From the NCBI RefSeq assembly GCF_003182275.1, contig NZ_QGTR01000005.1, positions 62,001-126,000 of the forward strand: a stretch of 64,000 bases of DNA, in the 5' to 3' direction. Of this stretch, positions 1 to 64,000 are shown in pieces. Within the stretch, counting starts at the first letter, position 1; each line of letters begins with the position of its first letter. The notes under the pieces were generated by a model, which did not search any database, was not told the DNA's origin, and was given only the letters and a program-made list of their open reading frames with translations. Both the position numbers and the translations under genes were made by a program. The stretch is from Hoeflea marina. Its GTDB lineage: Bacteria > Pseudomonadota > Alphaproteobacteria > Rhizobiales > Rhizobiaceae.

Positions 1-1
1 T

Positions 2-268
2 CTCGCCGACTGGCTGGTGCGCGAGGCCGGCCTGCCGTTCCGCGACGCCCACCATGCCACCGGACATGCCGTGGCGCTGGCCGAAAAGAGGGGCTGCGAG
101 CTCGCCGACCTGTCGCTGGCCGACCTGCAGGCCATCAATCCCGCCATCACCGACGGCATCTTCGACGTTCTCACCGTCGAGGCATCGGTTGCCAGCCGCC
201 AGAGCTTTGGCGGCACGGCCCCTTCCGAGGTTCGCAAGCAGATCGCCTGGTGGCGCGCCCGCAATTGA
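2..268 (+). CDS. argH: argininosuccinate lyase, C-terminal fragment
   Basis: The window opens inside this gene; only about 88 C-terminal residues are visible. They read [18 protein letters not shown] and then an alpha-helical tail ending in WWRARN. This matches the end of argininosuccinate lyase, the cytoplasmic enzyme that splits argininosuccinate into arginine and fumarate in the last step of arginine synthesis. The true start is upstream of the window. The next gene is a small lipoprotein gene of the LptM type, and argH-lptM-lysA is a gene order I know from Rhizobiales. The identity is fairly certain despite the truncation. Confidence 0.88.
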
Positions 269-379
269 TCAAGCCGGCACCCAGATGCATCAAAGGAATA
301 AGGGTGCACACCGCCGCAAAAACCCGCTATGTAAGCCTCCATTCCAGCCCACGCCCGCCAAGACGCAGGATCAGACACC

Positions 380-568
380 ATGACCATCAGCCCTTGGGTG
401 AAAACCATCTGCACCATCGCCGTCCTGACGGTGGCCCTGTCGGGCTGCGGCCGCAAGGGCGGACTGGAACGACCAGGCGCAACCATGACCAACCCGCCCG
501 CGCAAGGCACGGAGACGACGCCGCCCGTAGAGGACCGCCGCTTCATCCTTGACGGACTCCTCGAATAG
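380..568 (+). CDS. lptM: small LptM-like lipoprotein
   Basis: A 62-residue protein with a hydrophobic signal stretch (about residues 7-20) ending in the lipobox LSGC, with the lipidated Cys near 22, followed by GRKGGLE. This fits the LptM/YifL family, small lipoproteins that help mature the LptDE outer-membrane LPS translocon. The remainder is short and proline-rich. The position between argH and lysA supports the call, since the lipoprotein is commonly encoded just before lysA. It ends 9 nt before the lysA start, so the two are probably co-transcribed. Family membership rests on the lipobox, size and neighbours. Confidence 0.75.
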   Translation: MTISPWVKTICTIAVLTVALSGCGRKGGLERPGATMTNPPAQGTETTPPVEDRRFILDGLLE

Positions 569-577
569 GCGACCCCG

Positions 578-1852
578 TTGAATCATTTCGAATACCGCAA
601 TGGCGTGCTTCACGCCGAGGAGGTGAGCCTGCCGGCCATCGCCAAGGCCGTCGGAACCCCTTTCTACTGCTATTCCAGTGCTACGCTGTCGCGGCACTAC
701 ACCGTCTTTGCCGATGCCTTCGCGGACATCGATTCGATGGTCTGCTACGCCATGAAGGCCAACTCCAACCAGGCCGTGCTGACGACGCTCGCGAGACTCG
801 GATCGGGCATAGACGTGGTCTCGGAAGGCGAACTGCGCCGCGCGCTGGCAGCCGGCGTGCCCGCCGAAAAGATCCTGTTTTCCGGCGTCGGCAAGCTGCC
901 GCGCGAGATGGACGCGGCGCTCGCCGCCGGCATCTGCTGTTTCAACATCGAGTCCGAGCCGGAACTGGAAGTGCTCAACGCGCGGGCGCTGGCCACGGGA
1001 AAGGTGGCGCCGATCTCGTTCCGCATCAATCCCGACGTCGATGCCAGAACCCATGCCAAGATCTCCACCGGCAAGAAGGAGGACAAGTTCGGCATCTCCT
1101 GGCAGCGCGCCCGCGAAGTCTATCGCCATGCCGCGACATTGCCCGGGGTCCGGGTCATCGGCATAGACATGCATATCGGCAGCCAGATCACCGACCTTCA
1201 GCCCTATGACGACGCGCTCAAGCTGATGGTCGAACTCATCGGTGTGCTGCGCGCCGACGGTCACGACATCAGCCATTTCGACTTGGGCGGCGGACTCGGC
1301 GTCCCCTATCGCGACGACGAAACCGTGCCGCCGAACCCCGAGGCCTACGCCAGAATGGTCAAGGCACGGGTCGGGGACCTTGGCTGTAAGCTGATCTTCG
1401 AACCCGGCCGGATGATCGTCGCCAATGCCGGCGTTCTGGTCAGCGAGGTCATCTATGTGAAGGATGGCGGCGAGAAGACTTTCGTCATTGTCGATGCGGC
1501 CATGAACGACCTTATCCGCCCGACCCTCTACGAAGCATGGCACGAGATCCGCCCGGTCGTGCTGTCGGCTGCCAGCGGCTCGCGCATCAAGGCCGACATT
1601 GTCGGTCCGGTCTGCGAGAGCGGCGACTACCTTGCCAAGGACCGCGAGATGTCGGCGCTGAAGGCCGGCGACCTCATCGCGGTCGGATCGGCGGGGGCCT
1701 ATGGCGCGGTGCAGGCGGGTACCTACAACACCAGGCCGCTGGTTCCGGAAGTCCTGGTCAAGGGCAATCGGTTCCATGTGGTGCGCAAGCGTCCCACCTA
1801 TGAGGAGATGATCGCGCTGGATTCGGTTCCGGACTGGCTCGCCGAGGCTTGA
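578..1852 (+). CDS. lysA: diaminopimelate decarboxylase
   Basis: A PLP-dependent fold-III decarboxylase of 424 residues that turns meso-diaminopimelate into L-lysine, the last step of lysine synthesis. The PLP lysine lies in CYAMKANSN (Lys60). Also visible are HIGSQ, the glycine-rich phosphate loop GGGLG, EPGR, and CESGDYL near the C terminus, which contributes the active-site Cys across the dimer. The start is TTG at 578, giving MNHFEYRNG, the usual N terminus in Rhizobiales. Length is normal. The stop region abuts the leader of the next gene, a TIGR02302 membrane protein. Confidence 0.97.
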   Translation: MNHFEYRNGVLHAEEVSLPAIAKAVGTPFYCYSSATLSRHYTVFADAFADIDSMVCYAMKANSNQAVLTTLARLGSGIDVVSEGELRRALAAGVPAEKILFSGVGKLPREMDAALAAGICCFNIESEPELEVLNARALATGKVAPISFRINPDVDARTHAKISTGKKEDKFGISWQRAREVYRHAATLPGVRVIGIDMHIGSQITDLQPYDDALKLMVELIGVLRADGHDISHFDLGGGLGVPYRDDETVPPNPEAYARMVKARVGDLGCKLIFEPGRMIVANAGVLVSEVIYVKDGGEKTFVIVDAAMNDLIRPTLYEAWHEIRPVVLSAASGSRIKADIVGPVCESGDYLAKDREMSALKAGDLIAVGSAGAYGAVQAGTYNTRPLVPEVLVKGNRFHVVRKRPTYEEMIALDSVPDWLAEA

Positions 1853-1956
1853 ACCGCCAGGCAGGGCCCCCGCACCTGCCGCTCACTTTTTCGCGACAGG
1901 CCTCGCCAAGGCCGCAATCGGTGCTATCTTTGCTCAAAACCGCAAGGGAGATGCCG

Positions 1957-4509
1957 ATGGCCCAGCCGCGCGACGGCAACGAGACTCCGGACCGAGCCGA
2001 GGCCGGCGTGACCTCCCGACCGCTGTCGCTGATCCGGTTGCGGATGCGTCTGGTGATGGCCGCCGAGCAGTTGTTGCTGCTGGCAACTCCTATCTGCAGT
2101 GTTGTTGCGCTGTTCCTGATCCTCTCATGGCTGGGATGGTTCCGCGCCGTGCCGGAATGGCTGCGGCTCGGATCGCTCGGCTTGCTCGCCCTGGCCGGCC
2201 TGGCTTCGCTCTGGCCCTTCAGCCATTTCCGCCCTGCCGCCGGCCGCGCCATCGACGAGCGGATCGAACGGCAGAATTTGATCCGTCACCAGGCCGTCGC
2301 GGTGCAGGACGACCGGATCGACAATGACGATGCCTTCGCCCGCGCCCTCTGGCAAGAGCACCAGCGCCGCATGGCGCGGCAGATCGGCCAGCTGTCGACC
2401 GGCATTCCCCGGTCCAACCTGCCTGAGCGCGACCCCTATGGCGGCCGTGTCGCCGTGGTCCTCATGCTGATCACCGCGGGCGCCTACTCGCTGTCGTCGG
2501 GCTCCGGGCGGATCGCCGATGCCTTCATGCGCCATGACCGCGCCAGCCTGCCCGACATCCGCATCGATGCCTGGATCAGCCCGCCATCCTATGTCAGCAA
2601 GCCGCCAGTCTTTCTCACAGGGCTGGTCAACAATGGCCAGGGACCGGTCGAGGCCATCGTCGGCAGCCAGATCACCGTCAGGCTTGGCGGCGCCTCTCCC
2701 GACGCGGCGGTTTCCTGGCGCGACGCCGCCAGCGGCGAAAGCCGGCCGTTGCCCGCCGCGGATCCGGCGCTTGCCGCCGCCGCGCCGACGGACAGGGGAT
2801 CGCCGCAGTCGACTGTCTTCACCTACAAGCCGACGGCCGACGGCGTTCTAGAAGTGGCGGCCGGCACGGCGCCCCGGCAGTGGCCGATTCGCATGCTGCC
2901 CGACCAGCCGCCCGTGGCGTCTTTTGTCGAGGAGCCGCGCCGTGCCGTCAATGGCGCGCTCGAACTCGACTACACGCTCAGCGACGACCACGGCCTGGTC
3001 TCGGCCGAGGCCGAGATCGTCCCGCTGGACTCCCAGGGGCCCGACGCGCGACCCCTGTTCGAGCCGCCGAAATACCGCCTGACGCTGCCTCGGCGCAATT
3101 CCGCCGACAACCGCGCCACATCGAGCCAGGACCTCACCGAGCACCCCCTCGCCGGCCAGAAGGTTCGCATCACGCTGGTGGCGACCGACGGCGCCGGACA
3201 GCAGGGACGCAGCGAGACACTGGAAACTGTGCTTCCCGGTCGGCGTTTTTCCGAGCCCCTGGCCGCCGCGGTGGTCGAACAGCGCGGTCTTGTGGCGCTC
3301 GACGCCAACAATGTGGACCGCGCGCTGGAGCTCAACGATGCGCTGATGGTCGCGCCCGAGGAGACGATCCCCAACCTGATCCACTATCTGCTGATGAAGT
3401 CGGTGCGCGGCCGGCTCGCCTATGCCCACAATGACGACGATCTCAGGGCTGCGGTCGACTATCTCTGGGGCGTGGCGCTGCAGATCGAGGACGGCAACCT
3501 GTCGCTGGCCGAACGCCGGCTGCGCGACGCGCAGCGCGCTCTGTCGGAGGCGCTCGAGAACGGCGCCACCGACGAGGAGATCGCCAAGCTGATGGACGAG
3601 CTGCGCGAGGCGATGCAGGAATACATGCAGGCGCTCGCCAGGCAGGCCGAATCCAACCAGGCGCAGCAGCAGCCCATGGACCCGCAGAACATGCTGCGCC
3701 AGCGCGATCTTGAGAACATGCTCGACCAGATCGAGAATCTCGCCCGCTCCGGCGCCCGAGAGCAGGCTCAGCAGATGCTCTCGGAACTGCAGCGGATGAT
3801 GAACAACCTGCAGGCCGGCCGCCAGCAGCGCCAGCAGCAGCAGGGCGGGCCGATGCGCCAGCAGATGGACAAGCTCGGCGAGATGATGCGCCAGCAGCAG
3901 CAACTGATGGACCAGACATTCCGCCTCGACCAGCAGGGGCGGCAGATGCAGCCCGGCGAGGGCGGCGACGAGCAGCAACAGGAGGGCCAGGACGGGCAGA
4001 GCCAGCAGCAACAGCTCGGCGAACTGAGTCAGGGTCAGCAGGCGCTGCGCGATGCCCTTGGCCAGTTGCAGAAGGATCTGGAGGCGATGGGAATCACCCC
4101 CTCCGAGGGCTTCGGCGAGGCCGGAGAGGCGATGGGCGACGCCGCTGGCGATCTCGGCGAGGGCGAGACCGGCAATGCGCTGTCCAACCAGGGCAAGGCG
4201 CTGCAGGCGCTGCGCCAGGGCGCCGAGGACATGATGAACCAGATGATGCAGGCCATGGGCAATGAACAGGGCGAGGCGGAGGGCGAGGGCGCGGCGCGCA
4301 CCGGCAACCGCAATTCGGATGACCGCGATCCGCTCGGTCGTCCGAGAGCCACCACCGGCCCCGATTTCGGCTCACGCGTCAAGGTGCCCGACGAGATCGA
4401 CATCCAGCGGGCCCGCGAGATCCTGGACGCCATCCGCAAGCGGCTCGGCGATCAGTTGGGACCGGATGTGGAGAAGCGCTACCTGGAGCGGTTGCTGGAC
4501 CTGCAATAG
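1957..4509 (+). CDS. TIGR02302 (DUF4175-like) membrane protein with Gln-rich coiled coil
   Basis: The frame is open from 1849, where it would overlap the lysA stop, but an AAGGGAG ribosome site at 1944-1950 points to ATG 1957, giving 850 residues. Three hydrophobic segments lie in the first 180 or so residues. A long periplasmic part follows, then an extended Met/Gln-rich region (roughly residues 530-700, many QQQ and QQM runs) predicted to be coiled coil. It matches the alphaproteobacterial TIGR02302 family, function unknown. Placement after lysA and convergent with cpdR is the usual Rhizobiales arrangement. Only 9 nt separate its stop from the cpdR stop. Confidence 0.85.
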   Translation: MAQPRDGNETPDRAEAGVTSRPLSLIRLRMRLVMAAEQLLLLATPICSVVALFLILSWLGWFRAVPEWLRLGSLGLLALAGLASLWPFSHFRPAAGRAIDERIERQNLIRHQAVAVQDDRIDNDDAFARALWQEHQRRMARQIGQLSTGIPRSNLPERDPYGGRVAVVLMLITAGAYSLSSGSGRIADAFMRHDRASLPDIRIDAWISPPSYVSKPPVFLTGLVNNGQGPVEAIVGSQITVRLGGASPDAAVSWRDAASGESRPLPAADPALAAAAPTDRGSPQSTVFTYKPTADGVLEVAAGTAPRQWPIRMLPDQPPVASFVEEPRRAVNGALELDYTLSDDHGLVSAEAEIVPLDSQGPDARPLFEPPKYRLTLPRRNSADNRATSSQDLTEHPLAGQKVRITLVATDGAGQQGRSETLETVLPGRRFSEPLAAAVVEQRGLVALDANNVDRALELNDALMVAPEETIPNLIHYLLMKSVRGRLAYAHNDDDLRAAVDYLWGVALQIEDGNLSLAERRLRDAQRALSEALENGATDEEIAKLMDELREAMQEYMQALARQAESNQAQQQPMDPQNMLRQRDLENMLDQIENLARSGAREQAQQMLSELQRMMNNLQAGRQQRQQQQGGPMRQQMDKLGEMMRQQQQLMDQTFRLDQQGRQMQPGEGGDEQQQEGQDGQSQQQQLGELSQGQQALRDALGQLQKDLEAMGITPSEGFGEAGEAMGDAAGDLGEGETGNALSNQGKALQALRQGAEDMMNQMMQAMGNEQGEAEGEGAARTGNRNSDDRDPLGRPRATTGPDFGSRVKVPDEIDIQRAREILDAIRKRLGDQLGPDVEKRYLERLLDLQ

Positions 4510-4518
4510 GGCGTCAGG

Positions 4519-4878
4519 TCATGCCGCCAATGCATCGGCGACCGCCTGCCGGATCTGCGGCAGGGTGAACGGCTTCTCGAGGACATCGACGATGATCCTG
4601 GTCAGCGAATCGGCCCGCTCCCGCTGTTCGGCGTAGCCGGTCATGAGAAGGATCGGCAGTGCGGGGCGGAGCTTCGCCACTTCCATCGCCAGCTCAATGC
4701 CGTCCATTACCGGCATGCGGATGTCCGAGAGCAGCAGATCGAACTCCTCGCTGACGATGTGGTCGAGCGCCTCCGCACCGTCGGCCGCCTCGACGGTTTC
4801 GTGGCCGTCCAGCCGCAGCGCCCGTGCCACGAAGACGCGAAGCGAACTTTCGTCTTCGGCGATGAGGATACGCGCCAT
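4519..4878 (-). CDS. cpdR: single-domain response regulator CpdR
   Basis: A 119-residue receiver domain with no output domain. It shows the acidic pair EDE after MARILIA, the phosphoacceptor Asp52 in LLLSDIRMP, the switch residue in MTGYA and the Lys of the EKPF motif. CpdR is known in Caulobacter and Rhizobiales: unphosphorylated, it localises the ClpXP protease to the pole so that cell-cycle proteins are degraded; the CckA-ChpT relay phosphorylates it. The start at 4878 is preferred over the longer frame to 4920 because it gives the family N terminus and has GGAG upstream. It is convergent with the TIGR02302 gene. Confidence 0.9.
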   Translation of the reverse strand: MARILIAEDESSLRVFVARALRLDGHETVEAADGAEALDHIVSEEFDLLLSDIRMPVMDGIELAMEVAKLRPALPILLMTGYAEQRERADSLTRIIVDVLEKPFTLPQIRQAVADALAA

Positions 4879-5011
4879 GCTTCCGCTCCACCGTTGCACC
4901 AGTTGCGAATCACGCCCCATGCTGCGCCGGTGGCGGCAGCCAGGTCAAATTTGATGCTCTCCCCAATTCTGGGGGGCCGCGGTTTGCGCCCGGTCAGGGC
5001 CTGCGGTGGCC

Positions 5012-5554
5012 TCAGGCGTCGCCCTTGACGACGCCGACGAAGGGCAGTTCGCGGAATGCATAGGCCACGTCCATGCCGTAACCGACGACGAAATAGTCCG
5101 GGCATTCGAAACCGACATATTCGGCATCCAGACTTCCCTCGCGCCGCGAGCGCTTGTCCAGCAGAACAGCGATATCGACATGGCGGGCCCCTCGCTCATA
5201 CATCAGGTCGCGCGCAAAGCGCAGCGTCCTGCCCGATTCGAGGATGTCATCGATCAGCAGCACGTCGCGGCCGCGCACATCGCTGTCGATGTCCTTGATG
5301 ATCTTGACGCCCTGGCTGGTCGTGCCCTTGCCGTAGCTCGACAGGGTGATGAACTCGACCTCCGGCGCCAGCCCGACATCATGCAGGGCGCGAATGAGAT
5401 CGGCGGCGAAGATGAACGACCCCTTCAGGATCGAGATGACCAGCAGGTCATGCTTCGGATTCCTCGCGATTTCGGCTGCCATGGACAGGTTGCGCTCGGC
5501 AATCTGGGCGGGGGTAAACAGCGGTTCGATGATTTTACCGCGCACGACCGGCAT
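5012..5554 (-). CDS. hpt: hypoxanthine phosphoribosyltransferase
   Basis: A type-I phosphoribosyltransferase of 180 residues that salvages hypoxanthine and guanine with PRPP. It shows the PRPP-binding loop DDILESGRT and the acidic flexible-loop region (LSSYGKGT) typical of Hpt. The start at 5554 (MPVVRGKIIEP) has GAGGAG about 7 nt upstream; the longer open frame to 5650 lacks such support. It lies upstream of cpdR on the same strand with a gap of 133 nt, which contains a small hairpin, CCCCA-ATTC-TGGGG, at 4961-4974. That hairpin has no T-run and is a doubtful terminator. Confidence 0.95.
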   Translation of the reverse strand: MPVVRGKIIEPLFTPAQIAERNLSMAAEIARNPKHDLLVISILKGSFIFAADLIRALHDVGLAPEVEFITLSSYGKGTTSQGVKIIKDIDSDVRGRDVLLIDDILESGRTLRFARDLMYERGARHVDIAVLLDKRSRREGSLDAEYVGFECPDYFVVGYGMDVAYAFRELPFVGVVKGDA

Positions 5555-5715
5555 GAAGCACTCCTCTGGATCATGTCCGTCACCCGCAGGTGACCCTGTT
5601 GCATTGGGAGGACGCTTCGTCCGCGACAGCCGCGGCCCGCACCCGACCAAGTCCTAGCGGAAGCAGGATCGACTTGGAACCCTTGTTTCCCACCATTCAC
5701 ATCAGACGGCGTCGT

Positions 5716-6291
5716 TCAGCTGCCGCCGCGAATCATCAGGATCGAGCCGGCGCGCTCGATCCGCGGCGGGCGCGGTGTGGCGCGGATGACCTGTACGGGC
5801 TCGGCTACCGCCACGGCTGGCTTCGCGGCCGGTTGGTCGACGACGGACGCGGTCGGCATTGCGGTTGGCGAAGCGGGGACGGGAACCGCGGCGCCCGCCG
5901 GTGTCGCCTGCGGGATGAAGAGCGCGTGACCTCCGGCCATCCAGAAGGCGGCAAGCGCCACGACAGCCACTCCGCCGCATAAGGCTCCGACGGCAGGCCG
6001 GGAGCGCCGTATCGCAGAGCCGCCTGTAAAGATCCGCAGCCCGTGCGGATCCCGCCTTGGCCTGACGGCGGCCGTTTCCGCTCCGGGCTCGCCCATCGTC
6101 GACGCGTCGGCAGACGCGGTCTGAGCCGGGTGCGGCCGTCGGTCGGCAGGTGGGGCGGAGACGATCTCGAACTCGGCGTCCTCAACGTCGCGGACAGACA
6201 GGGAAGATGCCGCGGCGGCAGGCGGAAGGGGGCGCAGCAAATCGTCAAGCCCGGGGTCGATCATCCGCAATTGGTCGCGTGACCGGCTCAT
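5716..6291 (-). CDS. hypothetical single-pass membrane protein upstream of ftsE
   Basis: A 191-residue protein of unknown function. The N-terminal half is hydrophilic, proline/alanine-rich and acidic in places. One transmembrane segment lies near residues 102-120 (GALCGGVAVVALAAFWMAG), and a Pro/Ala/Val-rich tail ends in SILMIRGGS. It is divergent from ftsE with a 180-nt gap. In many Rhizobiales the gene in this place encodes an MJ0042-type zinc-ribbon protein; no CxxC pair is present here, so this is either a shortened relative or unrelated. Codon use looks native. Confidence 0.6.
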   Translation of the reverse strand: MSRSRDQLRMIDPGLDDLLRPLPPAAAASSLSVRDVEDAEFEIVSAPPADRRPHPAQTASADASTMGEPGAETAAVRPRRDPHGLRIFTGGSAIRRSRPAVGALCGGVAVVALAAFWMAGGHALFIPQATPAGAAVPVPASPTAMPTASVVDQPAAKPAVAVAEPVQVIRATPRPPRIERAGSILMIRGGS

Positions 6292-6392
6292 TGAGGTCTC
6301 TTTTCCGCGCTAAGGCTTACCAGCCATTGAAACATCCGTTGCCGAGACGTAAACGGGAATGGTTAATGCTTGGAAAACAAGCGCCACAGACC

Positions 6393-6425
6393 GCAGCCAT
6401 CGCGGCTGCTTTAACCTTGCGTTTA
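6393..6425 (+). promoter_or_regulatory. hairpin and CtrA-like half-sites ahead of ftsE
   Basis: A perfect stem GCAGCC-ATCGC-GGCTGC (6393-6409) is followed by TTTAACCTT. Overlapping this, TTAA-N7-TTTA (6411-6425) resembles the CtrA box TTAA-N7-TTAA with one mismatch. Another GTTAAT lies at 6362-6367. All are in the gap between ftsE and its divergent neighbour. That this is an attenuator or a cell-cycle control site is inference. Confidence 0.3.
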
Positions 6426-6471
6426 CCATGCGGGGGCGACCGTGCAGCGAGCTGCGGACAGGAAAGTACCC

Positions 6472-7131
6472 TTGATTCATTTTGAAAATGTCGGATTGCG
6501 CTATGGCATGGGGCCCGAGGTGTTGCGCGATCTCACCTTTGACATTCCGAAGAAGTCCTTCCAGTTCCTCACCGGCCCTTCCGGCGCCGGCAAGACCACG
6601 CTGATGCGGCTCTTGTTCATGTCGCTGCACCCGACGCGCGGGCTGATTCGCATGTTCGACCGCGACATTTCATCCATCGGGCGCGATGAGTTGCCGCTCT
6701 TGCGGCGACGCATCGGCATCGTCTTCCAGGATTTCCGCCTGCTCGACCACATGACCACCTACGAGAACGTGTCCCTGCCGCTCCGGGTGCGAGGCAAGGA
6801 TGAATCCACCTATCGCTCCGACGTCATCGAACTGCTGAAATGGGTCGGCCTCGGCGAGCGCATCAATGTGCTTCCGCCTGTGTTGTCGGGCGGTGAGAAG
6901 CAGCGCGTGGCCATTGCCCGGGCGCTCATCGACCAGCCGGAAATCCTGCTCGCTGACGAACCCACCGGCAATGTCGACCCACCGATGGCCCAGCGGCTTT
7001 TGAGCCTGTTCATCGAACTCAACCGGCTCGGCACCGCCGTCGTCATCGCAACCCATGACCTGACCCTGATGGACAAGGTCGATGCGCGCCGGATGATTCT
7101 GAGCGAAGGGCGGCTCGATATCTATGACTGA
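6472..7131 (+). CDS. ftsE: cell division ATP-binding protein FtsE
   Basis: An ABC ATPase that works with FtsX at the division septum to control periplasmic peptidoglycan hydrolases. It shows Walker A GPSGAGKTT, signature LSGGEKQ, Walker B LLADEPTGNVD and the switch His in ATHD. The frame is open from a GTG at 6442, but GGAAAG at 6461-6466 supports TTG 6472, giving 219 residues (N terminus LIHFENVGLRYG, start read as Met), the normal FtsE length. It overlaps ftsX by 8 nt, so the pair is translationally coupled. Confidence 0.95.
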   Translation: MIHFENVGLRYGMGPEVLRDLTFDIPKKSFQFLTGPSGAGKTTLMRLLFMSLHPTRGLIRMFDRDISSIGRDELPLLRRRIGIVFQDFRLLDHMTTYENVSLPLRVRGKDESTYRSDVIELLKWVGLGERINVLPPVLSGGEKQRVAIARALIDQPEILLADEPTGNVDPPMAQRLLSLFIELNRLGTAVVIATHDLTLMDKVDARRMILSEGRLDIYD

Positions 7132-8116
7132 CGCCAATCCCGCCCGCACCGGAGACCCGCGCCGGCCGCGCCCGGTGGTGCTGCGCCCTATGGCTCCGAT
7201 CGTGCCGCGCGGCAATGTCTCGGGCAGCGCACTGGTCATTGTCATCGCCATCATGTCGTTTCTCTGCTGCATGACGCTGGGCAGCGTCACCATGGTTCGC
7301 GAGACGGCTGAGAGCTGGCAGGGGCAGATCTCGCGCGAGATCACCATTCAGGTCAAGCCGGCAGATGGAGCCGACATGGATCTGGCCCTCGACTCCGTCC
7401 GCACGTCCGTGCTGTCGTTCAGCGGCGTGCTCAGCGCAGAGATCGTCGACCGCGCCGCCACCGCGCGGCTGCTCGAACCATGGCTCGGCAGTGATTTCAG
7501 CATGGATGACCTGCCGGTGCCGCGGCTGGTCATCATCACCATCGACGAGACCGCGCCCCCCGATTTCGGCGCCATTCGGCAGGCCCTGGCCGAAGCGGTG
7601 CCGCAGGCGGCGCTCGATGACCACCGCGCCTGGACGGACCGGCTGATTGCCATGGCCCGCACGACCATCGTCATCGGCATCGCCGTTCTCACCCTGATGC
7701 TCGCCACCACCATGCTGACGGTCATCTTCGCCACCCGCGGGGCCATGGCCGGCAACCGCCACATTATCGAGGTGCTGCATTTCGTTGGCGCGGAATCCGG
7801 CTTCATCGCATCGCAGTTCCAGCGCCGCTTCCTGATCATCGGGCTCAAGGGGGCGAGCGTGGGCGGCTGCGCGGCCGGCCTCACCTTCCTGGCGCTCAGC
7901 ATCTGGCAGCAGGCATCCATGGCCACACCGCTCGCCGATCAGGCCTCGGCGCTGTTTGGACGGTTCCTTCTTGGCGGCGCCGGATATGTCGGCATCGTCT
8001 TCGTCATCGCCCTGATTGCCGGGATGACCGCCATCACCACACGGCTGACCGTGATCCGCACCATCCGGGAGATCGACCGGGAGCGCGCCGACCCTTCGTT
8101 CGGCGAGCTGGACTGA
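7124..8116 (+). CDS. ftsX: cell division protein FtsX
   Basis: The membrane partner of FtsE, 330 residues. The N-terminal cytoplasmic stretch is Pro/Arg-rich. The first membrane segment (about 37-58) is followed by a periplasmic domain of about 115 residues, then three further segments near 180-205, 240-265 and 285-305. This is the four-helix layout of FtsX, in which the periplasmic domain activates amidase regulators. The start ATG lies inside the end of ftsE. A hairpin with an 8-bp stem follows 150 nt after the stop. Confidence 0.93.
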   Translation: MTDANPARTGDPRRPRPVVLRPMAPIVPRGNVSGSALVIVIAIMSFLCCMTLGSVTMVRETAESWQGQISREITIQVKPADGADMDLALDSVRTSVLSFSGVLSAEIVDRAATARLLEPWLGSDFSMDDLPVPRLVIITIDETAPPDFGAIRQALAEAVPQAALDDHRAWTDRLIAMARTTIVIGIAVLTLMLATTMLTVIFATRGAMAGNRHIIEVLHFVGAESGFIASQFQRRFLIIGLKGASVGGCAAGLTFLALSIWQQASMATPLADQASALFGRFLLGGAGYVGIVFVIALIAGMTAITTRLTVIRTIREIDRERADPSFGELD

Positions 8117-8267
8117 TGCCTGTCGCCAGGGAGCGTTCGGCCGGTCCGTGGACACGCCAGGCATGCCTGCGAAGAGCCAGGGCCAAGCGCGCAATTCCAC
8201 GCCAGGCGATGTGCTTTGGCGCCGTCGTCGCGACCGGCACCATCGCGTCCGGCGACACCGCTCGCCG

Positions 8268-8321
8268 GAAACGGGCATGCCCCGTTTCGGACAAGAATCG
8301 GTCTGGTCCTTGCCCGATTCT
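8268..8321 (+). repeat. two tandem perfect inverted repeats between ftsX and the YdcF-like gene
   Basis: The first is GAAACGGG-CATGC-CCCGTTTC (8268-8288). The second is AGAATCGG (8294-8301), a 12-nt loop, and CCGATTCT (8314-8321). They are 5 nt apart. Neither is followed by a T-run. They could end ftsEX transcription, stabilise RNA or be an operator for the next gene. Confidence 0.45.
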
Positions 8322-8369
8322 CGGGTTATGGATTGGGCAATGAGGCTCGAGACCGTTCGTGGCACGTCA

Positions 8370-9083
8370 ATGCGAAACGCCCCGCCGCGCACAACCGTCT
8401 TGAAACGGTTGCGCCGGATTGTGCATTATGCACTCAAGACTTTGACCCTGCTGCTCATCGGCATCGTCGCGCTTGGCCTGATCGGCTTCTTTCGCTTCAC
8501 CGACCGGATCGCCACATTGTCGGTGCCGGCCGACACCGGGTCGGTGGAAGCGATCGTCGCATTGACGGGCGGCTACCAGCGCATTGACCAGGCGCTGGAA
8601 CTGCTGGAAGACGGCATCGGCCAGCGGCTGCTGATCTCAGGCGTCAATCCGGCGACATCCGGGCCCGAATTGCAGCGCGTGACCGGCGCCAACGGGCGAA
8701 TGTTCGCCTGTTGCGTCGACATCGGCTATGAGGCGCTCGACACCATCGGCAATGCCAACGAGACCGCTCACTGGATCCGCGAGAAGGGCTATCGCAGGGT
8801 GCTGGTGGTCACCAACAATTACCACATGCCGCGCAGCCTGCTCGAACTCGCCGAGGCGAGCCCCGACGTCACCTTCCTCGCCTATCCGGTCAGCCTCACC
8901 GATCTCAGGACCCAGGAGTGGCTGGGCGATCCGATCGCGCTCAGGACGCTGGTCATCGAATATTTCAAGTACAGCTTCGCGCGGCTGCGCAGCTGGTCCG
9001 GCGCCAAGACCGCCGGCACCGGCCTGCGCGCCGACGCGGCCCGGCCCAAGCCCAGGACCGCCTCGGTCATGCTGGCCGAGTGA
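8370..9083 (+). CDS. YdcF/SanA/ElyC-family protein (DUF218)
   Basis: One membrane segment near residues 20-42 (TLTLLLIGIVALGLIGFF) is followed by a DUF218 domain: SVEAIVALTGGYQRIDQALEL, then LLISGVNP, ETAHWIREKGYRRVLVVTNNYHMPRS. These are the conserved core motifs of the YdcF/SanA family, inner-membrane proteins tied to envelope integrity or peptidoglycan-lipid carrier metabolism, with unsettled chemistry. The frame is open from 8148. ATG 8328, 8340 and 8370 are all possible; 8370 leaves a short basic N terminus before the membrane helix. None has a strong ribosome site. Confidence 0.8.
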   Translation: MRNAPPRTTVLKRLRRIVHYALKTLTLLLIGIVALGLIGFFRFTDRIATLSVPADTGSVEAIVALTGGYQRIDQALELLEDGIGQRLLISGVNPATSGPELQRVTGANGRMFACCVDIGYEALDTIGNANETAHWIREKGYRRVLVVTNNYHMPRSLLELAEASPDVTFLAYPVSLTDLRTQEWLGDPIALRTLVIEYFKYSFARLRSWSGAKTAGTGLRADAARPKPRTASVMLAE

Positions 9084-9184
9084 AAGAATTTCTCCCGCTC
9101 CGGTTTTCGCGTCTGCCGTCATGGTGTAACCGGAATGCTTGACGGCTCCGCCCCGGGCGCCGGCAGCGCCAGAACGGGAATTTC

Positions 9185-9967
9185 ATGATCGCCATCCGCT
9201 CCATTCTCTTCAACGCAGCCTTCTACCTCAACCTGATCGGCCGCATGGTCGTGCTCAGTCCGGTCTTCTTTCTCTCGAGCCACAGGAAGGCCTGGCGGGT
9301 CCCGAAGGACTGGGCGATGTCCAACCACTGGCTGATGGACAAGATCGTCGGCACCACTTTCGAGATCGAGGGCCTGGAGAACATTCCCGCCGGCGCCTAC
9401 ATCTTCGCGCCCAAGCACCAGTCGTTCTGGGACGCCTATGCGCTGCTGCCGTGGCTTGACGATCCGGTCTATATCCTCAAACGCGAGCTGCGCTGGATTC
9501 CGCTGTTCGGCCAGTACATCACCAAGATGAACATGGTTCCGGTCAACCGCGGCGCCAAGGGCAAGGTGATGACGGCGGTGATGGAGCGCACCAAGCAGGA
9601 AATGCGCAAGGGCCGCCAGCTCATCATCTATCCCGAGGGCACCCGGCGCCCGCCGGGTGCGGCGCCGGACTACAAATACGGCATCGCCAGACTTTACCGG
9701 GATCTCGACGTGCCTGTGGTCCCCGTGGTCATGCATCCGGGCCTGTTCTGGCCGCGCCGCAAGTTCCTGCGCTTCCCCGGCCATTTCAAGGTCCGCATCC
9801 TGCCGGCGATACCGGCGGGGATCGATCCTGACGTGTTCATGAAGCGCTTGATCGACGAGATGGAGAGCGCCAGCGACGCGCTGCTGGTGGAAACCATCCG
9901 CGCCAATCCGCAGCTGCCGCTCCGCGAGGACGCGAAGCGCCGCATGGCCGAGCTGACGGCCCGCTGA
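9185..9967 (+). CDS. plsC: 1-acyl-sn-glycerol-3-phosphate acyltransferase
   Basis: An inner-membrane acyltransferase of 260 residues that converts lysophosphatidate to phosphatidate. It has an N-terminal hydrophobic segment, the catalytic H-x4-D motif in KHQSFWD (about residues 78-84), the acyl-acceptor region PVNRGAKGK and the EGTR motif (about 150), as expected for PlsC. It follows ftsEX and the YdcF gene on the same strand, a familiar Rhizobiales order, and is convergent with the ChaC-like gene. Length is normal. Confidence 0.92.
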   Translation: MIAIRSILFNAAFYLNLIGRMVVLSPVFFLSSHRKAWRVPKDWAMSNHWLMDKIVGTTFEIEGLENIPAGAYIFAPKHQSFWDAYALLPWLDDPVYILKRELRWIPLFGQYITKMNMVPVNRGAKGKVMTAVMERTKQEMRKGRQLIIYPEGTRRPPGAAPDYKYGIARLYRDLDVPVVPVVMHPGLFWPRRKFLRFPGHFKVRILPAIPAGIDPDVFMKRLIDEMESASDALLVETIRANPQLPLREDAKRRMAELTAR

Positions 9968-10023
9968 GGCCCGCGCGACGGACCAGCGACGGCAGTTGGC
10001 AAGGTGTCGTGGCCCAGAGGCCT

Positions 10024-10563
10024 TCAGTCACTGACGCCGGGCAAGGCGCCCACGATCGCCTCGAGCCGGTGGTCGCGGATACGCAATCCGCGCAGATGGT
10101 CGACGGTGTTGCGGACATACGCCTCGTTCGGTCCTGACTGCCCCACCGCGCCCCTGACGGATCTGACCGCATCCTCGGTCGACAGCGGCCCGGAATACTG
10201 CACGTGCCTGCGGTCGACCACATAGGCCACCGCCTGCACATCAATGCCCGTTTCCAGCCGGACCCGGTGGCTGGTCTCGAGATACACGCTGGTGACGAGT
10301 TCGCGGGCGCGCAGATAGGCCATCACCGCGTCGCGATCCTGGCCGAGCACCCGGAAGGCGAGCCCCCGACAGGAGCCGCCGCGGTCCAGGCCGAGGACCA
10401 GGCCAGGCCGTTCCGGCGTGCCGCGATGCACATGCGACCATACGCAAAGCGCGCGATGATAGCCGCGCAGCAGCGCCATGCGGGTCTCGACATGGTCGAA
10501 ACCCGGCCGCCACATCAGCGAGCCATAGCCGAAAACCCAGAAATCATTCGCATTCATCATCAC
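10024..10563 (-). CDS. ChaC-like gamma-glutamylcyclotransferase
   Basis: A 179-residue protein of the glutathione-specific gamma-glutamylcyclotransferase family, which splits glutathione into 5-oxoproline and Cys-Gly. The substrate-binding loop FGYGSLMW opens the protein and the RGYHRALCVWS motif follows. The proposed catalytic acid lies in YLRARELVTSVY (Glu near residue 90). In related genomes this gene neighbours DUF2125, tyrC and hisC; here those genes start about 9.7 kb away, after an accessory block. Confidence 0.88.
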   Translation of the reverse strand: MMMNANDFWVFGYGSLMWRPGFDHVETRMALLRGYHRALCVWSHVHRGTPERPGLVLGLDRGGSCRGLAFRVLGQDRDAVMAYLRARELVTSVYLETSHRVRLETGIDVQAVAYVVDRRHVQYSGPLSTEDAVRSVRGAVGQSGPNEAYVRNTVDHLRGLRIRDHRLEAIVGALPGVSD

Positions 10564-10739
10564 CCATTTGCCCCAGACACGCGGTCAGGGCAAGGGCGCC
10601 TGCGCTCACCGGCTGATGACCCAGCCTGCCATGCGCGCCGAAGGCTGGCGGCCACCGGCAAAGGCAGAAGCTTTCGTGCGGAAGGCGGCGGCCGGGACTG
10701 GCCGCCGCCTTCAACGCTGTCTCAGGCCGGGCATCGGCC

Positions 10740-11084
10740 TCAGCGGACGGCGGACACCACCACCTCGATGAGCACGTTCGGGCCCAGTTCGGCGACTCCG
10801 ATCGTCGCGCGGGTCGGCAGATGCTCGGCCTCCAGCCATTCGAGCCAGGCTTCGTTCATGCCGTCCTTCTGCGCGAAATCAGTGATGTAGAGCATCGCGG
10901 TGACGAGTTTTTCCTTTGACGAGCCGACCTCAGCCAGCAGTTTCTCGATCTTGGCGCAGATCTGCGCGGTCTGGCCCTTCATGTCGAGGCTGAGATCGTC
11001 CGCGATCAGGCCGCCGAAATGCAGGATGCCGCCGGCTTCGACGACGCGGTGATTGATGCGCGTGGGGATGTATCGCTGAACCAA
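10740..11084 (-). CDS. RidA-family enamine/imine deaminase
   Basis: A 114-residue Rid/YjgF/UK114 protein. The conserved Arg is present in LPTRATIGV, and the strand after it reads VLIEVVVSAV. RidA proteins hydrolyse reactive enamine/imine products of PLP enzymes and amino-acid oxidases. Being the last gene of an operon for two amine-oxidase-type flavoproteins, it very likely handles the imine they make. The start is TTG at 11084, with AAAGGA about 8 nt upstream. It lies 66 nt downstream of the first flavoprotein gene. Confidence 0.87.
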   Translation of the reverse strand: MVQRYIPTRINHRVVEAGGILHFGGLIADDLSLDMKGQTAQICAKIEKLLAEVGSSKEKLVTAMLYITDFAQKDGMNEAWLEWLEAEHLPTRATIGVAELGPNVLIEVVVSAVR

Positions 11085-11150
11085 GGTATTGTCCTTTCTT
11101 GGGGTGGTTTCGGAACAGGCCCGGCCTGCGGTCCAGACGGCAAAGCCGGC

Positions 11151-12284
11151 TCAAACGGCAAAACGGGCAATGGAAAAGGGTGTGATCGGCGCCTGGGTCG
11201 CCCCGGTGGCGATCAGTTCGGCCATCAGTTCGCCGACGCCCGGCCCCATCTGGAAGCCATGCGCCGAGAAGCCAAAGGCATGGTAGAGACCCTCGTGGCG
11301 GGCCGAAGGACCGATGACGGGGATGTCGTCGGGCATGCGGCCCTCGACGCCCGACCAGCTGCGCACGATCGAGGCCGAGCGCATGACCGGAAACAGGCTC
11401 ATCGCCGTTTCGGCCGTCAGCTGCAGCTCGTTGAACAGGATTTCGGATCGGTTTGCATGCCGGTCGGCTCGACCCCGCCGTCCGCCGCCGATGACGACGG
11501 TGCCGTTCGGCATCTGCTTGAACGACAGCGGCCTGCCCGCGGCTCCCACCACGGCATCGCAGAAATGCGGAACCCGGTTGGTCACCAGCATCATAGGGGC
11601 GATGGCCTCGACCGGCGCGGCTTCGCCGAGCGCGCCTGCGATCGCGCCGGCCCAGGCGCCGGCGGCATTGAGCAGCCTGGGTGCCGCGAACACCCCGTCC
11701 GCTGTCTCGACCTGCCAGACTCCGTCGGATCGATGGATGCGGCCGGCCTGGCAATGTTCGTAGAACCGCGCCCCCTTCTCCATGGCCTTGCGCTGGATGG
11801 CGAATGTCGTCTTGTAGGGCTGCGCGAAACCATCCTTGAGGCTCGCCAGCCCTCCCACCGCATGATCGGAGATGGCGGGCAGGTGCCGGCGCAGTCCGGC
11901 ACGGTCGAGAATGATCTCGTGGTCGTAGCCCATCGCCTGAAGCTCGCCGGCGCGCTGCGACAATCCGGCCAGTTCGGCGTCCGTCTCGGCGACCTTGATC
12001 TGAGGCGCGATCTGGAAGCCGCAATCGTCATCGAGAAGGTCGGCAATGCCGTACCAGATCTGCATCGAGCGCTGCGAGATCGGAATCTCGGCGTGGTGGC
12101 GTCCAAGCCGCCGCACGCCTCCCGCATTGGTGCCCGAGGCGTGGCGGGCCACCGTGTCCTTTTCGAGCACTGCCACCGAGAGCCCGCGCAGGGACGCGAA
12201 AAGTGCTGCGGAAGAGCCGTGGATTCCGCCGCCGACGACGACCAGGTCAAAGCCTCGCGTCCCGCTTCGGCCGGCGGGAGTCAT
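11151..12284 (-). CDS. FAD-dependent DAO-type oxidoreductase (beta-like subunit 1)
   Basis: A 377-residue flavoprotein of the D-amino-acid/glycine/sarcosine oxidase fold. The dinucleotide-binding motif VVGGGIHGSSAA opens the protein, with the acidic strand end VLEKD, and the C-terminal FAD contact lies in GFSAHGFQMGPGVGELMA. Such proteins oxidise C-N bonds of amino acids, opines or N-methyl amines. The start at 12284 overlaps the stop of the upstream alpha-like gene by 4 nt (ATGA), so the proteins probably form one complex. It is about 24% longer in open frame upstream, but that part is out of context. The substrate is not visible from sequence. Confidence 0.88.
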   Translation of the reverse strand: MTPAGRSGTRGFDLVVVGGGIHGSSAALFASLRGLSVAVLEKDTVARHASGTNAGGVRRLGRHHAEIPISQRSMQIWYGIADLLDDDCGFQIAPQIKVAETDAELAGLSQRAGELQAMGYDHEIILDRAGLRRHLPAISDHAVGGLASLKDGFAQPYKTTFAIQRKAMEKGARFYEHCQAGRIHRSDGVWQVETADGVFAAPRLLNAAGAWAGAIAGALGEAAPVEAIAPMMLVTNRVPHFCDAVVGAAGRPLSFKQMPNGTVVIGGGRRGRADRHANRSEILFNELQLTAETAMSLFPVMRSASIVRSWSGVEGRMPDDIPVIGPSARHEGLYHAFGFSAHGFQMGPGVGELMAELIATGATQAPITPFSIARFAV

Positions 12285-13693
12285 GCCGCGGCGTCGCCGC
12301 TTGCGGCGCGCGGCGCGTCCTCGTCCGGTGCGTAGGCGGCAAGTTCCGCCAGGGTGATCGGCTTGATCGGCGGACGAATCCGGTAGTAGCCCGTCTCCTC
12401 CGGCGTCTCGCCCTTCCGGTCGGCGATGATCTGGGCGACGGCCAATCCGCAGACACGCCCCTGGCATGGTCCCATGCCGGCGCGCAGCATCGATTTGATC
12501 TGATTTGGACCCGGTGCGCCAAGGTCGACCACCGAGCGGATTTCGCCAGCCGTTACCTCTTCGCAGCGACAGATCAGGGTGCTGTCGGCCGGCGCGAGGA
12601 TTTCGGGTGCCGGCGCATAGATCGTCTCCAGCATCGGCCGGACGGACTTGTCGCGGGCAATCCCGGCCTGAAGCCGTCGGATCCGCTCTGTCCCCACGCG
12701 CCTGCCCTGGTCTTCCGCGATCAACAATGCGGCAAGCCGGCCCTGCAGCGCCGCAGGTCTGGCGCCATTGATGGCCGCGCCGTCGCCGGCGACATAGATG
12801 CTGTCGGCGGAGGTGCGGAACCGCGCGTCGAGCACGGGGTGGAAGCAGGCCTGTGCCGCATCCCAACGGTGCTCCGCGCCCACCAGCCTCGTGATCTGCT
12901 GGTTGGGCACCACGCCCTGATGCAGCGCGATGGCATCCGTTTCGATGCGGTGCTGCCTGCCGCCCGAGCTGAACGTGATCGCCTCGGCCTGCGTCGAGCC
13001 CTCGATGGCGAGCCCGGTGGCGTTGGCATAGACCGGAACACCGGCCGCCTTCACCCGCGCGATCATCGCCAGGCCCTTGAACAGATACTCGCGCGCCCGC
13101 AGCGCGCCTGGAAGATGGCGCAATCCGGCGACAATCCTGCCGCGCGGGAGATTTTCGACGATCGCCGCCGGTCGCGCGCCGGCAGCGATCATCTGCGTGG
13201 CCACGAGCCACAGCAGCGGGCCGGCGCCAGCCAGAACGCAGTTGTCCCTGACGATGCCCGAGCTCTTGAGCAGGATCTGCAGCGCTCCGGCCGTGGTCAC
13301 GCCGGGAAGCGTCCAGCCCGGAATCGGCATCGGCCGTTCCAGCGCGCCGGTGGCCACCAGGATGGCCGAGGGATTCATCTGCTGCGCCCTGCCGCCGCGG
13401 CTGAAGTCCACCGATCGGTCCGATCCGATGTTCCAGACCAGCGTGTCTGGCAGATACTCCGCCGCGCTCGAGCGGAAGCTTTCGGTGAGCGAGCGGCCGG
13501 CCGCGTAATCCTTGCCGAGTACGGCAAGCCGTTTCGGGCTCGCGGTTTCGATGCCGCGGTAGATCTGGCCGCCGGGGCGCGATTGCTCGTCCATGACGCT
13601 CACCGACAGGCCGAGCCCGGCCGCCTCGGTGGCCGCGGCGATTCCCGCCGGCCCGGCGCCGATGACCAGCAGGTCAACCGACCGCGCGCTCAC
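12281..13693 (-). CDS. FAD/NAD(P)-dependent oxidoreductase, HcnB/OoxA-like, with BFD-type [2Fe-2S] domain
   Basis: A 470-residue subunit with an N-terminal FAD site (LLVIGAGPAGIAAA), a second nucleotide-binding region near residues 140-170 (VLAGAGPLL) and a C-terminal domain with CRCEE ... GPCQGRVCG, a four-Cys BFD-like [2Fe-2S] pattern. This build is that of hydrogen cyanide synthase HcnB, opine oxidase subunit A and the alpha subunit of D-hydroxyproline dehydrogenase. The GTG start at 13693 overlaps the preceding stop (GTGA); the extra open frame to 13753 looks non-coding. It would pass electrons between the DAO-type subunit and the small ferredoxin-like subunit. Confidence 0.88.
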   Translation of the reverse strand: MSARSVDLLVIGAGPAGIAAATEAAGLGLSVSVMDEQSRPGGQIYRGIETASPKRLAVLGKDYAAGRSLTESFRSSAAEYLPDTLVWNIGSDRSVDFSRGGRAQQMNPSAILVATGALERPMPIPGWTLPGVTTAGALQILLKSSGIVRDNCVLAGAGPLLWLVATQMIAAGARPAAIVENLPRGRIVAGLRHLPGALRAREYLFKGLAMIARVKAAGVPVYANATGLAIEGSTQAEAITFSSGGRQHRIETDAIALHQGVVPNQQITRLVGAEHRWDAAQACFHPVLDARFRTSADSIYVAGDGAAINGARPAALQGRLAALLIAEDQGRRVGTERIRRLQAGIARDKSVRPMLETIYAPAPEILAPADSTLICRCEEVTAGEIRSVVDLGAPGPNQIKSMLRAGMGPCQGRVCGLAVAQIIADRKGETPEETGYYRIRPPIKPITLAELAAYAPDEDAPRAASGDAAA

Positions 13694-13992
13694 AGCTCCA
13701 GCTCCGCACGGCCCTGCTGGCGGCGGACGACAAGCCCCTCGCGCACCTCGCACATGCAGGCCTGCCTGTTGGGTTGGCCGTCGATTTCGACCAGACAGTC
13801 GAAACAGGCGCCCATCATGCAGTAGATGCCGCGGGGAGCGCCGGACACCGGCGAATCGCGCAGATCGACGATGCCGGCGGCGGTCAGCGCCGCCGCGACG
13901 CTGTCGCCTTCCTGCGCCTGCACCGCCAGGCCCTCGAATTCGAAGCTGATCGTGCGGACTTCTTCAATGCGCCGCGCGCGTGACGGAACCAT
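13690..13992 (-). CDS. small [2Fe-2S] ferredoxin-like subunit (HcnA/OoxG-like)
   Basis: A 100-residue protein with the plant-ferredoxin-type cluster pattern YCMMGACFDC followed by QACM: four Cys in C-x4-C-x2-C-x(n)-C spacing. It matches the small gamma subunit of opine oxidase or hydroxyproline dehydrogenase-like complexes, equivalent to the N-terminal domain of sarcosine oxidase alpha. The start at 13992 has AGGAGG 7 nt upstream, and the gene overlaps the upstream DAO gene by 29 nt and the downstream one by 4 nt. It should carry electrons from the flavin to the chain. Confidence 0.9.
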   Translation of the reverse strand: MVPSRARRIEEVRTISFEFEGLAVQAQEGDSVAAALTAAGIVDLRDSPVSGAPRGIYCMMGACFDCLVEIDGQPNRQACMCEVREGLVVRRQQGRAELEL

Positions 13993-15103
13993 CTGCGAAC
14001 CTCCTGGAAGAAAAAACGTCGAGTTCGGAATCGAGCTTGCCGCGCGCCAGCATCGGCGCCAGCGAGAGCGCGTGCGCGCCCGCCAGCGTGACGCCGGAAT
14101 GGCAGTTGACGGAAAACGCACCGGGATGGCTCTCCGACTCCTGGTAGATCGGACATCCGTCCGGGCTGAGGATGCGCACGGCGCCCCAGCTGCGCACGAT
14201 GCGGGCACCGGCCAGCGCCGGGAACGATCGCACCGCATCGCGGGCGATCCTGGTCAGCACCGGCGTCTCGCTGTCGGTCGAATAGCCGGTGTCCTCATGG
14301 CTGTCGCCGATCATCACCGTGCCCTCCGTCGTCTGGCGCAGCACATGGGTCGGCATCGGCAGCAGCGGCCGGATCCGCTCGGTGACGAGAATTTGGCCTT
14401 TTTCCGGAATCAGCGGCACGTTCAGGCCGAGCGACGGTCCAAGCCACTTGTTGCCGTGCCCGGCCGCCAGCACCACCTTGCCGCCGCGAAAGCTGCCCTT
14501 GGCGGTCCTGACCACGAAGCCCGATCCGTCGCGCTCGACCGCCTGCGCCTTGGCATCGGAGACGTAGCGTCCGCCCCGCGCAGCCAGTCCGGCGTGCAGC
14601 GCGCGCAACAGCTTCAGCGGGCTGGCATGTCCGTCATGGGGCGAATAGCTCCCGGCGATCACATCGGGACCGAGGCCGGGAAAAATCCCGTCGAGCGCCT
14701 TCCGGTCCAGCAGCTCGACGCCGTAGCCAAGCGCGCCGTTGACATTGTGCATGCGGTTGATCTGCGCCCGCTTCGCCTCGAGCGCCGCCTCGGACAGCAG
14801 GAAATGCAGCCCGCCAGGCTTCTGGTATTCCGGCGAAACGCCGCTTGCCGCTTCCAGCTCGTCGGCAAAGTCGGTCCACAGGTCGGCCGACTGCCGGGTC
14901 CAGCGGGCATATTCGGACATGCCGTCGCCCTTCGACTGCACCCAGACCAGGCCGAAGTTGCCGCGGCTGGCGCGCAGCGCCACGTCGCCCTCGTCAATCA
15001 CCGTTACCCGCTCGCCCAGCCGGGCCAGGCCCCAGGCCAGCGCGGCTCCTACCAGGCCGCCGCCGACCACCAACGTGTCGGCACCGTCATCCGTATCGCT
15101 CAT
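13964..15103 (-). CDS. FAD-dependent DAO-type oxidoreductase (beta-like subunit 2)
   Basis: A 379-residue DAO-fold flavoprotein: LVVGGGLVGAALAWGLA, the acidic strand end VIDEG, then ASRGNFGLVWVQ, and a C-terminal FAD contact in NCHSGVTLAGAHALSLAP. It is clearly related to, but not a copy of, the second DAO gene at 11151-12284. It resembles HcnC/OoxB-type catalytic subunits. The ATGA start overlaps the stop of the permease gene and its end overlaps the ferredoxin-like gene by 29 nt, so translation is coupled throughout. Two different DAO subunits for one alpha and one gamma subunit is unusual. Confidence 0.88.
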   Translation of the reverse strand: MSDTDDGADTLVVGGGLVGAALAWGLARLGERVTVIDEGDVALRASRGNFGLVWVQSKGDGMSEYARWTRQSADLWTDFADELEAASGVSPEYQKPGGLHFLLSEAALEAKRAQINRMHNVNGALGYGVELLDRKALDGIFPGLGPDVIAGSYSPHDGHASPLKLLRALHAGLAARGGRYVSDAKAQAVERDGSGFVVRTAKGSFRGGKVVLAAGHGNKWLGPSLGLNVPLIPEKGQILVTERIRPLLPMPTHVLRQTTEGTVMIGDSHEDTGYSTDSETPVLTRIARDAVRSFPALAGARIVRSWGAVRILSPDGCPIYQESESHPGAFSVNCHSGVTLAGAHALSLAPMLARGKLDSELDVFSSRRFADGSVTRAAH

Positions 15104-15900
15104 TTGGCGCCTTCTCCGATCAAGAGTCTGTCCAGGCCGTAGATCCGGTCGACCAGCAGCATGACCGCCACGGTGAACAGGATGGCCACCGCCGACACCG
15201 ACGCCACCAGCGGATCCGTGGTCTGCGCAATATGGGAAAACAGCCGGACCGGCAATGTGGTGGTCGAGGGGTTGACGATGAAGATGGTCACCGTGACCTC
15301 GTCGAAGCTGGTGATGAACGCCAGGACCCAGCCGCCGATGATCCCCGACAGGATGGATGGCATGGTGATGCGGCGGAAGACGGTCCAGTCGGACGCGCCC
15401 AGCGCGACGGCTGCCTTCTCCACCGCCCGGTCCAGCCCGGACAGCGAAGCCAGCACCAGCCGCAGCACGAAGGGGGTGACGATGATGGCGTGACAGACCG
15501 CCAGGCCGGAGAATGTGCCGTTGAACCCGATCAGGGTCAGGAACCGGAGAAAGGCAATGCCGAGCACCACTGTCGGCACCATCAGCGGCGACATGAAGAA
15601 AGCCAGCAGCGCTTCGCGGCCGTGGAAGCGGCGGCGGTCGATCGCCATGGCCGCCGGCACAGCCACCAGCGTCGCCAGTGTCGCCGAGACCACGCCAAGC
15701 TTGAGGCTGTTGATCGCCGCGTCGATGAAGTCCGGATTGTCGAGGATCGCCCGGAACCAGCGCAGCGACAGGCCGCTGGGCGGAAACTCCAGATAGCCGG
15801 TCGGCGTCACCGAGACGCCGAGCACGACGATGATTGGCGCCAGCATGAACAGCGCGAACAAGGCCATGAAGCCGATGGCGAACGGACCGTTGCGTCTCAT
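15100..15900 (-). CDS. ABC transporter permease, PotC-like
   Basis: A 266-residue inner-membrane permease of the spermidine/putrescine (MOI/PotC) type, with six hydrophobic segments. The EAA loop near residues 165-185 reads EKAAVALGASDWTVFRRITMP, the contact for the ATPase. The start at 15900 (MRRNGPFAIG) overlaps the upstream permease stop by 4 nt (ATGA), which rules out the longer frame to 15942. It forms the transporter with the permease at 15897-16757, the ATPase at 16754-17815 and the binding protein at 18005-19039. Confidence 0.92.
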   Translation of the reverse strand: MRRNGPFAIGFMALFALFMLAPIIVVLGVSVTPTGYLEFPPSGLSLRWFRAILDNPDFIDAAINSLKLGVVSATLATLVAVPAAMAIDRRRFHGREALLAFFMSPLMVPTVVLGIAFLRFLTLIGFNGTFSGLAVCHAIIVTPFVLRLVLASLSGLDRAVEKAAVALGASDWTVFRRITMPSILSGIIGGWVLAFITSFDEVTVTIFIVNPSTTTLPVRLFSHIAQTTDPLVASVSAVAILFTVAVMLLVDRIYGLDRLLIGEGAK

Positions 15901-16757
15901 GCGTAGGACCTCCCGAAGCGGGCTTCGACCAGCCTGTTCCAAGCCACCATGACCACCACGATGGAGACCATCAGCAGAATGGCGATGGCAGCGCCGAGCG
16001 GCCAGTTGAGCGTGTTCATGAACTCGTCATAGACCGAGGTCGCCACCACCTTCACCCGTCGGCCGCCAAGAATGGCCGGGGTGGCAAAGGCGGAAGCCGA
16101 CAGGGAGAACACGATCAGCGAGCCCGACAGCACGCCCGGCATGGCCTGCGGCAGGACGATGCGGCGGAAGATGGTGAGCGGCGACGCGCCGAGGCTTTCA
16201 GCGGCCGCCTCGGTGGCCGGATCCTGCCTTTGCAGGGCGGCCCAGACCGCCAGCACCATGTAGGGCACCATCACATGCACGAGAGCCAGCACGATGCCGC
16301 CCGACGTGTACATCATCTTGATCGGGGCCTCGATCACGCCGAGATCCATCAGGAATGTGTTGATGACGCCGCGGTTGCCGAGAATGATCGCCCAGCCCAG
16401 CGTCCGCACCACCACCGAGATCAGCAGCGGCCCGAGGATGATCAGGATCATCACCGACCGGAATCCGGGGCGCATCCTGTTGAGGAAGTAGGAGGCGGGA
16501 GCGCCGATCAGAACGCACAGCACGGTTGTGGCCAGCGCGATGGCGAAGGTTCGCCCGAAGATCTCGTAGAAGTACCAGTCGCCGAGCACCTCGGCGTAGC
16601 TCGCCAGGCTGACGCTGTCGTCGATGCCGCCATAAAAATCGAAATGGCGGAACGACAGCACCAACGTCATGATCAGCGGCGCCAGCAGGAACGTGGTGAA
16701 CAGCACCAGCGCCGGCGCCGACAGCGCCCAGTGCCGGTAGTCGGTGCGCGCGCTCAT
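15897..16757 (-). CDS. ABC transporter permease, PotB-like
   Basis: A 286-residue permease of the PotB type. Six membrane segments can be placed, the first at about 10-32. The EAA loop reads EAAAESLGASPLTIFRRIVLP (split here for reference: EAAAESLGAS then PLTIFRRIVLP) near 188-208. The start at 16757 overlaps the ATPase stop by 4 nt (ATGA); the open frame further upstream is a shadow of the ATPase gene. It pairs with the PotC-like permease to make the transmembrane channel. Confidence 0.92.
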   Translation of the reverse strand: MSARTDYRHWALSAPALVLFTTFLLAPLIMTLVLSFRHFDFYGGIDDSVSLASYAEVLGDWYFYEIFGRTFAIALATTVLCVLIGAPASYFLNRMRPGFRSVMILIILGPLLISVVVRTLGWAIILGNRGVINTFLMDLGVIEAPIKMMYTSGGIVLALVHVMVPYMVLAVWAALQRQDPATEAAAESLGASPLTIFRRIVLPQAMPGVLSGSLIVFSLSASAFATPAILGGRRVKVVATSVYDEFMNTLNWPLGAAIAILLMVSIVVVMVAWNRLVEARFGRSYA

Positions 16758-17815
16758 GCCGCCGCCTCCGACGAGGCCAGGATCCGCAGATCCACGCGGC
16801 GGAAGGCCAGCCCGACGGTGTCGCCGATGTCGGCCTCGCTGCGCCCGGCGTTGCGACGCAGGACCAGCAGATTGCCCACCGGCGTGGCAACCGTGAGCAA
16901 CCACTGATTGCCCAGAAAGACCCGCTCGCTTACCTTTCCGGTGAGAACCGCGCCGTCGTCGACGACCTCGATCCGCTCCGGCCTGATGGCGATCTGTACC
17001 GGCCCGGCGGCCAGCGGCGTTGCGCCGGCCTGCAGCCTGACGCCGGCGCACTCGACAATGCTGCCGGACGCATCGCCGGACACCAGCGTCGCCGGCAGAG
17101 TGTTGCTCTTGCCAATGAAGGAGGACACGAAGGCCGTGTGGGGCGTCTCGTAGACGTCGAAGGGAGCTGCCTCCTGCTGCACCTGGCCTTTCTCGAGCAC
17201 CACCACCCGGTCCGAAAGCGCCAGAGCCTCGGCCTGGTCATGGGTCACCATCAGCGTGGTTACGCCGGCCTCGCGCTGGATGCGCCGCAGTTCGAGCTGC
17301 ATTTCCTCGCGCAGCTTGGCATCGAGATTGGAGAGCGGCTCGTCGAGCAGCAGCAGTTCCGGTTCGATGACGAGCGCGCGGGCCAGCGCAACGCGCTGCC
17401 GCTGGCCGCCGGACATGGTCCTCGGATAACGATCTGAGAGGTGGCTCAGATGCACCAGGTCCAGCGCGCGCGCCACCCGGATCTTGCGTTCGGCCCCTGG
17501 AACCCCGCGCATCTCCAGACCGAAGGAGACATTCTCCGCCGTGGTCATGTGCATGAACAGAGCATAGGACTGGAAGACGATGCCCAGGCCGCGATGACGC
17601 GCCGGGACACCGGCCAGGTCGCGTCCGTTGAGCGTGATCTTGCCGGACGTCACATTCTCGAAGCCGGCAATCATCTGCAGGGTGGTGGTCTTGCCGCAGC
17701 CCGAAGGGCCAAGCAGCGAAACGAAGCTGCCCTGCTCGACATTGAAGGAGATCCGGTCAACCGCCGTGACCGGGCCGAAGCGCTTCGTCAGCGCATTGAG
17801 CTCAAGAAATGCCAT
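16754..17815 (-). CDS. ABC transporter ATP-binding protein, PotA-like
   Basis: A 353-residue ATPase: Walker A GPSGCGKTT, Q-loop VFQSYALF, signature MSGGQRQ, Walker B LLLLDEPLSNLD, switch His in VTHDQ, and a C-terminal TOBE regulatory domain (about 270-345). It energises import through the PotBC-like permeases. ATG 17815 (MAFLELN) is taken as start; a GTG three codons upstream (17824) is possible and neither has a clear ribosome site. A hairpin lies in the 189-nt gap to the binding-protein gene upstream. Confidence 0.93.
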   Translation of the reverse strand: MAFLELNALTKRFGPVTAVDRISFNVEQGSFVSLLGPSGCGKTTTLQMIAGFENVTSGKITLNGRDLAGVPARHRGLGIVFQSYALFMHMTTAENVSFGLEMRGVPGAERKIRVARALDLVHLSHLSDRYPRTMSGGQRQRVALARALVIEPELLLLDEPLSNLDAKLREEMQLELRRIQREAGVTTLMVTHDQAEALALSDRVVVLEKGQVQQEAAPFDVYETPHTAFVSSFIGKSNTLPATLVSGDASGSIVECAGVRLQAGATPLAAGPVQIAIRPERIEVVDDGAVLTGKVSERVFLGNQWLLTVATPVGNLLVLRRNAGRSEADIGDTVGLAFRRVDLRILASSEAAA

Positions 17816-17934
17816 CTCATTCACCGCCGTTCAGGTTTCAACAGAGAGGGTGTCGTCATCGGTGCTGCACGGAAGGGCTGCGGTGGCGACGCATGCGCGG
17901 CCGACGCGACATTGCCGATCACCTGCATGCTGCG

Positions 17935-17980
17935 CGGGACAGGGCGGAGCCACAAGGCCGCCGCGGACGGAACTGTCCCG
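17935..17980 (-). terminator. intercistronic hairpin between binding protein and ATPase genes
   Basis: Outer arms CGGGACAG (17935-17942) and CTGTCCCG (17973-17980) are perfect complements; an inner stem GGCGG / CCGCC (17943-17947, 17958-17962) lies inside. There is no T-run on the minus strand. It most likely causes partial termination or protects the 3' end of the binding-protein message, a common way to make more binding protein than transporter. Confidence 0.5.
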
Positions 17981-18004
17981 TCGCGGCGACCCTGCGACAC
18001 GAGA

Positions 18005-19039
18005 TTATTGTTCGACTTCACGGCTCCAGCGCGTCGTCCAGTCCTGGCGTTTGGGGTTGATGACGTCCCAATCCACCGTCACGAGGGTGGAGATCTTCTC
18101 GCCGTAGGGAAGCGAGGCGGCCATTTCCGGCGAGAGTTCCGCCTTCTTGTTCACCGGTCCCGAGCCCATGACATCGGCGAGCTTGACCTGGATCTCCGGC
18201 TCCAGCAGATAGTCGATGAAGGCCTGCGCCTCTTCCGGCGCGTCGCTCTCGACCACCGGACATGCGGCCAGCATCAGCGCGACGGCGCCTTCCTTCGGAT
18301 AGATGAAGCCGGCGTTGAAGCCGGTGTCGGCCAGCGACTTGGTGCGGCCCGAACCCCAGACCGAGAGCGCGATCTCGCCCGACTGGAACAGTTCCGACAT
18401 CCGGCCGGACGATGGCTCGAAAACCAGCACATTCGGGGCGACTTCATCGGCCATGGCCTTGAAACCGGGGTCGATGTCGGCCTCGCCACCGCCGGCGTCG
18501 CGTGCCAGCATCACCAGGGCGTGCAGGCCGTAGGTGTTGCTGATCGGCGGCACCACCAGGATCTGGCTGTATTTCGGATCCTTGAGATCCTCCCAGCTCG
18601 TGGGCAGGTCCCAGCCCTTCTTCTCGAACCAGTCCTTGCTGTAGGTAAAGCCGGTGGCGACAAAACCGATGCCGATCGAATTCGCGCCCAGATCGGCGAT
18701 CTCGTAGATGTCGTCCTTGACCGGCGATTTCACGATCGGCGCGCAGAAGCCGAGCGCGTCGGCCTGGTACATCGGGCCGTCGTCGAGAATCACGACATCC
18801 AGCTCCTGGGCGCCCTTCTGTGCCTGCAGGCGGGCGAGATTCTCCGTCGAGTTGCCGGCAACGAAGGCGATCTTGACGTCATGCGCCTTCTCGAACTCCG
18901 GAATGATCAGCTCCTTCATCAGCGTCTCGAAGGAGCCGCCATAGCCGCCGACGGTCAGCGTCTTGGTCTGGGCGTGGGCAGCGGAGGCCAGAAAGCACAT
19001 GGCTGTTGCGGCAAGCAGGATGTTTCTCTTCAGTTTCAT
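18005..19039 (-). CDS. extracellular solute-binding protein, PotD-like
   Basis: A 344-residue periplasmic binding protein with a clear signal peptide, cleaved about AHA-QT near residue 23, and then TLTVGGYGGSFETLMKE, the usual opening of PotD/AfuA-like (family 1) binding proteins. It is the first gene of the minus-strand operon and should set substrate specificity for the ABC transporter. The start at 19039 has AAGGGG 8-9 nt upstream; the open frame to 20188 is antisense to the LysR gene. It diverges from the LysR gene across a palindromic control region. The ligand cannot be told from sequence. Confidence 0.92.
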   Translation of the reverse strand: MKLKRNILLAATAMCFLASAAHAQTKTLTVGGYGGSFETLMKELIIPEFEKAHDVKIAFVAGNSTENLARLQAQKGAQELDVVILDDGPMYQADALGFCAPIVKSPVKDDIYEIADLGANSIGIGFVATGFTYSKDWFEKKGWDLPTSWEDLKDPKYSQILVVPPISNTYGLHALVMLARDAGGGEADIDPGFKAMADEVAPNVLVFEPSSGRMSELFQSGEIALSVWGSGRTKSLADTGFNAGFIYPKEGAVALMLAACPVVESDAPEEAQAFIDYLLEPEIQVKLADVMGSGPVNKKAELSPEMAASLPYGEKISTLVTVDWDVINPKRQDWTTRWSREVEQ

Positions 19040-19125
19040 CGCTCGTTCCCCTTTTTGTGATGGCGACTGGACCCCGAGTTTCCGGCGTAGATCGGCTTTG
19101 GGCAAATGAAATTGGTTACATACCC

Positions 19126-19142
19126 TATAACCTTGGGTTATA
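19126..19142. promoter_or_regulatory. 17-bp perfect palindrome, likely LysR operator
   Basis: TATAACC-TTG-GGTTATA lies in the 111-bp gap between the divergent binding-protein and LysR genes. It contains the LysR T-N11-A box (T19128, A19140) in the form ATAA-N7-TTAT, which as I recall is the layout described for OccR sites. A partial half-site (TTGGTTAC) lies just to the left. TATACT (19139-19144), a possible lysR -10 element, overlaps it, consistent with autorepression. Confidence 0.75.
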
Positions 19143-19150
19143 CTGAATTC

Positions 19151-20071
19151 ATGGCAAGAGCGAACATCCGTCAGATCGAGGCCTTCAATGCGGTGATGAA
19201 GGGCGGCTCCGTCACCAAGGCGGCAGAAGCGCTGTTCGTCAGCCAGCCCGCCGTCAGCAAGATGGTCCAGTCCTTCGAGCAGTCCTGCGGCTTCAAGCTG
19301 TTCACCCGAACCCAGGGACGACTGCTGCCGACCTCTGAGGCGCGTCGCCTGTTCGCCGAGACCGAGACATTCATGACCGGCGTCGAGCGGATCGAGAACA
19401 CTGCCCGGGCAATCCGCATTTCCGAGCGCGGCGACATTTCCGTCGTCGCCTATCCGGGCCTGAGCCTGAGGCTGCTGCCGCGCTACGCGGCGCGCTTTCT
19501 CTCCACCAGGCCGGACGTGGGACTGACGATCCTGACCCGCAATTCCATCGATGTCGCCAACTCGATGCTGGCGAGCGCCGCCGATTTCGGCATCTCGCTC
19601 ACTCCGACCCGGGAGGCCGGCATCGTCTGCAGGCCGCTTCGCGACATCCAGATGGTCTGCGCGCTGCCGGTCGGTCATCCGCTCGCCGCAAGCCCGATCA
19701 TCGATCTGCGCGACCTGCGTGGCGAGCCGCTCATCAGCCTGGGCCAGGACGATCGCTCGCGTCTGATCCTGGACGACGCCTTCGCGCGTGCCGGCGTCAA
19801 GTTCGAGCGCCGCATCGACGTGCAGATGGCGGACACCGCCTGCATGCTGGTCAGCGAAGGGCTGGGCATCGCCTTCGTCTCGTCTCTGACCACCATCGGC
19901 TGGGAACACCACGACATCGTCTTTCGGCCGCTGCGACAGCCGATCAGTGCGTCGATGTGGCTTTACAGCTCTGCCTGGGAACCGATGTCGACGCTGGCGC
20001 GGCTGCTGCTCGAGGCCATCGAGGACGGGATCTCGACGATCGAGGCGACATTCGAGCCGGCGGCCGGCTGA
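19151..20071 (+). CDS. LysR-family regulator (OccR/NocR-like)
   Basis: A 306-residue LysR-type activator. The winged HTH occupies residues 1-60 (NIRQIEAFNAVMKGGSVTK, then ALFVSQPAVSKMVQ), followed by the linker helix and a two-lobe effector domain. From memory the sequence resembles OccR and NocR, regulators of opine catabolism. It is divergent from the transporter/dehydrogenase operon and probably induces it in response to the imported substrate. ATG 19151 is chosen over the longer frame from 19106. It has no ribosome site and lies 7 nt after a possible -10 (TATACT), so the mRNA may be leaderless. Confidence 0.9.
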   Translation: MARANIRQIEAFNAVMKGGSVTKAAEALFVSQPAVSKMVQSFEQSCGFKLFTRTQGRLLPTSEARRLFAETETFMTGVERIENTARAIRISERGDISVVAYPGLSLRLLPRYAARFLSTRPDVGLTILTRNSIDVANSMLASAADFGISLTPTREAGIVCRPLRDIQMVCALPVGHPLAASPIIDLRDLRGEPLISLGQDDRSRLILDDAFARAGVKFERRIDVQMADTACMLVSEGLGIAFVSSLTTIGWEHHDIVFRPLRQPISASMWLYSSAWEPMSTLARLLLEAIEDGISTIEATFEPAAG

Positions 20072-20271
20072 CGTGCGGCGGCCATGTCCGCTCCGTTCCA
20101 CGCTCGCCCCCACCGCATCGGCGGTCCGAATGGCATTTGGGCGTATCCTGAGGGCGTTCATCGTCTTTCGGTCACAAAATGCAGGCATCCCGCATCTGAC
20201 CGCGCTGTCGCTGCTGCATCAGCCGGTACGCGCCCGTCAGACCGTATGGCCCTGCAGCACCGGAGAAGCCG

Positions 20272-21288
20272 ATGACGAATTCGAACCAGACGCCCCACGC
20301 ACCGAAATCGGGCGCCCGCAAATTCGTCTGGCTCGGGGGCGCCATCATCGTCGCCTGCCTGCTGTGGACCGCGGGCTGGTTCTACGCCGCGGGACAGATG
20401 CAGACCCATCTGCCTGCCCTTTTGCAGCTGGCCGCGCGCAATGGCGTCGTGACCGATTGCGGCAACGCCGATGTGCGCGGCTATCCGTTCCGGATCGGCC
20501 TGTTCTGCGACCAGACCAGGATCGAGATCCCGTCGCGGCAGATCACCGTGACCTCGTCCGCGTTCCGCTCGGCGGCGCAGATCTACCGCCCCGGCCACGT
20601 GATTTCGGAGATCGATGGCCCGCTCACCGTGACCGACGCCGGCGGAGTATCGGCGAAACTCGATTGGCAGGCGTTGCAGACCAGTTCCGTCGTCGGCTTG
20701 AACGGCCTCGACCGGGCGTCGCTCAATGGACGGCTGTTGTCCATGGGCCTCGACAGTCCCGACCTGCCGTCCAGGCTGGCTCTGACCGCCGACAGTTTCG
20801 AATTTCACGTCCGGCAACGCGATGAGGATGCCGACATTGCCGGCTCGGCCAGCCAGGTCAGCGCCCGCTTCGGCCCCGAGGTCGATGTCCGGTCGCTGAG
20901 CTATGACCTCACGCTCGTTGGCGGAGCCGCATGGCTTGCCGGCCAGGGCAATGAGCCGGACTCGCTGCGCGGATCGACGGTGCAGATCCGCGATGCCACG
21001 CTCAATCTCTCGGACTCATCCGCTCTGACCGTGAACGGACAGGTGGATGTGGGCGCGGACGGGCTGTTGTCGGGGTCCCTGAAGGTCACGATCAAGGGCA
21101 TGGCCGAGATCTCGCGCGTGGTCGCCGTCTTCGCATCGGATCTGGCCGATCAGGCCGACGCGCTGGCGCCGGTGCTCAATGCGCTCGACAGCGAGACGGG
21201 CGACAATGCCATCACCCTGCCGCTGACCCTGAGCCGCGGGCAGGCCTCGATGGGGTTCATACCGCTGGGCAGGATCCCGGCCCTCTGA
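20272..21288 (+). CDS. DUF2125 domain protein
   Basis: A 338-residue protein with one N-terminal membrane anchor (about residues 18-40, FVWLGGAIIVACLLWTAGW) and a large periplasmic part. It begins with CGNADVRGYPFRIGLFC, the hallmark of DUF2125, a family restricted largely to alphaproteobacteria and of unknown function. The rest is beta-strand-rich with repeated I/V-x-V patterns. It is convergent with tyrC (8-nt gap). In related genomes it usually follows the ChaC-like gene directly, so here it marks the far edge of the accessory block. Confidence 0.88.
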   Translation: MTNSNQTPHAPKSGARKFVWLGGAIIVACLLWTAGWFYAAGQMQTHLPALLQLAARNGVVTDCGNADVRGYPFRIGLFCDQTRIEIPSRQITVTSSAFRSAAQIYRPGHVISEIDGPLTVTDAGGVSAKLDWQALQTSSVVGLNGLDRASLNGRLLSMGLDSPDLPSRLALTADSFEFHVRQRDEDADIAGSASQVSARFGPEVDVRSLSYDLTLVGGAAWLAGQGNEPDSLRGSTVQIRDATLNLSDSSALTVNGQVDVGADGLLSGSLKVTIKGMAEISRVVAVFASDLADQADALAPVLNALDSETGDNAITLPLTLSRGQASMGFIPLGRIPAL

Positions 21289-21296
21289 GCCGCCGC

Positions 21297-22241
21297 TCAG
21301 TCGGGCTTGGCACTGTCCGTCGGCGCCTGGACATTGCGACCGAAGTTGGGCACGGCCACGTCCTGTCCGGCTTCGATGATCGACCGCCGCACATGCCGCG
21401 TCCGGGTGAAAAGCTCGAACAGCTTGTCGCCGTCGCCCCATCGGATCATGCGCTGCAGCGACGCCAGGTCCTCGGAGAACCGGGCCAGCATTTCCAGGAT
21501 CGCGTCCTTGTTGTGCAGGCAGACATCGCGCCACATGGTCGGATCCGACGCCGCCAGGCGGGTGAAGTCGCGGAATCCGGAGGCGGAGTATTTGATCACC
21601 TCGGACTCGGTGACCATTTCCAGATCATCCGCGGTGCCGACAATGTTGTAGGCGATGATGTGCGGCAGATGCGAGACGATCGCCAGCACCATGTCGTGGT
21701 GCTCCGGGTCCATCTGGTCGACGCGCGAGCCGCAGGCCTCCCAGAAGCGGGTCAGCCTCGCCACCGCGTCAGGATCGGCATCCGGCAGCGGCGTCAGGAT
21801 GCACCAGCGGCCGGCGAAGAGCTCGGCAAACCCCGCCTCGGGACCCGACTGCTCGGTTCCGGCGATCGGATGGCCCGGGATGAACTGCACATGCGAGGGC
21901 ATGTGCGGCTGCATCTGCCGGATCACCGACGCCTTGGTCGAGCCCACATCGGTGACCGTGGAGCCCGGCTTGAGCGCCGCGGCGATGTCTTCCGCCACCT
22001 GCCCGGAGGCGCCGACGGGCACCGAGACGATCACCAGATCCGCGTCGCGCACGGCTTCCGCATTGTCCGTCGTGTAGTGGTCGCCCAGATCCAGCGCCTT
22101 GGCGGCGGCCAGTGTATGTCCGCTGCGGCTCGCAATCGTGATGCTGCCGGCCAGGCCCGCCTTGCGGATCATGCGCGCCAGCGACGACCCGATCAGGCCG
22201 ATGCCGATCAGCGCGATTTTGTCGTAATGCACCTGGGTCAT
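21297..22241 (-). CDS. tyrC: prephenate/arogenate dehydrogenase
   Basis: A cytoplasmic NAD(P)-dependent enzyme of 314 residues making tyrosine precursors. It has the Rossmann motif [12 protein letters not shown] at the N terminus, SVPVGA, DVGSTK and the substrate region [12 protein letters not shown], all typical of TyrA/TyrC. The start at 22241 overlaps the hisC stop by 4 nt (ATGA); the longer open frame runs through hisC. The hisC-tyrC pair is usual in Rhizobiales, where HisC also serves as aromatic aminotransferase, so the two cooperate in tyrosine and phenylalanine synthesis. Confidence 0.94.
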
Positions 22242-23344
22242 GACGTGACGGCCATGAAGCCTCTGAGCGCCTCGAGCGTTCCGAGATTGGCCTCCTCGCT
22301 GCCGATGGTCATGCGCAGCGCATTGGGCAGGCCGTAGCCGGTCAAGCGCCGGAGCACGAAGCCGCGCGCCACCAGATAGGCGTCTGCGTCGGCCGCCGTC
22401 TTGCCCGGAGCATCGGGGAAATGCATCAGCACGAAATTGCCCACCGAAGGCGTCACCTCTAGACCGAGCGCGGTCAGGCCTTCGCTGACCCTGGCCAGCC
22501 ATTTGTCATTGTGGTCGATGGCCGCATCCACATGGGCGCGGTCGCCTATGGCGGCGGCGCCGGCGACGATCGCCATGGCGTTGACGTTGAACGGCCCGCG
22601 GATGCGATTGACGGCGTCGATGACGGCCTCCGGCGCATACATCCAGCCGATCCGCAGCCCGGCCAGTCCATGAATTTTCGAGAAGGTCCGGGTCATCACC
22701 ACGTTGGAGTTGCCGGAGACCAGCTCGATGCCGGCTTCATAGTCGTTGCGGCGGACATATTCGGCATAGGCGGCGTCGATCACCAGAAGCACATGCCTGG
22801 GCAGGCCGGCCTGCAGGCGGCGCACTTCGCTGACCGGCAGATAGGTGCCCGTCGGATTGTTCGGATTGGCAAGGAAGACGATTCGCGTCTTCTCCGTCAC
22901 CGCAGCCAGCATCGCATCGACGTCGGCGGTGAAGTCTGTTTCCCTGACAACCACCGGGGTGGCGCCCGCGGCCATGATCTGGATCCTGTAGACCAGGAAG
23001 CCATGCTCCGTGAAGATGCCCTCGTCGCCGGGGCTCAGATAGGTCTGGCACAGCAGGCCCAGCAGTTCGTCGGAACCGTTCGAGCACAGGATGTTGCCGG
23101 GGTTCAGCCCGTGCGCCCTAGCGATGGCATCCCTGAGCTTGTGCGCTGCCCCGTCGGGATAAAGTTCCAGCCGGCCCGCCACGTCGGCGATCGCCGCTGC
23201 GACCGCAGGACTGGCGCCCAGCGGCGTCTCGTTGGATGACAGCTTGTAGACCTTTTCCACCCCGGGCGCGGATTCGCGGCCGGGCACATAGGCGGCGATG
23301 TCCATGACGCCGGGTTTCGGTCGGGGCATGTCTGGGCTGCTCAT
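22238..23344 (-). CDS. hisC: histidinol-phosphate aminotransferase
   Basis: A fold-I PLP aminotransferase of 368 residues. It shows [10 protein letters not shown] at the substrate entrance, [15 protein letters not shown] and the PLP lysine in [15 protein letters not shown] (near residue 228). It acts in histidine synthesis, and because it is joined to tyrC it may also transaminate prephenate or phenylpyruvate-type substrates. ATG 23344 gives the usual length; an upstream start would add residues encoded by a short tandem repeat. Confidence 0.94.
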
Positions 23345-23357
23345 GACGGCTGACTTT

Positions 23358-23404
23358 CCATTGCGAGAACTGGCCGTTGCAAGGCTGGCCATTGCGAGAA
23401 TTGG
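23358..23404 (-). repeat. three imperfect 15-16 bp tandem repeats upstream of hisC
   Basis: Three units run head to tail on the plus strand: CCATTGCGAGAACTGG, CCGTTGCAAGGCTGG and CCATTGCGAGAATTGG. Units 1 and 3 differ at one base. They lie in the leader of hisC, 14-60 nt before its ATG. They may be a slipped-strand expansion or a leader element affecting hisC translation. Confidence 0.6.
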
Positions 23405-23451
23405 ATGGGGCGGAAATATCCCGTCCTGCCCTGCTTGTCGAGTGCCGGGAC

Positions 23452-24201
23452 TCAGTGCGGCGGGGCGTGGGGCAGGACCCTGGTCGTCTGCGGCGACAGC
23501 ACCGGCACGAACACCCGCCGCGAGGCCCGGGCCGCCACCGGCAGGCCCTGGTAGAGGCGTTTCTGCGCCTCCACGATGATGACGCCGGAAAACACCGGCC
23601 ACAACCTGCGGCCCAGCCGTTCGAAGACCGAGCGCATCCTCTGGACCAGCGCGACCTCCGAGGGCGGGAAGAACAGCGCTTCCGCAAACGAGCCGGGGGT
23701 GAAGTTGGTCTCGCGCAGCAGCCGGACCATCTGGCCCCGGGAATAGGGCCGTCCGGCGCCGAACGGCGTGTGCTCGAACCGCGCCCAGACACCGCGGCGG
23801 TTGGGCGCCACGATCACCAGCCGTCCGCCGGGCGCCAGCACGCGCCACATTTCCTTCAGCGTCTCGCGCGGATTCTCGGCGAATTCGAGCGAATGCACCA
23901 TCAGGATCCGATCGATGGCGGCATCCGGCAGCGGCAGTTCCTCGTCAAACACCAGCACCGTCGCGGAGGGCTCGGCCATCGGCCAGTTCACCGCCCCCTG
24001 CCCCGCCGGCATGAAGGCAAATGTCCGCTCCGCGTCGGGCCTGAACCGGTCGAGATAGGGAACGGCGTAGCCGATGCCGAGAAGCCGCTCTCCGGGCAGC
24101 CGCGCCCAGACGCTGGACAGCGCCATGGTTATGGAGTGAACGGCGAGGCCGCCGAGCCGCGAATGATAAAACTGTCTGAGATCGACGATGTCTGCGTTCA
24201 T
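23452..24201 (-). CDS. class I SAM-dependent methyltransferase
   Basis: A 249-residue methyltransferase of the UbiE/type-11 kind. The SAM site is degenerate: [14 protein letters not shown] replaces the usual GxGxG loop, but [19 protein letters not shown] and [13 protein letters not shown] are typical motifs IV and post-I. The substrate is unknown. It lies upstream of hisC on the same strand and is divergent from gloB, and this MT-gloB divergence is usual in Rhizobiales. ATG 24201 starts [12 protein letters not shown]. Confidence 0.88.
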
Positions 24202-24298
24202 CCGTTGAAGCTAGCTACGCCGTTCCCCACATGCAATGGGTTCCTATCCCCGGCGGATGGGATTACCGTATTGCAAATCATGTCTGGAGGACTGGCGA

Positions 24299-25069
24299 TT
24301 GACTGGCCTGATGATCGAACAATTCACCTGCCGACAGGACAACTTCGGTGTCCTGGTCCATGATCCGATGACCGGCGAGACCGCCTCGATTGATGCCCCC
24401 GACGCCCGCGTGATCGAGGACAGGCTGGCGCAATGCGGCTGGAACCTCACCCACATTTTCGTCACGCATCATCATGGCGACCACGTTGAGGGCATCGCCG
24501 CGCTGAAGCATGCCCACCACGCCCGTGTCATCGGCCCGGCGGCGGAGGCGGCGAAGATTGCCGATCTCGACGAAACCTGCGGCGATGGCGATACGTTCGA
24601 ATTTGCCGGCCGCCAGGTCCGCGTCATTTCCACGCCGGGCCACACGCTGGGCCACATCTGCTTCTACATTGCCGATGACCGGCTGCTGTTTGCCGGCGAC
24701 ACCCTTTTCGCGCTCGGCTGCGGGCGTCTCTTCGAGGGCACGGCAGCCGACATGTCCGGTTCTCTGCAGAAGCTCGCCGCACTGCCCGACGACACCACCA
24801 CCTATTGCGGCCACGAATACACCCTGTCCAACGCCCGGTTCGCCGTCAGCGTCGACCCGGACAATCAGGCGCTCGCCGAGCGTCTCGACCACATCGTCGA
24901 ACTGCGCGGCAAGGGAATTGCCACCCTGCCCACCGCCATCGGCTACGAGAAGCGCACCAACCCCTTCCTCCGCGCCGGCGATCCCGGCATCCGCAGGCAA
25001 CTGGGCATGGAGAGCGCCTCCGACCAGGAGGTCTTCGCCGAGCTTCGCCGGCGCAAGGACAGTTTCTAG
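24299..25069 (+). CDS. gloB: hydroxyacylglutathione hydrolase (glyoxalase II)
   Basis: A metallo-beta-lactamase-fold thioesterase that hydrolyses S-lactoylglutathione to D-lactate and glutathione in methylglyoxal detoxification. The binuclear metal motif THHHGDH is present, with GHTLGH, AGDTLF and CGHEYT supplying further ligands, and KRTNPFLR at the C terminus binds glutathione. Start: TTG 24299 has GGAGG at 24286-24290 (8-nt spacing) and gives 256 residues; ATG 24311 would give 252 with a 20-nt spacing. The frame is open from 24236. The cupin gene follows by 1 nt. Confidence 0.94.
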
Positions 25070-25070
25070 A

Positions 25071-25514
25071 ATGGCGGCGGAGCTGCGAGCGGCGGCGGTC
25101 ATCGATCTGCTGGGACTGCAGCGCCATCCCGAAGGCGGCTGGTATCTCGAAACATTCCGCGATCCCCTGGGCGGCGACCGGGGCCATTCCACCGCGATCT
25201 ATTATCTCCTGGCCGAAGGGGAGCGGTCGCATTGGCACAGGGTCCTTGACGCTGCCGAGATCTGGCACTGGCATGCCGGCGCGCCGCTCCAACTCGAAGT
25301 CTCCACCGATGGCCGCCCCAGCACCGTCCACCGCCTGGGCAGCGATCTCGTCTCCGGCGAGCGACCGCAATGCATCGTTCCCGCCGGCTTCTGGCAGTCG
25401 GCCCACTCCCTCGGCGCCTGGACGCTCGTCGGCTGCACGGTGGCGCCGGGATTCGAGTTCGCAGCTTTCGAGATGGCGGCGCCCGGCTGGCAGCCGGAAA
25501 CGGTCAGCCGGTGA
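25071..25514 (+). CDS. cupin-fold protein (DUF985 / Cupin_5)
   Basis: A 147-residue single-domain cupin. Motifs of the DUF985 family are visible: HPEGGWYLETFR, then ERSHWHRV, EIWHWHAG and VPAGFWQSA. The function is unknown, perhaps sugar- or metal-linked. It starts 1 nt after the gloB stop, so the pair is co-transcribed. Its last 11 nt overlap the 3' end of the convergent YhhN-type gene. Confidence 0.9.
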   Translation: MAAELRAAAVIDLLGLQRHPEGGWYLETFRDPLGGDRGHSTAIYYLLAEGERSHWHRVLDAAEIWHWHAGAPLQLEVSTDGRPSTVHRLGSDLVSGERPQCIVPAGFWQSAHSLGAWTLVGCTVAPGFEFAAFEMAAPGWQPETVSR

Positions 25515-26157
25515 CGATGCCGAAGCCGATCGCCGCCTGTCCGAGATAATACAGCAGCCAGACGCCAGGCGCCGTGAGGCGGCGGGCCGGGCTCTGCGGG
25601 GGCAGCACGAATTTCTCCAGGCCGAGCAGGGTGTCCGACGCCATGAACATGACTGCGCCGGCCAGCGTCCAGCCGCCGGGCAGCACCGATGTCATGCCCA
25701 TGGCCGCAATGGCCGCGGCGTAGACGGCGACCGGCACCCGCAGGGCGCCGGCATGGCGCACCAGCACCACGCCCGCGACGAGGGCGGCAAGCAGGATAAG
25801 GGCCATCACGGCGAGCTCGGAACCTTCCGGTGCCCCGTGAGCCCGGCCGCCGAACAGCCAGGCATAGGCGAGGTGGGCAAGCAGGAAACTGGCGAGCCCC
25901 GCGATGAAACGGCGGTCGCCCTCTCGCGCCAGCAACGCATCGCCCACGGCCGACAGCACCAGCGCCGCGGCCAGCCAGGGCGGACCGCCCGACGCCAGCG
26001 CCGCCAGCGCCAGGCATCCGACGGCGGCGGTCTTGATCACCGTGCGGGGCATGGACTCCGGCTTTCCGAGCATCCACAGATAGGCCAGCGCGGCGGCCAC
26101 CGATCCTGCCAGGCACAGCCAGATGAGCGGGGAACCCATTGCGACGGCCGGCGTCAT
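25504..26157 (-). CDS. lysoplasmalogenase (YhhN/TMEM86 family)
   Basis: A 217-residue integral membrane protein with about seven or eight hydrophobic segments. The conserved acidic residues of the YhhN family are visible in LSAVGDALLAREGDR and AVMFMASDTLLGLEKF. Eukaryotic members hydrolyse the vinyl ether of lysoplasmalogens; the bacterial substrate is unclear. The start at 26157 overlaps the stop of the transporter gene upstream by 4 nt (ATGA); ATG 26139 is a possible later start. The 3' end overlaps the cupin gene by 11 nt tail to tail. Confidence 0.87.
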   Translation of the reverse strand: MTPAVAMGSPLIWLCLAGSVAAALAYLWMLGKPESMPRTVIKTAAVGCLALAALASGGPPWLAAALVLSAVGDALLAREGDRRFIAGLASFLLAHLAYAWLFGGRAHGAPEGSELAVMALILLAALVAGVVLVRHAGALRVPVAVYAAAIAAMGMTSVLPGGWTLAGAVMFMASDTLLGLEKFVLPPQSPARRLTAPGVWLLYYLGQAAIGFGIVTG

Positions 26158-27029
26158 GCCGAAAGCTTCCGGCGCATGATGAGGTTCTTGGCTGCCAGCG
26201 CCGCGCCGCCGGTGATCAGCACGCAGGCAAGCAGGATCGACAGGCTCGGCTCGCCGTAGCCGAAGGCGATCAGCACCAGCGTCGACAGCAGCGGCGCCGA
26301 ATAGCTCAGCGCGCCGAGCACCTGGATGTCGCCCTTCTTCATGCCGATGTCCCAGGTGTAGAAGGCCGCGCCCACCGGGCCCAGTCCAAGCCCGATCACA
26401 GCGAGCCACTCGGTGGGGGTGCCGGGCCAGACGGTGGTCTCGAGCGTCAGATGCGCCAGCGCCGCCAGCACGGCGGATGCCGCGCAGAAGCCGGTGACGA
26501 CATCGGTGGGCACCGTGCCGAAGCGGCGGGACATGAGCGAGTAGGACGACCAGGTCAGGGCGCACAACATGGCGGCGCCGTAGCCGAGCAGCGGATCGCC
26601 GATGATGCGCGCGTCGGCGCCGGCGCCCGCGAGAATCAGCACCGTGCCCGCCAGCCCCATCAGCGCGCCGGCCACATGGTGCCAGCCGAGCCGCTCTCCG
26701 GGCAACAGTGCCGAGCCGACAACGATCAGCAACGGCCACAGATAGGCGATAAGCCCGGCCTGCACGGCAGGCGCATTTCGCAGCGCCGTGAAATAGAAGA
26801 AGTGATAGCCGAACAGTCCGGCAATGCCGACCAGCCACACCGGCCAGGGCTGGCGCAGCCCGTCGAGCCGCGCCGGATCACGGATCAGCGCGGCCACGCC
26901 GATCAGCGTGCCGATCGCAAAACAGATGGCGGCCAGCTGAAACGGCGGCACGGTGCCGGACGCCGCCGTCAGCAGCGCCAGCAGCGACCACATCAGGATC
27001 GCCGAAAAACCGATCAATGTCGACAGCAT
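26154..27029 (-). CDS. EamA/DMT-family exporter (YddG-like)
   Basis: A 291-residue drug/metabolite transporter with about ten membrane helices in two EamA repeats (roughly 1-135 and 145-285). FGYHFFYFTALRNAPAVQA in the first repeat and YTWDIGMKKGDIQ in the second are motifs I associate with YddG-type aromatic amino-acid exporters. It is co-transcribed with the lysoplasmalogenase gene by a 4-nt overlap. Exported compound inferred only from family resemblance. Confidence 0.85.
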   Translation of the reverse strand: MLSTLIGFSAILMWSLLALLTAASGTVPPFQLAAICFAIGTLIGVAALIRDPARLDGLRQPWPVWLVGIAGLFGYHFFYFTALRNAPAVQAGLIAYLWPLLIVVGSALLPGERLGWHHVAGALMGLAGTVLILAGAGADARIIGDPLLGYGAAMLCALTWSSYSLMSRRFGTVPTDVVTGFCAASAVLAALAHLTLETTVWPGTPTEWLAVIGLGLGPVGAAFYTWDIGMKKGDIQVLGALSYSAPLLSTLVLIAFGYGEPSLSILLACVLITGGAALAAKNLIMRRKLSA

Positions 27030-27163
27030 GAGATCCCAACCCCGTTTCGCCGGCGCAGGCTAGTGCGTGTCGGCATCAATGGGAATGGCCCCGCGCAGGA
27101 AACCGCCACCGCATGGCCGGCGGCAAGGTCGCGCCCGCCAGGTTCGACCGGGCCGGCTGGTCG

Positions 27164-27940
27164 TCAGAAGAGTGTGGCCGACACGGTCACCTGGCCGATC
27201 TTGGTCGGAACCTTGGCATAGACCGGCGCGTAGTAGCCCTTGTCCGCGTTCTTGGCGAACCAGACCTCCATCGTCGTCAGCTTGCGCAGATATTCGAGAG
27301 AATCGTTGCCCTTGCGGTAACCGCCCTTCGGCACGATCCGCACCGAGCAGACGACCACGTCGCCGGAGAAGCCCTTGGTCGAGAACGGCCGCACCCCCTT
27401 CATGCCGAGCACCAGATCCATCCGCGATTCGCCGTCGAAGATCGGCAGGGTGCGCGGGCAGACCGGACCGGTTGCCGGAATGATCAGGCTCGAGAGCGGA
27501 TCGAGCACGGAACGCATGTGCGAATCGGCCAGCGGCACCCAGTTGGCGCCGCGCCGCTTCTTTTCCTCCGGCAACCGCACAGTCGACTGCACATTGCCGT
27601 TCCGCATCCGCATCTCGGTGCTGTGCGTCTTCCGGCCGCTGGTGTAGGAGAACGCGAAACGCGACGCCACCAGCCGATCGGTTCCGATCCGGCCCTTCAC
27701 CTCGGCGGTGCCGCGCGTCTTCTCGAAGATGTCGGCCAGCGCCGATGTCCGCATCCTGCCGGAGATCTGGTACTCCTTGCCCTTGACCACCGTGGTGAAG
27801 TCAAGATCGGCAATCGGCAGCCCGAGCAGCGTGACCGAATAGCTGGTCCGGTTTTCGATGGTGTCCGCGGTGGCCGGCAGTTGCGCCAGTCCGACGGCCA
27901 TCGCCGCCACCGCCAACCGTGATATGAATGCGTATCGCAT
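27164..27940 (-). CDS. DUF3108 domain periplasmic protein
   Basis: A 258-residue secreted protein with a signal peptide ending near ATADT (residue 25). The mature part is beta-rich and typical of DUF3108 (IADLDFTTVVKGKEYQISGRMRT ... shortened: IADLDFTTV, YQISGRMRT). The function is unknown; the family is found next to rpmB in Rhizobiales, as here. It is divergent from rpmB over a 277-nt control region that holds an inverted repeat and the rpmB promoter. Confidence 0.88.
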   Translation of the reverse strand: MRYAFISRLAVAAMAVGLAQLPATADTIENRTSYSVTLLGLPIADLDFTTVVKGKEYQISGRMRTSALADIFEKTRGTAEVKGRIGTDRLVASRFAFSYTSGRKTHSTEMRMRNGNVQSTVRLPEEKKRRGANWVPLADSHMRSVLDPLSSLIIPATGPVCPRTLPIFDGESRMDLVLGMKGVRPFSTKGFSGDVVVCSVRIVPKGGYRKGNDSLEYLRKLTTMEVWFAKNADKGYYAPVYAKVPTKIGQVTVSATLF

Positions 27941-28007
27941 GGAATGATCCAGAAATGGTGCCGCCGGGTTTCCCGGTCATGCGCGTCCCTACGCCACGCC
28001 CTTGCCG

Positions 28008-28027
28008 CCATATTGCGGCGAATATGG
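28008..28027. repeat. 20-bp inverted repeat between DUF3108 and rpmB genes
   Basis: CCATATT-GCGGCG-AATATGG is perfect over 7 bp per arm. A competing stem GCCGC-CATATT-GCGGC (28004-28019) uses part of the same bases, so the two folds exclude each other. It lies 68 nt upstream of the DUF3108 start on the minus strand and 71 nt before the rpmB -35 element. It could be an operator or a leader RNA switch for DUF3108. Confidence 0.45.
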
Positions 28028-28097
28028 GTCGATGCCGGAAAAATGCCGTCACTGCGCCGGCTGGAGCAGAATCCGGCCGGTTTGAGTGCCATGCGGC

Positions 28098-28126
28098 TTG
28101 ACGCGGGAAGCTGGTGTGACTATAGA
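28098..28126 (+). promoter_or_regulatory. sigma70-type promoter of rpmB
   Basis: A -35 TTGACG (28098-28103) and a -10 TATAGA (28121-28126) are separated by exactly 17 nt. Transcription would start near 28132, leaving a leader of about 85 nt before rpmB. This is the best-matching promoter I see in the window, as expected for a ribosomal protein gene. Confidence 0.78.
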
Positions 28127-28217
28127 CACCCGACTTTCCGATAAAGGCCTGTGGTCAATTGGGCGAGCGCGATTGCGGCTCCGCCATTGGGCAGGCATAG
28201 AGAAAATAGGTGCATAT

Positions 28218-28514
28218 ATGTCCCGCAGCTGTGAATTGACCGGCAAAGGCGTGCAGTCAGGCAACAATGTCAGCCATGCAAACAACAGGACCCGTCGCCG
28301 GTTCCTGCCCAATTTGTGCAGCGTCACGTTGATCTCCGACGCGCTTGGCCAGAGCTACCGCCTTCGGGTTTCCGCCAATGCCTTGCGCACTGTCGAGCAC
28401 CGCGGCGGCCTCGATGCCTTCCTTGCCAAGGCAAGCGAGACCGAACTGTCGATGCGCGCCCGTCTTCTCAAGCGCCAGATCGCCAAGAAGCTCCAGGAAA
28501 AGACCGCCGCCTGA
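28218..28514 (+). CDS. rpmB: 50S ribosomal protein L28
   Basis: A 98-residue basic protein of the large ribosomal subunit. [20 protein letters not shown] (here in two parts: CELTGKGVQ and [15 protein letters not shown]) is the signature of L28, and [16 protein letters not shown] completes it. ATG 28218 begins [10 protein letters not shown], the standard N terminus in alphaproteobacteria; the frame is open from 28086, but the leader contains the promoter. A strong promoter precedes it and a strong Rho-independent terminator follows, so it is a single-gene unit. Confidence 0.97.
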
Positions 28515-28540
28515 GGCTGTCGCTTCCGTATCGCACTTAT

Positions 28541-28568
28541 GGCGGGCCTGTGGCCCGCCTTTCATTTT
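28541..28568 (+). terminator. Rho-independent terminator of rpmB
   Basis: A perfect 8-bp GC stem GGCGGGCC-TGT-GGCCCGCC (28541-28559) is followed by TTTCATTTT. It lies 26 nt after the rpmB stop and shows that the next gene starts after it, at 28599 rather than at the in-frame ATG 28539. Confidence 0.9.
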
Positions 28569-28598
28569 CCGCTGGTGGCATCAACCCAGGATAAAAAA

Positions 28599-29228
28599 AT
28601 GCAGATCCTCAGACCCGTATTCCCGTTCATGATCCTGATGGCAGCCATCGTGGCCGCGTCGAACTATCTGGTCCAGTTTCCCGTCGAGGGCATGCTGGGC
28701 GGGATCAATCTTGCCGACATCCTCACCTGGGGCGCCTTCACCTATCCGGTGGCCTTCCTCGTCACGGACCTCACCAACCGGCGCTTCGGCCCCCGGGCGG
28801 CGCGCCTCGTCGTCGCCGCCGGCTTTGTCATGGCCGTCGCACTGTCGATCTGGCTCGCCTCGCCGCGCATCGCCATCGCCTCCGGCAGTGCCTTCCTGGC
28901 CGCGCAGCTCCTCGACGTGTCGATCTTCGACCGGCTTCGCAACCGGATCTGGTGGCTGCCGCCCTTCGTCTCGACAGTCTTCGGCTCCTGCCTCGACACC
29001 GTCATCTTCTTTGGGCTGGCATTCTCGCAGGCCGCCAACGGCATTGGCCCGGGCGATGCCTTCGCCACCGAAGTCGCGCCGCTGATGGGAGCATTCGCCC
29101 TGGAAGCGCCGCGCTGGGTGTCCTGGGCGCTCGGCGACCTCGCGGTCAAGCTATGCGTCGGCCTGGCCATGCTGGCACCCTATGGCGCGCTGCTGCCCAC
29201 CCTGCTGCCGCGCTCGCAGCGGCAGTAG
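28599..29228 (+). CDS. queuosine precursor transporter (YhhQ/VUT family)
   Basis: A 209-residue membrane protein with six hydrophobic segments. The family motif LTWGAFTYPVAFLVTDLTNR and the GSCLDTVIFFGLAF stretch are those of YhhQ (DUF165), which imports queuosine precursors such as preQ0/preQ1 for tRNA modification. ATG 28599 has CAGGA 8-9 nt upstream; the ATG at 28539 would lie within the rpmB terminator. It is convergent with the phytase-esterase-like gene. Confidence 0.9.
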   Translation: MQILRPVFPFMILMAAIVAASNYLVQFPVEGMLGGINLADILTWGAFTYPVAFLVTDLTNRRFGPRAARLVVAAGFVMAVALSIWLASPRIAIASGSAFLAAQLLDVSIFDRLRNRIWWLPPFVSTVFGSCLDTVIFFGLAFSQAANGIGPGDAFATEVAPLMGAFALEAPRWVSWALGDLAVKLCVGLAMLAPYGALLPTLLPRSQRQ

Positions 29229-29258
29229 CCATGAGCGCCGGCCGGCGATCCCGGGCGG

Positions 29259-30284
29259 TTACCACCCGGATATGTCGAGCTTGAACTCCAGCATCAGGTT
29301 GCGCTGCAGGATCGAGTGATTGTCGTCGGAAACCAGCGTCAGGAACACCTGACCCCCGGCGTCCGAGGTCACGTCCAGACCTTCCATGTTGTCGATCTGG
29401 TAGCCGAAATCCGCCTCCAGCAGCGCTTCTCCGTCCACGGTGGCCCCCGGCTTGATGCTGTCGCCACCGATGCGGCGAATGCGCATGCCGATGCCTTCGG
29501 CGATCGAGAACCGCCGCTCCAGCAGGATCAGGTCGCCGTTGGGCAGGAAATCGCCGTCGGTGATGTCGAAGGGCGGATGCCGCTTGACGAAGAACACGCC
29601 GGCCCTGTCGCCGCCGAGAATGGCCCCGAACTGGTCCCCCGCCGCATTCAGGCTCCGCTCCGAGACCGCCACCAGGGCGCCGTCAAGCGGCGAGCCGGCG
29701 GGCGGCACCGCGATGGTCTCGATGCCGCGGTTGCCGCGCAATTCCTCGAGGGGAATGAGCAGCGGCACGCTGCCGGTCGGCCGCGAGGCGGCGGGACTGT
29801 CGGCCGAATAGACATCGATCCGGTGCCGCCGCTCGAAACTGACCAGGGCCCTCCCGCCGCTGATGGCGAGACCTTCGGCGTCGAAGCGCCACTTCTCGTC
29901 GGAGGCGTCGCCGTTCGCGTCCAGGATCGGCGCGACCGAAAAATCCTCGATGCCCACCGGCTTGCCGGCCGCATCGCGGACGATCCGGCCCGCATACCAG
30001 TGGCCGGTGTCCATGACGCCGAGGAACTTGCTGCGGTCGTCCGACAGCCGGATCGCCGACATCGCGCCGAGAGCGCTGCTCGAGGCTGTCAGTTCCAGCC
30101 CGCCGATGAAGTCGAGACGCCCGAAGCGGGTTTCGGTCGAGCCGACCTTGAAATGGTCGATGGTCCGCGCGCTGATGCCGAGGGCCATCGGCTCCGCAGG
30201 CGAAAGCGTCGTTCCGGCGAGCAGCAGCGAGACGACGACGGCAGCCAGTCGCGATGCTGGCCGGATCGCGGGCCTGGTTGCCAT
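29259..30284 (-). CDS. esterase-like activity of phytase family protein
   Basis: A 341-residue secreted protein with a signal peptide (hydrophobic core AAVVVSLLLAG, cleavage near residue 30). The mature part looks like a beta-propeller: FIGGLELTASS, FDAEGLAISGG, RGIETIAVPPAG, NMEGLDV. These EGL/EGLD repeats mark the phytase-like esterase family (DUF4432-unrelated), whose substrate is unknown. The start overlaps the cobT stop by one base (TGATG), so it is translationally coupled to cobT, an arrangement seen in Rhizobiales but with no clear link to cobalamin. Confidence 0.84.
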   Translation of the reverse strand: MATRPAIRPASRLAAVVVSLLLAGTTLSPAEPMALGISARTIDHFKVGSTETRFGRLDFIGGLELTASSSALGAMSAIRLSDDRSKFLGVMDTGHWYAGRIVRDAAGKPVGIEDFSVAPILDANGDASDEKWRFDAEGLAISGGRALVSFERRHRIDVYSADSPAASRPTGSVPLLIPLEELRGNRGIETIAVPPAGSPLDGALVAVSERSLNAAGDQFGAILGGDRAGVFFVKRHPPFDITDGDFLPNGDLILLERRFSIAEGIGMRIRRIGGDSIKPGATVDGEALLEADFGYQIDNMEGLDVTSDAGGQVFLTLVSDDNHSILQRNLMLEFKLDISGW

Positions 30285-32182
30285 CAGGCCCTGCGCCGGC
30301 CGCGCCGGCCGCCGGGTGCCTGGGCTTCATCGGTGAACAGTTCCGCCAGTTGCTCGGTCATCGCGCCCGCCAGTTCCTCGGCATCGACGATGGTGACCGC
30401 GCGCCGGTAGTAGCGGGTCACATCGTGGCCGATGCCGATGGCGAGCAGTTCCACCGGCGAACGGGTTTCGATCTCCTCGATGACGGCGCGCAGATGCCGT
30501 TCGAGATAATTGCCGGGATTGACCGACAGTGTCGAATCGTCGACCGGAGCGCCATCCGAGATCATCATCAGGATGCGGCGCTGTTCGGGCCGGCGCAGCA
30601 GCCGCGAATGGGCCCAGATCAGCGCCTCGCCATCGATGTTCTCCTTGAGCAGCCCCTCGCGCATCATCAGCCCGAGATTGCGCCGCGCCCGGCGCCAGGG
30701 CGCATCCGCCGACTTGTAGACAATGTGGCGCAGATCGTTGAGCCGGCCCGGCGTCGCCGGTTTGCCGCCGTTGAGCCACTTCTCGCGGCTCTGGCCGCCC
30801 TTCCAGGCCTTGGTGGTGAAGCCCAGCAGTTCCACCTTGACGCCGCAGCGTTCGAGCGTGCGCGCCAGGATGTCGGCGCAGGTGGCGGCGACCGTGATCG
30901 GGCGTCCTCGCATCGAGCCGGAATTGTCGATGAGCAGCGTCACCACGGTGTCGCGAAAATTGGTGTCGCGCTCCATCTTGAACGACAGCGGCTGCATCGG
31001 GTCGATGATCATCCGTGTCAGCCTGGCCGCGTCGAGATAGCCCTCTTCGAGATCGAAGTCCCAAGCGCGGTTCTGCTGCGCCATCAGCTTGCGCTGCAGC
31101 CGGTTGGCAAGCCGCCCGACCACGCCCTGCAGATGCGCCAGCTGCTTGTCGAGAAAGGCCCGGAGCCGGTCGAGTTCGGCGGTGTCGCAGAGATCCTCGG
31201 CTGAGATCTCCTCGTCGAACTCCTCGGTAAACACCCGGTAGTCGACACGCTCGTTGAGGTCGGAAAACGGCTGATTCGGCTTGCGCGTCTCGCCCGGGGT
31301 CTCGGCATCCTCGTCGCTTTCGTCCAGGGTCTCGTCGTCGGACACCTCGGCGCCGTCCATTTCGCCCGAATCCATCTGCTCATCGGCGGATTCGTTCTCG
31401 TCGGCGGGAGCGGCGTCGGAGCCGGCTTCCTCGTCGCTGCCCTGCTCGTTCTCTTCCTCGCTGCGCGGCTGGTCCTCGGCGCTGGAGTCATCCTCGTCCT
31501 GGGTCGATTCGTCGTCGCCGTAATCCTCGGCCATTTCCATCGCCGACAGCAGTTCGCGGATCGACCGGGCGAAGGCCTGCTGGTCGTTGAGGGAGGCGGA
31601 CAGGGAGTCAAGCGGCTTGGATGCCTTCGCCTCGACCCACTCCCGCCACAGATCGACCACCTGCCCGGAGGATTTGGGCGGCTTGAGGCCGGTGAGCTTT
31701 TCGCGCACCATCAGCGCCAGGGCCTCCTCGAGCGGCGCGTCTTCGCGCCGGGCGATGGCGCCGTAATTGGCCTTCTGGTACTTGTCATCGAGCATCGAGG
31801 TGATGTTGGCCGCCACGCCGGTCATGCGCTGGGCGCCGATGGATTCGACTCGCGCCTGCTCGACCGCATCATAGACCGCGCGCGCCTCGGCGCCCTGCGG
31901 CGCCATGCTGGCGTGGAGACGGTTGTCGTGGCAGGCCTTGCGCAATGCCATGGAATCGCCCAGTCCGCGGGTGACTGAGATGTCCTGCTGCGTCGGCCGC
32001 TTCGGAAGCTCGGGCAGCCGCACGGTCTCGCCGGCCAGCCCCGGCCTGTCATTCGAAAACGACACTTCCAGCTCGTGATCGCCGGCAATCGCCCGCACGC
32101 ACCCCGTCAACGCCCTCTTGAACGGCTCGGTGTCGACGGTGCCGGTGGGCCTCACCCGGGAATTGTCGCCACGTCCGGCCAT
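30284..32182 (-). CDS. cobT: cobaltochelatase subunit CobT
   Basis: A 632-residue subunit of the aerobic CobNST cobaltochelatase, which puts cobalt into hydrogenobyrinic acid a,c-diamide. The N-terminal domain (about 1-215) is followed by a very acidic Glu/Asp/Ser linker (about 218-300) and a C-terminal von Willebrand A domain with the MIDAS motif DNSGSMRG near 410 and SDGAPVDD. The pair with the AAA+ ATPase CobS works like MgChl D/I. CobN is not in this window. It is 8 nt downstream of cobS and one operon with it. Confidence 0.95.
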
Positions 32183-32190
32183 GCGGTGCC

Positions 32191-33189
32191 TCAGGCTGTT
32201 GCGTCGAGGACGATGTTGGCGGTGCTTTCCTTCAGCTCGACTCCGAAGGCACGCTGATAGTGCTCGGCCACAAGCGAGCGCTCGAGTTCATCGCACTTGT
32301 TGAGGAAGGTCAGCCGGAAGGCCATCGCGACGTCGCCGAAGATGGCGGCGTTCTCGGCCCACATGATCACGGTGCGCGGGCTCATCACGGTCGACAGGTC
32401 GCCGTTGACGAAGGATGAGCGCGTCATGTCGGCCACGCGAACCATGCGCGAGATCGTCTCGCGGCCTTCCCTGGCGGCAAAATCCTTCACCTTGGCGGCG
32501 ACAATATCGACTTCCTTGTCATGCGGGAGGTAGTTGAGCGTGGTGACGATGGACCAGCGGTCCATCTGCGCCTGGTTGATCTGCTGCGTGCCGTGATAGA
32601 GACCGGTCGTGTCGCCGAGGCCGACCGTGTTGGCGGTGGCAAACAGCCGGAAAGCCGGATGCGGCCGGATCACGCGGCTCTGGTCGAGCAGGGTCAAGCG
32701 GCCGGAGGACTCCAGCACCCGCTGGATGACGAACATCACGTCGGGGCGACCGGCGTCGTATTCATCGAAGACCAGCGCCACATTGTGCTGGTAAGCCCAG
32801 GGCAATATGCCGTCCTTGAACTCGGTGATCTGCAGGCCGTCGCGGACGACGATGGCGTCCTTGCCGACGAGATCGATGCGGCTGACATGGCTGTCAAGGT
32901 TGACGCGGACGCAGGGCCAGTTCAGCCGCGCCGCGACCTGTTCGATATGGGTCGACTTGCCAGTGCCGTGATAGCCGGAGACCATGACGCGGCGATTGTG
33001 GGCAAAGCCCGCCAGGATCGCCAGCGTCGTGTCGCGGTCGAACAGATAATCCGGATCGAGATCGGGAACATAGGAATCGCGCGTCTTGTAGGCCGGCACG
33101 GTGAAGTCGGCATCGATGCCGAAGACCTCCCGAACGCTAACGGTGGTATCGGGCAGATTGGTGATATCGAGGTCGATCTTGCTCATCAT
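32191..33189 (-). CDS. cobS: cobaltochelatase subunit CobS (AAA+ ATPase)
   Basis: A 332-residue AAA+ ATPase that drives cobalt insertion with CobT and CobN. It shows Walker [10 protein letters not shown], Walker [10 protein letters not shown] and sensor region [10 protein letters not shown]. Two ATG codons in tandem (33189 and 33186) can serve as start. cobT follows after 8 nt. A possible promoter, TTGGTA-N17-CAAAAT on the minus strand (33252-33224), lies about 35 nt upstream. No cobalamin riboswitch core is visible in the leader. Confidence 0.96.
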
Positions 33190-33517
33190 GTCTCCACGGC
33201 CGCGGCCTCAGCCAGTCGGTCATATTTTGCAGGCGGTTAGCTTTAATACCAATTCGCGGCATTGAAAACCCATTGCGCCGGTCCGGTACCGTCTTGGAAC
33301 GGGAGCTTGCCGGCCCGCGGCCACCGGCCGCGCCAGACTCCGTGACATGTCCGGGGCGCCGAACCCGGCCCGCCCGCGGCGCCCGATGCGACTGCATCCG
33401 GCGCTGTCACCCGCCGGTGGCACCCAGGGCGCCATCGGAGGTCTTGCTCCTCGCCGCTGTCTGGGACATTCCGGCGCAACAGGCACCCTTCAGGGGCGCT
33501 TGATACTGATTGATCGC
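33190..33517. other. 328-nt gene-free stretch upstream of cobS
   Basis: Short open frames here have no family features and look like chance in GC-rich DNA. The stretch holds several stems: CGCGGCC-ACC-GGCCGCG (33316-33332), GATGC-GACT-GCATC near 33386, and a candidate cobS promoter at 33224-33252. Part of it may be the trailing region of the DnaJ-like gene's transcript. I see no cobalamin-riboswitch core (no GCCACTG box). Confidence 0.4.
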
Positions 33518-34138
33518 TTAGCAGAAACCCGACTGCTTTAACAACTGGTAGGCCTGGATTACGGCGCGAAAACGGTCTTCGGATCCGCGGTCGCCGCCAT
33601 TGGCGTCGGGGTGGTGCTGCTTGACCAGTTCCTTGTAGCGACTCTTGATTTCGGTCGGCGTCGAATTAGCCGCCATTCCGAGCGTGTCGAAGGCCTTCTG
33701 CTCCAGCGACTTGACCTTTCGCTGCCGGAGCGGCGCGCGCGCGCGCTGGGTTTCGTTGAAGAGCCCCAGCGGATCGCGGATCCGGGCCTGCGATGCGGCT
33801 GAACCCGACCGGGCGGTGGACTGCTGCGGACCGCCTCGGGCGGCGCGATTGACGCCCATGCCCCAGGTCGGACGGTGGCCGGTCAGCGCTTCCTTCTGGT
33901 AGCGCGCGATCTCCGAATCCGACAGTCCCGAGAAGTAGTTGTAGCCCTTGTTGTAGGCGCGGACGTGGTCGAAGCAGAACAGGAAATACTGCCCGTCCGC
34001 GTCCCGGCCGACAGGCGCGCGATGAACGCCGTTCTCCTCGCATCCGTCCCACTGGCACGTCGGCGTCGTCGGCTCGGCCGGTCGTTCGCCGCGGCGTCCG
34101 ACACGGATGCGGTCAAAATATTTTGATTCGAGTTTCAT
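33518..34138 (-). CDS. DnaJ-domain protein with C-terminal J domain
   Basis: A 206-residue protein in which the J domain is at the C terminus (about 145-206), with the HPD motif in KQHHPDANGGD. The N-terminal part carries Cys residues (CQWDGCEENG, FCFDHVRAYNKGYNYF) that may bind metal. This build is a conserved Rhizobiales/Rhodobacterales DnaJ-like protein divergent from bolA, as here. It presumably stimulates an Hsp70. ATG 34138 gives MKLESKYFDRIRVG; the longer frame to 34324 crosses the bolA start. A promoter matching TTGTAG-N17-CATAAT ends 7 nt upstream. Confidence 0.9.
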   Translation of the reverse strand: MKLESKYFDRIRVGRRGERPAEPTTPTCQWDGCEENGVHRAPVGRDADGQYFLFCFDHVRAYNKGYNYFSGLSDSEIARYQKEALTGHRPTWGMGVNRAARGGPQQSTARSGSAASQARIRDPLGLFNETQRARAPLRQRKVKSLEQKAFDTLGMAANSTPTEIKSRYKELVKQHHPDANGGDRGSEDRFRAVIQAYQLLKQSGFC

Positions 34139-34144
34139 GCTGAG

Positions 34145-34173
34145 ATTATGGTGTCCAGGACAACGGGCTACAA
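34145..34173 (-). promoter_or_regulatory. candidate promoter of the DnaJ-like gene
   Basis: On the minus strand TTGTAG (34173-34168) and CATAAT (34150-34145) are 17 nt apart. Transcription would start at about 34139, at or one base before the ATG at 34138, so the message may be leaderless; no ribosome site is visible. Confidence 0.45.
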
Positions 34174-34304
34174 GGATTGACAGGGATGATTCAGACTGCG
34201 TACCCCGTCTGTGGCGAGAATGCCACCACAATCCGGCGGCACGCAGCAGGCCGGAGCGGTCGCATGCGGCCTTGCCGGAACCGACCCCGAACAGGAGCGA
34301 CACC

Positions 34305-34586
34305 ATGACACGCCAGCAGCGCATCGAAACCGCCCTTCAGGCAACATTCGACCCCGAAAGGCTGACGGTCATCAACGAAAGCCATCTTCACGCCGGTCAT
34401 CAGCCGCACTTCGACGGCAGCGGCGAATCGCATTTTCGGGTCCGAATGCAAAGCGCCGGCTTTACCGGCCTCAGCCGGATCGACCGGCATCGGGCCGTCA
34501 ATGCGGCGCTGAAGGCGGAATTCGACGGCGGCCTGCACGCCTTGGCCGTCGAGGCCGCGGCGCCCGGCGAGACCACCCGCTGGTGA
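34305..34586 (+). CDS. bolA: BolA-family protein
   Basis: A 93-residue protein with the BolA fold: VINESHLHAGH with the invariant His region, SHFRVRMQSAGFTGLSRIDRHRAVN, and ALAVEAAAPGE. BolA proteins pair with monothiol glutaredoxins in iron-sulfur cluster handling. ATG 34305 has AGGAG 7 nt upstream; the longer frame from 34107 is antisense to the DnaJ-like gene. The divergent DnaJ/bolA pair is a typical Rhizobiales arrangement. Confidence 0.94.
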   Translation: MTRQQRIETALQATFDPERLTVINESHLHAGHQPHFDGSGESHFRVRMQSAGFTGLSRIDRHRAVNAALKAEFDGGLHALAVEAAAPGETTRW

Positions 34587-34628
34587 ACGGCGGACGCGGA
34601 TCGGCGCGAGTGCGGCCTCTCGCCCGGC

Positions 34629-35924
34629 TTACACCGTATCGGTCGAGCGGATCCTGAGCCGCGTGATGCGGTTCTTCTCCCGTTTCATGACGATGAAGCG
34701 CTTGCCGTGAAAAGTGAAGGACTGCTTTTCCTCCGGAATGATCTGGCTCTCGTGGATCACCAGGCCGGCCACGGTGGTGGCCTCGTCGTCGGGCAGCGAC
34801 CATTCCAGCGCCCGGTTGAGGTCTCTGATCGAGACCTGGCCGTCGACCACGACGGAGCCGTCAGCCTCCTGGCGCAGGCCCTGGACATCGATGTCGTGCT
34901 CGTCGGCTATGTCGCCGACGATCTCCTCGAGGATGTCCTCGAGCGTCACCAGGCCCTCCACCTCGCCGTATTCGTCGACCACGATGGCGATGTGGGCCTT
35001 GCGCCGCAGGAAGGCGTTGAGCTGGTCGGGCACGCTCGTGGTATCGGGCACGAACCATGGCTTCTGCGACAGTTTGACGATGTCGATGCGCGAGCGGTCG
35101 TTCCCCAACTCGGACAGCGACCGCAGCAGGTCCTTGGCATGGATGATGCCGATGATGTTGTCGGTGGTGCCGCGCCAGATCGGGATGCGTGTGTAGGGGC
35201 TGTCGAGCACGGCCCGGACATTGGCGTCGGGCGTCTCGTCGGCGTTGAGCATCCGCATCGCGGTGCGGTGGATCATCACATCCGACACTTCGAGTTCGCT
35301 GAGATCGAGCACCCCGCCGAGGCGATCGCGGTCGGCCTTGATCACCGACCCCTCCCGGTGCAGCAGATCGACCGCGCCACGGATTTCCTCATGCGCAGGC
35401 AGCAGAGATGTCTCCGCCGACAGGTGCACGCCCACCAGCGAGAGGATGAAGCGGACGATGACGTTGACGAGGCCCGCCAGCGGTCCGACCACGATGACGA
35501 ACAGATTGACCACCGGCGCGACGAACATCGCGAAGCGGTCGGGCGCCGCGATCGCCCAGCTCTTCGGCAGGACTTCGGCGAAGATCACCAAGAGCACGGT
35601 CATCGCGATGGTCGCATAGATCACGCCGGTGTCGCCGAAAAGCTTCAGGAGCAGGCTGGTGGCCAGCGCCGAGGACAGGATGTTGACGAGATTGTTGCCG
35701 ATCAGCAGAGCGCCGATCAGGCGGTCGCGGCGGGAGATCAGCCGGTTGACGATGCCGGCCCGCATCTCGCCGTTGATTTCCAGCGAGTGCATCCGGGCCC
35801 GCGACGCGGCGGTCAGCGCCGTCTCCGACCCGGAGAAAAATCCGGACAGGCCGATCAGGGCCAGGATGATGATGATCGTCACCCAATTTTCCAGGATGAC
35901 CGTGGTGACGTTCGCAAATGTCAT
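34629..35924 (-). CDS. HlyC/CorC-family transporter-like protein (DUF21 + CBS pair)
   Basis: A 431-residue membrane protein with a DUF21/CNNM domain (about 1-200; [19 protein letters not shown] is the family motif), two CBS domains (about 210-330; [24 protein letters not shown], given here in parts: [24 protein letters not shown]) and a C-terminal CorC_HlyC domain. Family members are linked to Mg2+/Co2+ efflux or resistance. The start overlaps the aroB stop by 4 nt (ATGA), so it sits in the aroK-aroB operon, as in other Rhizobiales. Confidence 0.92.
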
Positions 35925-37036
35925 GATGCGCGTTTTTCCTCGAGGAACCGGAAGACTTCACTGGGAGGAACATCGTCGGCGATGAAGGACGCGCCGATTC
36001 CCCGCGTCAGGATGAAGGTCAGGGCGCCGCGTTGGACCTTCTTGTCCTGGCCGATATGGTCCATCAGCATATCGGTGGTGGGCAGGCCGCCTTCAATATC
36101 GGAGAGTCTGGTGGGAAGTCCCACCGCCCTGAGGTGCCTGGACACGCGATGTGCATCGTCGGGACTGGCAAGATTCATGCGGGCGGAGAATTCATAAGCC
36201 AGCACCATGCCGATGGCGACACCCTCGCCATGCACCAGCCGGCGGCTGTCGTAGCCCGTCGCCGCCTCCAGCGCATGACCGAATGTATGGCCGAGATTGA
36301 GCAGCGCCCGGGCACCGGATTCGCGCTCGTCGGCGATCACGACATCCGCCTTTGCCTGGCAGCTGATGGCGATGGCCTGCGCCCGTTCGGGCCCGCCGGC
36401 GAAAACCGCCTGCCAGTTGCGTTCCAGCCACTCGAAGAAGTCCGGCTTGTCGATCAGTCCGTACTTCGCCATTTCGGCGTAGCCGGCACGGAACTCCCGT
36501 TTCGACAGCGTATCGAGCACATCCGTGTCTGCCAGCACCAGGTCGGGCTGGTGGAAGACGCCGATCAGGTTCTTGCCGTGGGCGGTGTTGATGCCGGTCT
36601 TGCCGCCCACCGAGGAATCCACCTGCGCCAGCAGACTGGTGGGGACCTGGATGAAGCGCATGCCGCGACGGACGATGCCGGCGGCAAAGCCGCTGAGGTC
36701 GCCGATGACCCCGCCACCGAGCGCCACCACGGCGTCGCCCCGCTCGAGCCGGGACTCGAGGATGTGGTCGCAGACCCGGATCAACTCCTCGAACCGCTTG
36801 GTCTTCTCGCCGGCCGGCAGCACCAGTGGCGAGGCGTCGATGCCGGCCTCGCCGAGGCTCGCCAGGAGCGGCTGCAGATGCAGACCGGCGACGGTCTCGT
36901 CGGTGACCACGGCGACGCGCAGGCCCTTGCGCCGGGCGGCGATCTCCGCGCCGGCGCGCGCGATAAGCCCGGCGCCGATGACGATGTCATAGGCCCGGCC
37001 TTCCAGGGGCACCTTCACGATCTGTGGGTGGCTCAT
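35921..37036 (-). CDS. aroB: 3-dehydroquinate synthase
   Basis: A 371-residue NAD- and metal-dependent enzyme, second step of the shikimate pathway. [33 protein letters not shown] and [12 protein letters not shown], with the metal ligands Glu (GYAEMAKYG region), His and His, are all visible. The start at 37036 overlaps the aroK stop by 4 nt (ATGA); the longer frame is a shadow of aroK. It forms an operon aroK-aroB-hlyC/corC. Confidence 0.97.
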
Positions 37037-37641
37037 GCCAGCTTTTCCTGTTCCTGGGCCTTTGTCGCGCGCGCATGCGCTGCGAGGCTGGCGATCACCT
37101 CGGCCGCGATCGCCTCCTTGGGCACGTCGCGCGACTGAACGGTCAGATCGGCGGCCGCGTAGATGGGATAGCGGATATCGAGCAGCTTCGACAGGGTGGC
37201 CCGGGGATTTTCGGTTTTCAGCAGCGGCCGGCTGTCGCGCTTGGACACCCGCTCCCACAGCACGTCGAGATCCGCCTTGAGCCACACCGAAAAGCCGCTG
37301 CGCAACACCAGGGCGCGCGTCTCCTCGTTGATGAAGGCGCCGCCGCCTGTCGACAGCACCCGCGGGCCAGTCTTAAGGAGTCGCTTGATGACCCGGGCTT
37401 CGAGCGCCCGGAACTCCGGCTCGCCATAGGCCTGGAACAGTTCAGGCACGCTCATGCGCGAGACCCGTTCGATTTCATGGTCCGAATCGACAAATGGGAT
37501 ATTGAGGCCCTGGGCGACCAGCCGGCCGACCGCCGATTTGCCGGCTCCCATCAGTCCGACAAACACCAGATTGCGGCGCCCCAGCAAGCGGCGCGCAGTT
37601 TCGATGTCGCCCGGTGGCGTGCTGTCGTCTGTGCCTGTCAC
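37033..37641 (-). CDS. aroK: shikimate kinase
   Basis: A 202-residue kinase that phosphorylates shikimate. It has the P-loop GLMGAGKS, the substrate-binding FVDSDHEIE and STGGGAFI motifs, and the Arg of the lid region (SKRDSRPLL). It is the first gene of the aroK-aroB operon. A -35/-10 pair TTGACG-N17-AATAGG lies 84 nt upstream. Its length is slightly above the E. coli AroK because of a longer N terminus, as usual in Rhizobiales. Confidence 0.96.
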
Positions 37642-37724
37642 ACCAGGGTCTCCCGCCCCTCGTCTTCGCCGCCGAACCCCTGCCGCCGAGGGCGACCGCC
37701 GGGGTCCCGGCCATCTGGCCTATC

Positions 37725-37753
37725 CCTATTGAGGAATGTCGTCCTGACGTCAA
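37725..37753 (-). promoter_or_regulatory. candidate aroK promoter
   Basis: On the minus strand TTGACG (37753-37748), a 17-nt spacer and AATAGG (37730-37725). The -35 is identical to that of rpmB; the -10 is weaker. It is correctly placed upstream of aroK. Confidence 0.5.
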
Positions 37754-37811
37754 GCGCGGCCTGCGGGGCCGGCCGGGATCGGGTCCGGTCTGCCCGTTCC
37801 CATGCGGAGCC

Positions 37812-37840
37812 TTGAACTGATGGCCAACCTGCCGCATAAC
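37812..37840 (+). promoter_or_regulatory. candidate promoter for small membrane gene and xerD
   Basis: TTGAAC (37812-37817), a 17-nt spacer and CATAAC (37835-37840) lie 26 nt before the ATG of the 47-residue gene at 37867. Confidence 0.4.
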
Positions 37841-37866
37841 GCGCCCATGACATGCCAGGAGACGCC

Positions 37867-38010
37867 ATGCCCTCCCTGTTCCGGTTTCTAGTTCTGTGCG
37901 CCCTGCTGGCCGGGATCGTCTATGGCGTCATGTTTGCGCTGGTTCTCTACGTGCAGCCGACGGAACGCGACATCACCATCCGGATCCCGACCGAGAAACT
38001 CAATCCCTGA
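37867..38010 (+). CDS. conserved small membrane protein, 47 residues
   Basis: ATG 37867 to TGA 38008-38010 encodes a protein starting MPSLFRFLVLCALLAG, one membrane helix (about 5-28), then a short periplasmic-side tail TERDITIRIPTEKLNP. AGGAGACGCC upstream supplies a ribosome site. I recall small proteins of this pattern (basic start, one helix, TIRIP at the end) between aroK and xerD in Rhizobiales, often mislabelled histidine kinase; nothing in it supports a kinase. It is divergent from aroK and 42 nt ahead of xerD, with which it is probably co-transcribed. The function is unknown. Confidence 0.72.
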   Translation: MPSLFRFLVLCALLAGIVYGVMFALVLYVQPTERDITIRIPTEKLNP

Positions 38011-38052
38011 ACCCGGGCCGGACCATCAGGCCGGGCCTTGCGAGGCAATCGA

Positions 38053-39030
38053 ATGCGCGATCTGAGCGCCGCCCATGCCGAAGCGTTTCTCGAGATGATG
38101 AGCGCCGAGCGCGGCGCCGCCGCCAACACGCTGGAGGCCTACCGCCGCGACCTTGACGAGGCCGCACGCTTTCTGGCCGCCGCCGGATCGTCCCTGACCC
38201 AGGCGGCTTCGGAACAGATCCGCGACCTCATCGCCGATCTCGCCGACCGCGGCTTTGCCGCCACCACGCAGGCGCGGCATCTTTCGGCGCTGCGCCAGTT
38301 CTACAGGTTTCTGCACGCCGAAGGCATTCGCGCGGATGATCCAACCGGCGTCATCGAGTCACCGCGCAAGGCCCGGTCGTTGCCGAAGATCCTCAGCGTC
38401 GAGGAGGTCTCGCGGCTGATCGCGCGGGCTGAGGCCGATGTCGGCGAGGCGGCGGACGCGGCGGAAGCGTTGCAGCGGATCCGCTTCCGGGCGCTGTTCG
38501 AGCTTCTCTATGCGACCGGCATGCGCGTGAGCGAACTGGTCGGACTGCCGGCGCGCGTCATGGCCGAGGGAGGCCGGTTTCTCATCGTCCGCGGCAAGGG
38601 CAACAAGGAGCGCCTGGTGCCGCTGTCGCGCCCGGCCCGCGCCGCCGTCGAGCAATGGATCGAGGCACGTGACCGCGCCGCCGCCGATGCCGCCGGGGAA
38701 GCCGAATGGCTGTTTCCCGCCGGTTCCAGCTCCGGCCACCTCGCCCGTCAGGTTTTTGCCCGCGACCTCAAGGACGTCGCCGCCCGGGCGGGGATAGCCG
38801 TCGCAAGGGTCTCGCCGCATGTGCTCCGCCATGCATTCGCCAGCCATTTGCTGGCCAACGGCGCCGACCTTCGGGCGGTGCAGGAATTGCTCGGCCATGC
38901 CGACATTTCCACCACCCAGATCTACACTCATGTGCTTGACGAACGCCTCAAGCAACTGGTCAACGAGCATCACCCCCTTGCAAAAACCACAAAGACTCGC
39001 GATGTAGCGCCCACCAGCCCGGACAAGTAA
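38053..39030 (+). CDS. xerD: site-specific tyrosine recombinase XerD
   Basis: A 325-residue recombinase that with XerC resolves chromosome dimers at dif. The SAM-like N-terminal domain (about 1-95) precedes the catalytic domain with Arg ([12 protein letters not shown]), Lys ([11 protein letters not shown]), His-x-x-Arg ([10 protein letters not shown]), the second His ([13 protein letters not shown]) and the nucleophile Tyr in that last motif. All six catalytic residues are present. ATG 38053 has GAGG 8 nt upstream. Being in the core context (aroK-xerD-accA), this is the housekeeping recombinase, not a phage integrase. Confidence 0.94.
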
Positions 39031-39107
39031 AGGGTGACAGGGTCCCGAAACTGCGATTGACTGTGGTCAGACACATTTCAGGCGACCGGCCACAACAGAA
39101 AAGACCG

Positions 39108-40064
39108 ATGCACAATTATCTCGATTTTGAAAAACCCATCTCGGACCTCGAAGGCAAGATCCTCGAACTGCGCAAGCTCGCCGCCGAAGATGAGAGCGTT
39201 GACACGGCCGACGAGGTCTCCCGCCTGGAGGCACGCGCCCGCGACGCCACGGCGGACATCTATTCGCGCCTCAATCCCTGGCAGAAGACCCAGGTAGCCC
39301 GGCATCCGGCGCGGCCGCATTTCCGCGACTATGCGGCCGGCCTGTTCACCGAATTCACGCCGCTGGCCGGAGACCGCAAATTCGGCGAGGACGCCGCCAT
39401 CCAGGCCGGGTTCGCCCGCTTTCGCGGCAAGCCGATTGCCGTCATCGGCCAGGAAAAGGGCAATGACACCAAATCCCGCATCCGGCACAATTTCGGCTCC
39501 GCCCGCCCCGAGGGCTACCGCAAGGCGATCCGCATCATGGAGATGGCCAACCGCTTCGGGCTGCCGGTGGTTACGCTCGTCGACACCGCGGGCGCCTATC
39601 CCGGCGTCGGCGCCGAGGAGCGCGGCCAGTCGGAGGCCATCGCACGCTCCACCGAGATGTGTCTCAATCTGAAGGTGCCGCTGGTCTCGGTGATCATCGG
39701 CGAAGGCGGCTCCGGTGGCGCCATCGCCATTGCCACCGGCAACCGCGTCTACATGCTCGAACATGCGGTCTACAGCGTGATCTCGCCCGAGGGCGCCGCA
39801 TCCATCCTGTGGCGCGATTCCACCAGGGCCAAGGACGCCGCCACCGCGATGAAGATCACGGCGGAAGACCTGAACGATCTCGGCATCATCGACGGCATCA
39901 TCAAGGAACCGGTCGGCGGCGCCCATCGCGACGCCGAGGCGGTCATCGCCCGCACCGGCGACACCATATTCGCCGCGCTGGAATCGCTCGGTCAGAAGAG
40001 CGGCGACGAACTCCGCGCCCATCGCCGGGCGAAGTTCCTGCAGATCGGTCGCCAGATCGGCTGA
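39108..40064 (+). CDS. accA: acetyl-CoA carboxylase carboxyltransferase subunit alpha
   Basis: A 318-residue subunit that, with AccD, transfers the carboxyl group from biotin to acetyl-CoA in fatty-acid synthesis. It starts [11 protein letters not shown] and shows [38 protein letters not shown] and the tail motif of AccA. The start at 39108 is used rather than the GTG/ATG further upstream, as it gives the normal length. A gap of 77 nt separates it from xerD; no terminator is visible between them. Confidence 0.97.
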
Positions 40065-40226
40065 CGGCGGCCGCCGCATTGGCGCCACATTCAGACTCTT
40101 TTGTGCGCCCGGTGGCGGAGCTTGCGCCGTGGGTAAGGATTCGTGAACCCTGATCACCTTTAATTCGTCCTGCAGACTGGACTTCGCCCTCGGGTGTTCG
40201 TCGCCGGTCGTGGATTCAGAGGCACC

Positions 40227-41471
40227 ATGACACCATTGCGCTCATTGTTGATTGTACCGGTTGTGCTGTTCGGCCTCAGCGGCTGCCAGGACGCGCTCGA
40301 ATCGGTCGGCGACAAGGTCGAGCACCCGCTCCCGGCCAAGCTTGTCAACAAGATGAAGGCCAATGACATGAGCACCCGCTCGCCGATCATGATGCGCATC
40401 TTCAAGGAAGAGGGCGTGCTCGAGGTCTGGAAGCAGAAGGGCAATGGCCGCTACGACCGCGTCGCCGAGTACCAGATCTGCAAATGGTCCGGCAAGCTGG
40501 GACCCAAGATCAAGGAGGGCGACCGGCAGGCGCCGGAGGGCTACTACCGGATCTACCCCTCGCAGATGAATCCGAAGTCGAACTACTATCTCTCCTTCAA
40601 CATCGGCTATCCCAACAGCTACGACCGGTCCTACGGCCGCACCGGCTCCAACCTGATGGTGCACGGCGCCTGCTCCTCTGCGGGCTGCTACTCGATGACC
40701 GATGAGCAGGTGCTGGAGATCTACGCCTTCGCCCGCGACGCCTTCCGCGGCGGCCAGGAATACTTCCTTGTAGAGGCGCTGCCGTTCCGGATGACGCCGG
40801 AAAACATGGCGCGCCACCGCAACGACGAGAACTACGAGTTCTGGAAGATGCTCAAGACCGGCTATGACCAGTTCGAGCTGACCAAACGGCCGCCGAAGGT
40901 CGATGTCTGCGACCAGCGCTACGTCTTCAACCAGCAGACCGAATCGCCCGACGCCAAGTTCGCGGCTTCCAGCGCCTGTCCGCCGATGTCGACGCCGCCA
41001 TCGCTGGCCATGGCCTATCAGGCCTATGAAACCAGCTGGAACGCGCAGTTTCTCAAGGCCGTGGAAAAGGTCGACAAGGAAGAGGCCAAGCGCCTGGCCG
41101 CGGCTGAAGCGAAGGCGAAGGCCGAAGAGAAGCGTGCCGAGGCCGAGGCTGCCCGCGTCGCCCGCGCCGAGGCCGCCGCCGCGTCGCCCTCGCCGATCGC
41201 CAGCCTGTTCGCGCTTCCCGGACAATCAAATGCTGCCGCGGCGACCGCTGCCGCAGATCCGGGACAGCTGCAGGAGTCGGCACCCTCGGCGGTCTCCGCG
41301 AATGCCGCCGTGTCGGCAGATGCCCCCGTGCCGGCAGTGTCCGATATTCCCGTCCCCGTCGCCAATCCGCTCGAGCAGGCCGATGCAGCCGTGGCGGTGG
41401 CGTCACCCGCGCCTGCGCAGGCCCCGCCACCGCAGGGCATGAAGCCGTTCTGGAAGCTCTGGAGCAAGTAG
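40227..41471 (+). CDS. L,D-transpeptidase (YkuD) family lipoprotein
   Basis: A 414-residue lipoprotein: signal helix SLLIVPVVLFG and lipobox LSGC put Cys at about 20. The catalytic domain carries the HGACSSAGCYSMTD motif, the His and Cys of murein L,D-transpeptidases (YafK-like). After about residue 285 an Ala/Lys/Glu-rich coiled coil and a low-complexity Ala/Pro/Val tail follow. It probably cross-links peptidoglycan or trims linked proteins. ATG 40227 gives a proper lipoprotein signal; the longer GTG start at 40194 does not. It overlaps the next gene by 1 nt (TAGTG). Confidence 0.9.
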   Translation: MTPLRSLLIVPVVLFGLSGCQDALESVGDKVEHPLPAKLVNKMKANDMSTRSPIMMRIFKEEGVLEVWKQKGNGRYDRVAEYQICKWSGKLGPKIKEGDRQAPEGYYRIYPSQMNPKSNYYLSFNIGYPNSYDRSYGRTGSNLMVHGACSSAGCYSMTDEQVLEIYAFARDAFRGGQEYFLVEALPFRMTPENMARHRNDENYEFWKMLKTGYDQFELTKRPPKVDVCDQRYVFNQQTESPDAKFAASSACPPMSTPPSLAMAYQAYETSWNAQFLKAVEKVDKEEAKRLAAAEAKAKAEEKRAEAEAARVARAEAAAASPSPIASLFALPGQSNAAAATAAADPGQLQESAPSAVSANAAVSADAPVPAVSDIPVPVANPLEQADAAVAVASPAPAQAPPPQGMKPFWKLWSK

Positions 41472-41713
41472 TGGAGCAGCCCGCGGCGACCGAGACGATC
41501 GACCTGCGCGGGCTCAAATGTCCGCTGCCGGTGTTGAGGACCCGCCGGCATCTGCGCGACCTGGCCGCAGGCAGCCTGTTGCGGATCGAGACCACCGACC
41601 CGCTCTCGGTCATCGACATTCCGCACCTCTGCCGCGAGGACGGCCACAGGCTGGTGTCCTCCGCGCCACTCGAAGGCGGCCACAGCTTCCTGATCGAGAA
41701 GGCCTGGGAATAG
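41471..41713 (+). CDS. TusA-family sulfurtransferase
   Basis: An 80-residue SirA/TusA-fold protein. DLRGLKCPLPVL contains the Cys of the CPxP motif that carries persulfide in sulfur relay systems (2-thiouridine, molybdenum cofactor). The GTG start at 41471 overlaps the L,D-transpeptidase stop by one base. It is convergent with the CobW-type GTPase gene (9-nt gap). Which sulfur relay it joins is unknown. Confidence 0.9.
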   Translation: MEQPAATETIDLRGLKCPLPVLRTRRHLRDLAAGSLLRIETTDPLSVIDIPHLCREDGHRLVSSAPLEGGHSFLIEKAWE

Positions 41714-41722
41714 GGTTTGAGA

Positions 41723-42880
41723 TCAGCGCCGCCGCGGCGAGCCGCCGGGTATCGCCAGGGGATTGTCCATCAGCGCGGCGCTGTCGGGCCGTCCGATATC
41801 GGGCTCGTCGCTGAAGGCGGCAAACAGCTCGGACACAAACCCCGCAGGCATGTCGCGGGTGATCACCACAAGCCTGGTCTCGGGCCCTGCGCCGTCCGGC
41901 CAGCGGGCGAGCCGCACCGGTTCGGCCATCAGCGACTGCACGCAATGCACCACCACCGGGCGGGACGGATCGTCGCTCAGCTTGACGATTCCCTTCATGC
42001 GCAGCAGGTTCGGGCCGTGAGCCGAGCGCAGCAGGTCGAGGAACATGGAGAGCGCCATCTGCGAGATCGGCCGCGAAGTCACCAGGCTGTCTGACCTGAT
42101 CGAGGCGTCGTGGCGGTTGACCTCGTGGGCGTGCTGGTGGGAATGACCGGCGTGATCATGACCCTGATGGTGGCCGTGATCGTGCCCGCCGTCGTGATGC
42201 CCGTGCCCCGCGCCGAGCCAGCGGGCGACATCGAGGGACTTGCGCGCTGGATCGTAGGCGCCGAGGTCGAACAGGCTCCCGGGGGCGAGGTCGCCGTCGC
42301 CATCAAGAAGCTCTGCCTGCGGATTGAATATCCTTAGCCGGCTTCGGATTTCGCCCGACGCATCGCCGGAGACCATCTTGGTCAGCACCAGTCGGTCGGC
42401 GACCGCCACCTGCCGCCGGGCCTCCTCGTGCAGGTCCAGCGTCGACATGCCGTTGACCGCATCGACGACGGTGACGATGCCCTCCAGCCTGTAGGACTGC
42501 GCCAGCGCCGGGTTGCCCATGACCGCCTGCATCACCGGCACCGGATCGGCGAGCCCGGTAGTCTCGACGATCACCCGCGAAAACGGCCGCACCCGGCCTG
42601 TCTGCATCCGGTCCATCAGATCGGCCAGCGTATCGACCAGTTCACCGCGCACCGTGCAGCAGAGGCAGCCGTCCGACAGCTCTATGATGCCGTCGCCGGA
42701 CTGCTCGACCAGCAGGTGGTCGATCCCGACATCACCGAACTCGTTGATGATGACCGCGGCATCGGAGAGGAATGGCGTCCGGATGACGCGGTTGAGCAGC
42801 GTCGTCTTGCCGGCGCCGAGAAAGCCCGTGAGAATGCAGACCGGAATCTGCCGCGGCGCCGTCCAGGAGGGCTGGCTCAT
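41723..42880 (-). CDS. CobW/COG0523-family metal GTPase
   Basis: A 385-residue G3E GTPase: P-loop GFLGAGKTTLL, INEFGDVGIDH, the metal-site motif GCLCC, and TKMV in place of the usual NKxD. A long His-rich loop (about residues 235-265, repeated HGHH/HDH/HSH) is typical of zinc-handling members (ZnuA-independent chaperones, ZigA). It is likely a zinc or cobalt chaperone. Start 42880 is one base from the carboxypeptidase stop, so the two genes are co-transcribed; no Zur box was searched for. CobW proper is usually beside cobN, which is not here. Confidence 0.9.
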   Translation of the reverse strand: MSQPSWTAPRQIPVCILTGFLGAGKTTLLNRVIRTPFLSDAAVIINEFGDVGIDHLLVEQSGDGIIELSDGCLCCTVRGELVDTLADLMDRMQTGRVRPFSRVIVETTGLADPVPVMQAVMGNPALAQSYRLEGIVTVVDAVNGMSTLDLHEEARRQVAVADRLVLTKMVSGDASGEIRSRLRIFNPQAELLDGDGDLAPGSLFDLGAYDPARKSLDVARWLGAGHGHHDGGHDHGHHQGHDHAGHSHQHAHEVNRHDASIRSDSLVTSRPISQMALSMFLDLLRSAHGPNLLRMKGIVKLSDDPSRPVVVHCVQSLMAEPVRLARWPDGAGPETRLVVITRDMPAGFVSELFAAFSDEPDIGRPDSAALMDNPLAIPGGSPRRR

Positions 42881-42881
42881 G

Positions 42882-44099
42882 TCAGAGCGCCGGTCGCGGC
42901 AGCGGCTGCGGCGCCGAGATGTCGAGCCCGGCGGCGGCGGCCGGCGCGGCGAAAGCCGATTCGCTTGCCGTCGCCTCGGCGTCGGCAGCGACATTGCTGC
43001 CAGGCCCGTCGAGCGGCCGGGGGGTTGGAACGGGAATGCGCTTCACCCCGAGCACGTCCGCCATGCCGGGGCTGTAGGGAGCCGACACCAGGCGGGGCGG
43101 ATGGTCCATCGGCTGCAGGTAGGGCGACCGCGCCACCGCCTTGCCCTCCTCGCCTGTGCCTTCGCCCTTGGCTGCACTCTGCTTGGGCGGGCAGACCGTG
43201 GCGCTGACATCAGCCACATGGTCACGATCGGCGCCGTAGGGCGCGAGGCTGCTCAGCGTCACCGATCCGGATGCCGGCGCGGCAAAGGCCTGCTGCAGCA
43301 ACCGGGCCGATTCCTCTGCCCGGCCCGACAGGCTCGGGGCACCGAACACCACGGTGACCACGGTTTTGCCGTTGCGGGTGGCCGAGGAGACCTGGTTGAA
43401 GCCGGAGGCGCAGATATAGCCGGTCTTCATGCCGTCGGCGCCTTGGAAACGGCCGATCAGCGCGTTGAAGTTGGTGTAGGACTGCTTGCCGGTGGTGAAA
43501 CCCTCCAGGCTGAAATAGGAGGCGTATTCCGGAAATTCGCGCCGCAACGCCACGGCGAGCACCGCCATGTCATGCGCGGTGGTGTACTGTCCTTCGCCCG
43601 GCAAGCCATTCGGATTGATGAAATGCGACGAGGTCATGCCGATGCGCGCAGCCTCGGAATTCATCATGGCGACGAAGGTCTCCACCGACCCGCCAACCGC
43701 CTGGGCCACCGCGACCGCGATGTCGTTGGCGGATTTGACCATCAGGTACTTCAGCGCCGAATCGAGCGGGAACTGGGTCCCCGGCTTGAAGTACATCTTG
43801 CTCGCCGGCTCCTTGGCTGCCTGCTCGGTCATGGTCACCGGCGAATCCAGCGTCAGCCTGCCGGCCTTCAGCGCCCTGAACGTCACATAGGTCGTCATCA
43901 GCTTGGTGAGCGACGCGGGGTACCAGCGCTGGAAAGCCTGCTCATGCTCGATGACCCGGCCCGAGGCCAGGTCCACGGCGATCGTCGGACCCGCCCGGGC
44001 CGTCAGCGGGAGCGATGCGGCCAGCAGACCCGCCATCAGGGTGGTTGCTGCGGCGCGGCGGGTCGGAAACGGCGAAAGAAGGCGGATCTGGCGGTTCAC
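42882..44099 (-). CDS. D-alanyl-D-alanine carboxypeptidase (serine, penicillin-binding)
   Basis: A 405-residue low-molecular-weight PBP that trims the terminal D-Ala of peptidoglycan pentapeptides. Signal peptide with cleavage near TARAGP; catalytic motifs SLTK (S-x-x-K), SAN (S-x-N) and KTG are in order. A long Pro/Ala-rich tail follows the domain, unlike DacA with its amphipathic anchor. GTG 44099 (VNRQIRLLS) is chosen with AGGA upstream; the frame continues to 44180. It ends 1 nt before the CobW-type gene. Confidence 0.92.
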   Translation of the reverse strand: MNRQIRLLSPFPTRRAAATTLMAGLLAASLPLTARAGPTIAVDLASGRVIEHEQAFQRWYPASLTKLMTTYVTFRALKAGRLTLDSPVTMTEQAAKEPASKMYFKPGTQFPLDSALKYLMVKSANDIAVAVAQAVGGSVETFVAMMNSEAARIGMTSSHFINPNGLPGEGQYTTAHDMAVLAVALRREFPEYASYFSLEGFTTGKQSYTNFNALIGRFQGADGMKTGYICASGFNQVSSATRNGKTVVTVVFGAPSLSGRAEESARLLQQAFAAPASGSVTLSSLAPYGADRDHVADVSATVCPPKQSAAKGEGTGEEGKAVARSPYLQPMDHPPRLVSAPYSPGMADVLGVKRIPVPTPRPLDGPGSNVAADAEATASESAFAAPAAAAGLDISAPQPLPRPAL

Positions 44100-44275
44100 G
44101 GCGGATTCCTGGAATTGCTGGCTTGAGGGCGGGACCCGACCATATCCGGGAATTCCCGGAAGCCACCGCCCGCTTTTCACTCGTCATGCTGCCCTACTTA
44201 GCCTATATGGCAAGGAAAAGGCAAAAGGCCAATGATCTCGGGCCTGCCGCCCCATCCGGATGCAAGGACGACCGC

Positions 44276-45442
44276 ATGCCCCTTCTGCCCGAAAGCCTAG
44301 CCATGAAGGACGATGTCGCAAGCTGGCGCCGCCATCTGCATGCGCAGCCGGAGCTTCTCTACGACGTCCACCAGACCGCGGAATTCGTCGCCGACAAGCT
44401 GCGCCAGTTCGGCTGCGACGAGGTGGTGACGGGCATCGGCCGCACCGGCGTCGTCGGCCTGATCAGGGGCCGTCCGGGCAGCAACGGACCGACCATCGGG
44501 CTGCGCGCCGACATGGACGCCCTGCCCGTCACGGAAACATCCGGTGTGGCCTGGGCGTCGCGCACAGCCGGCCGCATGCACGCCTGCGGCCATGACGGCC
44601 ACACCGCCATGCTGCTCGGCGCAGCAAGTCAGCTCGCGCAGTCGCGCAATTTCAACGGCTCGGTGGCGGTGATCTTCCAGCCGGCCGAGGAAGGCGGCGC
44701 CGGCGGCCGCGAAATGGTTCGGGACGGCATGATGGAGCGCTTCGGCATTGCCAGCGTCTACGGCATGCACAATCTGCCCGGTCTCCCGGTCGGCGATTTC
44801 GCCATCCGCAAGGGTCCGATCATGGCCGCCACCGACGAGTTCATCCTCACCATCCGCGGCAGGAGCGGCCATGCGGCGATGCCCCACAACACCATCGACC
44901 CGATTGTGGCCGGCTCGGCGATCGTCGCCGGACTGCAGATGATTGCCGCGCGCAACGCCGATCCGCTGGAATCGGTCGTCGTCTCGGTCACCAAGTTCAA
45001 TGCCGGCTTTGCCCACAACGTCATCCCCGATGAGGCAAAGCTTGCCGGCACCGTGCGCAGCCTCACCACCGCGATGCGCGACTTCGCCGAACGTCGCCTG
45101 GGCGAGATCGTCCGCGGCATCGCCGCCGCGCACGGCGCCGAGGTCGATGTCCGCTACATCCGCAACTACCCCGTCACCTTCAACCATGCCGACGAGACGG
45201 TGGTGGCCGCCGACGCTGCGGCCAGCGTGGCGGGCGACGATCATGTCGAGCGCGAGACGGCGCCGATGATGGGCGGCGAGGATTTCTCCTACATGCTCGA
45301 ATCGCGTCCGGGCGCCTTCATCTTCATCGGCAACGGCGACAGTTCCGGCCTGCACAGTTCGTCCTATGACTTCAACGATGATGCCATTCCGCACGGCGTG
45401 TCCTACTGGGTGAAGCTGGCCGAATCGGTGCTGCCGCTCTGA
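44276..45442 (+). CDS. M20 family amidohydrolase (hippurate hydrolase/N-acyl amino acid hydrolase type)
   Basis: A 388-residue metallopeptidase-fold amidohydrolase. GLRADMDALPV, the metal motif MHACGHDGHTAMLLGAA (cited in part: HACGHDGHTA), PAEEGGAGG with the catalytic Glu, and GGEDFSYM are all present. It cleaves N-acyl or aromatic amide bonds of amino acids. ATG 44276 has AAGGA 8 nt upstream. It is divergent from the carboxypeptidase gene over 176 nt. The exact substrate is unknown. Confidence 0.93.
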   Translation: MPLLPESLAMKDDVASWRRHLHAQPELLYDVHQTAEFVADKLRQFGCDEVVTGIGRTGVVGLIRGRPGSNGPTIGLRADMDALPVTETSGVAWASRTAGRMHACGHDGHTAMLLGAASQLAQSRNFNGSVAVIFQPAEEGGAGGREMVRDGMMERFGIASVYGMHNLPGLPVGDFAIRKGPIMAATDEFILTIRGRSGHAAMPHNTIDPIVAGSAIVAGLQMIAARNADPLESVVVSVTKFNAGFAHNVIPDEAKLAGTVRSLTTAMRDFAERRLGEIVRGIAAAHGAEVDVRYIRNYPVTFNHADETVVAADAAASVAGDDHVERETAPMMGGEDFSYMLESRPGAFIFIGNGDSSGLHSSSYDFNDDAIPHGVSYWVKLAESVLPL

Positions 45443-45632
45443 AAATGCCGTGAGATTACGCCCGCCTGCCCGGCCTGGACGGCGGCGGCAATCGCGTCCG
45501 TTTCGGCTGTCCGGGGCGCGATTTCTGGATGAAATCGCCTGCGGCCTGTGCTAACAGGTTTCCGCACCGTCCGCGGCCCTGCCGCCGGTGGCGCACGAAT
45601 TCCCGGCGCCGAGGTTTCCACGGCGCCTGGCG

Positions 45633-45709
45633 GGCCCCATAGCTCAGTTGGATAGAGCGCAGGATTCCTAATCCTGAGGCCGATGGTTCAAATCCATCTG
45701 GGGTCACCA
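45633..45709 (+). tRNA. tRNA-Arg (anticodon CCT)
   Basis: A 77-nt cloverleaf: acceptor GGCCCCA pairs with TGGGGTC (one G-T), D arm AGCTCAGTTGGATAGAGC, anticodon stem CAGGA/TCCTG with loop TTCCTAA (anticodon CCT, reads AGG), and T arm with GGTTCAAATCC. The CCA end is encoded. tRNA genes are frequent integration sites for islands; accessory genes begin about 760 bp downstream. Confidence 0.96.
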
Positions 45710-45777
45710 TTCACCACATGTCTCGGCAGACCGCTTTCGTCAAATCCATCTCCCGCCTTTGACAGGCGCGTGCACAG

Positions 45778-45865
45778 CAAACGCGGTTTGCGCCACCACT
45801 CCGCCGTAGGGCACAGGCCGGGAGTTCCCATCGGGCCCGTCCCGCTGTAAGACAAACTGCGTTTG
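45778..45865. promoter_or_regulatory. pair of CAAAC-N3-GTTTG palindromes upstream of a hypothetical gene
   Basis: Site 1 is CAAAC-GCG-GTTTG (45778-45790; flanked by G/C so 15 bp pair). Site 2 is CAAAC-TGC-GTTTG (45853-45865). Their centres are 75 bp apart, about seven helical turns, and site 2 ends 40 nt before the ATG at 45905. This looks like a double operator. Confidence 0.5.
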
Positions 45866-45904
45866 AACAACGCGGCTGATTTGGTCTCCTGATGGTTGGA
45901 TGGC

Positions 45905-46279
45905 ATGGCGCAGACACAACGCGAGAAGCTCGACAAGCAGCGCATCCGCCAGCAGCGCATCCGTGACCGCATGAAGGCCGAGCGCCGGCCCTCGCGCGAC
46001 GACATCGCCCGGGCGCTGCTGCACTGGTCGATCACGGCCAATGTCCGCAAGGGCCGCGAGACGCTGCTGTTCAACCTGCAGACCCGCATCGTCGAGATCC
46101 TCGTCGCCCAGGGCTTCGATGAGGTCGCCGCGGACGCCAGTTTCGACGACCTGGTCGACCGCTATTGCGAGGGCTGGAGCTTCCGCCGCAAGCAGCATCT
46201 TGGCACGGACGACGCTTCGTCGGGACCCGCGGATCTTCCCGCGGCGCTCGCCGGCCTCGATGCCCCCGACCGCGACTGA
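45905..46279 (+). CDS. hypothetical protein, 124 residues
   Basis: Not recognised. The first 35 residues are strongly basic and Gln/Arg-rich (QREKLDKQRIRQQRIRDRM). Then comes a compact helical core (DDIARALLHWSITANVRKG, LFNLQTRIVEILVAQGFD, FDDLVDRYCEGWSFRRK) and a loose acidic tail. ATG 45905 is preferred over TTG 45896. It stands between tRNA-Arg and the sugar cluster, behind two matching palindromes. It may be a small DNA- or RNA-binding protein, judged only on charge. No homologue comes to mind. Confidence 0.6.
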   Translation: MAQTQREKLDKQRIRQQRIRDRMKAERRPSRDDIARALLHWSITANVRKGRETLLFNLQTRIVEILVAQGFDEVAADASFDDLVDRYCEGWSFRRKQHLGTDDASSGPADLPAALAGLDAPDRD

Positions 46280-46472
46280 CGCCACGGCTGTCCAGATGAT
46301 GTGGCTCTCATGTCGCAGGACAATGTGACAGATGAGAAACCGGAGCGCTTCTGCAATTCGATGAAAGGCAGGAGCGCGCGCTGGCCGACCGCCGTCGCAT
46401 CCCGTGCACCCGACAGCCGCTGCCTTGCCCCGATGGCATCACCACACGCCGACCGAGCCGGTGCGCGGCGGA

Positions 46473-47330
46473 TCAGCCGCGGCCAGCGGCCTCCCAGTGG
46501 TGCCGGATATGGGCATGGCCCTCGCGGTAGACCGCCTCCGGGCTCTCGGCGAAATCCCGCCACACCTTGGTCGCCGCAGCCAGGTCCGGCAGTCCCCTGC
46601 CGAAGGCCTCGATGGTCAGCCAGTCGTCATAGCCGCTGTCCCGGATTGCCTGGAACGTGGCGGCCCAGGGAATGTGCCCCCGGCCAGGCACGCCGCGGTC
46701 GTTCTCCGAAATGTGGATATGCACCACATTGTGTCGGTGGTCGGTGAAGGCCGCGACCGGATCGGTTTCCTCGATATTGCAGTGGAAGGTGTCGTACATC
46801 GCCCTGATGTTCGGATGCCCGATGGCGTCGATATGGGCTGACAGCCCCGCCATGGTGTTGAGCAGGTAGCACTCGAAGCGGTTGAGCGCCTCGAGTCCGA
46901 TGGTCACGCCGCAGCCGGCGGCATGATCGCCGATGGCGCGCTGGGACTCGATGGATCGGGAAAACTCGTCCGCGGTCGGACCGGTGCCGGAAAACCCGCC
47001 CAGCGTCGAGTGCAGCGGACCGCTCAGGGTCCTGGCGCCGAGTTCCGCCGCGCAATCGATCACCCGGCGCATATGGGCCACGCCCGCCGCCCGCACCGAG
47101 GCGTCCGGGCTGATCAGGTTCACGGCCGGATCGCCCATCGCCGAGACCGCCGTGCGCTCGAGCCCGATATCATCGAGCAGGACGCCCAGCCTGGCATAGT
47201 CCGCAGGCGCGCCCTCGAAGATCGGGATCTCGACCCCGTCGAAGCCCGTCGCCTTGATGTCGCTGAGCAGCGCCGCGTCGTCTCCGGTGACCCTGGTGGT
47301 CCACAGGAACATGCACATGCCGACCTTCAT
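46473..47330 (-). CDS. sugar phosphate isomerase/epimerase family protein (TIM barrel) 1
   Basis: A 285-residue xylose-isomerase-like TIM barrel. The metal ligands of the ketose 3-epimerase type are present: Glu in GLEALNRFE, Asp in YDTFHCN, His in HIHISENDRG, Glu in TIEAFG. Such enzymes epimerise or isomerise free ketoses, or act on inositol-like rings. It is the last gene of the leftward arm of the sugar cluster, after the Gfo/Idh/MocA gene (71-nt gap). Substrate unknown. Confidence 0.87.
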   Translation of the reverse strand: MKVGMCMFLWTTRVTGDDAALLSDIKATGFDGVEIPIFEGAPADYARLGVLLDDIGLERTAVSAMGDPAVNLISPDASVRAAGVAHMRRVIDCAAELGARTLSGPLHSTLGGFSGTGPTADEFSRSIESQRAIGDHAAGCGVTIGLEALNRFECYLLNTMAGLSAHIDAIGHPNIRAMYDTFHCNIEETDPVAAFTDHRHNVVHIHISENDRGVPGRGHIPWAATFQAIRDSGYDDWLTIEAFGRGLPDLAAATKVWRDFAESPEAVYREGHAHIRHHWEAAGRG

Positions 47331-47401
47331 AGGATCCCCCCGTCCGGCCGCGCCGGCGCTTCGCGTTCAGGTCCGCCGCCGGCCCGTCGGGCCGGCGGGC
47401 T

Positions 47402-48595
47402 TCAGATGTCGAGCGGCGTCCAGGCCGCGTTGTTGGCCGAGGAGTCGACACAGGCGGCGACAAACGCCACCCCCTCGAGCCCGTCGTCGATTCCCGGATA
47501 ACTCACCGCGGGATCGAGCGGCGCCGCGGACAGACGCGCCGCGCGGATGGCGCGCGCCGCCTCGGCATAGATCGTGGCAAAACCCTCGAGATAACCCTCC
47601 GGATGGCCGCCGGGGACCCTCGACACACGGCCGGCGGCCTCGCCGGCGCCGGCACCGTTGCGGGTGATGAGCCGCTTGGGCTCGCCCAGCGGCGTGAACC
47701 AGAGATAGTTCGGGTCCTCCTGGGCCCATTCCAGTCCGCCTCTGCTGCCGTATACCCTGAGCTTCAGCGCGTTCTCGTTGCCCGGCGCCACCTGGCTCGC
47801 CCACAGTATTCCCTTGGCGGCCGGCGCATCTCCCTCCGGCCGGAACCGCAGCATCACATGCGCATTGTCGTCAACCCGGCGGCCGGCCACGAAGGCGGAA
47901 AGATCAGCCGACAGGCTGTCAAGCGTCAGTCCGCTGACGAAACGGGCGAGATTGAAGGCGTGGGTGCCGATGTCGCCGGTGGCGCCACCCGCCCCGGACT
48001 TGGCCGGATCGGTACGCCAGGCGGCCTGCTTCTGCCCGCTGGCCTCCAGGTCCTCGCTGAGCCAGTCCTGCGCATACTCCGCCTGCACCAGCCGAAGGTC
48101 GCCGAGCAGGCCTGAGCGCACCATCTCTCGCGCCTGCCGGATCATCGGGTAGCCGGTGTAGTTGTGGGTCAGCACGAACAGCCTGCCGCTGGACCGCGCC
48201 AGCGCGGCGAGATCCCTGGCGTCCTTGAGCGTCGATGTCAGCGGTTTGTCGCAGATGACATGGATGCCGGCCTCGAGAAACGCCTTCGCCGCCGGGTAGT
48301 GCATGTGATTGGGCGTGACGATCGAGACCGCCTCGATACCGTCGGGCCGCGCCGCCTCGGCGCGCGCCATCTCCTCGAAGCTTGCATAGCTGCGCTCCGG
48401 ATCGAGCCCCAGTTCGGCCGCCGACGCTCTTGCGCGGGACGGGTCCGACGACAATGCGCCGGCCACCAGCAAGAACTCGCCGTCCAGCCGCGCGGCGATG
48501 CGGTGCACCCCGCCGATAAAGGCGCCCTGGCCGCCGCCGACCATGCCGTAGCGGATGGGACCCGCGGCGATTTCGGATTTTCCCTCGATTGCCAT
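47402..48595 (-). CDS. Gfo/Idh/MocA family oxidoreductase
   Basis: A 397-residue NAD(P)-dependent sugar dehydrogenase-type enzyme: nucleotide motif YGMVGGGQGAFIG (non-standard, GGGxGA), VTPNHMHYPAAKAFLEAG, then the EKP-type motif as CDKPLT, and the catalytic-domain GGATGDIGTHAFN. It would oxidise a hydroxyl of a sugar or inositol. ATG 48595 has GGGAG 7 nt upstream. It lies between two TIM-barrel epimerase genes in the leftward transcription unit; the combination of oxidation and epimerisation is typical of cyclitol and ketose catabolism. Confidence 0.9.
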   Translation of the reverse strand: MAIEGKSEIAAGPIRYGMVGGGQGAFIGGVHRIAARLDGEFLLVAGALSSDPSRARASAAELGLDPERSYASFEEMARAEAARPDGIEAVSIVTPNHMHYPAAKAFLEAGIHVICDKPLTSTLKDARDLAALARSSGRLFVLTHNYTGYPMIRQAREMVRSGLLGDLRLVQAEYAQDWLSEDLEASGQKQAAWRTDPAKSGAGGATGDIGTHAFNLARFVSGLTLDSLSADLSAFVAGRRVDDNAHVMLRFRPEGDAPAAKGILWASQVAPGNENALKLRVYGSRGGLEWAQEDPNYLWFTPLGEPKRLITRNGAGAGEAAGRVSRVPGGHPEGYLEGFATIYAEAARAIRAARLSAAPLDPAVSYPGIDDGLEGVAFVAACVDSSANNAAWTPLDI

Positions 48596-48761
48596 TTCTC
48601 TCTCCCTAAGCCATGCCGGGCGAAGCCGGTTCCGCCCCGCCCGAATCCTGTGCAAGACGATTGGTCACACGGCCGCCGCGACCCGGTGCGACAAAGGCGC
48701 ACTGCATTGCCGCGCCGTCAACCGGACACGCGACCGGTGCAGCCCAAGCCGCCACCATATC

Positions 48762-49817
48762 TCAGAGCCCCAGCAGCTTGTTGATCGCGGCCTGGTCGGT
48801 TTCTCCGCCGGCGAAATCGTCGAACGCCTTCTCCGTGACCCTGATGATGTGGTCGGCGATGAAGGGCGCGCCCTCCGCCGCCCCGTCCTCGGGATGCTTG
48901 AGGCAGCATTCCCATTCCAGCACCGCCCAGCGGTCGTAATTGTACTGCGCCAGTTTGGAGAAGATGCCGACGAAATCAACCTGACCGTCACCCAGCGAGC
49001 GGAAGCGCCCGGCCCGCTCGGTCCAGCCCTGGTAGCCCGAATAGACGCCCTGCCGGCCGGTCGGGTTGAACTCGGCATCCTTGGCATGGAAGGCGGAAAT
49101 CCGCTCGTGATAGATGTCGATGAAGGCAAGATAGTCCAGCTGCTGCAGCAGGAAATGCGACGGATCATAGTTGATCCGGCAGCGGTTGTGATTGCCGGTC
49201 TGCTCGAGGAACATCTCGTAGGTGGCGCCGTCGAAGACGTCCTCGCCCGGATGGATTTCGTAGCCGATGTCGACGCCGACGTCCTCATAGGCATCGAGAA
49301 TCGGCTTCCAGCGCCGGCCAAGCTCCTTGAAGGCGGTCTCGATCAGCCCCTGCGGCCGCTGCGGCCAGGGATAGAGATAGGGAAAGGCCAATGCGCCGGT
49401 GAACGACACCGTTCCGGTCAGCCCGAGATTGCGCGAGGCCCTGGCGGCCAGCATCAGCTGGTCGACCGCCCATTCCTGCCGCGCGGCAGGATTGTTGTGC
49501 ACCTGAGGCGGCGCGAATCCGTCGAACTGCGAATCATAGGCCGGATGCACGGCCACCAGCTGCCCCTGCAGATGGGTCGACAGCTCCGTGATCTGGATGC
49601 CGGCATCCGCGCAGATGCCCTTGACCTCGTCGCAATAGGTCTGCGATTCGGCCGCCTTCTTCAGATCGAACAACCGGCCGTCCCAGCTCGGGATCTGCAC
49701 GCCCTTGTAGCCGTGACCGGCAGCCCAGGCCACGATGGACGGCAGCGAATTGAACGGCGCCTCGTCGCCTGCGAACTGCGCCAGAAAGATCCCGGGGCCC
49801 TTCATTGTGGTTGCCAT
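48762..49817 (-). CDS. sugar phosphate isomerase/epimerase family protein (TIM barrel) 2
   Basis: A 351-residue xylose-isomerase-like TIM barrel, longer than its two neighbours and not a close copy. Ligand candidates: Glu in GYEIHPGED, Asp in NYDPSHFLLQQ, His in AFHAKDAEF, Glu in LEWECCL. It begins MATTMKGPGIF with GGAGGAG about 9 nt upstream; the longer frame to 50027 crosses the control region. First gene of the leftward arm, with a TGGT-N3-ACCA palindrome 100 nt upstream. Confidence 0.88.
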   Translation of the reverse strand: MATTMKGPGIFLAQFAGDEAPFNSLPSIVAWAAGHGYKGVQIPSWDGRLFDLKKAAESQTYCDEVKGICADAGIQITELSTHLQGQLVAVHPAYDSQFDGFAPPQVHNNPAARQEWAVDQLMLAARASRNLGLTGTVSFTGALAFPYLYPWPQRPQGLIETAFKELGRRWKPILDAYEDVGVDIGYEIHPGEDVFDGATYEMFLEQTGNHNRCRINYDPSHFLLQQLDYLAFIDIYHERISAFHAKDAEFNPTGRQGVYSGYQGWTERAGRFRSLGDGQVDFVGIFSKLAQYNYDRWAVLEWECCLKHPEDGAAEGAPFIADHIIRVTEKAFDDFAGGETDQAAINKLLGL

Positions 49818-50194
49818 AGTCTGTGCTCCTCCATCTGGCGGAGAGGTTCCGGCCATGCCGTCCCTCCTGGTTCTCGACAATCCCGCACAATGCGGGTCCC
49901 GTTGCAAGGCAGCTTCATTTGGTAAGACCAAACGGGAAATTTGCATCTGCCCGGGTAGCATATCAGCCGCGACACATCCAGCCAATATTCTCTCGATCTT
50001 CGCGGGATAATGCTCTTTTTCAGGCAATATCAGGGAGATTGCCGGGACCGCTTGCGTCGGAAAATTCTTTGCGCTAACTGTTGTGCAAAGGCATGTGGTC
50101 CAACCAGATCACGCATTTTCAAGCAGTGCCGCATGGGTGGGGACCGTAACCCGCCTGCCCGCCAGGCCCTGAACCGGCATCAAGGGAGGACAGA
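49818..50194. other. 377-nt divergent control region of the sugar cluster
   Basis: No gene is visible. It contains the GntR-like site at 49918-49932, a hairpin CCCGCA-CAA-TGCGGG (49882-49896), and a long-range repeat TCCCGTT (49897-49903) / AACGGGA (49931-49937) that brackets the operator. The right part is AT-richer than its surroundings (about 49995-50110), where promoters are likely. Confidence 0.55.
49918..49932. promoter_or_regulatory. GntR/FadR-type operator site 1
   Basis: TTTGGT-AAG-ACCAAA is a perfect 15-bp palindrome holding the TGGT-N3-ACCA core expected for FadR-subfamily GntR repressors. It lies between the leftward epimerase gene and the rightward operon that encodes a GntR regulator (52316-53026). 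Two more cores are at 59861 and 60028. Confidence 0.7.
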
Positions 50195-51085
50195 ATGCAT
50201 CTTTCAACTCACAACTGGATGCGGGCCGAACCGCTCGACGTGACCCTGCGGCGCATCAAGAAATACGGCTATGAGAGCATCGAGATCTCAGGCGAGCCGA
50301 CCCAGTACGATGTCAAGGAGACGCGCTCACTTCTCAAGGAGCACGGGATCCGCTGCTGGGGCGCGGTGACGCTCACGCTTGGCGAGCGCAACCTCGCCGC
50401 CAAGGACGAGGGCCAGCGGGCGCGGTCCGTAGACTACGTCAAGAGCGTGCTCACCATGGTCAGCGAGCTCGAGGGCGAGATCATCACGTTGGTGCCTGCC
50501 ACCGTCGGCAAGGTGATCCCCGACGCCACAGAGGAAGAGGAATGGGGCTGGGTGGTCGAGGCGACCAAGGAGTGCTTCGCCCACGCCCAGAAGGTCGGCG
50601 TCAAGATCGCCATCGAACCGCTCAACCGTTTCGAGACCTATTTCTTCAACCGCTGTGCCCAGGCGCTCGCCCTGGCGGACGCGGTGAGCCCCGAATGCGG
50701 CGTCTGCCTCGACGCCTACCACCTCAACATGGAGGAATCCGACATCCATGACGCCATCCGCCTGGCGGGCAAAAGGCTGTTCGACTTCCATGTCGCCGAC
50801 AACAATCGCTTCGCCGCCGGCCTTGGGCACCTTGACTGGCCGAAGATCGTCTCAACCCTGCGCGAGGTCGGCTATGACGGCGCTCTGACCAACGAGTTTG
50901 TCGCTCCTGTCGACCGAACGCCGGCGGCGATCTATCCCGACATGGTGGAGCGCAACCCGGTCGACATCTCGCCTGAGCAGCTCAAGTTCATTCAGGACCA
51001 TGGCTCCAGCCTGCTGACCGAGGCCTTTTACGACGAGCAGATGCGGATCACCGCCGAGACCCTGCTTCCACTGATCAACAAATGA
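50195..51085 (+). CDS. sugar phosphate isomerase/epimerase family protein (TIM barrel) 3
   Basis: A 296-residue xylose-isomerase-like enzyme. Ligands in the ketose 3-epimerase pattern: Glu in AIEPLNRFE, Asp in CLDAYHLNM, His in FDFHVADNNR, Glu in LTNEFV. It resembles D-tagatose/D-psicose 3-epimerases but also inosose-type isomerases. GGGAGGACAG lies just before ATG. It is the first gene of the rightward operon with the MR/MLE enzyme, GntR regulator and hydroxyacid dehydrogenase. Confidence 0.89.
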   Translation: MHLSTHNWMRAEPLDVTLRRIKKYGYESIEISGEPTQYDVKETRSLLKEHGIRCWGAVTLTLGERNLAAKDEGQRARSVDYVKSVLTMVSELEGEIITLVPATVGKVIPDATEEEEWGWVVEATKECFAHAQKVGVKIAIEPLNRFETYFFNRCAQALALADAVSPECGVCLDAYHLNMEESDIHDAIRLAGKRLFDFHVADNNRFAAGLGHLDWPKIVSTLREVGYDGALTNEFVAPVDRTPAAIYPDMVERNPVDISPEQLKFIQDHGSSLLTEAFYDEQMRITAETLLPLINK

Positions 51086-51141
51086 CGGGCCTTGCGCGTC
51101 CCGCCGCAGCCGACCCGCGGCGGGGAACCGGAGAAGGATAG

Positions 51142-52323
51142 ATGCGGATCAAATCGGTCAACGCCTGGTGGGTCTCCATACCCATCGAATCGGGCCGCCA
51201 GCACCGCAGCGACTTCGGCAAGCTGACGACGTTCGACAGCGCCATCCTGCGCATCGAGACGGATGACGGGCTTGTCGGCTGGGGTGAGGGCAAGAACGCG
51301 GCCGGCAGCTCCGGCACCTACGGCGCGCTTGTCCATCTGCTCAACGAGGAGGTGGCCCCGCGGCTCATCGGCCGCCACGCCGGCGACATCACCGCCATCT
51401 GGGAAATGCTCTACAACGGCGTGCGCCACGAATCCGCCGCCAGCGCCGGCCACGCCATGCCGGAACTCTCCCGCCGAGGCCTGACCACGGCGGCGATTTC
51501 GGCCGTCGACATCGCGCTCTGGGACATCCTCGGCAAGCACCTCGGGCAGCCCGTCTGGCAACTGCTGGGCGGACGCAAGGCCGACCGGCTGCCCGCCTAT
51601 GCCTCGGGCGGCTGGGCCGATGCGGCCGGCATCGGCGCGCAGCTGCAATCCTACATCGACATCGGTGGCTTCAAGGCGGTCAAGATGCGCGTCGGCGCCA
51701 TGGACGGGCTGCCGCATGTGTCCGCCGACCGGGTCAGGGCCGCGCGCCGCGCCCTCGGCCCGGGCATCGACATCATGGTCGACGCCCACGGTACCTACAC
51801 GGTTGCCGAAGCCAAGCGGTTCGCCCACATGGTTGCCGACTGCGACCTGGCCTGGTTCGAGGAGCCGGTGATCGCCGATGACAAGCCCGGCATGGCGGAG
51901 GTCCGCGCCGCCACCACGATCCCGATCGCCACAGGTGAATCCGAATCCACCCGGTTCGCCTTTCGCGACCTGGTCCAGGCCCGCGCCGCCGACATCCTGC
52001 AGCCAGACCCGGCCTTCTGCGGCGGCATTACGGAGGCCATGCGGATTGCCGCGCTGGCCTCGGCGTTCAACCTGCGCTTCGCCCCGCATTTGTGGGCCGG
52101 CGCGCCATGCTTCTTTGCCGGCCTCCACATTTGCGCGGCCGCGCCGTCCAGCTTCCTGATAGAGTATTCCTGCGGCGCCAACCCGATGATCTTCGACCTC
52201 ATCGAGGGCGAGATCGCCGCCCGGGACGGCATGGTCGCCATCCCTGATGGACCGGGATTGGGTTATTCGATATCAGAGGCCTTTCTGATGGCGCACGTGA
52301 AGAAGAGTCCGGTCCATGTCTGA
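51142..52323 (+). CDS. mandelate racemase/muconate lactonizing enzyme family dehydratase
   Basis: A 393-residue enolase-superfamily enzyme of the mandelate racemase subgroup, most of which dehydrate sugar acids. Metal ligands: Asp214 (VDAHGTYT), Glu240 (WFEEPV), Glu266 (TGES). The His-Asp dyad is His316 (APHLW) with Asp288 (QPDP). At the other face the usual K-x-K is K181-M-R183. An aldonic or glycuronic acid is the likely substrate. The GntR gene starts 8 nt before its end. Confidence 0.9.
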   Translation: MRIKSVNAWWVSIPIESGRQHRSDFGKLTTFDSAILRIETDDGLVGWGEGKNAAGSSGTYGALVHLLNEEVAPRLIGRHAGDITAIWEMLYNGVRHESAASAGHAMPELSRRGLTTAAISAVDIALWDILGKHLGQPVWQLLGGRKADRLPAYASGGWADAAGIGAQLQSYIDIGGFKAVKMRVGAMDGLPHVSADRVRAARRALGPGIDIMVDAHGTYTVAEAKRFAHMVADCDLAWFEEPVIADDKPGMAEVRAATTIPIATGESESTRFAFRDLVQARAADILQPDPAFCGGITEAMRIAALASAFNLRFAPHLWAGAPCFFAGLHICAAAPSSFLIEYSCGANPMIFDLIEGEIAARDGMVAIPDGPGLGYSISEAFLMAHVKKSPVHV

Positions 52324-53026
52324 AAAGAACCTGCTGCCCGAACTGGCTGCCTATCTCTATTCGTTTTCGGATGCAGAGAACGGACGGACGCCATCGGAGC
52401 GGGAACTGGCCGAGCATTTCAGAGTCAGCCGTGGCCAGATCCGCGAGACACTCGCCATTCTCGAGGCCATGCGCATTGTCGAGCGGCGCGCGAAATCCGG
52501 CATCTACCTGACCACGCGGACTGCGAGTGTCGACGCCCTGGCGCTGTTTGCCAAGGCCGGCCTGCCGCTCGATCCGGTGCAGATCTACGAGACGGTGGAA
52601 CTGCGAAAGATCCACGAGATCAAGGCCGCCGAACTTGCCAGCGCCCGGGCGACCGAGGAGAATTTCGCGCGGCTGCGCGAAATTCTGGCTCGCTCCGAAC
52701 TCCGCCTCGCCGCCGGCGAGGGGCTTGCGGAGGAGGATTGCGACTTCCATCTTGAAATTGTCCGCGCCACCCAGAACCAGGTCTTCTACCGCATCTGCAG
52801 CGTCTATTACGCAATGGGCGAGCGGCGGCTGCCGATCTATTTCAGCGACCCTGCGCGCGGCGCCAAGTCCAATGCCGAGCACATCCAGATCTACGAGGCG
52901 CTGGTGCGCCGCGACGCAAATCTGGCCCAGGCGCTGATGAGCGCCCATCTGCAGGGGGTCGAAAGCTACTGGAAGGGCCTGATTTCCGGGCGGCAGGACG
53001 GCGTCGAGCCCGCCAGGCAGGACTGA
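52316..53026 (+). CDS. GntR-family (FadR subfamily) transcriptional regulator
   Basis: A 236-residue regulator. The winged HTH is at residues 5-70 (RTPSERELAEHFRVSRGQIRETL, cited in part: SERELAEHFRVSRGQIRE), followed by an all-helical FCD-type effector domain (about 85-215), with His residues in FHLEIV and EHIQIYEAL that could hold a metal. It probably represses the cluster until a sugar-acid intermediate binds, acting at the TGGT-N3-ACCA sites. It overlaps the dehydratase gene by 8 nt. Confidence 0.9.
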   Translation: MSEKNLLPELAAYLYSFSDAENGRTPSERELAEHFRVSRGQIRETLAILEAMRIVERRAKSGIYLTTRTASVDALALFAKAGLPLDPVQIYETVELRKIHEIKAAELASARATEENFARLREILARSELRLAAGEGLAEEDCDFHLEIVRATQNQVFYRICSVYYAMGERRLPIYFSDPARGAKSNAEHIQIYEALVRRDANLAQALMSAHLQGVESYWKGLISGRQDGVEPARQD

Positions 53027-53028
53027 GC

Positions 53029-54015
53029 ATGCCGCAGATCTTCTCCACCCACAGCCTGCATCCGCAGGTCACCGCAGATCTGCAGGCCGCCGGCGAGTTC
53101 CGTGTGGCCAGCGCACCCACCGCCGAAGCCATCATGGCGGAAGGGCTGCAGGCCGACATCGTGGTGGTGCGGGCGCCGATCCCGCAGGCCTACTTCGCAG
53201 CGGCCGGGAAGCTGCGCGCTGCCGTGCGCCACGGAGCCGGTCTTGACATGATTCCGCTCGACGCGGCCACCGGGGCCGGCGTTCTGGTGGCCAATGTGCC
53301 TGGCGCCAACTCCGTGACCGTCGCCGAGCACTGCATCTGGTCCGCGCTCGCTCTGTTGCGCCGCTATCCCGAAGTCAGCGCGGACCTGAGATCGTCCGGC
53401 TGGGCGGTGGCGCGGGCCCACTCCGACCTTGGCCGGGAACTCAGCGGACGAACCATCGGTATTGTCGGCATGGGCAATGTCGGCACCGCCCTGTTCCGGA
53501 TCGCCCATGGAGGATTCGGCATGAAGGTGCTTGCCGTCACCAGCAGGCCGAAGGCGCTGCCCGACGGCGCCGAGGCTTCGGACCTGCGCCATGCTCTGAC
53601 GCACAGCGACGTTGTCGTGCTGGCCTGCCCCCTCAATGACAGCACGCGCGGCCTGATCGGTGCGGGCGAACTGGCGCTGATGCGTCCTGGAGCGGTGCTG
53701 GTCAATGTTTCGCGCGGCCCGGTGGTCGATGAGCACGCGCTGCTTGACGCGCTTCAGGCGGATGCGATCGGCGGGGCTGTGCTGGATGTGTTCGACCGGC
53801 AGCCCTTGCCAGGTGAGCACCCGTTCCTGTCGCTGCGCAATGTCATTCTGACGCCGCACATGGCCGGCATCACCGAAGAAAGCATGCTGCGCATGGGCCA
53901 GGGCGTGGTGACGGAAACGCGACGCATTCTCGCAGGCGACAAACCGCTCAACTTTTGCAATCAGGCCGCATGGCCAAAATACCAGACCCGTTTCGGCGAG
54001 CGCATTTCAGGGTGA
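53029..54015 (+). CDS. D-2-hydroxyacid dehydrogenase family protein
   Basis: A 328-residue NAD(P)-dependent dehydrogenase. The nucleotide motif GIVGMGNVGTAL lies near 143-155, catalytic Arg229 in VSRGPVVDE and His277 in TPHMAGITEESM. The residue that is normally the catalytic Glu (DVFxxEP) is Gln258 here (DVFDRQPLP). I recall rhizobial relatives with VFxxQPLP, so it may be a subfamily trait. It would reduce or oxidise a 2-oxo/2-hydroxy acid made by the dehydratase. It begins 2 nt after the GntR stop and ends the rightward operon; it is convergent with the ABC transporter operon. Confidence 0.9.
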   Translation: MPQIFSTHSLHPQVTADLQAAGEFRVASAPTAEAIMAEGLQADIVVVRAPIPQAYFAAAGKLRAAVRHGAGLDMIPLDAATGAGVLVANVPGANSVTVAEHCIWSALALLRRYPEVSADLRSSGWAVARAHSDLGRELSGRTIGIVGMGNVGTALFRIAHGGFGMKVLAVTSRPKALPDGAEASDLRHALTHSDVVVLACPLNDSTRGLIGAGELALMRPGAVLVNVSRGPVVDEHALLDALQADAIGGAVLDVFDRQPLPGEHPFLSLRNVILTPHMAGITEESMLRMGQGVVTETRRILAGDKPLNFCNQAAWPKYQTRFGERISG

Positions 54016-54026
54016 GAGCGATCAGT

Positions 54027-54072
54027 CCGGACCTGCTCACGGAGGAGCGGAGGCTCCCGTGAACAGATCCGG
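54027..54072. terminator. bidirectional terminator between convergent operons
   Basis: Long imperfect stem: CCGGACCTGCTCACGGAG (54027-54044) pairs with CTCCCGTGAACAGATCCGG (54054-54072), with a bulge and two mismatches, loop about 9 nt. It lies between the 3' ends of the dehydrogenase and the ABC ATPase genes. No strong T-run on either side, but the position is right. Confidence 0.6.
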
Positions 54073-54106
54073 CCCTGGGAGGACCTGCCGTGGTCTGGCA
54101 CGCGAC

Positions 54107-55177
54107 TCAGCCCAGATCGAGATTGCGCCCGTTGCCAGGGTCGAAAGACAGAACTTTACCGGGCCGCCAGCCAAACCTGACCACCTCGTCGATCCGGACC
54201 TTCGTCTGCGCCGACACGGTGGCATGCAGGTGCGTGCCGTCGATGTCGAGCGTCAGGATCTTGATGACACCGTGATTCTCGATGTCGAAGACGCGGGCTG
54301 ACACCGGTCCGTTGTCGTCGAGCACCACGTCCTCGGGCCGAATGCCGAATCTCATGCGGGCGCCGTCCGCTCCGTGCGTCCTGGTGACCGGCAGGGTGAA
54401 CCCGCCCGCATCCAGGAGGGCCGCCCCGCCCCGCAGGACGCCATCGAGCAGATTCATCGGCGGGGTTCCGACCGAGCGCGCGACAAATGTGTTGATCGGC
54501 CGGGCATAGATCTCGGACGGGGTCCCGACCTGCACCAGCCGGCCCTGATTGAGCACGCCGATCTTGTCTCCCATCGACATCGCCTCGACCTGGTCGTGGG
54601 TGACGAACACGAAGGTCGCGCCCAGTTCGCTGTGCAGCTTCTTCAGCTCCACTCTGAGCACATCGCGCAGATTGGCGTCGAGCGCCGACAGTGGTTCGTC
54701 CATCAGGAACACGCGCGGCTTGCGCACGATCGCGCGGCCGATCGACACCCGCTGCATCTCGCCGCCCGACAGCCGTTCCACCTTGCGGTCGAGCAGCCGG
54801 GTGATCTGCAGCGTCTCGGCGACGCGGTCGACCCGGTCCTTGATCTCGGCGGTGGTAAGATTGTGGGTGCGGGACTTGAGCGGAAACTCGAGATTGCCGC
54901 GCACGGTGAGCCGCGGATAGAGCGAATACTGCTGCAGCACCAGCGCCACGTCGCGCTCGGCGGCATTCCAGCCGGTGGCGTCCTGCCCGTCGATGATGAC
55001 CTTGCCGGAGTTGGGTTTCTCCAGTCCGGCAATCACCCTCAATGTGGTGGTCTTGCCGGCACCGGTCTGACCCAGCAGCACGAAGAACTCGCCATCCTTG
55101 ATGTCGAGGTCCAGATCGCGCAACGCGATGTTGGGGCCGAACTTCTTGGTCACGCCCTGCAATGCGATGTCGGCCAT
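54107..55177 (-). CDS. ABC transporter ATP-binding protein (CUT1-like) B
   Basis: A 356-residue ATPase with a C-terminal regulatory domain (from about 240). Walker A GQTGAGKTT, signature LSGGEMQR, Walker B FLMDEPLSALD, and VTHDQVEAM. The Gln in the P-loop and the M in the signature are shared with the neighbouring ATPase. It is last in the transporter operon; its start overlaps the stop of ATPase A by one base. The pair likely forms a heterodimer, as in the two-ATPase GlpST glycerol transporter of Rhizobium. Confidence 0.93.
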   Translation of the reverse strand: MADIALQGVTKKFGPNIALRDLDLDIKDGEFFVLLGQTGAGKTTTLRVIAGLEKPNSGKVIIDGQDATGWNAAERDVALVLQQYSLYPRLTVRGNLEFPLKSRTHNLTTAEIKDRVDRVAETLQITRLLDRKVERLSGGEMQRVSIGRAIVRKPRVFLMDEPLSALDANLRDVLRVELKKLHSELGATFVFVTHDQVEAMSMGDKIGVLNQGRLVQVGTPSEIYARPINTFVARSVGTPPMNLLDGVLRGGAALLDAGGFTLPVTRTHGADGARMRFGIRPEDVVLDDNGPVSARVFDIENHGVIKILTLDIDGTHLHATVSAQTKVRIDEVVRFGWRPGKVLSFDPGNGRNLDLG

Positions 55178-56265
55178 CAGTTGGCTCCCCGCAGATTGAG
55201 GCCGCTGGCCGTATCGAAGAAATGCGCCTGCGCCGGGTCCAGTCGGGCCCAGACCCGCTGGCCCTCGCCGGAGACGAATCCGCTTGGCGTGCGCGCGCGC
55301 AGCACCGCGTCTCCGAGGCGGACATCGACGATGTCGTGACTGCCCAGGGGTTCGATATTGGTTGTTACCACTTCCACAAAACCTTCGGTCTGTTGATGCT
55401 CGAGCAGCACCGCTTCCGGGCGAGCGCCCAATGCCAGGTCGGCCTGGGTGCTGCGCACGCTGGCCAGCGCCTCGTCGGGAAAGCTGAAGCTGGCGTCAGC
55501 CCCGTTGAGTCGCACGCGTTGACCTTCGATTCGCACGCCGTTGACGTTCATCACCGGCGAGCCCACGAACTTGGCCACGAAGAGATTGGTCGGATGCAGG
55601 TAGACTTCGTCCGGGGCGCCGACCTGCTGCAGCACGCCGTCATGCAGGATGACGATGCGGTCCGCCAGGCTCATCGCCTCGATCTGGTCGTGGGTGACGT
55701 AGACGGAGGTAGACCCGCGGGCAATGTGCAGGCGTTTGATTTCGGCGCGCATCTGCTCGCGCAGCTTGGCGTCGAGCACGCCGAGCGGCTCGTCCATCAG
55801 GAGCGCCTGCGGGCGTCGGACAAGGGCACGCGCGATCGCGACGCGCTGCATGTCGCCACCCGAGAGCGCCGAAGGCTTGCGGTCGAGATGCTCGGCGATC
55901 TGCAGGATCTCGGCCACCTCCTTGACAGCCTTGTCGCGATCGGTCGCGTTCATGCGCACCGCGCGAAGCGGAAAGGCGATGTTCTCGCGCACGGTCATAT
56001 GCGGATAGAGCGAGAAGGACTGGAACACGAAGGCGATGTCGCGATCGGAGGCCTTGCGATGCTGCACCTCGGTGCCATTGATCAGGATCTTGCCCGAGGT
56101 CACGGACTCGAGCCCGGCGATGGCGCGGAGGGCGGTGGTCTTGCCGCCGCCAGACTGGCCCAGCATGACGACGAACTCCCCGTCGGCGATGGTCAGGTTC
56201 AGGTTTTTCAGAACCTGCAGATGACCGAAGAACTTCTGCACGTTCTGAATGTCGATCTGCGCCAT
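55177..56265 (-). CDS. ABC transporter ATP-binding protein (CUT1-like) A
   Basis: A 362-residue ATPase: Walker A GQSGGGKTT, signature LSGGDMQR, Walker B LLMDEPLGVLD, VTHDQIEAM, then a TOBE-like domain (about 235-360). It is distinct from the adjoining ATPase B (about 350 residues each, clearly diverged). The gene overlaps ATPase B and the 90-residue membrane gene by one base each, so the whole operon is tightly coupled. Confidence 0.93.
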   Translation of the reverse strand: MAQIDIQNVQKFFGHLQVLKNLNLTIADGEFVVMLGQSGGGKTTALRAIAGLESVTSGKILINGTEVQHRKASDRDIAFVFQSFSLYPHMTVRENIAFPLRAVRMNATDRDKAVKEVAEILQIAEHLDRKPSALSGGDMQRVAIARALVRRPQALLMDEPLGVLDAKLREQMRAEIKRLHIARGSTSVYVTHDQIEAMSLADRIVILHDGVLQQVGAPDEVYLHPTNLFVAKFVGSPVMNVNGVRIEGQRVRLNGADASFSFPDEALASVRSTQADLALGARPEAVLLEHQQTEGFVEVVTTNIEPLGSHDIVDVRLGDAVLRARTPSGFVSGEGQRVWARLDPAQAHFFDTASGLNLRGAN

Positions 56266-56537
56266 CAGTGGCTCCCTGCAGTCTTTGAGCCATTCTTGCT
56301 GGCATGGTCATTGATCTCCAGCACATCGAGCGAGTCCTCGATGTAGCTCTCCTCGACCTCCGGATCGGGTTCGATCTTGGAGGTGATCATGAAGGCAATG
56401 AGACCGAAGAGAGTCATGGTGACGCCGTAGTTATGCAGAAACACGCTCCAGGGCTGGCACAGCGAGATGATCCCGAAGATCATCAGCCCCTGTGCCGCCG
56501 GGACAAGAAGACGCTGGTTGATGCTGCGAAAACTCAT
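56265..56537 (-). CDS. small two-helix membrane protein in the ABC operon
   Basis: A 90-residue protein: SINQRLLVPAAQGLMIFGIISL is a first membrane helix, FLHNYGVTMTLFGLIAFMI a second, and the C-terminal 40 residues are acidic and cytoplasmic. It is embedded between a permease gene (ATGA overlap) and ATPase A (1-nt overlap). Rhizobial transporters with two ATPases can carry an extra small membrane protein (GlpU in the glycerol system); this one fills that role by position, though I cannot claim homology. It may be an accessory subunit. Confidence 0.75.
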   Translation of the reverse strand: MSFRSINQRLLVPAAQGLMIFGIISLCQPWSVFLHNYGVTMTLFGLIAFMITSKIEPDPEVEESYIEDSLDVLEINDHASKNGSKTAGSH

Positions 56538-57493
56538 TTGCGGATCGCTCCGAAGGACATGCCGCGCAGCAGGTGGTTGCGCAGGAGGAAGGTGAAGATC
56601 GCGACCGGCAGCAGGAACAGCAGAGTGCCCGATGCGATGACGGTCCAGTCGGGCAGGCCCGAGCCGACCTGGCTCGGGATGAAGGGCGGCGCGGTCTGGG
56701 CCCGGCGATTGGTCATGATCAGCGCGAATGCATATTCGTTCCAGGCCGTGATGAAGCAGAACACGGCGGTGGCGGCGATGCCGGTGGCGGCCTCGGGGAG
56801 AACGATCTTGAAGAAGGCCTGCATGCGCGTGTATCCGTCGACCAGCGCCGCCTCCTCGTATTCCTTCGGAATCTCGTCGATGAAACCCTTCATCAGCCAG
56901 ACGGAAAAGGACAGGTTGAACGCGGTGTAGAGGATGATGAGCCCCAGATGCGTGTCGTTGAGGCCGACTGCCCGGTACATCAGGAACATCGGGATCGCCA
57001 CCACAACAGGGGGCAGCATGCGTGTCGACAGGATGAAGAAGAGCAGATCCTGCTCGCCCTTCACCCTGAAGCGCGAGAAGCCGTAGGCCGTGAACGTGCC
57101 CATACCGACGGCGAGCACCGTCGAAGTGATGGCGACGATCAGTGAGTTCATGAAGCGGCTGGGATAGCCTGACAACTGGACTTCGCCACGCCCCGAGCGG
57201 ACCACCTTCTCGCCGCCATCGAACACGAGCCGTTCCCACCACGGGGCGGCTGCGTATTCTTCCTGGGACGGCGGCGCCCGGAGCTGCGAGCGCTTCGTGA
57301 ACAGCTTCACGAAAGGCGAGATTTCGGGCGTGAAGACGATTGTCGGCGGGATGGTGGTCGCCAGATTGCGCGGCTTGAACGCAGTCGAGGCGATCCAGTA
57401 GATCGGCGCCAGGAAGATCATGGTGATGATCAGGACGGAGACGATCGCCAGGCGATTTATGGTCCTTTCGCCATTGGTGCGGACGGCGGCCAT
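56534..57493 (-). CDS. ABC sugar transporter permease (MalG type)
   Basis: A 319-residue permease with six membrane helices; the first is near 15-37 and there is a long periplasmic loop after it (about 40-115). The EAA loop reads EYEEAALVDGYTRMQAFFKIVLP (cited in part: EEAALVDGYTRM). MalG-type, carbohydrate uptake family 1. It has an ATGA overlap with the small membrane gene and a 1-nt gap to the other permease. Confidence 0.92.
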   Translation of the reverse strand: MAAVRTNGERTINRLAIVSVLIITMIFLAPIYWIASTAFKPRNLATTIPPTIVFTPEISPFVKLFTKRSQLRAPPSQEEYAAAPWWERLVFDGGEKVVRSGRGEVQLSGYPSRFMNSLIVAITSTVLAVGMGTFTAYGFSRFRVKGEQDLLFFILSTRMLPPVVVAIPMFLMYRAVGLNDTHLGLIILYTAFNLSFSVWLMKGFIDEIPKEYEEAALVDGYTRMQAFFKIVLPEAATGIAATAVFCFITAWNEYAFALIMTNRRAQTAPPFIPSQVGSGLPDWTVIASGTLLFLLPVAIFTFLLRNHLLRGMSFGAIRK

Positions 57494-57494
57494 C

Positions 57495-58406
57495 TCAGCG
57501 TTCCTTCACTTTGTTCAGATATTTCACGTAGATGTTGGTGATTGCCAGGACCATGATCAGCACGATGTAGGCCAGAGCGCAGGACATGCCGGTCTGCCAT
57601 TCCTGGAACGCCATCTTGTAGAGCCGGATCGAGATCACTTCCGTGGTCGGCTGGCTGGTCAGGATATAGGCAAGGTCGAAGGTCTTGAAGGCCTCCATGG
57701 TCCGGAAGATGATCGCGATCATCAGGATCGGCGCGACCAGAGGCAGGGTGATGCGGAAGAAAGTGTAGAGCGATCCTGCCCGGTCGATCGCCGCCGCCTC
57801 GTAGAGGTGCTTGGGAACAGCGGACAGGCCGGCCAGCGACAGCAGCATCACGAAAGGCGACCACATCCATATATCGGTCAGCGCGACGGCGTAGAGCGCC
57901 ATATTCGGGTTGGACAGCCATTCGAAGGTGCCAAGCCCCAGCGCGTAGTTGATGATGCCGAAGGACGGATCGTAGAGCAGCTTCCAGAACAGGCCGACCA
58001 CCGCCATCGACAGCATCATCGGCAGCAGCAGCAGCGTCGTGAGCAGGCCCTTGAGCGGAATGTCCCGGTTGAGCAGCAGCGCCACCCCGAAGCCCACGAC
58101 CACCTGGCCGACAACCGATACGATCACGTATTTCGCCGTGATGGTGAAGTTGGTCCAGATGAACGGGTCGGCCAAGAGATCGCGGTAGTTCTGCAGTCCG
58201 ACGAAATTGGCTGGCGCGTTGGAAGACGCGCGGAAATCGGTGAACGAATAGCCCAGCGAATAGAGCAGCGGGAAAATATTGAAGACGATCAGGAACACGA
58301 TCGTCGGGATGATGAACAGGTTGCGGATCGACATATCGCTCATTCCGCGGGATGCGGCGCGCGATTTGGGATCCAGCGTCGTCAGGACTGCAGTGGCCAC
58401 AGCCAC
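57495..58406 (-). CDS. ABC sugar transporter permease (MalF type)
   Basis: A 303-residue permease with six helices (first near 30-50). The EAA loop is YEAAAIDRAGSLYTFFRITLP (cited in part: YEAAAIDRAGSLYTF). MalF/UgpA-type of the carbohydrate uptake family 1. It begins after an intercistronic hairpin that separates it from the binding-protein gene. It starts MAVATAVLTTLDPKSRA; a later Met at residue 22 or 25 (MSDMSIRN) is also possible. Confidence 0.92.
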   Translation of the reverse strand: MAVATAVLTTLDPKSRAASRGMSDMSIRNLFIIPTIVFLIVFNIFPLLYSLGYSFTDFRASSNAPANFVGLQNYRDLLADPFIWTNFTITAKYVIVSVVGQVVVGFGVALLLNRDIPLKGLLTTLLLLPMMLSMAVVGLFWKLLYDPSFGIINYALGLGTFEWLSNPNMALYAVALTDIWMWSPFVMLLSLAGLSAVPKHLYEAAAIDRAGSLYTFFRITLPLVAPILMIAIIFRTMEAFKTFDLAYILTSQPTTEVISIRLYKMAFQEWQTGMSCALAYIVLIMVLAITNIYVKYLNKVKER

Positions 58407-58433
58407 CTCCTCTTTGATATGCAGAGACGAAAA

Positions 58434-58459
58434 CGGAGGGGGCGGGCACGCCCCCTCCG
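58434..58459 (-). terminator. strong intercistronic hairpin after the binding-protein gene
   Basis: Perfect 11-bp stem CGGAGGGGGCG-GGCA-CGCCCCCTCCG, followed on the minus strand by TTTTCGTCTCTG. It lies 12 nt after the binding-protein stop and 27 nt before the permease start. It should end most transcripts, leaving the binding protein in excess over the membrane parts. Confidence 0.78.
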
Positions 58460-58471
58460 CAAGAACGGGAT

Positions 58472-59782
58472 TTACTGGACCCGGTTGTACTTCTTGAAGG
58501 TCTCGTTCCAGTCGCCGGCAAGCGCGTCGAGCGCGTCCTTAGCGGTGCCTTCGCCACCCGTGATGTACGGGTAGAGGCGCTGATTCATCTGGATCAGCAG
58601 TTCCGCATATTCCGGCGTCGCCCAGAAGTCCTTCACCTTGAACATTGTCTCGTAGAAGGCCTTGTTGTAGGGCGTAGCGTTCTGGAATTCCTCGGATTCA
58701 AGCACCTTGGCCGATGCAGTGTAGCCGCCAAGTTCGGCCCAGCGCTTCTGGGTTTCGTCCTTGATGAACCACTCCAGGAACTTCATCGACTCTTCCTTGT
58801 TCTCCGAGTACGAGATCACGGAAATGCCCTGGCCACCGAGGGCCGCAAACTGCGCGCCGCCCGGACCTGCCGGGTTGGCGAAAAATCCGGTGTTGGCTGC
58901 GTTCGGGTTCGACGCCTCGTTGGTGAGCGCCGGGAAGAAGGCGAAGTAATTCATGCTCATCGCCGCCAGGTTCTCGGTGATTGCCTGGTTGTTTTCAACG
59001 AAGAAGGTCTTCGCCCAGCCCGGAGGCGTGAACCCATAGAGTTCGCGGTACATCTCCACGGCCTTGACGTTCTGGTCCGAGTTGACGATGCCGTCGACCT
59101 TGTAGCCGGCATAGTCGCCAAGCTCGCCGCCATAGGAGAAGATCGCGTTCTCGACGCCCATGACGAGTCCGTCATAGGAGTTGTCGGTGTAGATCGCGAT
59201 GCCGTAGCGCTTCTCGTCCGGACGGTGGAAGAATTCGGCGATGTCGCGCATCTGGGCCCATGTGGCCGGCGGCGCGAGATCGTAGCCATACTTGGCCTTG
59301 AACGCTTCCATTTCCTTGGGGTCCTCGAACCAGTCCTTGCGGTAGGACCAGCCGACCGCATCGCCTTCTGCCGGAATCGACCAGTATTTGCCGGAACTCG
59401 CCGGATATTCGGAATAGTATTTCACCGTCGCCGGCGCCATCACCTCGGTCAGCTTGTGCTGATTGAAGAAGTCGGTGAGGTCGACGTAGTGGCCGGCTTC
59501 CGATGCGGCTCCGATCCACTGGGAATCACCAACCACCATGTCGTAGGCCGAACCCTTGGCGTTCAGCTCTGTGAACGTCTTGGTCTGGAAGTCCGACCAG
59601 GGCGTTGTTTCCACCGTCACCTGAACGCCGGTTTCCGCTTCATACTCGTTGACCAGTTCCTGAAGATAGTTTGCCGGGTCCCATTCGGCCCAGAAGATCG
59701 TCAGACCTTCGGCAGACACGGGTGAAGCCAGAGCGACTGATAGGCCGACGCCGGCAAGCAGACTCGCTATTTTGGATCGCAT
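58472..59782 (-). CDS. ABC transporter extracellular solute-binding protein
   Basis: A 436-residue periplasmic protein of the carbohydrate (family 1) type. Signal peptide ends about VSAEG (residue 25), then LTIFWAEWDPANYLQELVNEYE. It determines the imported compound: sugar, sugar acid or cyclitol. The start at 59782 has GGAGG 8 nt upstream. First gene of the transporter operon, downstream of a TGGT-N3-ACCA site at 59861. Confidence 0.93.
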   Translation of the reverse strand: MRSKIASLLAGVGLSVALASPVSAEGLTIFWAEWDPANYLQELVNEYEAETGVQVTVETTPWSDFQTKTFTELNAKGSAYDMVVGDSQWIGAASEAGHYVDLTDFFNQHKLTEVMAPATVKYYSEYPASSGKYWSIPAEGDAVGWSYRKDWFEDPKEMEAFKAKYGYDLAPPATWAQMRDIAEFFHRPDEKRYGIAIYTDNSYDGLVMGVENAIFSYGGELGDYAGYKVDGIVNSDQNVKAVEMYRELYGFTPPGWAKTFFVENNQAITENLAAMSMNYFAFFPALTNEASNPNAANTGFFANPAGPGGAQFAALGGQGISVISYSENKEESMKFLEWFIKDETQKRWAELGGYTASAKVLESEEFQNATPYNKAFYETMFKVKDFWATPEYAELLIQMNQRLYPYITGGEGTAKDALDALAGDWNETFKKYNRVQ

Positions 59783-59860
59783 GCTTATTCCTCCCATTCG
59801 TTTACGTCATCCTCGGATCAGGCTGACCTCCCCAGGCAGCTATGATCAAACGCACCCAAC

Positions 59861-59871
59861 TGGTAATACCA
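59861..59871. promoter_or_regulatory. GntR/FadR-type operator site 2
   Basis: TGGT-AAT-ACCA, flanked by AAC on both sides. It is 79 nt upstream of the ABC binding-protein start and shares the TGGTAA(K)ACCA core with site 1 (TGGTAAGACCA). Confidence 0.68.
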
Positions 59872-60027
59872 AACTGCGAAGCCCGTCAAGGGGCTTGGGC
59901 CAAAGAATCGCACGCCGCTGTAATCGTTTGCAGGCCAATTTCTCTCAATATATCTGGATTTTTGATTGCCACATGCCGTCGTAGTGGGTCGCAACCGGCA
60001 CGAAAGCCGATTCCAGACTTGTAAATC

Positions 60028-60038
60028 TGGTCGAACCA
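60028..60038. promoter_or_regulatory. GntR/FadR-type operator site 3
   Basis: TGGT-CGA-ACCA within the 13-bp perfect palindrome CTGGTCGAACCAG (60027-60039), 81 nt upstream of the UPF0261 gene start. Same core as sites 1 and 2. Confidence 0.65.
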
Positions 60039-60119
60039 GTTAGGCTTTTGAAGACCATCGGTGAGCAGGATGACCGGCCGATCACGATGGATCCGTATCA
60101 TGGCTGAAAGACTTCTGGA

Positions 60120-61316
60120 ATGCATCACATCTTTGTCGTCGGAACCGCGGACACCAAGGGCGAGGAACTGGCATTTCTCGCCGGCCTGCTGCGCGATAGC
60201 GGCATGACCGTAACGCTCGCCGATGTGGGCACGCGCACCGCGACTGTTGCCACGGAGATTTCCGCACGCCAGATCGCCGCCTGCCATCCCCTCGGCGCCG
60301 ACAGGATCCTGGCCATCAAGGACCGCGGCCGCGCCGTCGCGCTGATGGGTGAGGCCTTTGCTCGCTTCATCGCCAAACGCAGCGACATAGACGGAATCAT
60401 TGGCATCGGCGGCGGCGGCGGCACGTCGATCGTCTGCGAAGGGTTGCGCACCATTCCCTATGGCGTGCCGAAGATCATGGTCTCGACGCTGGCTTCCGGC
60501 GACACCGCGCCCTATGTCGGCATTTCCGACATCGTGATGATGCCCTCTGTCACCGACATGGCTGGGCTCAACCGACTGAGCCGCGTCATTCTGCACAATG
60601 CCGCCCAGGCGTTGGCCGGCATGGTCGCCCACCCTGCGCCCGCGCAGACGGGCAAGCCTGCCGTGGGCCTGACCATGTTCGGCGTCACCACGCCCTGCGT
60701 GATGGCGATAGCCGAGGGATTGCGCGGCGACCACGACTGCATGGTCTTCCATGCCACCGGCACCGGTGGCCGGACGATGGAGAAGCTCATTGATTCAGGC
60801 TTGCTTACCGGCGTCATCGACATCACCACCACGGAAGTCTGCGACCTGTTGCTGGGCGGTGTGCTCCCGGCCAGCGACGACCGCTTCGGCGCCATCGCGC
60901 GCACGGGGATGCCCTGGGTTGGATCGGTCGGTGCGCTCGACATGGTCAATTTCTGGGCGCCCGACACCGTGCCCAAGCAGTTCGGGGACCGCAAGTTCTA
61001 TCACCACAATCCGAATGTGACGTTGATGCGCACCTTGCCGGCGGAGTGCGATCGCATAGGACGCTGGATCGGCGAACGTCTCAATGCCGGCGACGGGCCG
61101 ATCCGGCTGCTGCTGCCGGAGAAAGGCATATCCGCGCTCGACATCGAAGGCGGCGTGTTCCACGATCCCGAAGCCGACGCGGCGCTGTTTGCAGCGCTGG
61201 AACAGACGCTCCGTCAGTCCAGCCACCGCCGCATCCTGCGGCTCGACGCCCACATCAACGATCCCGCCTTTGCCCGGGCCGCCATCGCGGCCTTCCACGA
61301 CATCCAGCCGGAGTAG
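60120..61316 (+). CDS. Tm-1-like ATP-binding domain protein (UPF0261)
   Basis: A 398-residue protein with the UPF0261/Tm-1-like fold: [12 protein letters not shown] at the start, a glycine-rich loop [12 protein letters not shown] near 98-109, STLASGD, and [12 protein letters not shown]. This is the N-terminal half of the plant Tm-1 resistance protein; in bacteria it is a separate gene. The reaction is unestablished; the glycine loop fits a nucleotide or phosphate. It begins the rightward operon with the PEP-hydrolase-like gene (7-nt gap) and a cupin gene. Confidence 0.9.
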
Positions 61317-61323
61317 CCGCTTC

Positions 61324-62163
61324 ATGCCCGAAACCCGTTCATCGATCCTGACCCGCTTCCACGCCATGATCGCGGAGGGCATCCCGATCATCGGCGGCGG
61401 CGCCGGCACCGGCCTTTCGGCGAAGTCGGAGGAGGCCGGCGGCATCGACCTGCTCGTCATCTACAATTCCGGGCGCTACCGCATGGCCGGGCGCGGTTCG
61501 TCGTCCGGACTGCTCGCCTACGGCAATGCCAACGAGATCGTCAGGGAAATGGCGGTCGAGGTTCTTCCTGTGGTCAGGCACACCCCGGTGCTTGCCGGCG
61601 TCAACGGCACCGATCCCTTCATCCTGATGCCGCAGTTCCTCGCCGAGCTGAAGGCGATGGGCTTCGCCGGCGTTCAGAACTTTCCCACCATCGGCCTGTT
61701 CGACGGCGTCATGCGCCAGAGCTTCGAGGAGACCGGCATGGGCTATGGTCTGGAGGTGGACATGATCGCCGCCGCCCATGCCATCGACATGCTGACCACG
61801 CCATATGTCTTCAATCCGGATGAATCCACCGCCATGGCCAAGGCAGGGGCGGATCTCATCGTCGCCCATATGGGGGTCACCACCGGCGGCGCCATCGGGG
61901 CGACTTCGGCCAAGTCACTCGATCAGTGTGTGGCGGAGATCGAGGCCATCGGCGAGGCCGCGCGCGCGGTGCGCCATGATATCATCGTCATCTGCCATGG
62001 CGGCCCGATCGCCATGCCGGAGGACGCCCGCTATGTCCTCGATCATTGCCACGGCTGCCACGGCTTCTACGGCGCAAGTTCGATGGAGCGGCTTCCCGTC
62101 GAGGTTGCCATCGCGCAGCAGGTGCGGGACTTCAAGGCGCTCAGGACCGGCCGCAAGAGCTGA
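61324..62163 (+). CDS. phosphoenolpyruvate hydrolase-like TIM-barrel protein
   Basis: A 279-residue protein matching the second half of Tm-1 (TIM-barrel signal transduction/PEP hydrolase family): [38 protein letters not shown], and [12 protein letters not shown], the three conserved loops. PEP-mutase/isocitrate-lyase-like fold suggests C-C or P-C bond chemistry on a 2-oxo acid. Together with UPF0261 it probably forms one enzyme. ATG 61324 gives MPETRSS; the frame is open further upstream. It precedes a cupin gene by 23 nt. Confidence 0.9.
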
Positions 62164-62186
62164 CACAACCCAGGAGGAATCGTTTC

Positions 62187-62603
62187 ATGACCAAGTCGTC
62201 ACCCTATTTCATCCGCCCCGAAACCGTCTCCGGCTTCGGCTTCGACTGGGGACAGCTGACGCTCACCGTCGGGCCAGAGGTCAACGGCGCAGAGCGCTTT
62301 TCGGGCGGCATCGTTGATGTCGCCCCCGGCGGCGGCCATGCGCGCCACAATCATCCCGGGGCAGAGGAGATCATCCTGGTGATGTCCGGCACCGGCGAGC
62401 AGATGGTCGAGGACGAAGATGGCAATCCGGTCACCCAGCAGGTGGGTGCGGGCTGCACCATCTATGTTCCGGAAAGCCGGTTTCACTCGACACTGAACAC
62501 CGGCGACACGCCGATGCAGCTTTTCGTCGTCTATTCGCCCGCCGGACCGGAACAGGCGCTGCGCGAGCTGCCGGATTTCCGCCTGCTCCCGCCCGGCGCC
62601 TGA
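62187..62603 (+). CDS. cupin domain protein
   Basis: A 138-residue cupin with GGGHARHNHPGAEEIILVMSGTG (His and Glu metal ligands; cited in part: HARHNHPGAEE) and FHSTLNTGDTPMQLFVVYSP. Small cupins of this kind act as sugar isomerases or bind intermediates. AGGAGG is 9 nt before ATG 62187. Third gene of the operon with UPF0261 and the PEP-hydrolase-like gene. Confidence 0.9.
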   Translation: MTKSSPYFIRPETVSGFGFDWGQLTLTVGPEVNGAERFSGGIVDVAPGGGHARHNHPGAEEIILVMSGTGEQMVEDEDGNPVTQQVGAGCTIYVPESRFHSTLNTGDTPMQLFVVYSPAGPEQALRELPDFRLLPPGA

Positions 62604-62608
62604 AGCGC

Positions 62609-62643
62609 CGGCACGGCGCGTACGTCAGGAGCGCGCCGTGCCG
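62609..62643. terminator. bidirectional terminator-like inverted repeat
   Basis: Perfect 12-bp arms CGGCACGGCGCG (62609-62620) and CGCGCCGTGCCG (62632-62643), loop 11 nt. It sits between the convergent cupin and M24 genes and covers the last 19 bases of the M24 gene. No T-run. Confidence 0.6.
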
Positions 62644-63821
62644 CCGCGGTTCCAGCCGCGGTGACGGTCGCCGAACATCTCGTAGCCATCGGCGGTGACT
62701 GCCAGGGTGTCCTCGAGCTTGATGAAGCCGCGCCGCGGATGCAGCATCGTCGTTTCCACCGACAGCACCATGCCGGTTTCGAGCATGCGCCCGGCGTCGC
62801 TCCCCTCATAGGCAACCGGATGGTTGGTCATCAGGAACGGCGTCTCGTGGGTGATCAGCCCCATGCCATGGGCGAAGAAGTCCGTGAACGCCGCGCCCGG
62901 CGAGGATTTCAGCTTCTCCTGGCCGGCCTTGATCAGGTCGCCGCCGGCTGCGCCGGCGCGGACCCGGGAGAAGGCCGCCTGCTGCACCGCATCGATCTCG
63001 GCAAGAAGGTCCTCAAGCTCGGCATCGGGCTCGCCGAGAATGCCCATGCGGCACAGATCGCCGATATAGCCATGGTAATTGCCGCCCGAATCGATCGACA
63101 GCACCTCGCCTTTCGACCAGCTCTGCGACGAGGTGGCGCGGTTGTGGCTCGAACCCAGCGTCAGCAGGCAGTATTCGAAGTTCAGCCCGCGATTGGTCTC
63201 TTCGCGCCTGAGCTGCTCGATGATCCGCGCCTTCGTCCATCCCTCGTCGGCCATGGCGATCGTGGCCATCATCGAGTCGGTGATCAGCTCCGAGGCCGTG
63301 CGCAATTGTGCCAGTTCCTCCGGCGTCTTGATCGCGCGCATCTCCTCAAGCATGTGGGTGGCGTCGACCAGCGTGGCGCCGGGCAGGTCGCGGATCAGGA
63401 TGCTGTAGGCATCCGACGGCAGGAAACCCGGCTCGAAGCCGATGCGCGCGTGACCGGCGCCGATTTTCTTGATCTGTGCCACCGCCAGCCGCGCAGCATC
63501 CGGGCTGCCCCAGGTCGCCGGCTGCACATCGGGCATCCAGAACGGCCGATTGGCGTGCTCGCCACCCTCCATCTTGTTGCCGATATAGCAGGTCCGCTCC
63601 GGCTGCCCCTTCTGGTAGACGATCACCGGCAGGTAGCGGCTGTGCCCGATGGCGTCCATCGCCGCGAAGAAGATGAACCTGTAGCCCCCCATCAGATATT
63701 GGTTGTTGTGCTTGGACGTCACCAGCAGCACGTCGATGCCGGCCTCGTCCATCAGCCGGTCGATGCGGGCAAGATCCGGGGCCTTCAGGCCGCCGCCGCT
63801 TTGCGAATGCGAGATATCCAT
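62625..63821 (-). CDS. M24 family metallopeptidase (Xaa-Pro peptidase/creatinase type)
   Basis: A 398-residue protein: creatinase-type N-terminal domain (about 1-160) and a pita-bread C-terminal domain. SIDSGGNYHGYIGDL gives the two Asp region, HGMGLITHETPF one His ligand, and VETTMLHP plus FIKLEDTLAV two Glu. SIDSGG replaces the usual DxGA, so metal binding may differ. The upstream ATG at 63839 is also in frame; 63821 has GGAGG 11 nt ahead. It might release proline or amino groups from small peptides/creatine-like compounds. It is convergent with the sugar-cluster cupin. Confidence 0.87.
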   Translation of the reverse strand: MDISHSQSGGGLKAPDLARIDRLMDEAGIDVLLVTSKHNNQYLMGGYRFIFFAAMDAIGHSRYLPVIVYQKGQPERTCYIGNKMEGGEHANRPFWMPDVQPATWGSPDAARLAVAQIKKIGAGHARIGFEPGFLPSDAYSILIRDLPGATLVDATHMLEEMRAIKTPEELAQLRTASELITDSMMATIAMADEGWTKARIIEQLRREETNRGLNFEYCLLTLGSSHNRATSSQSWSKGEVLSIDSGGNYHGYIGDLCRMGILGEPDAELEDLLAEIDAVQQAAFSRVRAGAAGGDLIKAGQEKLKSSPGAAFTDFFAHGMGLITHETPFLMTNHPVAYEGSDAGRMLETGMVLSVETTMLHPRRGFIKLEDTLAVTADGYEMFGDRHRGWNRGGTARS

Positions 63822-63938
63822 CTGAGCCCAATCCTCCATCAGGTGATGCGACGGTCATCAAACACCTCCATGCAGCGGAAGCCAAGCGCGGGACGAAAGA
63901 ATCTTGAGGATGCCCAATCAGGTCGCCTAAATGCAAAT

Positions 63939-64000
63939 TCACGCGAGCTGCTTGGGCTCCTTCTTGTTGTGCATGTCGTGAACCGCAACCGCGGCACACC
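63939..64000 (-). CDS. C-terminal fragment of a further minus-strand gene
   Basis: The last 62 bases read, on the minus strand, AVAVHDMHNKKEPKQLA followed by TGA at 63941-63939. Composition and position (118 nt upstream of the M24 start, same strand) look like the end of a real gene that continues past the window. Too little is visible to name it. Confidence 0.4.
   Translation of the reverse strand, partial: CAAVAVHDMHNKKEPKQLA

Follow-up and report, generated by a model that had tools for sequence, protein, structure and literature searches.

A conserved operator-linked gene cluster of Hoeflea marina that may import and degrade an oxidised or glycosylated sugar acid

The window, the 64,000-nucleotide stretch of Hoeflea marina DNA analysed here, contains a group of 17 genes (positions 46473-63839) that constitutes a real, conserved and uncharacterised cluster, in which homologues of two published 3-keto-glucoside enzymes, HYD and Gfo/Idh, are joined to further enzymes under shared operators. 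The genes include four divergent transcription units with one operator each, the enzyme set is conserved among relatives, and residues predicted to bind metals or to participate in catalysis are intact. We tentatively propose that the cluster would act as a regulon through which an oxidised or glycosylated sugar acid is imported and completely broken down by a phosphorylative route, a proposal that we regard as quite possible if somewhat short of an even chance. The claim of the original prediction that the genes form a coherent regulon of acid-sugar catabolism, equipped with a transporter of its own and matching no described pathway, is backed by protein families, operators and synteny.

Table 1. 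Genes and operators of the cluster, with positions given in the window.
Feature	Position	Strand	Match or remark
TIM1, ketose-3-epimerase-like TIM barrel, 285 aa	46473..47330	-	PF01261
Gfo/Idh oxidoreductase, 397 aa, probable 3-keto-glucose reductase	47402..48595	-	PDB 3v5n, 594 bits
HYD, 2-hydroxy-3-keto-glucal hydratase homologue (inferred orthologue)	48762..49817	-	PDB 8ro4, 565 bits over 348 aa
Operator TGGTAAGACCA	49920..49930	.	102 nt before HYD start codon
Operator TGGTCCAACCA	50096..50106	.	88 nt before TIM3 start codon
TIM3, second epimerase-like TIM barrel, 296 aa, signature gene	50195..51085	+	
MR/MLE acid-sugar dehydratase, 393 aa	51142..52323	+	PF13378/PF02746
FadR/GntR (FCD) regulator	52316..53026	+	PF07729 and PF00392
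D-2-hydroxyacid dehydrogenase	53029..54015	+	PF02826
ABC ATPase A	54107..55177	-	UgpC/MalK-type, under NCBIfam cut-offs
ABC ATPase B	55177..56265	-	UgpC/MalK-type, under NCBIfam cut-offs
Small protein of the transporter operon, 90 aa	56265..56537	-	No NCBIfam match
ABC permease	56534..57493	-	NCBIfam
ABC permease, start codon uncertain	57495..58406	-	NCBIfam
MalE-class sugar-binding protein, 436 aa	58472..59782	-	Weak PDB matches, top 69 bits
Operator TGGTAATACCA	59861..59871	.	78 nt before binding-protein start codon
Operator TGGTCGAACCA	60028..60038	.	81 nt before UPF0261 start codon
UPF0261, probable ATP-dependent small-molecule kinase, 398 aa	60120..61316	+	PF06792
PEP_hydrolase-family TIM barrel, 279 aa, probable lyase partner	61324..62163	+	PF09370, 421 bits; PDB 2p10, 434 bits
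Metal-type cupin (HxH, E, H)	62187..62603	+	PF07883
M24 (Xaa-Pro peptidase/creatinase-like) protein	62625..63839	-	NCBIfam

All genes named in the original prediction were located at their positions in the window and their families were recovered as described. A Pfam scan of ten proteins assigned three TIM barrels of the AP_endonuc_2 family, a Gfo/Idh and an MR/MLE enzyme, a GntR-FCD regulator, a D-2-hydroxyacid dehydrogenase, UPF0261, PEP_hydrolase and a cupin, while the ABC transporter genes were recognised by NCBIfam only. The presence of a 436-residue binding protein with a dedicated transporter was equally confirmed; its weak PDB matches include 5ysb, 5iai, 1eu8 and SmoF. The one gene beyond the earlier set encodes the M24 protein and probably belongs to the cluster. 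Its synteny is kept in four relatives (L002-L005), where it is found on the opposite strand, and its metal ligands are present in 6/6 relatives; cupin ligands are intact in all seven relatives showing a cupin. A recent import of the lower-GC stretch encoding permeases and binding protein was also considered and dropped, because its GC3 amounts to 0.79-0.87.

The evidence for common regulation stems from the operator TGGTNNNACCA, which is found once in front of each transcription unit, 78-102 nt before the first start codon. Its four occurrences in the window compare to a mean of 0.35 in 100 shuffled versions, none of which reached four. On contig C5 it is found exclusively at the cluster sites, with no copy upstream of the M24 gene, and the whole genome contains 35 such places, including these four, versus 138 for a reversed control pattern. 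A repeat search of the window did not report the four sites. In relatives, operators are present upstream of TIM3 in 82/82 loci and in the SBP/UPF region of 39/39 loci, counting those where the respective region could be defined (a flanking gene is missing in two and 45 of 84 loci, respectively), and 209 of the 225 sites detected in 1.73 Mb of their DNA fall into one of these two regions. The shared operators proposed initially are thus upheld in the window and kept in relatives. Since there are 92 sites in 46 loci with HYD and 40 sites in 36 loci without it, HYD brings its own operator. The FCD-GntR protein encoded inside the cluster is the simplest, and probable, candidate for the reader of the four operators.

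Conservation was investigated in 84 relative loci, comprising the best 80 of 183 found and L002-L005. As 82 of them were retrieved via the MR/MLE gene, its presence is by construction. Gene presence was scored from tblastn matches, leaving out those under per-gene identity limits or with fewer than 40 aligned residues; frames that were incomplete or of odd size were dropped, and home-made gene calls are rough. TIM3, the GntR regulator and the hydroxyacid dehydrogenase accompany MR/MLE in all 84 loci, TIM3 with a best-segment identity of 82-94% to its counterpart in the window, and the 90-residue protein of the transporter operon was detected in 58/84. UPF0261 is present in 39 of the 40 loci whose DNA extends at least 1.5 kb past the binding-protein gene, and PEP_hydrolase in each of the 45 HYD-type genomes searched (L098 being outside the search). 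Within a sample of the order, PEP_hydrolase is found in 9/9 MR/MLE-positive genomes versus 66/240 others (Fisher, 1.4e-5) and HYD in 9/9 versus 104/240 (6.8e-4), both values being uncorrected for kinship; in two of the nine positives PEP_hydrolase is found at 67-68% identity only and these proteins are perhaps paralogs. Individual loci deviate from this pattern and speak against the proposed route. L033 contains the binding protein, cupin and M24 with no UPF0261 or PEP_hydrolase between them at E<=1e-3 and its genome holds only a PEP_hydrolase of 70% identity, and in L059 PEP_hydrolase is present but the interval from there to the binding protein contains no UPF0261. The view that loci such as L034, L080, L088 and L096 represent a minimal module lacking the UPF0261 half was weakened, because their genomes contain a PEP_hydrolase of 77-79% identity beyond the flanking 10 kb. 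Distant MR/MLE homologues (L140) are found in an acid-sugar cluster and distant TIM3 homologues (L141) in a keto-sugar-type cluster.

The MR/MLE gene is further encoded, at an identity of at least 60%, in 122 of 72,556 plasmid records, all of which are from Sinorhizobium, Rhizobium, Phyllobacterium or like genera, and the regulon is frequent on rhizobial plasmids, with S. meliloti, R. etli and R. leguminosarum among the carriers. A gene count that starts from the sigma-factor gene pRL120580 and the succinate-semialdehyde dehydrogenase gene pRL120603 places the R. leguminosarum set at pRL120583-598. The same count rejects pRL120609-10, described as induced in the alfalfa rhizosphere in PMC3333776, as the transporter of the cluster.

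The sequence of HYD identifies it as close homologue of a solved 2-hydroxy-3-keto-glucal hydratase of the PDB 8ro4 family. Of the three isomerases that had been predicted, the three TIM barrels thus stand, and it is the assignment of 48762-49817 as isomerase that gives way to a hydratase homologue. Its counterpart AtHYD is part of the GlycDH-Gfo-OGE-HYD pathway for 3-keto-glucosides of A. tumefaciens, as described in PMC10628242. As in that pathway, HYD and Gfo/Idh homologues are found side by side, here on the same strand, and at E<=1e-20 the genome holds no further copy of the Gfo/Idh gene, whose place beside HYD makes a function as 3-keto-glucose reductase probable. Judged by homology, the two proteins are half of the Agrobacterium pathway, recruited into the regulon. 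Unlike in A. tumefaciens, no GlycDH/OGE operon was recognised in the host, and the pair is joined to the dehydratase, the hydroxyacid dehydrogenase, UPF0261, PEP_hydrolase and the GntR gene with shared operators. The host genome contains no Gluconate_2-dh3 gene (PF13618), and there is no GMC oxidoreductase in the cluster and none that by position adjoins a TIM barrel in the genome. An identity of the whole cluster with the glucoside pathway was rejected, as matches are limited to HYD and Gfo/Idh.

HYD and Gfo/Idh are absent from the cluster in 36/82 loci. All 32 of the HYD-less-cluster genomes searched, a list that leaves out L049 and L107 where the left side is cut, hold HYD elsewhere. Because no operator was found at this other site in 12 such genomes (with rough gene calls), the two genes may only be co-opted into the regulon. 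The same distribution is relevant for a rather unlikely alternative, in which one regulator would control two pathways, each handling one half of a single glycoside, for instance an aldobionic acid. A 3-keto-glucoside module with HYD, Gfo/Idh and perhaps TIM3 as missing lyase would act on its glucose part, and an acid-sugar or aglycone module with MR/MLE, dehydrogenase, UPF0261, PEP_hydrolase, cupin and M24 on the remainder. This alternative is consistent with the retention of HYD in all 32 genomes, with operators preceding both halves and with the weak nearest solved relatives of the binding protein, which include binders of trehalose/maltose and sulfoquinovosyl-glycerol. Against it, HYD is common in genomes without the cluster too (104/240), no eliminase of known type was identified, and TIM3 carries epimerase-type residues and remains 82-94% identical whether or not HYD adjoins it.

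The metal-ligand set E, D, H, E of ketose 3-epimerases and IolO, at positions that we presume from the ketose 3-epimerase family, is found in both TIM barrels, with E147, D180, H206 and E241 of TIM1 kept in all 72 relatives having this gene and E141, D173, H199 and E234 of TIM3, together with R205, in 84/84 loci. Scores of TIM1 and TIM3 in the NCBIfam equivalogs of D-psicose 3-epimerase (159 and 133.3 bits) and IolO (124.5 and 142.8) miss the cut-off of 300, the best IolE score (58 vs 290) and the IolG score (48.6 vs 355) miss theirs as well, and for that reason psicose-epimerase, IolO and inositol identities were rejected. Related TIM-barrel and Gfo/Idh families are shared with the routes of myo-inositol (iol) and of 5-keto-L-gluconate epimerase (IolO), whose equivalog cut-offs are missed. 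In MR/MLE, residues K181, R183, D214, H216, E240, E266, D289 and H316, which we take to be the catalytic and metal residues and where solved relatives align, are kept in 84/84 loci; all 17 NCBIfam families listed are below cut-off, galactonate dehydratase being the best (212.8 vs 311). The D-2-hydroxyacid dehydrogenase contains Gln258 in place of the usual catalytic Glu (Q in 83 loci, H in one), with R229 and H277 kept in all 84.

The proposed route follows the logic of standard hexuronate and galactonate routes, which proceed via a dehydratase, KdgK and KDPG aldolase and epimerise, reduce, dehydrate, phosphorylate and split their substrates, and with D-apionate pathways it shares the logic of oxidised plant-sugar acids. 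No apionate family name is found among the Pfam and NCBIfam matches of the cluster proteins. Unlike in the hexuronate and galactonate routes, the respective kinase and aldolase families are not among the scanned proteins, and by hypothesis UPF0261 and PEP_hydrolase would take their place.

UPF0261 is the sole PF06792 match in the genome. It aligns with Tm-1 (3wrx, E 2.3e-42, about 41% identity) and with Saro_1862 from Novosphingobium in complex with acetovanillone (9mpy, E 5.7e-36, about 32% identity), and its sequence and AlphaFold model (pLDDT 87) point to the two-domain fold of both proteins over the whole chain. From the shared organism and substrate, we infer that Saro_1862 is the single-component kinase MarK, whose kinase status is reported second-hand in PMC13101465. 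Because of this homology, the statement that the cluster would lack a kinase is probably wrong, and UPF0261 is probably an ATP-dependent kinase. For its TIM-barrel partner, C-C cleavage is a possible activity; its AlphaFold model (pLDDT 49) was set aside. PEP_hydrolase is found beside UPF0261 in all of 12 other contexts, hand-picked from 45 listed matches, with a cupin in between in L113. In L007, L012, L111 and L112, sugar ABC transporters and Gfo/Idh lie close to the pair, which was also found in quite different contexts. According to PMC5028733, bacteria, archaea and fungi contain UPF0261 and its TIM-barrel partner, and land plants contain them as a fusion. The two proteins are related to the two halves of the plant virus-resistance protein Tm-1. 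Distinct from Saro_1862 and Tm-1, UPF0261 is here accompanied by PEP_hydrolase and sugar genes, with a predicted function, instead of acting in aromatic catabolism or virus resistance.

With a kinase probably present, a phosphorylative route probably fits better than a non-phosphorylative one. In the former, the ABC importer would bring in a glycoside or keto-sugar acid, and any released 2-hydroxy-3-keto-glucal would be converted by HYD and Gfo/Idh via 3-keto-glucose to glucose. TIM1 and TIM3 would act as epimerases on keto-sugar (acid) intermediates, keto and hydroxy acids would be interconverted by the hydroxyacid dehydrogenase, and MR/MLE would form a 2-keto-3-deoxy acid by dehydrating an acid of the aldonate type. 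UPF0261 would phosphorylate an enol or hydroxyl group with ATP and the PEP-hydrolase-like TIM barrel would split the product into central metabolites, kinase and lyase both being drawn from families outside textbook routes. In the non-phosphorylative route suggested in the original prediction, a 2,4-diketo or 2-keto-3-deoxy acid formed by dehydratase and dehydrogenase would be cleaved directly by UPF0261/PEP_hydrolase, with ATP as no more than an activator or structural ligand. This route agrees with the Pfam scan, in which the ten proteins (enzymes and regulator) gave no match to a standard sugar kinase, and with the adjacency of the pair in the 12 other contexts, but has become unlikely given the homology of UPF0261 to a very likely kinase. 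Still less probable is that UPF0261, PEP_hydrolase, cupin and M24 have no relation to the sugar-acid enzymes and degrade, as in the case of acetovanillone, an aromatic or an amide moiety of the substrate. This would accord with acetovanillone binding by Saro_1862, the M24 gene, an amidase nearby in L031 and L040 and the sugar enzymes of L033 without the pair, but is opposed by the absence of any aromatic ring-modifying enzyme recognised by Pfam or NCBIfam in the set and by the sugar-related neighbourhoods in L007, L012, L111 and L112.

Our literature search found no description of this set as a pathway, with HYD and Gfo/Idh belonging to a published one, and in the literature covered no sugar reaction is assigned to the UPF0261/TIM-barrel pair. 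It is conceivable, although doubtful, that UPF0261 and PEP_hydrolase form a kinase-plus-lyase pair replacing classical kinase and aldolase, that Tm-1 descended from this pair and that the regulon would represent its bacterial sugar setting. Because the regulon links the pair to a specific transporter, regulator and group of enzymes, the substrate and the reaction should be findable by ordinary genetics and biochemistry.

Gene calls and profile searches agree with the open frames and families listed in the original prediction, and add a further syntenic gene, M24, which probably belongs at the end of the set. Within the 5.26 Mb host genome (window: G000:C5:62001-126000), the genes are organized in four transcription units forming two divergent pairs. 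As had been proposed, these units share operators: TGGTNNNACCA is found four times in the window, once per unit and 78-102 nt upstream of the first start codon, compared to 0.35 expected occurrences, with none of 100 shuffles reaching four. Genome-wide, the motif occupies 35 places vs 138 for a reversed control pattern, and the contig carries no others besides the window's four, M24 thus having no operator upstream. The natural reader of TGGTNNNACCA would be the FCD-GntR protein encoded in the set. A tRNA-Arg located about 760 nt from the left end of the cluster might mark a past integration site.

Transcription units and features of the gene set (window positions) and of loci from other genomes (L-numbers)
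Feature	Coordinates	Direction	Remark
Unit 1, HYD-Gfo-TIM1		leftward	diverges from TIM3 unit
Unit 2, TIM3-MR/MLE-GntR-dehydrogenase		rightward	diverges from HYD unit
Unit 3, ABC transporter		leftward	diverges from UPF0261 unit
Unit 4, UPF0261-PEP_hydrolase-cupin		rightward	diverges from transporter unit
tRNA-Arg (CCT)	45633-45709		
Hydroxyacid dehydrogenase	53029-54015		
Binding protein-UPF0261 gap	59783-60119		
M24 gene	62625-63839		
Usual place of UPF0261 and PEP_hydrolase, both missing	L033:14411-15686		
Usual place of UPF0261, missing	L059:19877-21015		
Ldh_2 group	L005:17233-21854; L108:30002-34627; L071:3569-6879		
Long proteins near pairs	L007:11318-13054; L008:12625-14454; L013:3701-5476; L111:11634-13463		
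Glycoside elimination-like group	L117:1972-10372		Croceicoccus plasmid
Dehydrogenase homologue	L142:2954-13004		Roseomonas

Conservation was analyzed in 84 loci, comprising the best 80 of 183 retrieved with an alignment of the putative acid-sugar dehydratase MR/MLE and the plasmid loci L002-L005 (two of the four via UPF0261), MR/MLE being present in 82 by construction. The epimerase-like TIM barrel TIM3, GntR and the dehydrogenase adjoin MR/MLE in all 84 loci, TIM1 is found in 72, HYD in 46 and Gfo in 45. UPF0261 (39 loci) and PEP_hydrolase (36) are counts limited by the 10 kb flank; where at least 1.5 kb of DNA extend beyond the binding-protein gene, UPF0261 is present in 39 of 40 loci. The sole exception, L033, retains cupin and M24 and lacks both members of the pair, and L059, with shorter DNA beyond the binding protein, keeps PEP_hydrolase alone. 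These two loci show that the UPF0261 half of the set may be absent from its position, and make it less likely that this half is indispensable. PEP_hydrolase was detected in whole-genome searches of all 45 HYD-type genomes (one further genome being left out), with a best match of 70% identity in the L033 genome vs 76-83% in the other 44. The gap preceding UPF0261 spans ~320-340 nt in the window and L028 vs 958-1161 nt in the other 38 measured loci; a TetR gene is annotated there in L003-L005 and L108. A group of Ldh_2, iron-alcohol dehydrogenase and alpha/beta hydrolase, with an additional semialdehyde dehydrogenase in L005 and L108, adjoins the set in three loci and may belong to it.

HYD matches the 2-hydroxy-3-keto-glucal hydratase of PDB 8ro4 with 565 bits. 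HYD-Gfo resides between TIM1 and TIM3 mostly in Mesorhizobium, also in Aquibium, Fertoeibacter and the window, and is absent from this position mostly in Rhizobium, Sinorhizobium and Phyllobacterium. The region contains 92 operators in 46 loci with HYD (two on average) vs 40 in 36 loci without (about one), HYD-Gfo thus being equipped with its own operator. In all 32 searched genomes of the HYD-less architecture HYD is located elsewhere; among 12 such sites read, both HYD and Gfo are called in ten and the operator is absent from all. HYD is common irrespective of the set, occurring in 113 of the order's 249 sampled genomes. In A. tumefaciens, HYD belongs to the operon GlycDH-Gfo-OGE-HYD, where its function is still termed preliminary (PMC10628242); HYD and Gfo are the only members of that operon recognised in the gene set. 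Neither a PF13618 gene nor, judged by position, a GMC gene adjoining a TIM barrel was found in the host genome. A Croceicoccus group combining a TIM barrel with DUF6379, GH3, Gfo, HYD, gluconate-2-DH subunit 3 and a GMC oxidoreductase resembles a complete pathway for glycoside elimination.

The metal ligands of epimerases are kept in TIM1 and TIM3 of every relative having the gene, and in profile searches both remain below equivalog cut-offs. Among plasmid records, TIM3 forms a subfamily with sharp limits (122 of 124 records at 80-90% identity, two at <60%). MR/MLE retains KxR, DxH, two Glu ligands and an Asp-His pair in 84/84 loci, and falls below all family cut-offs listed in the profile search. 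Residue 258 of the hydroxyacid dehydrogenase, which by its spacing from Arg229 we take to be the position of the family's catalytic Glu, is Gln in 83 of 84 relatives and His in one; formate dehydrogenase likewise contains Gln at the equivalent place. In Roseomonas, a dehydrogenase homologue (42%) is found near MR/MLE and Xaa-Pro peptidase family genes, the trio thus recurring outside the set. Matches of the MalE-class binding protein to solved structures are weak, reaching 69 bits at best, with trehalose/maltose and sulfoquinovosyl-glycerol binders among them.

The original prediction had found no kinase or aldolase of a standard route. An AlphaFold model of UPF0261 built from 22 sequences (pLDDT 87) matches, in structure searches, tomato Tm-1 (E 2.3e-42) and 9mpy (E 5.7e-36, TM-score 0.65), the acetovanillone-bound UPF0261 domain protein Saro_1862 of Novosphingobium aromaticivorans. 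Since we infer Saro_1862 to be the kinase MarK, a kinase is probably encoded in the set after all, with UPF0261 as candidate. In 12 other UPF0261 contexts, hand-picked from plasmid matches and including near-duplicates, PEP_hydrolase always adjoins UPF0261, with a cupin intervening in L113, and a cupin is located within ~7 kb in seven (L007, L008, L011, L012, L111, L112, L113). The PEP_hydrolase of present-day Pfam is presumably the TIM-barrel domain termed TBST. Co-evolution of UPF0261 with TBST has been described (PMC5028733). Proteins of ~580-610 aa near four pairs are annotated as PEP-hydrolase family (three) or sigma-54-dependent regulator (one), suggesting that the TIM barrel may double as sensor of the same ligand.

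No description of the gene set was found in the literature searched. By counting, pRL120583-598 would be its counterpart in R. leguminosarum 3841. In S. meliloti, SMa1334 appears from its length (398 aa) and its neighbours, with three genes downstream, to be the UPF0261 gene; disruption of SMa1334 is reported to leave alfalfa symbiosis normal, and SMa1334 showed no nodule expression (PMC3462710).

Among 249 genomes of the order, PEP_hydrolase is present in 9/9 MR/MLE-positive vs 66/240 other genomes (Fisher 1.4e-5) and HYD in 9/9 vs 104/240 (6.8e-4), both statistics ignoring kinship; PEP_hydrolase identity in the nine is 76-81% in seven and 67-68% in two. A distant MR/MLE homologue (42.7%) in Halomarina shares its island with a mannonate dehydratase, a four-carbon acid sugar kinase and UxaA, and a distant TIM3 homologue (37%) in Metabacillus has Gfo/Idh, zinc dehydrogenases and further TIM barrels as neighbours. 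These settings are consistent with acid-sugar and keto-sugar chemistry. Judged from family membership, residues, operators and co-occurrence, the set would encode a phosphorylative sugar-acid route with each reaction predicted. Upon substrate import, HYD and Gfo would clear 3-keto-glucal, TIM1 and TIM3 would perform epimerisation, the dehydrogenase and MR/MLE would catalyze a conversion and a dehydration, and UPF0261 would carry out a phosphorylation, whose product PEP_hydrolase would then cleave.
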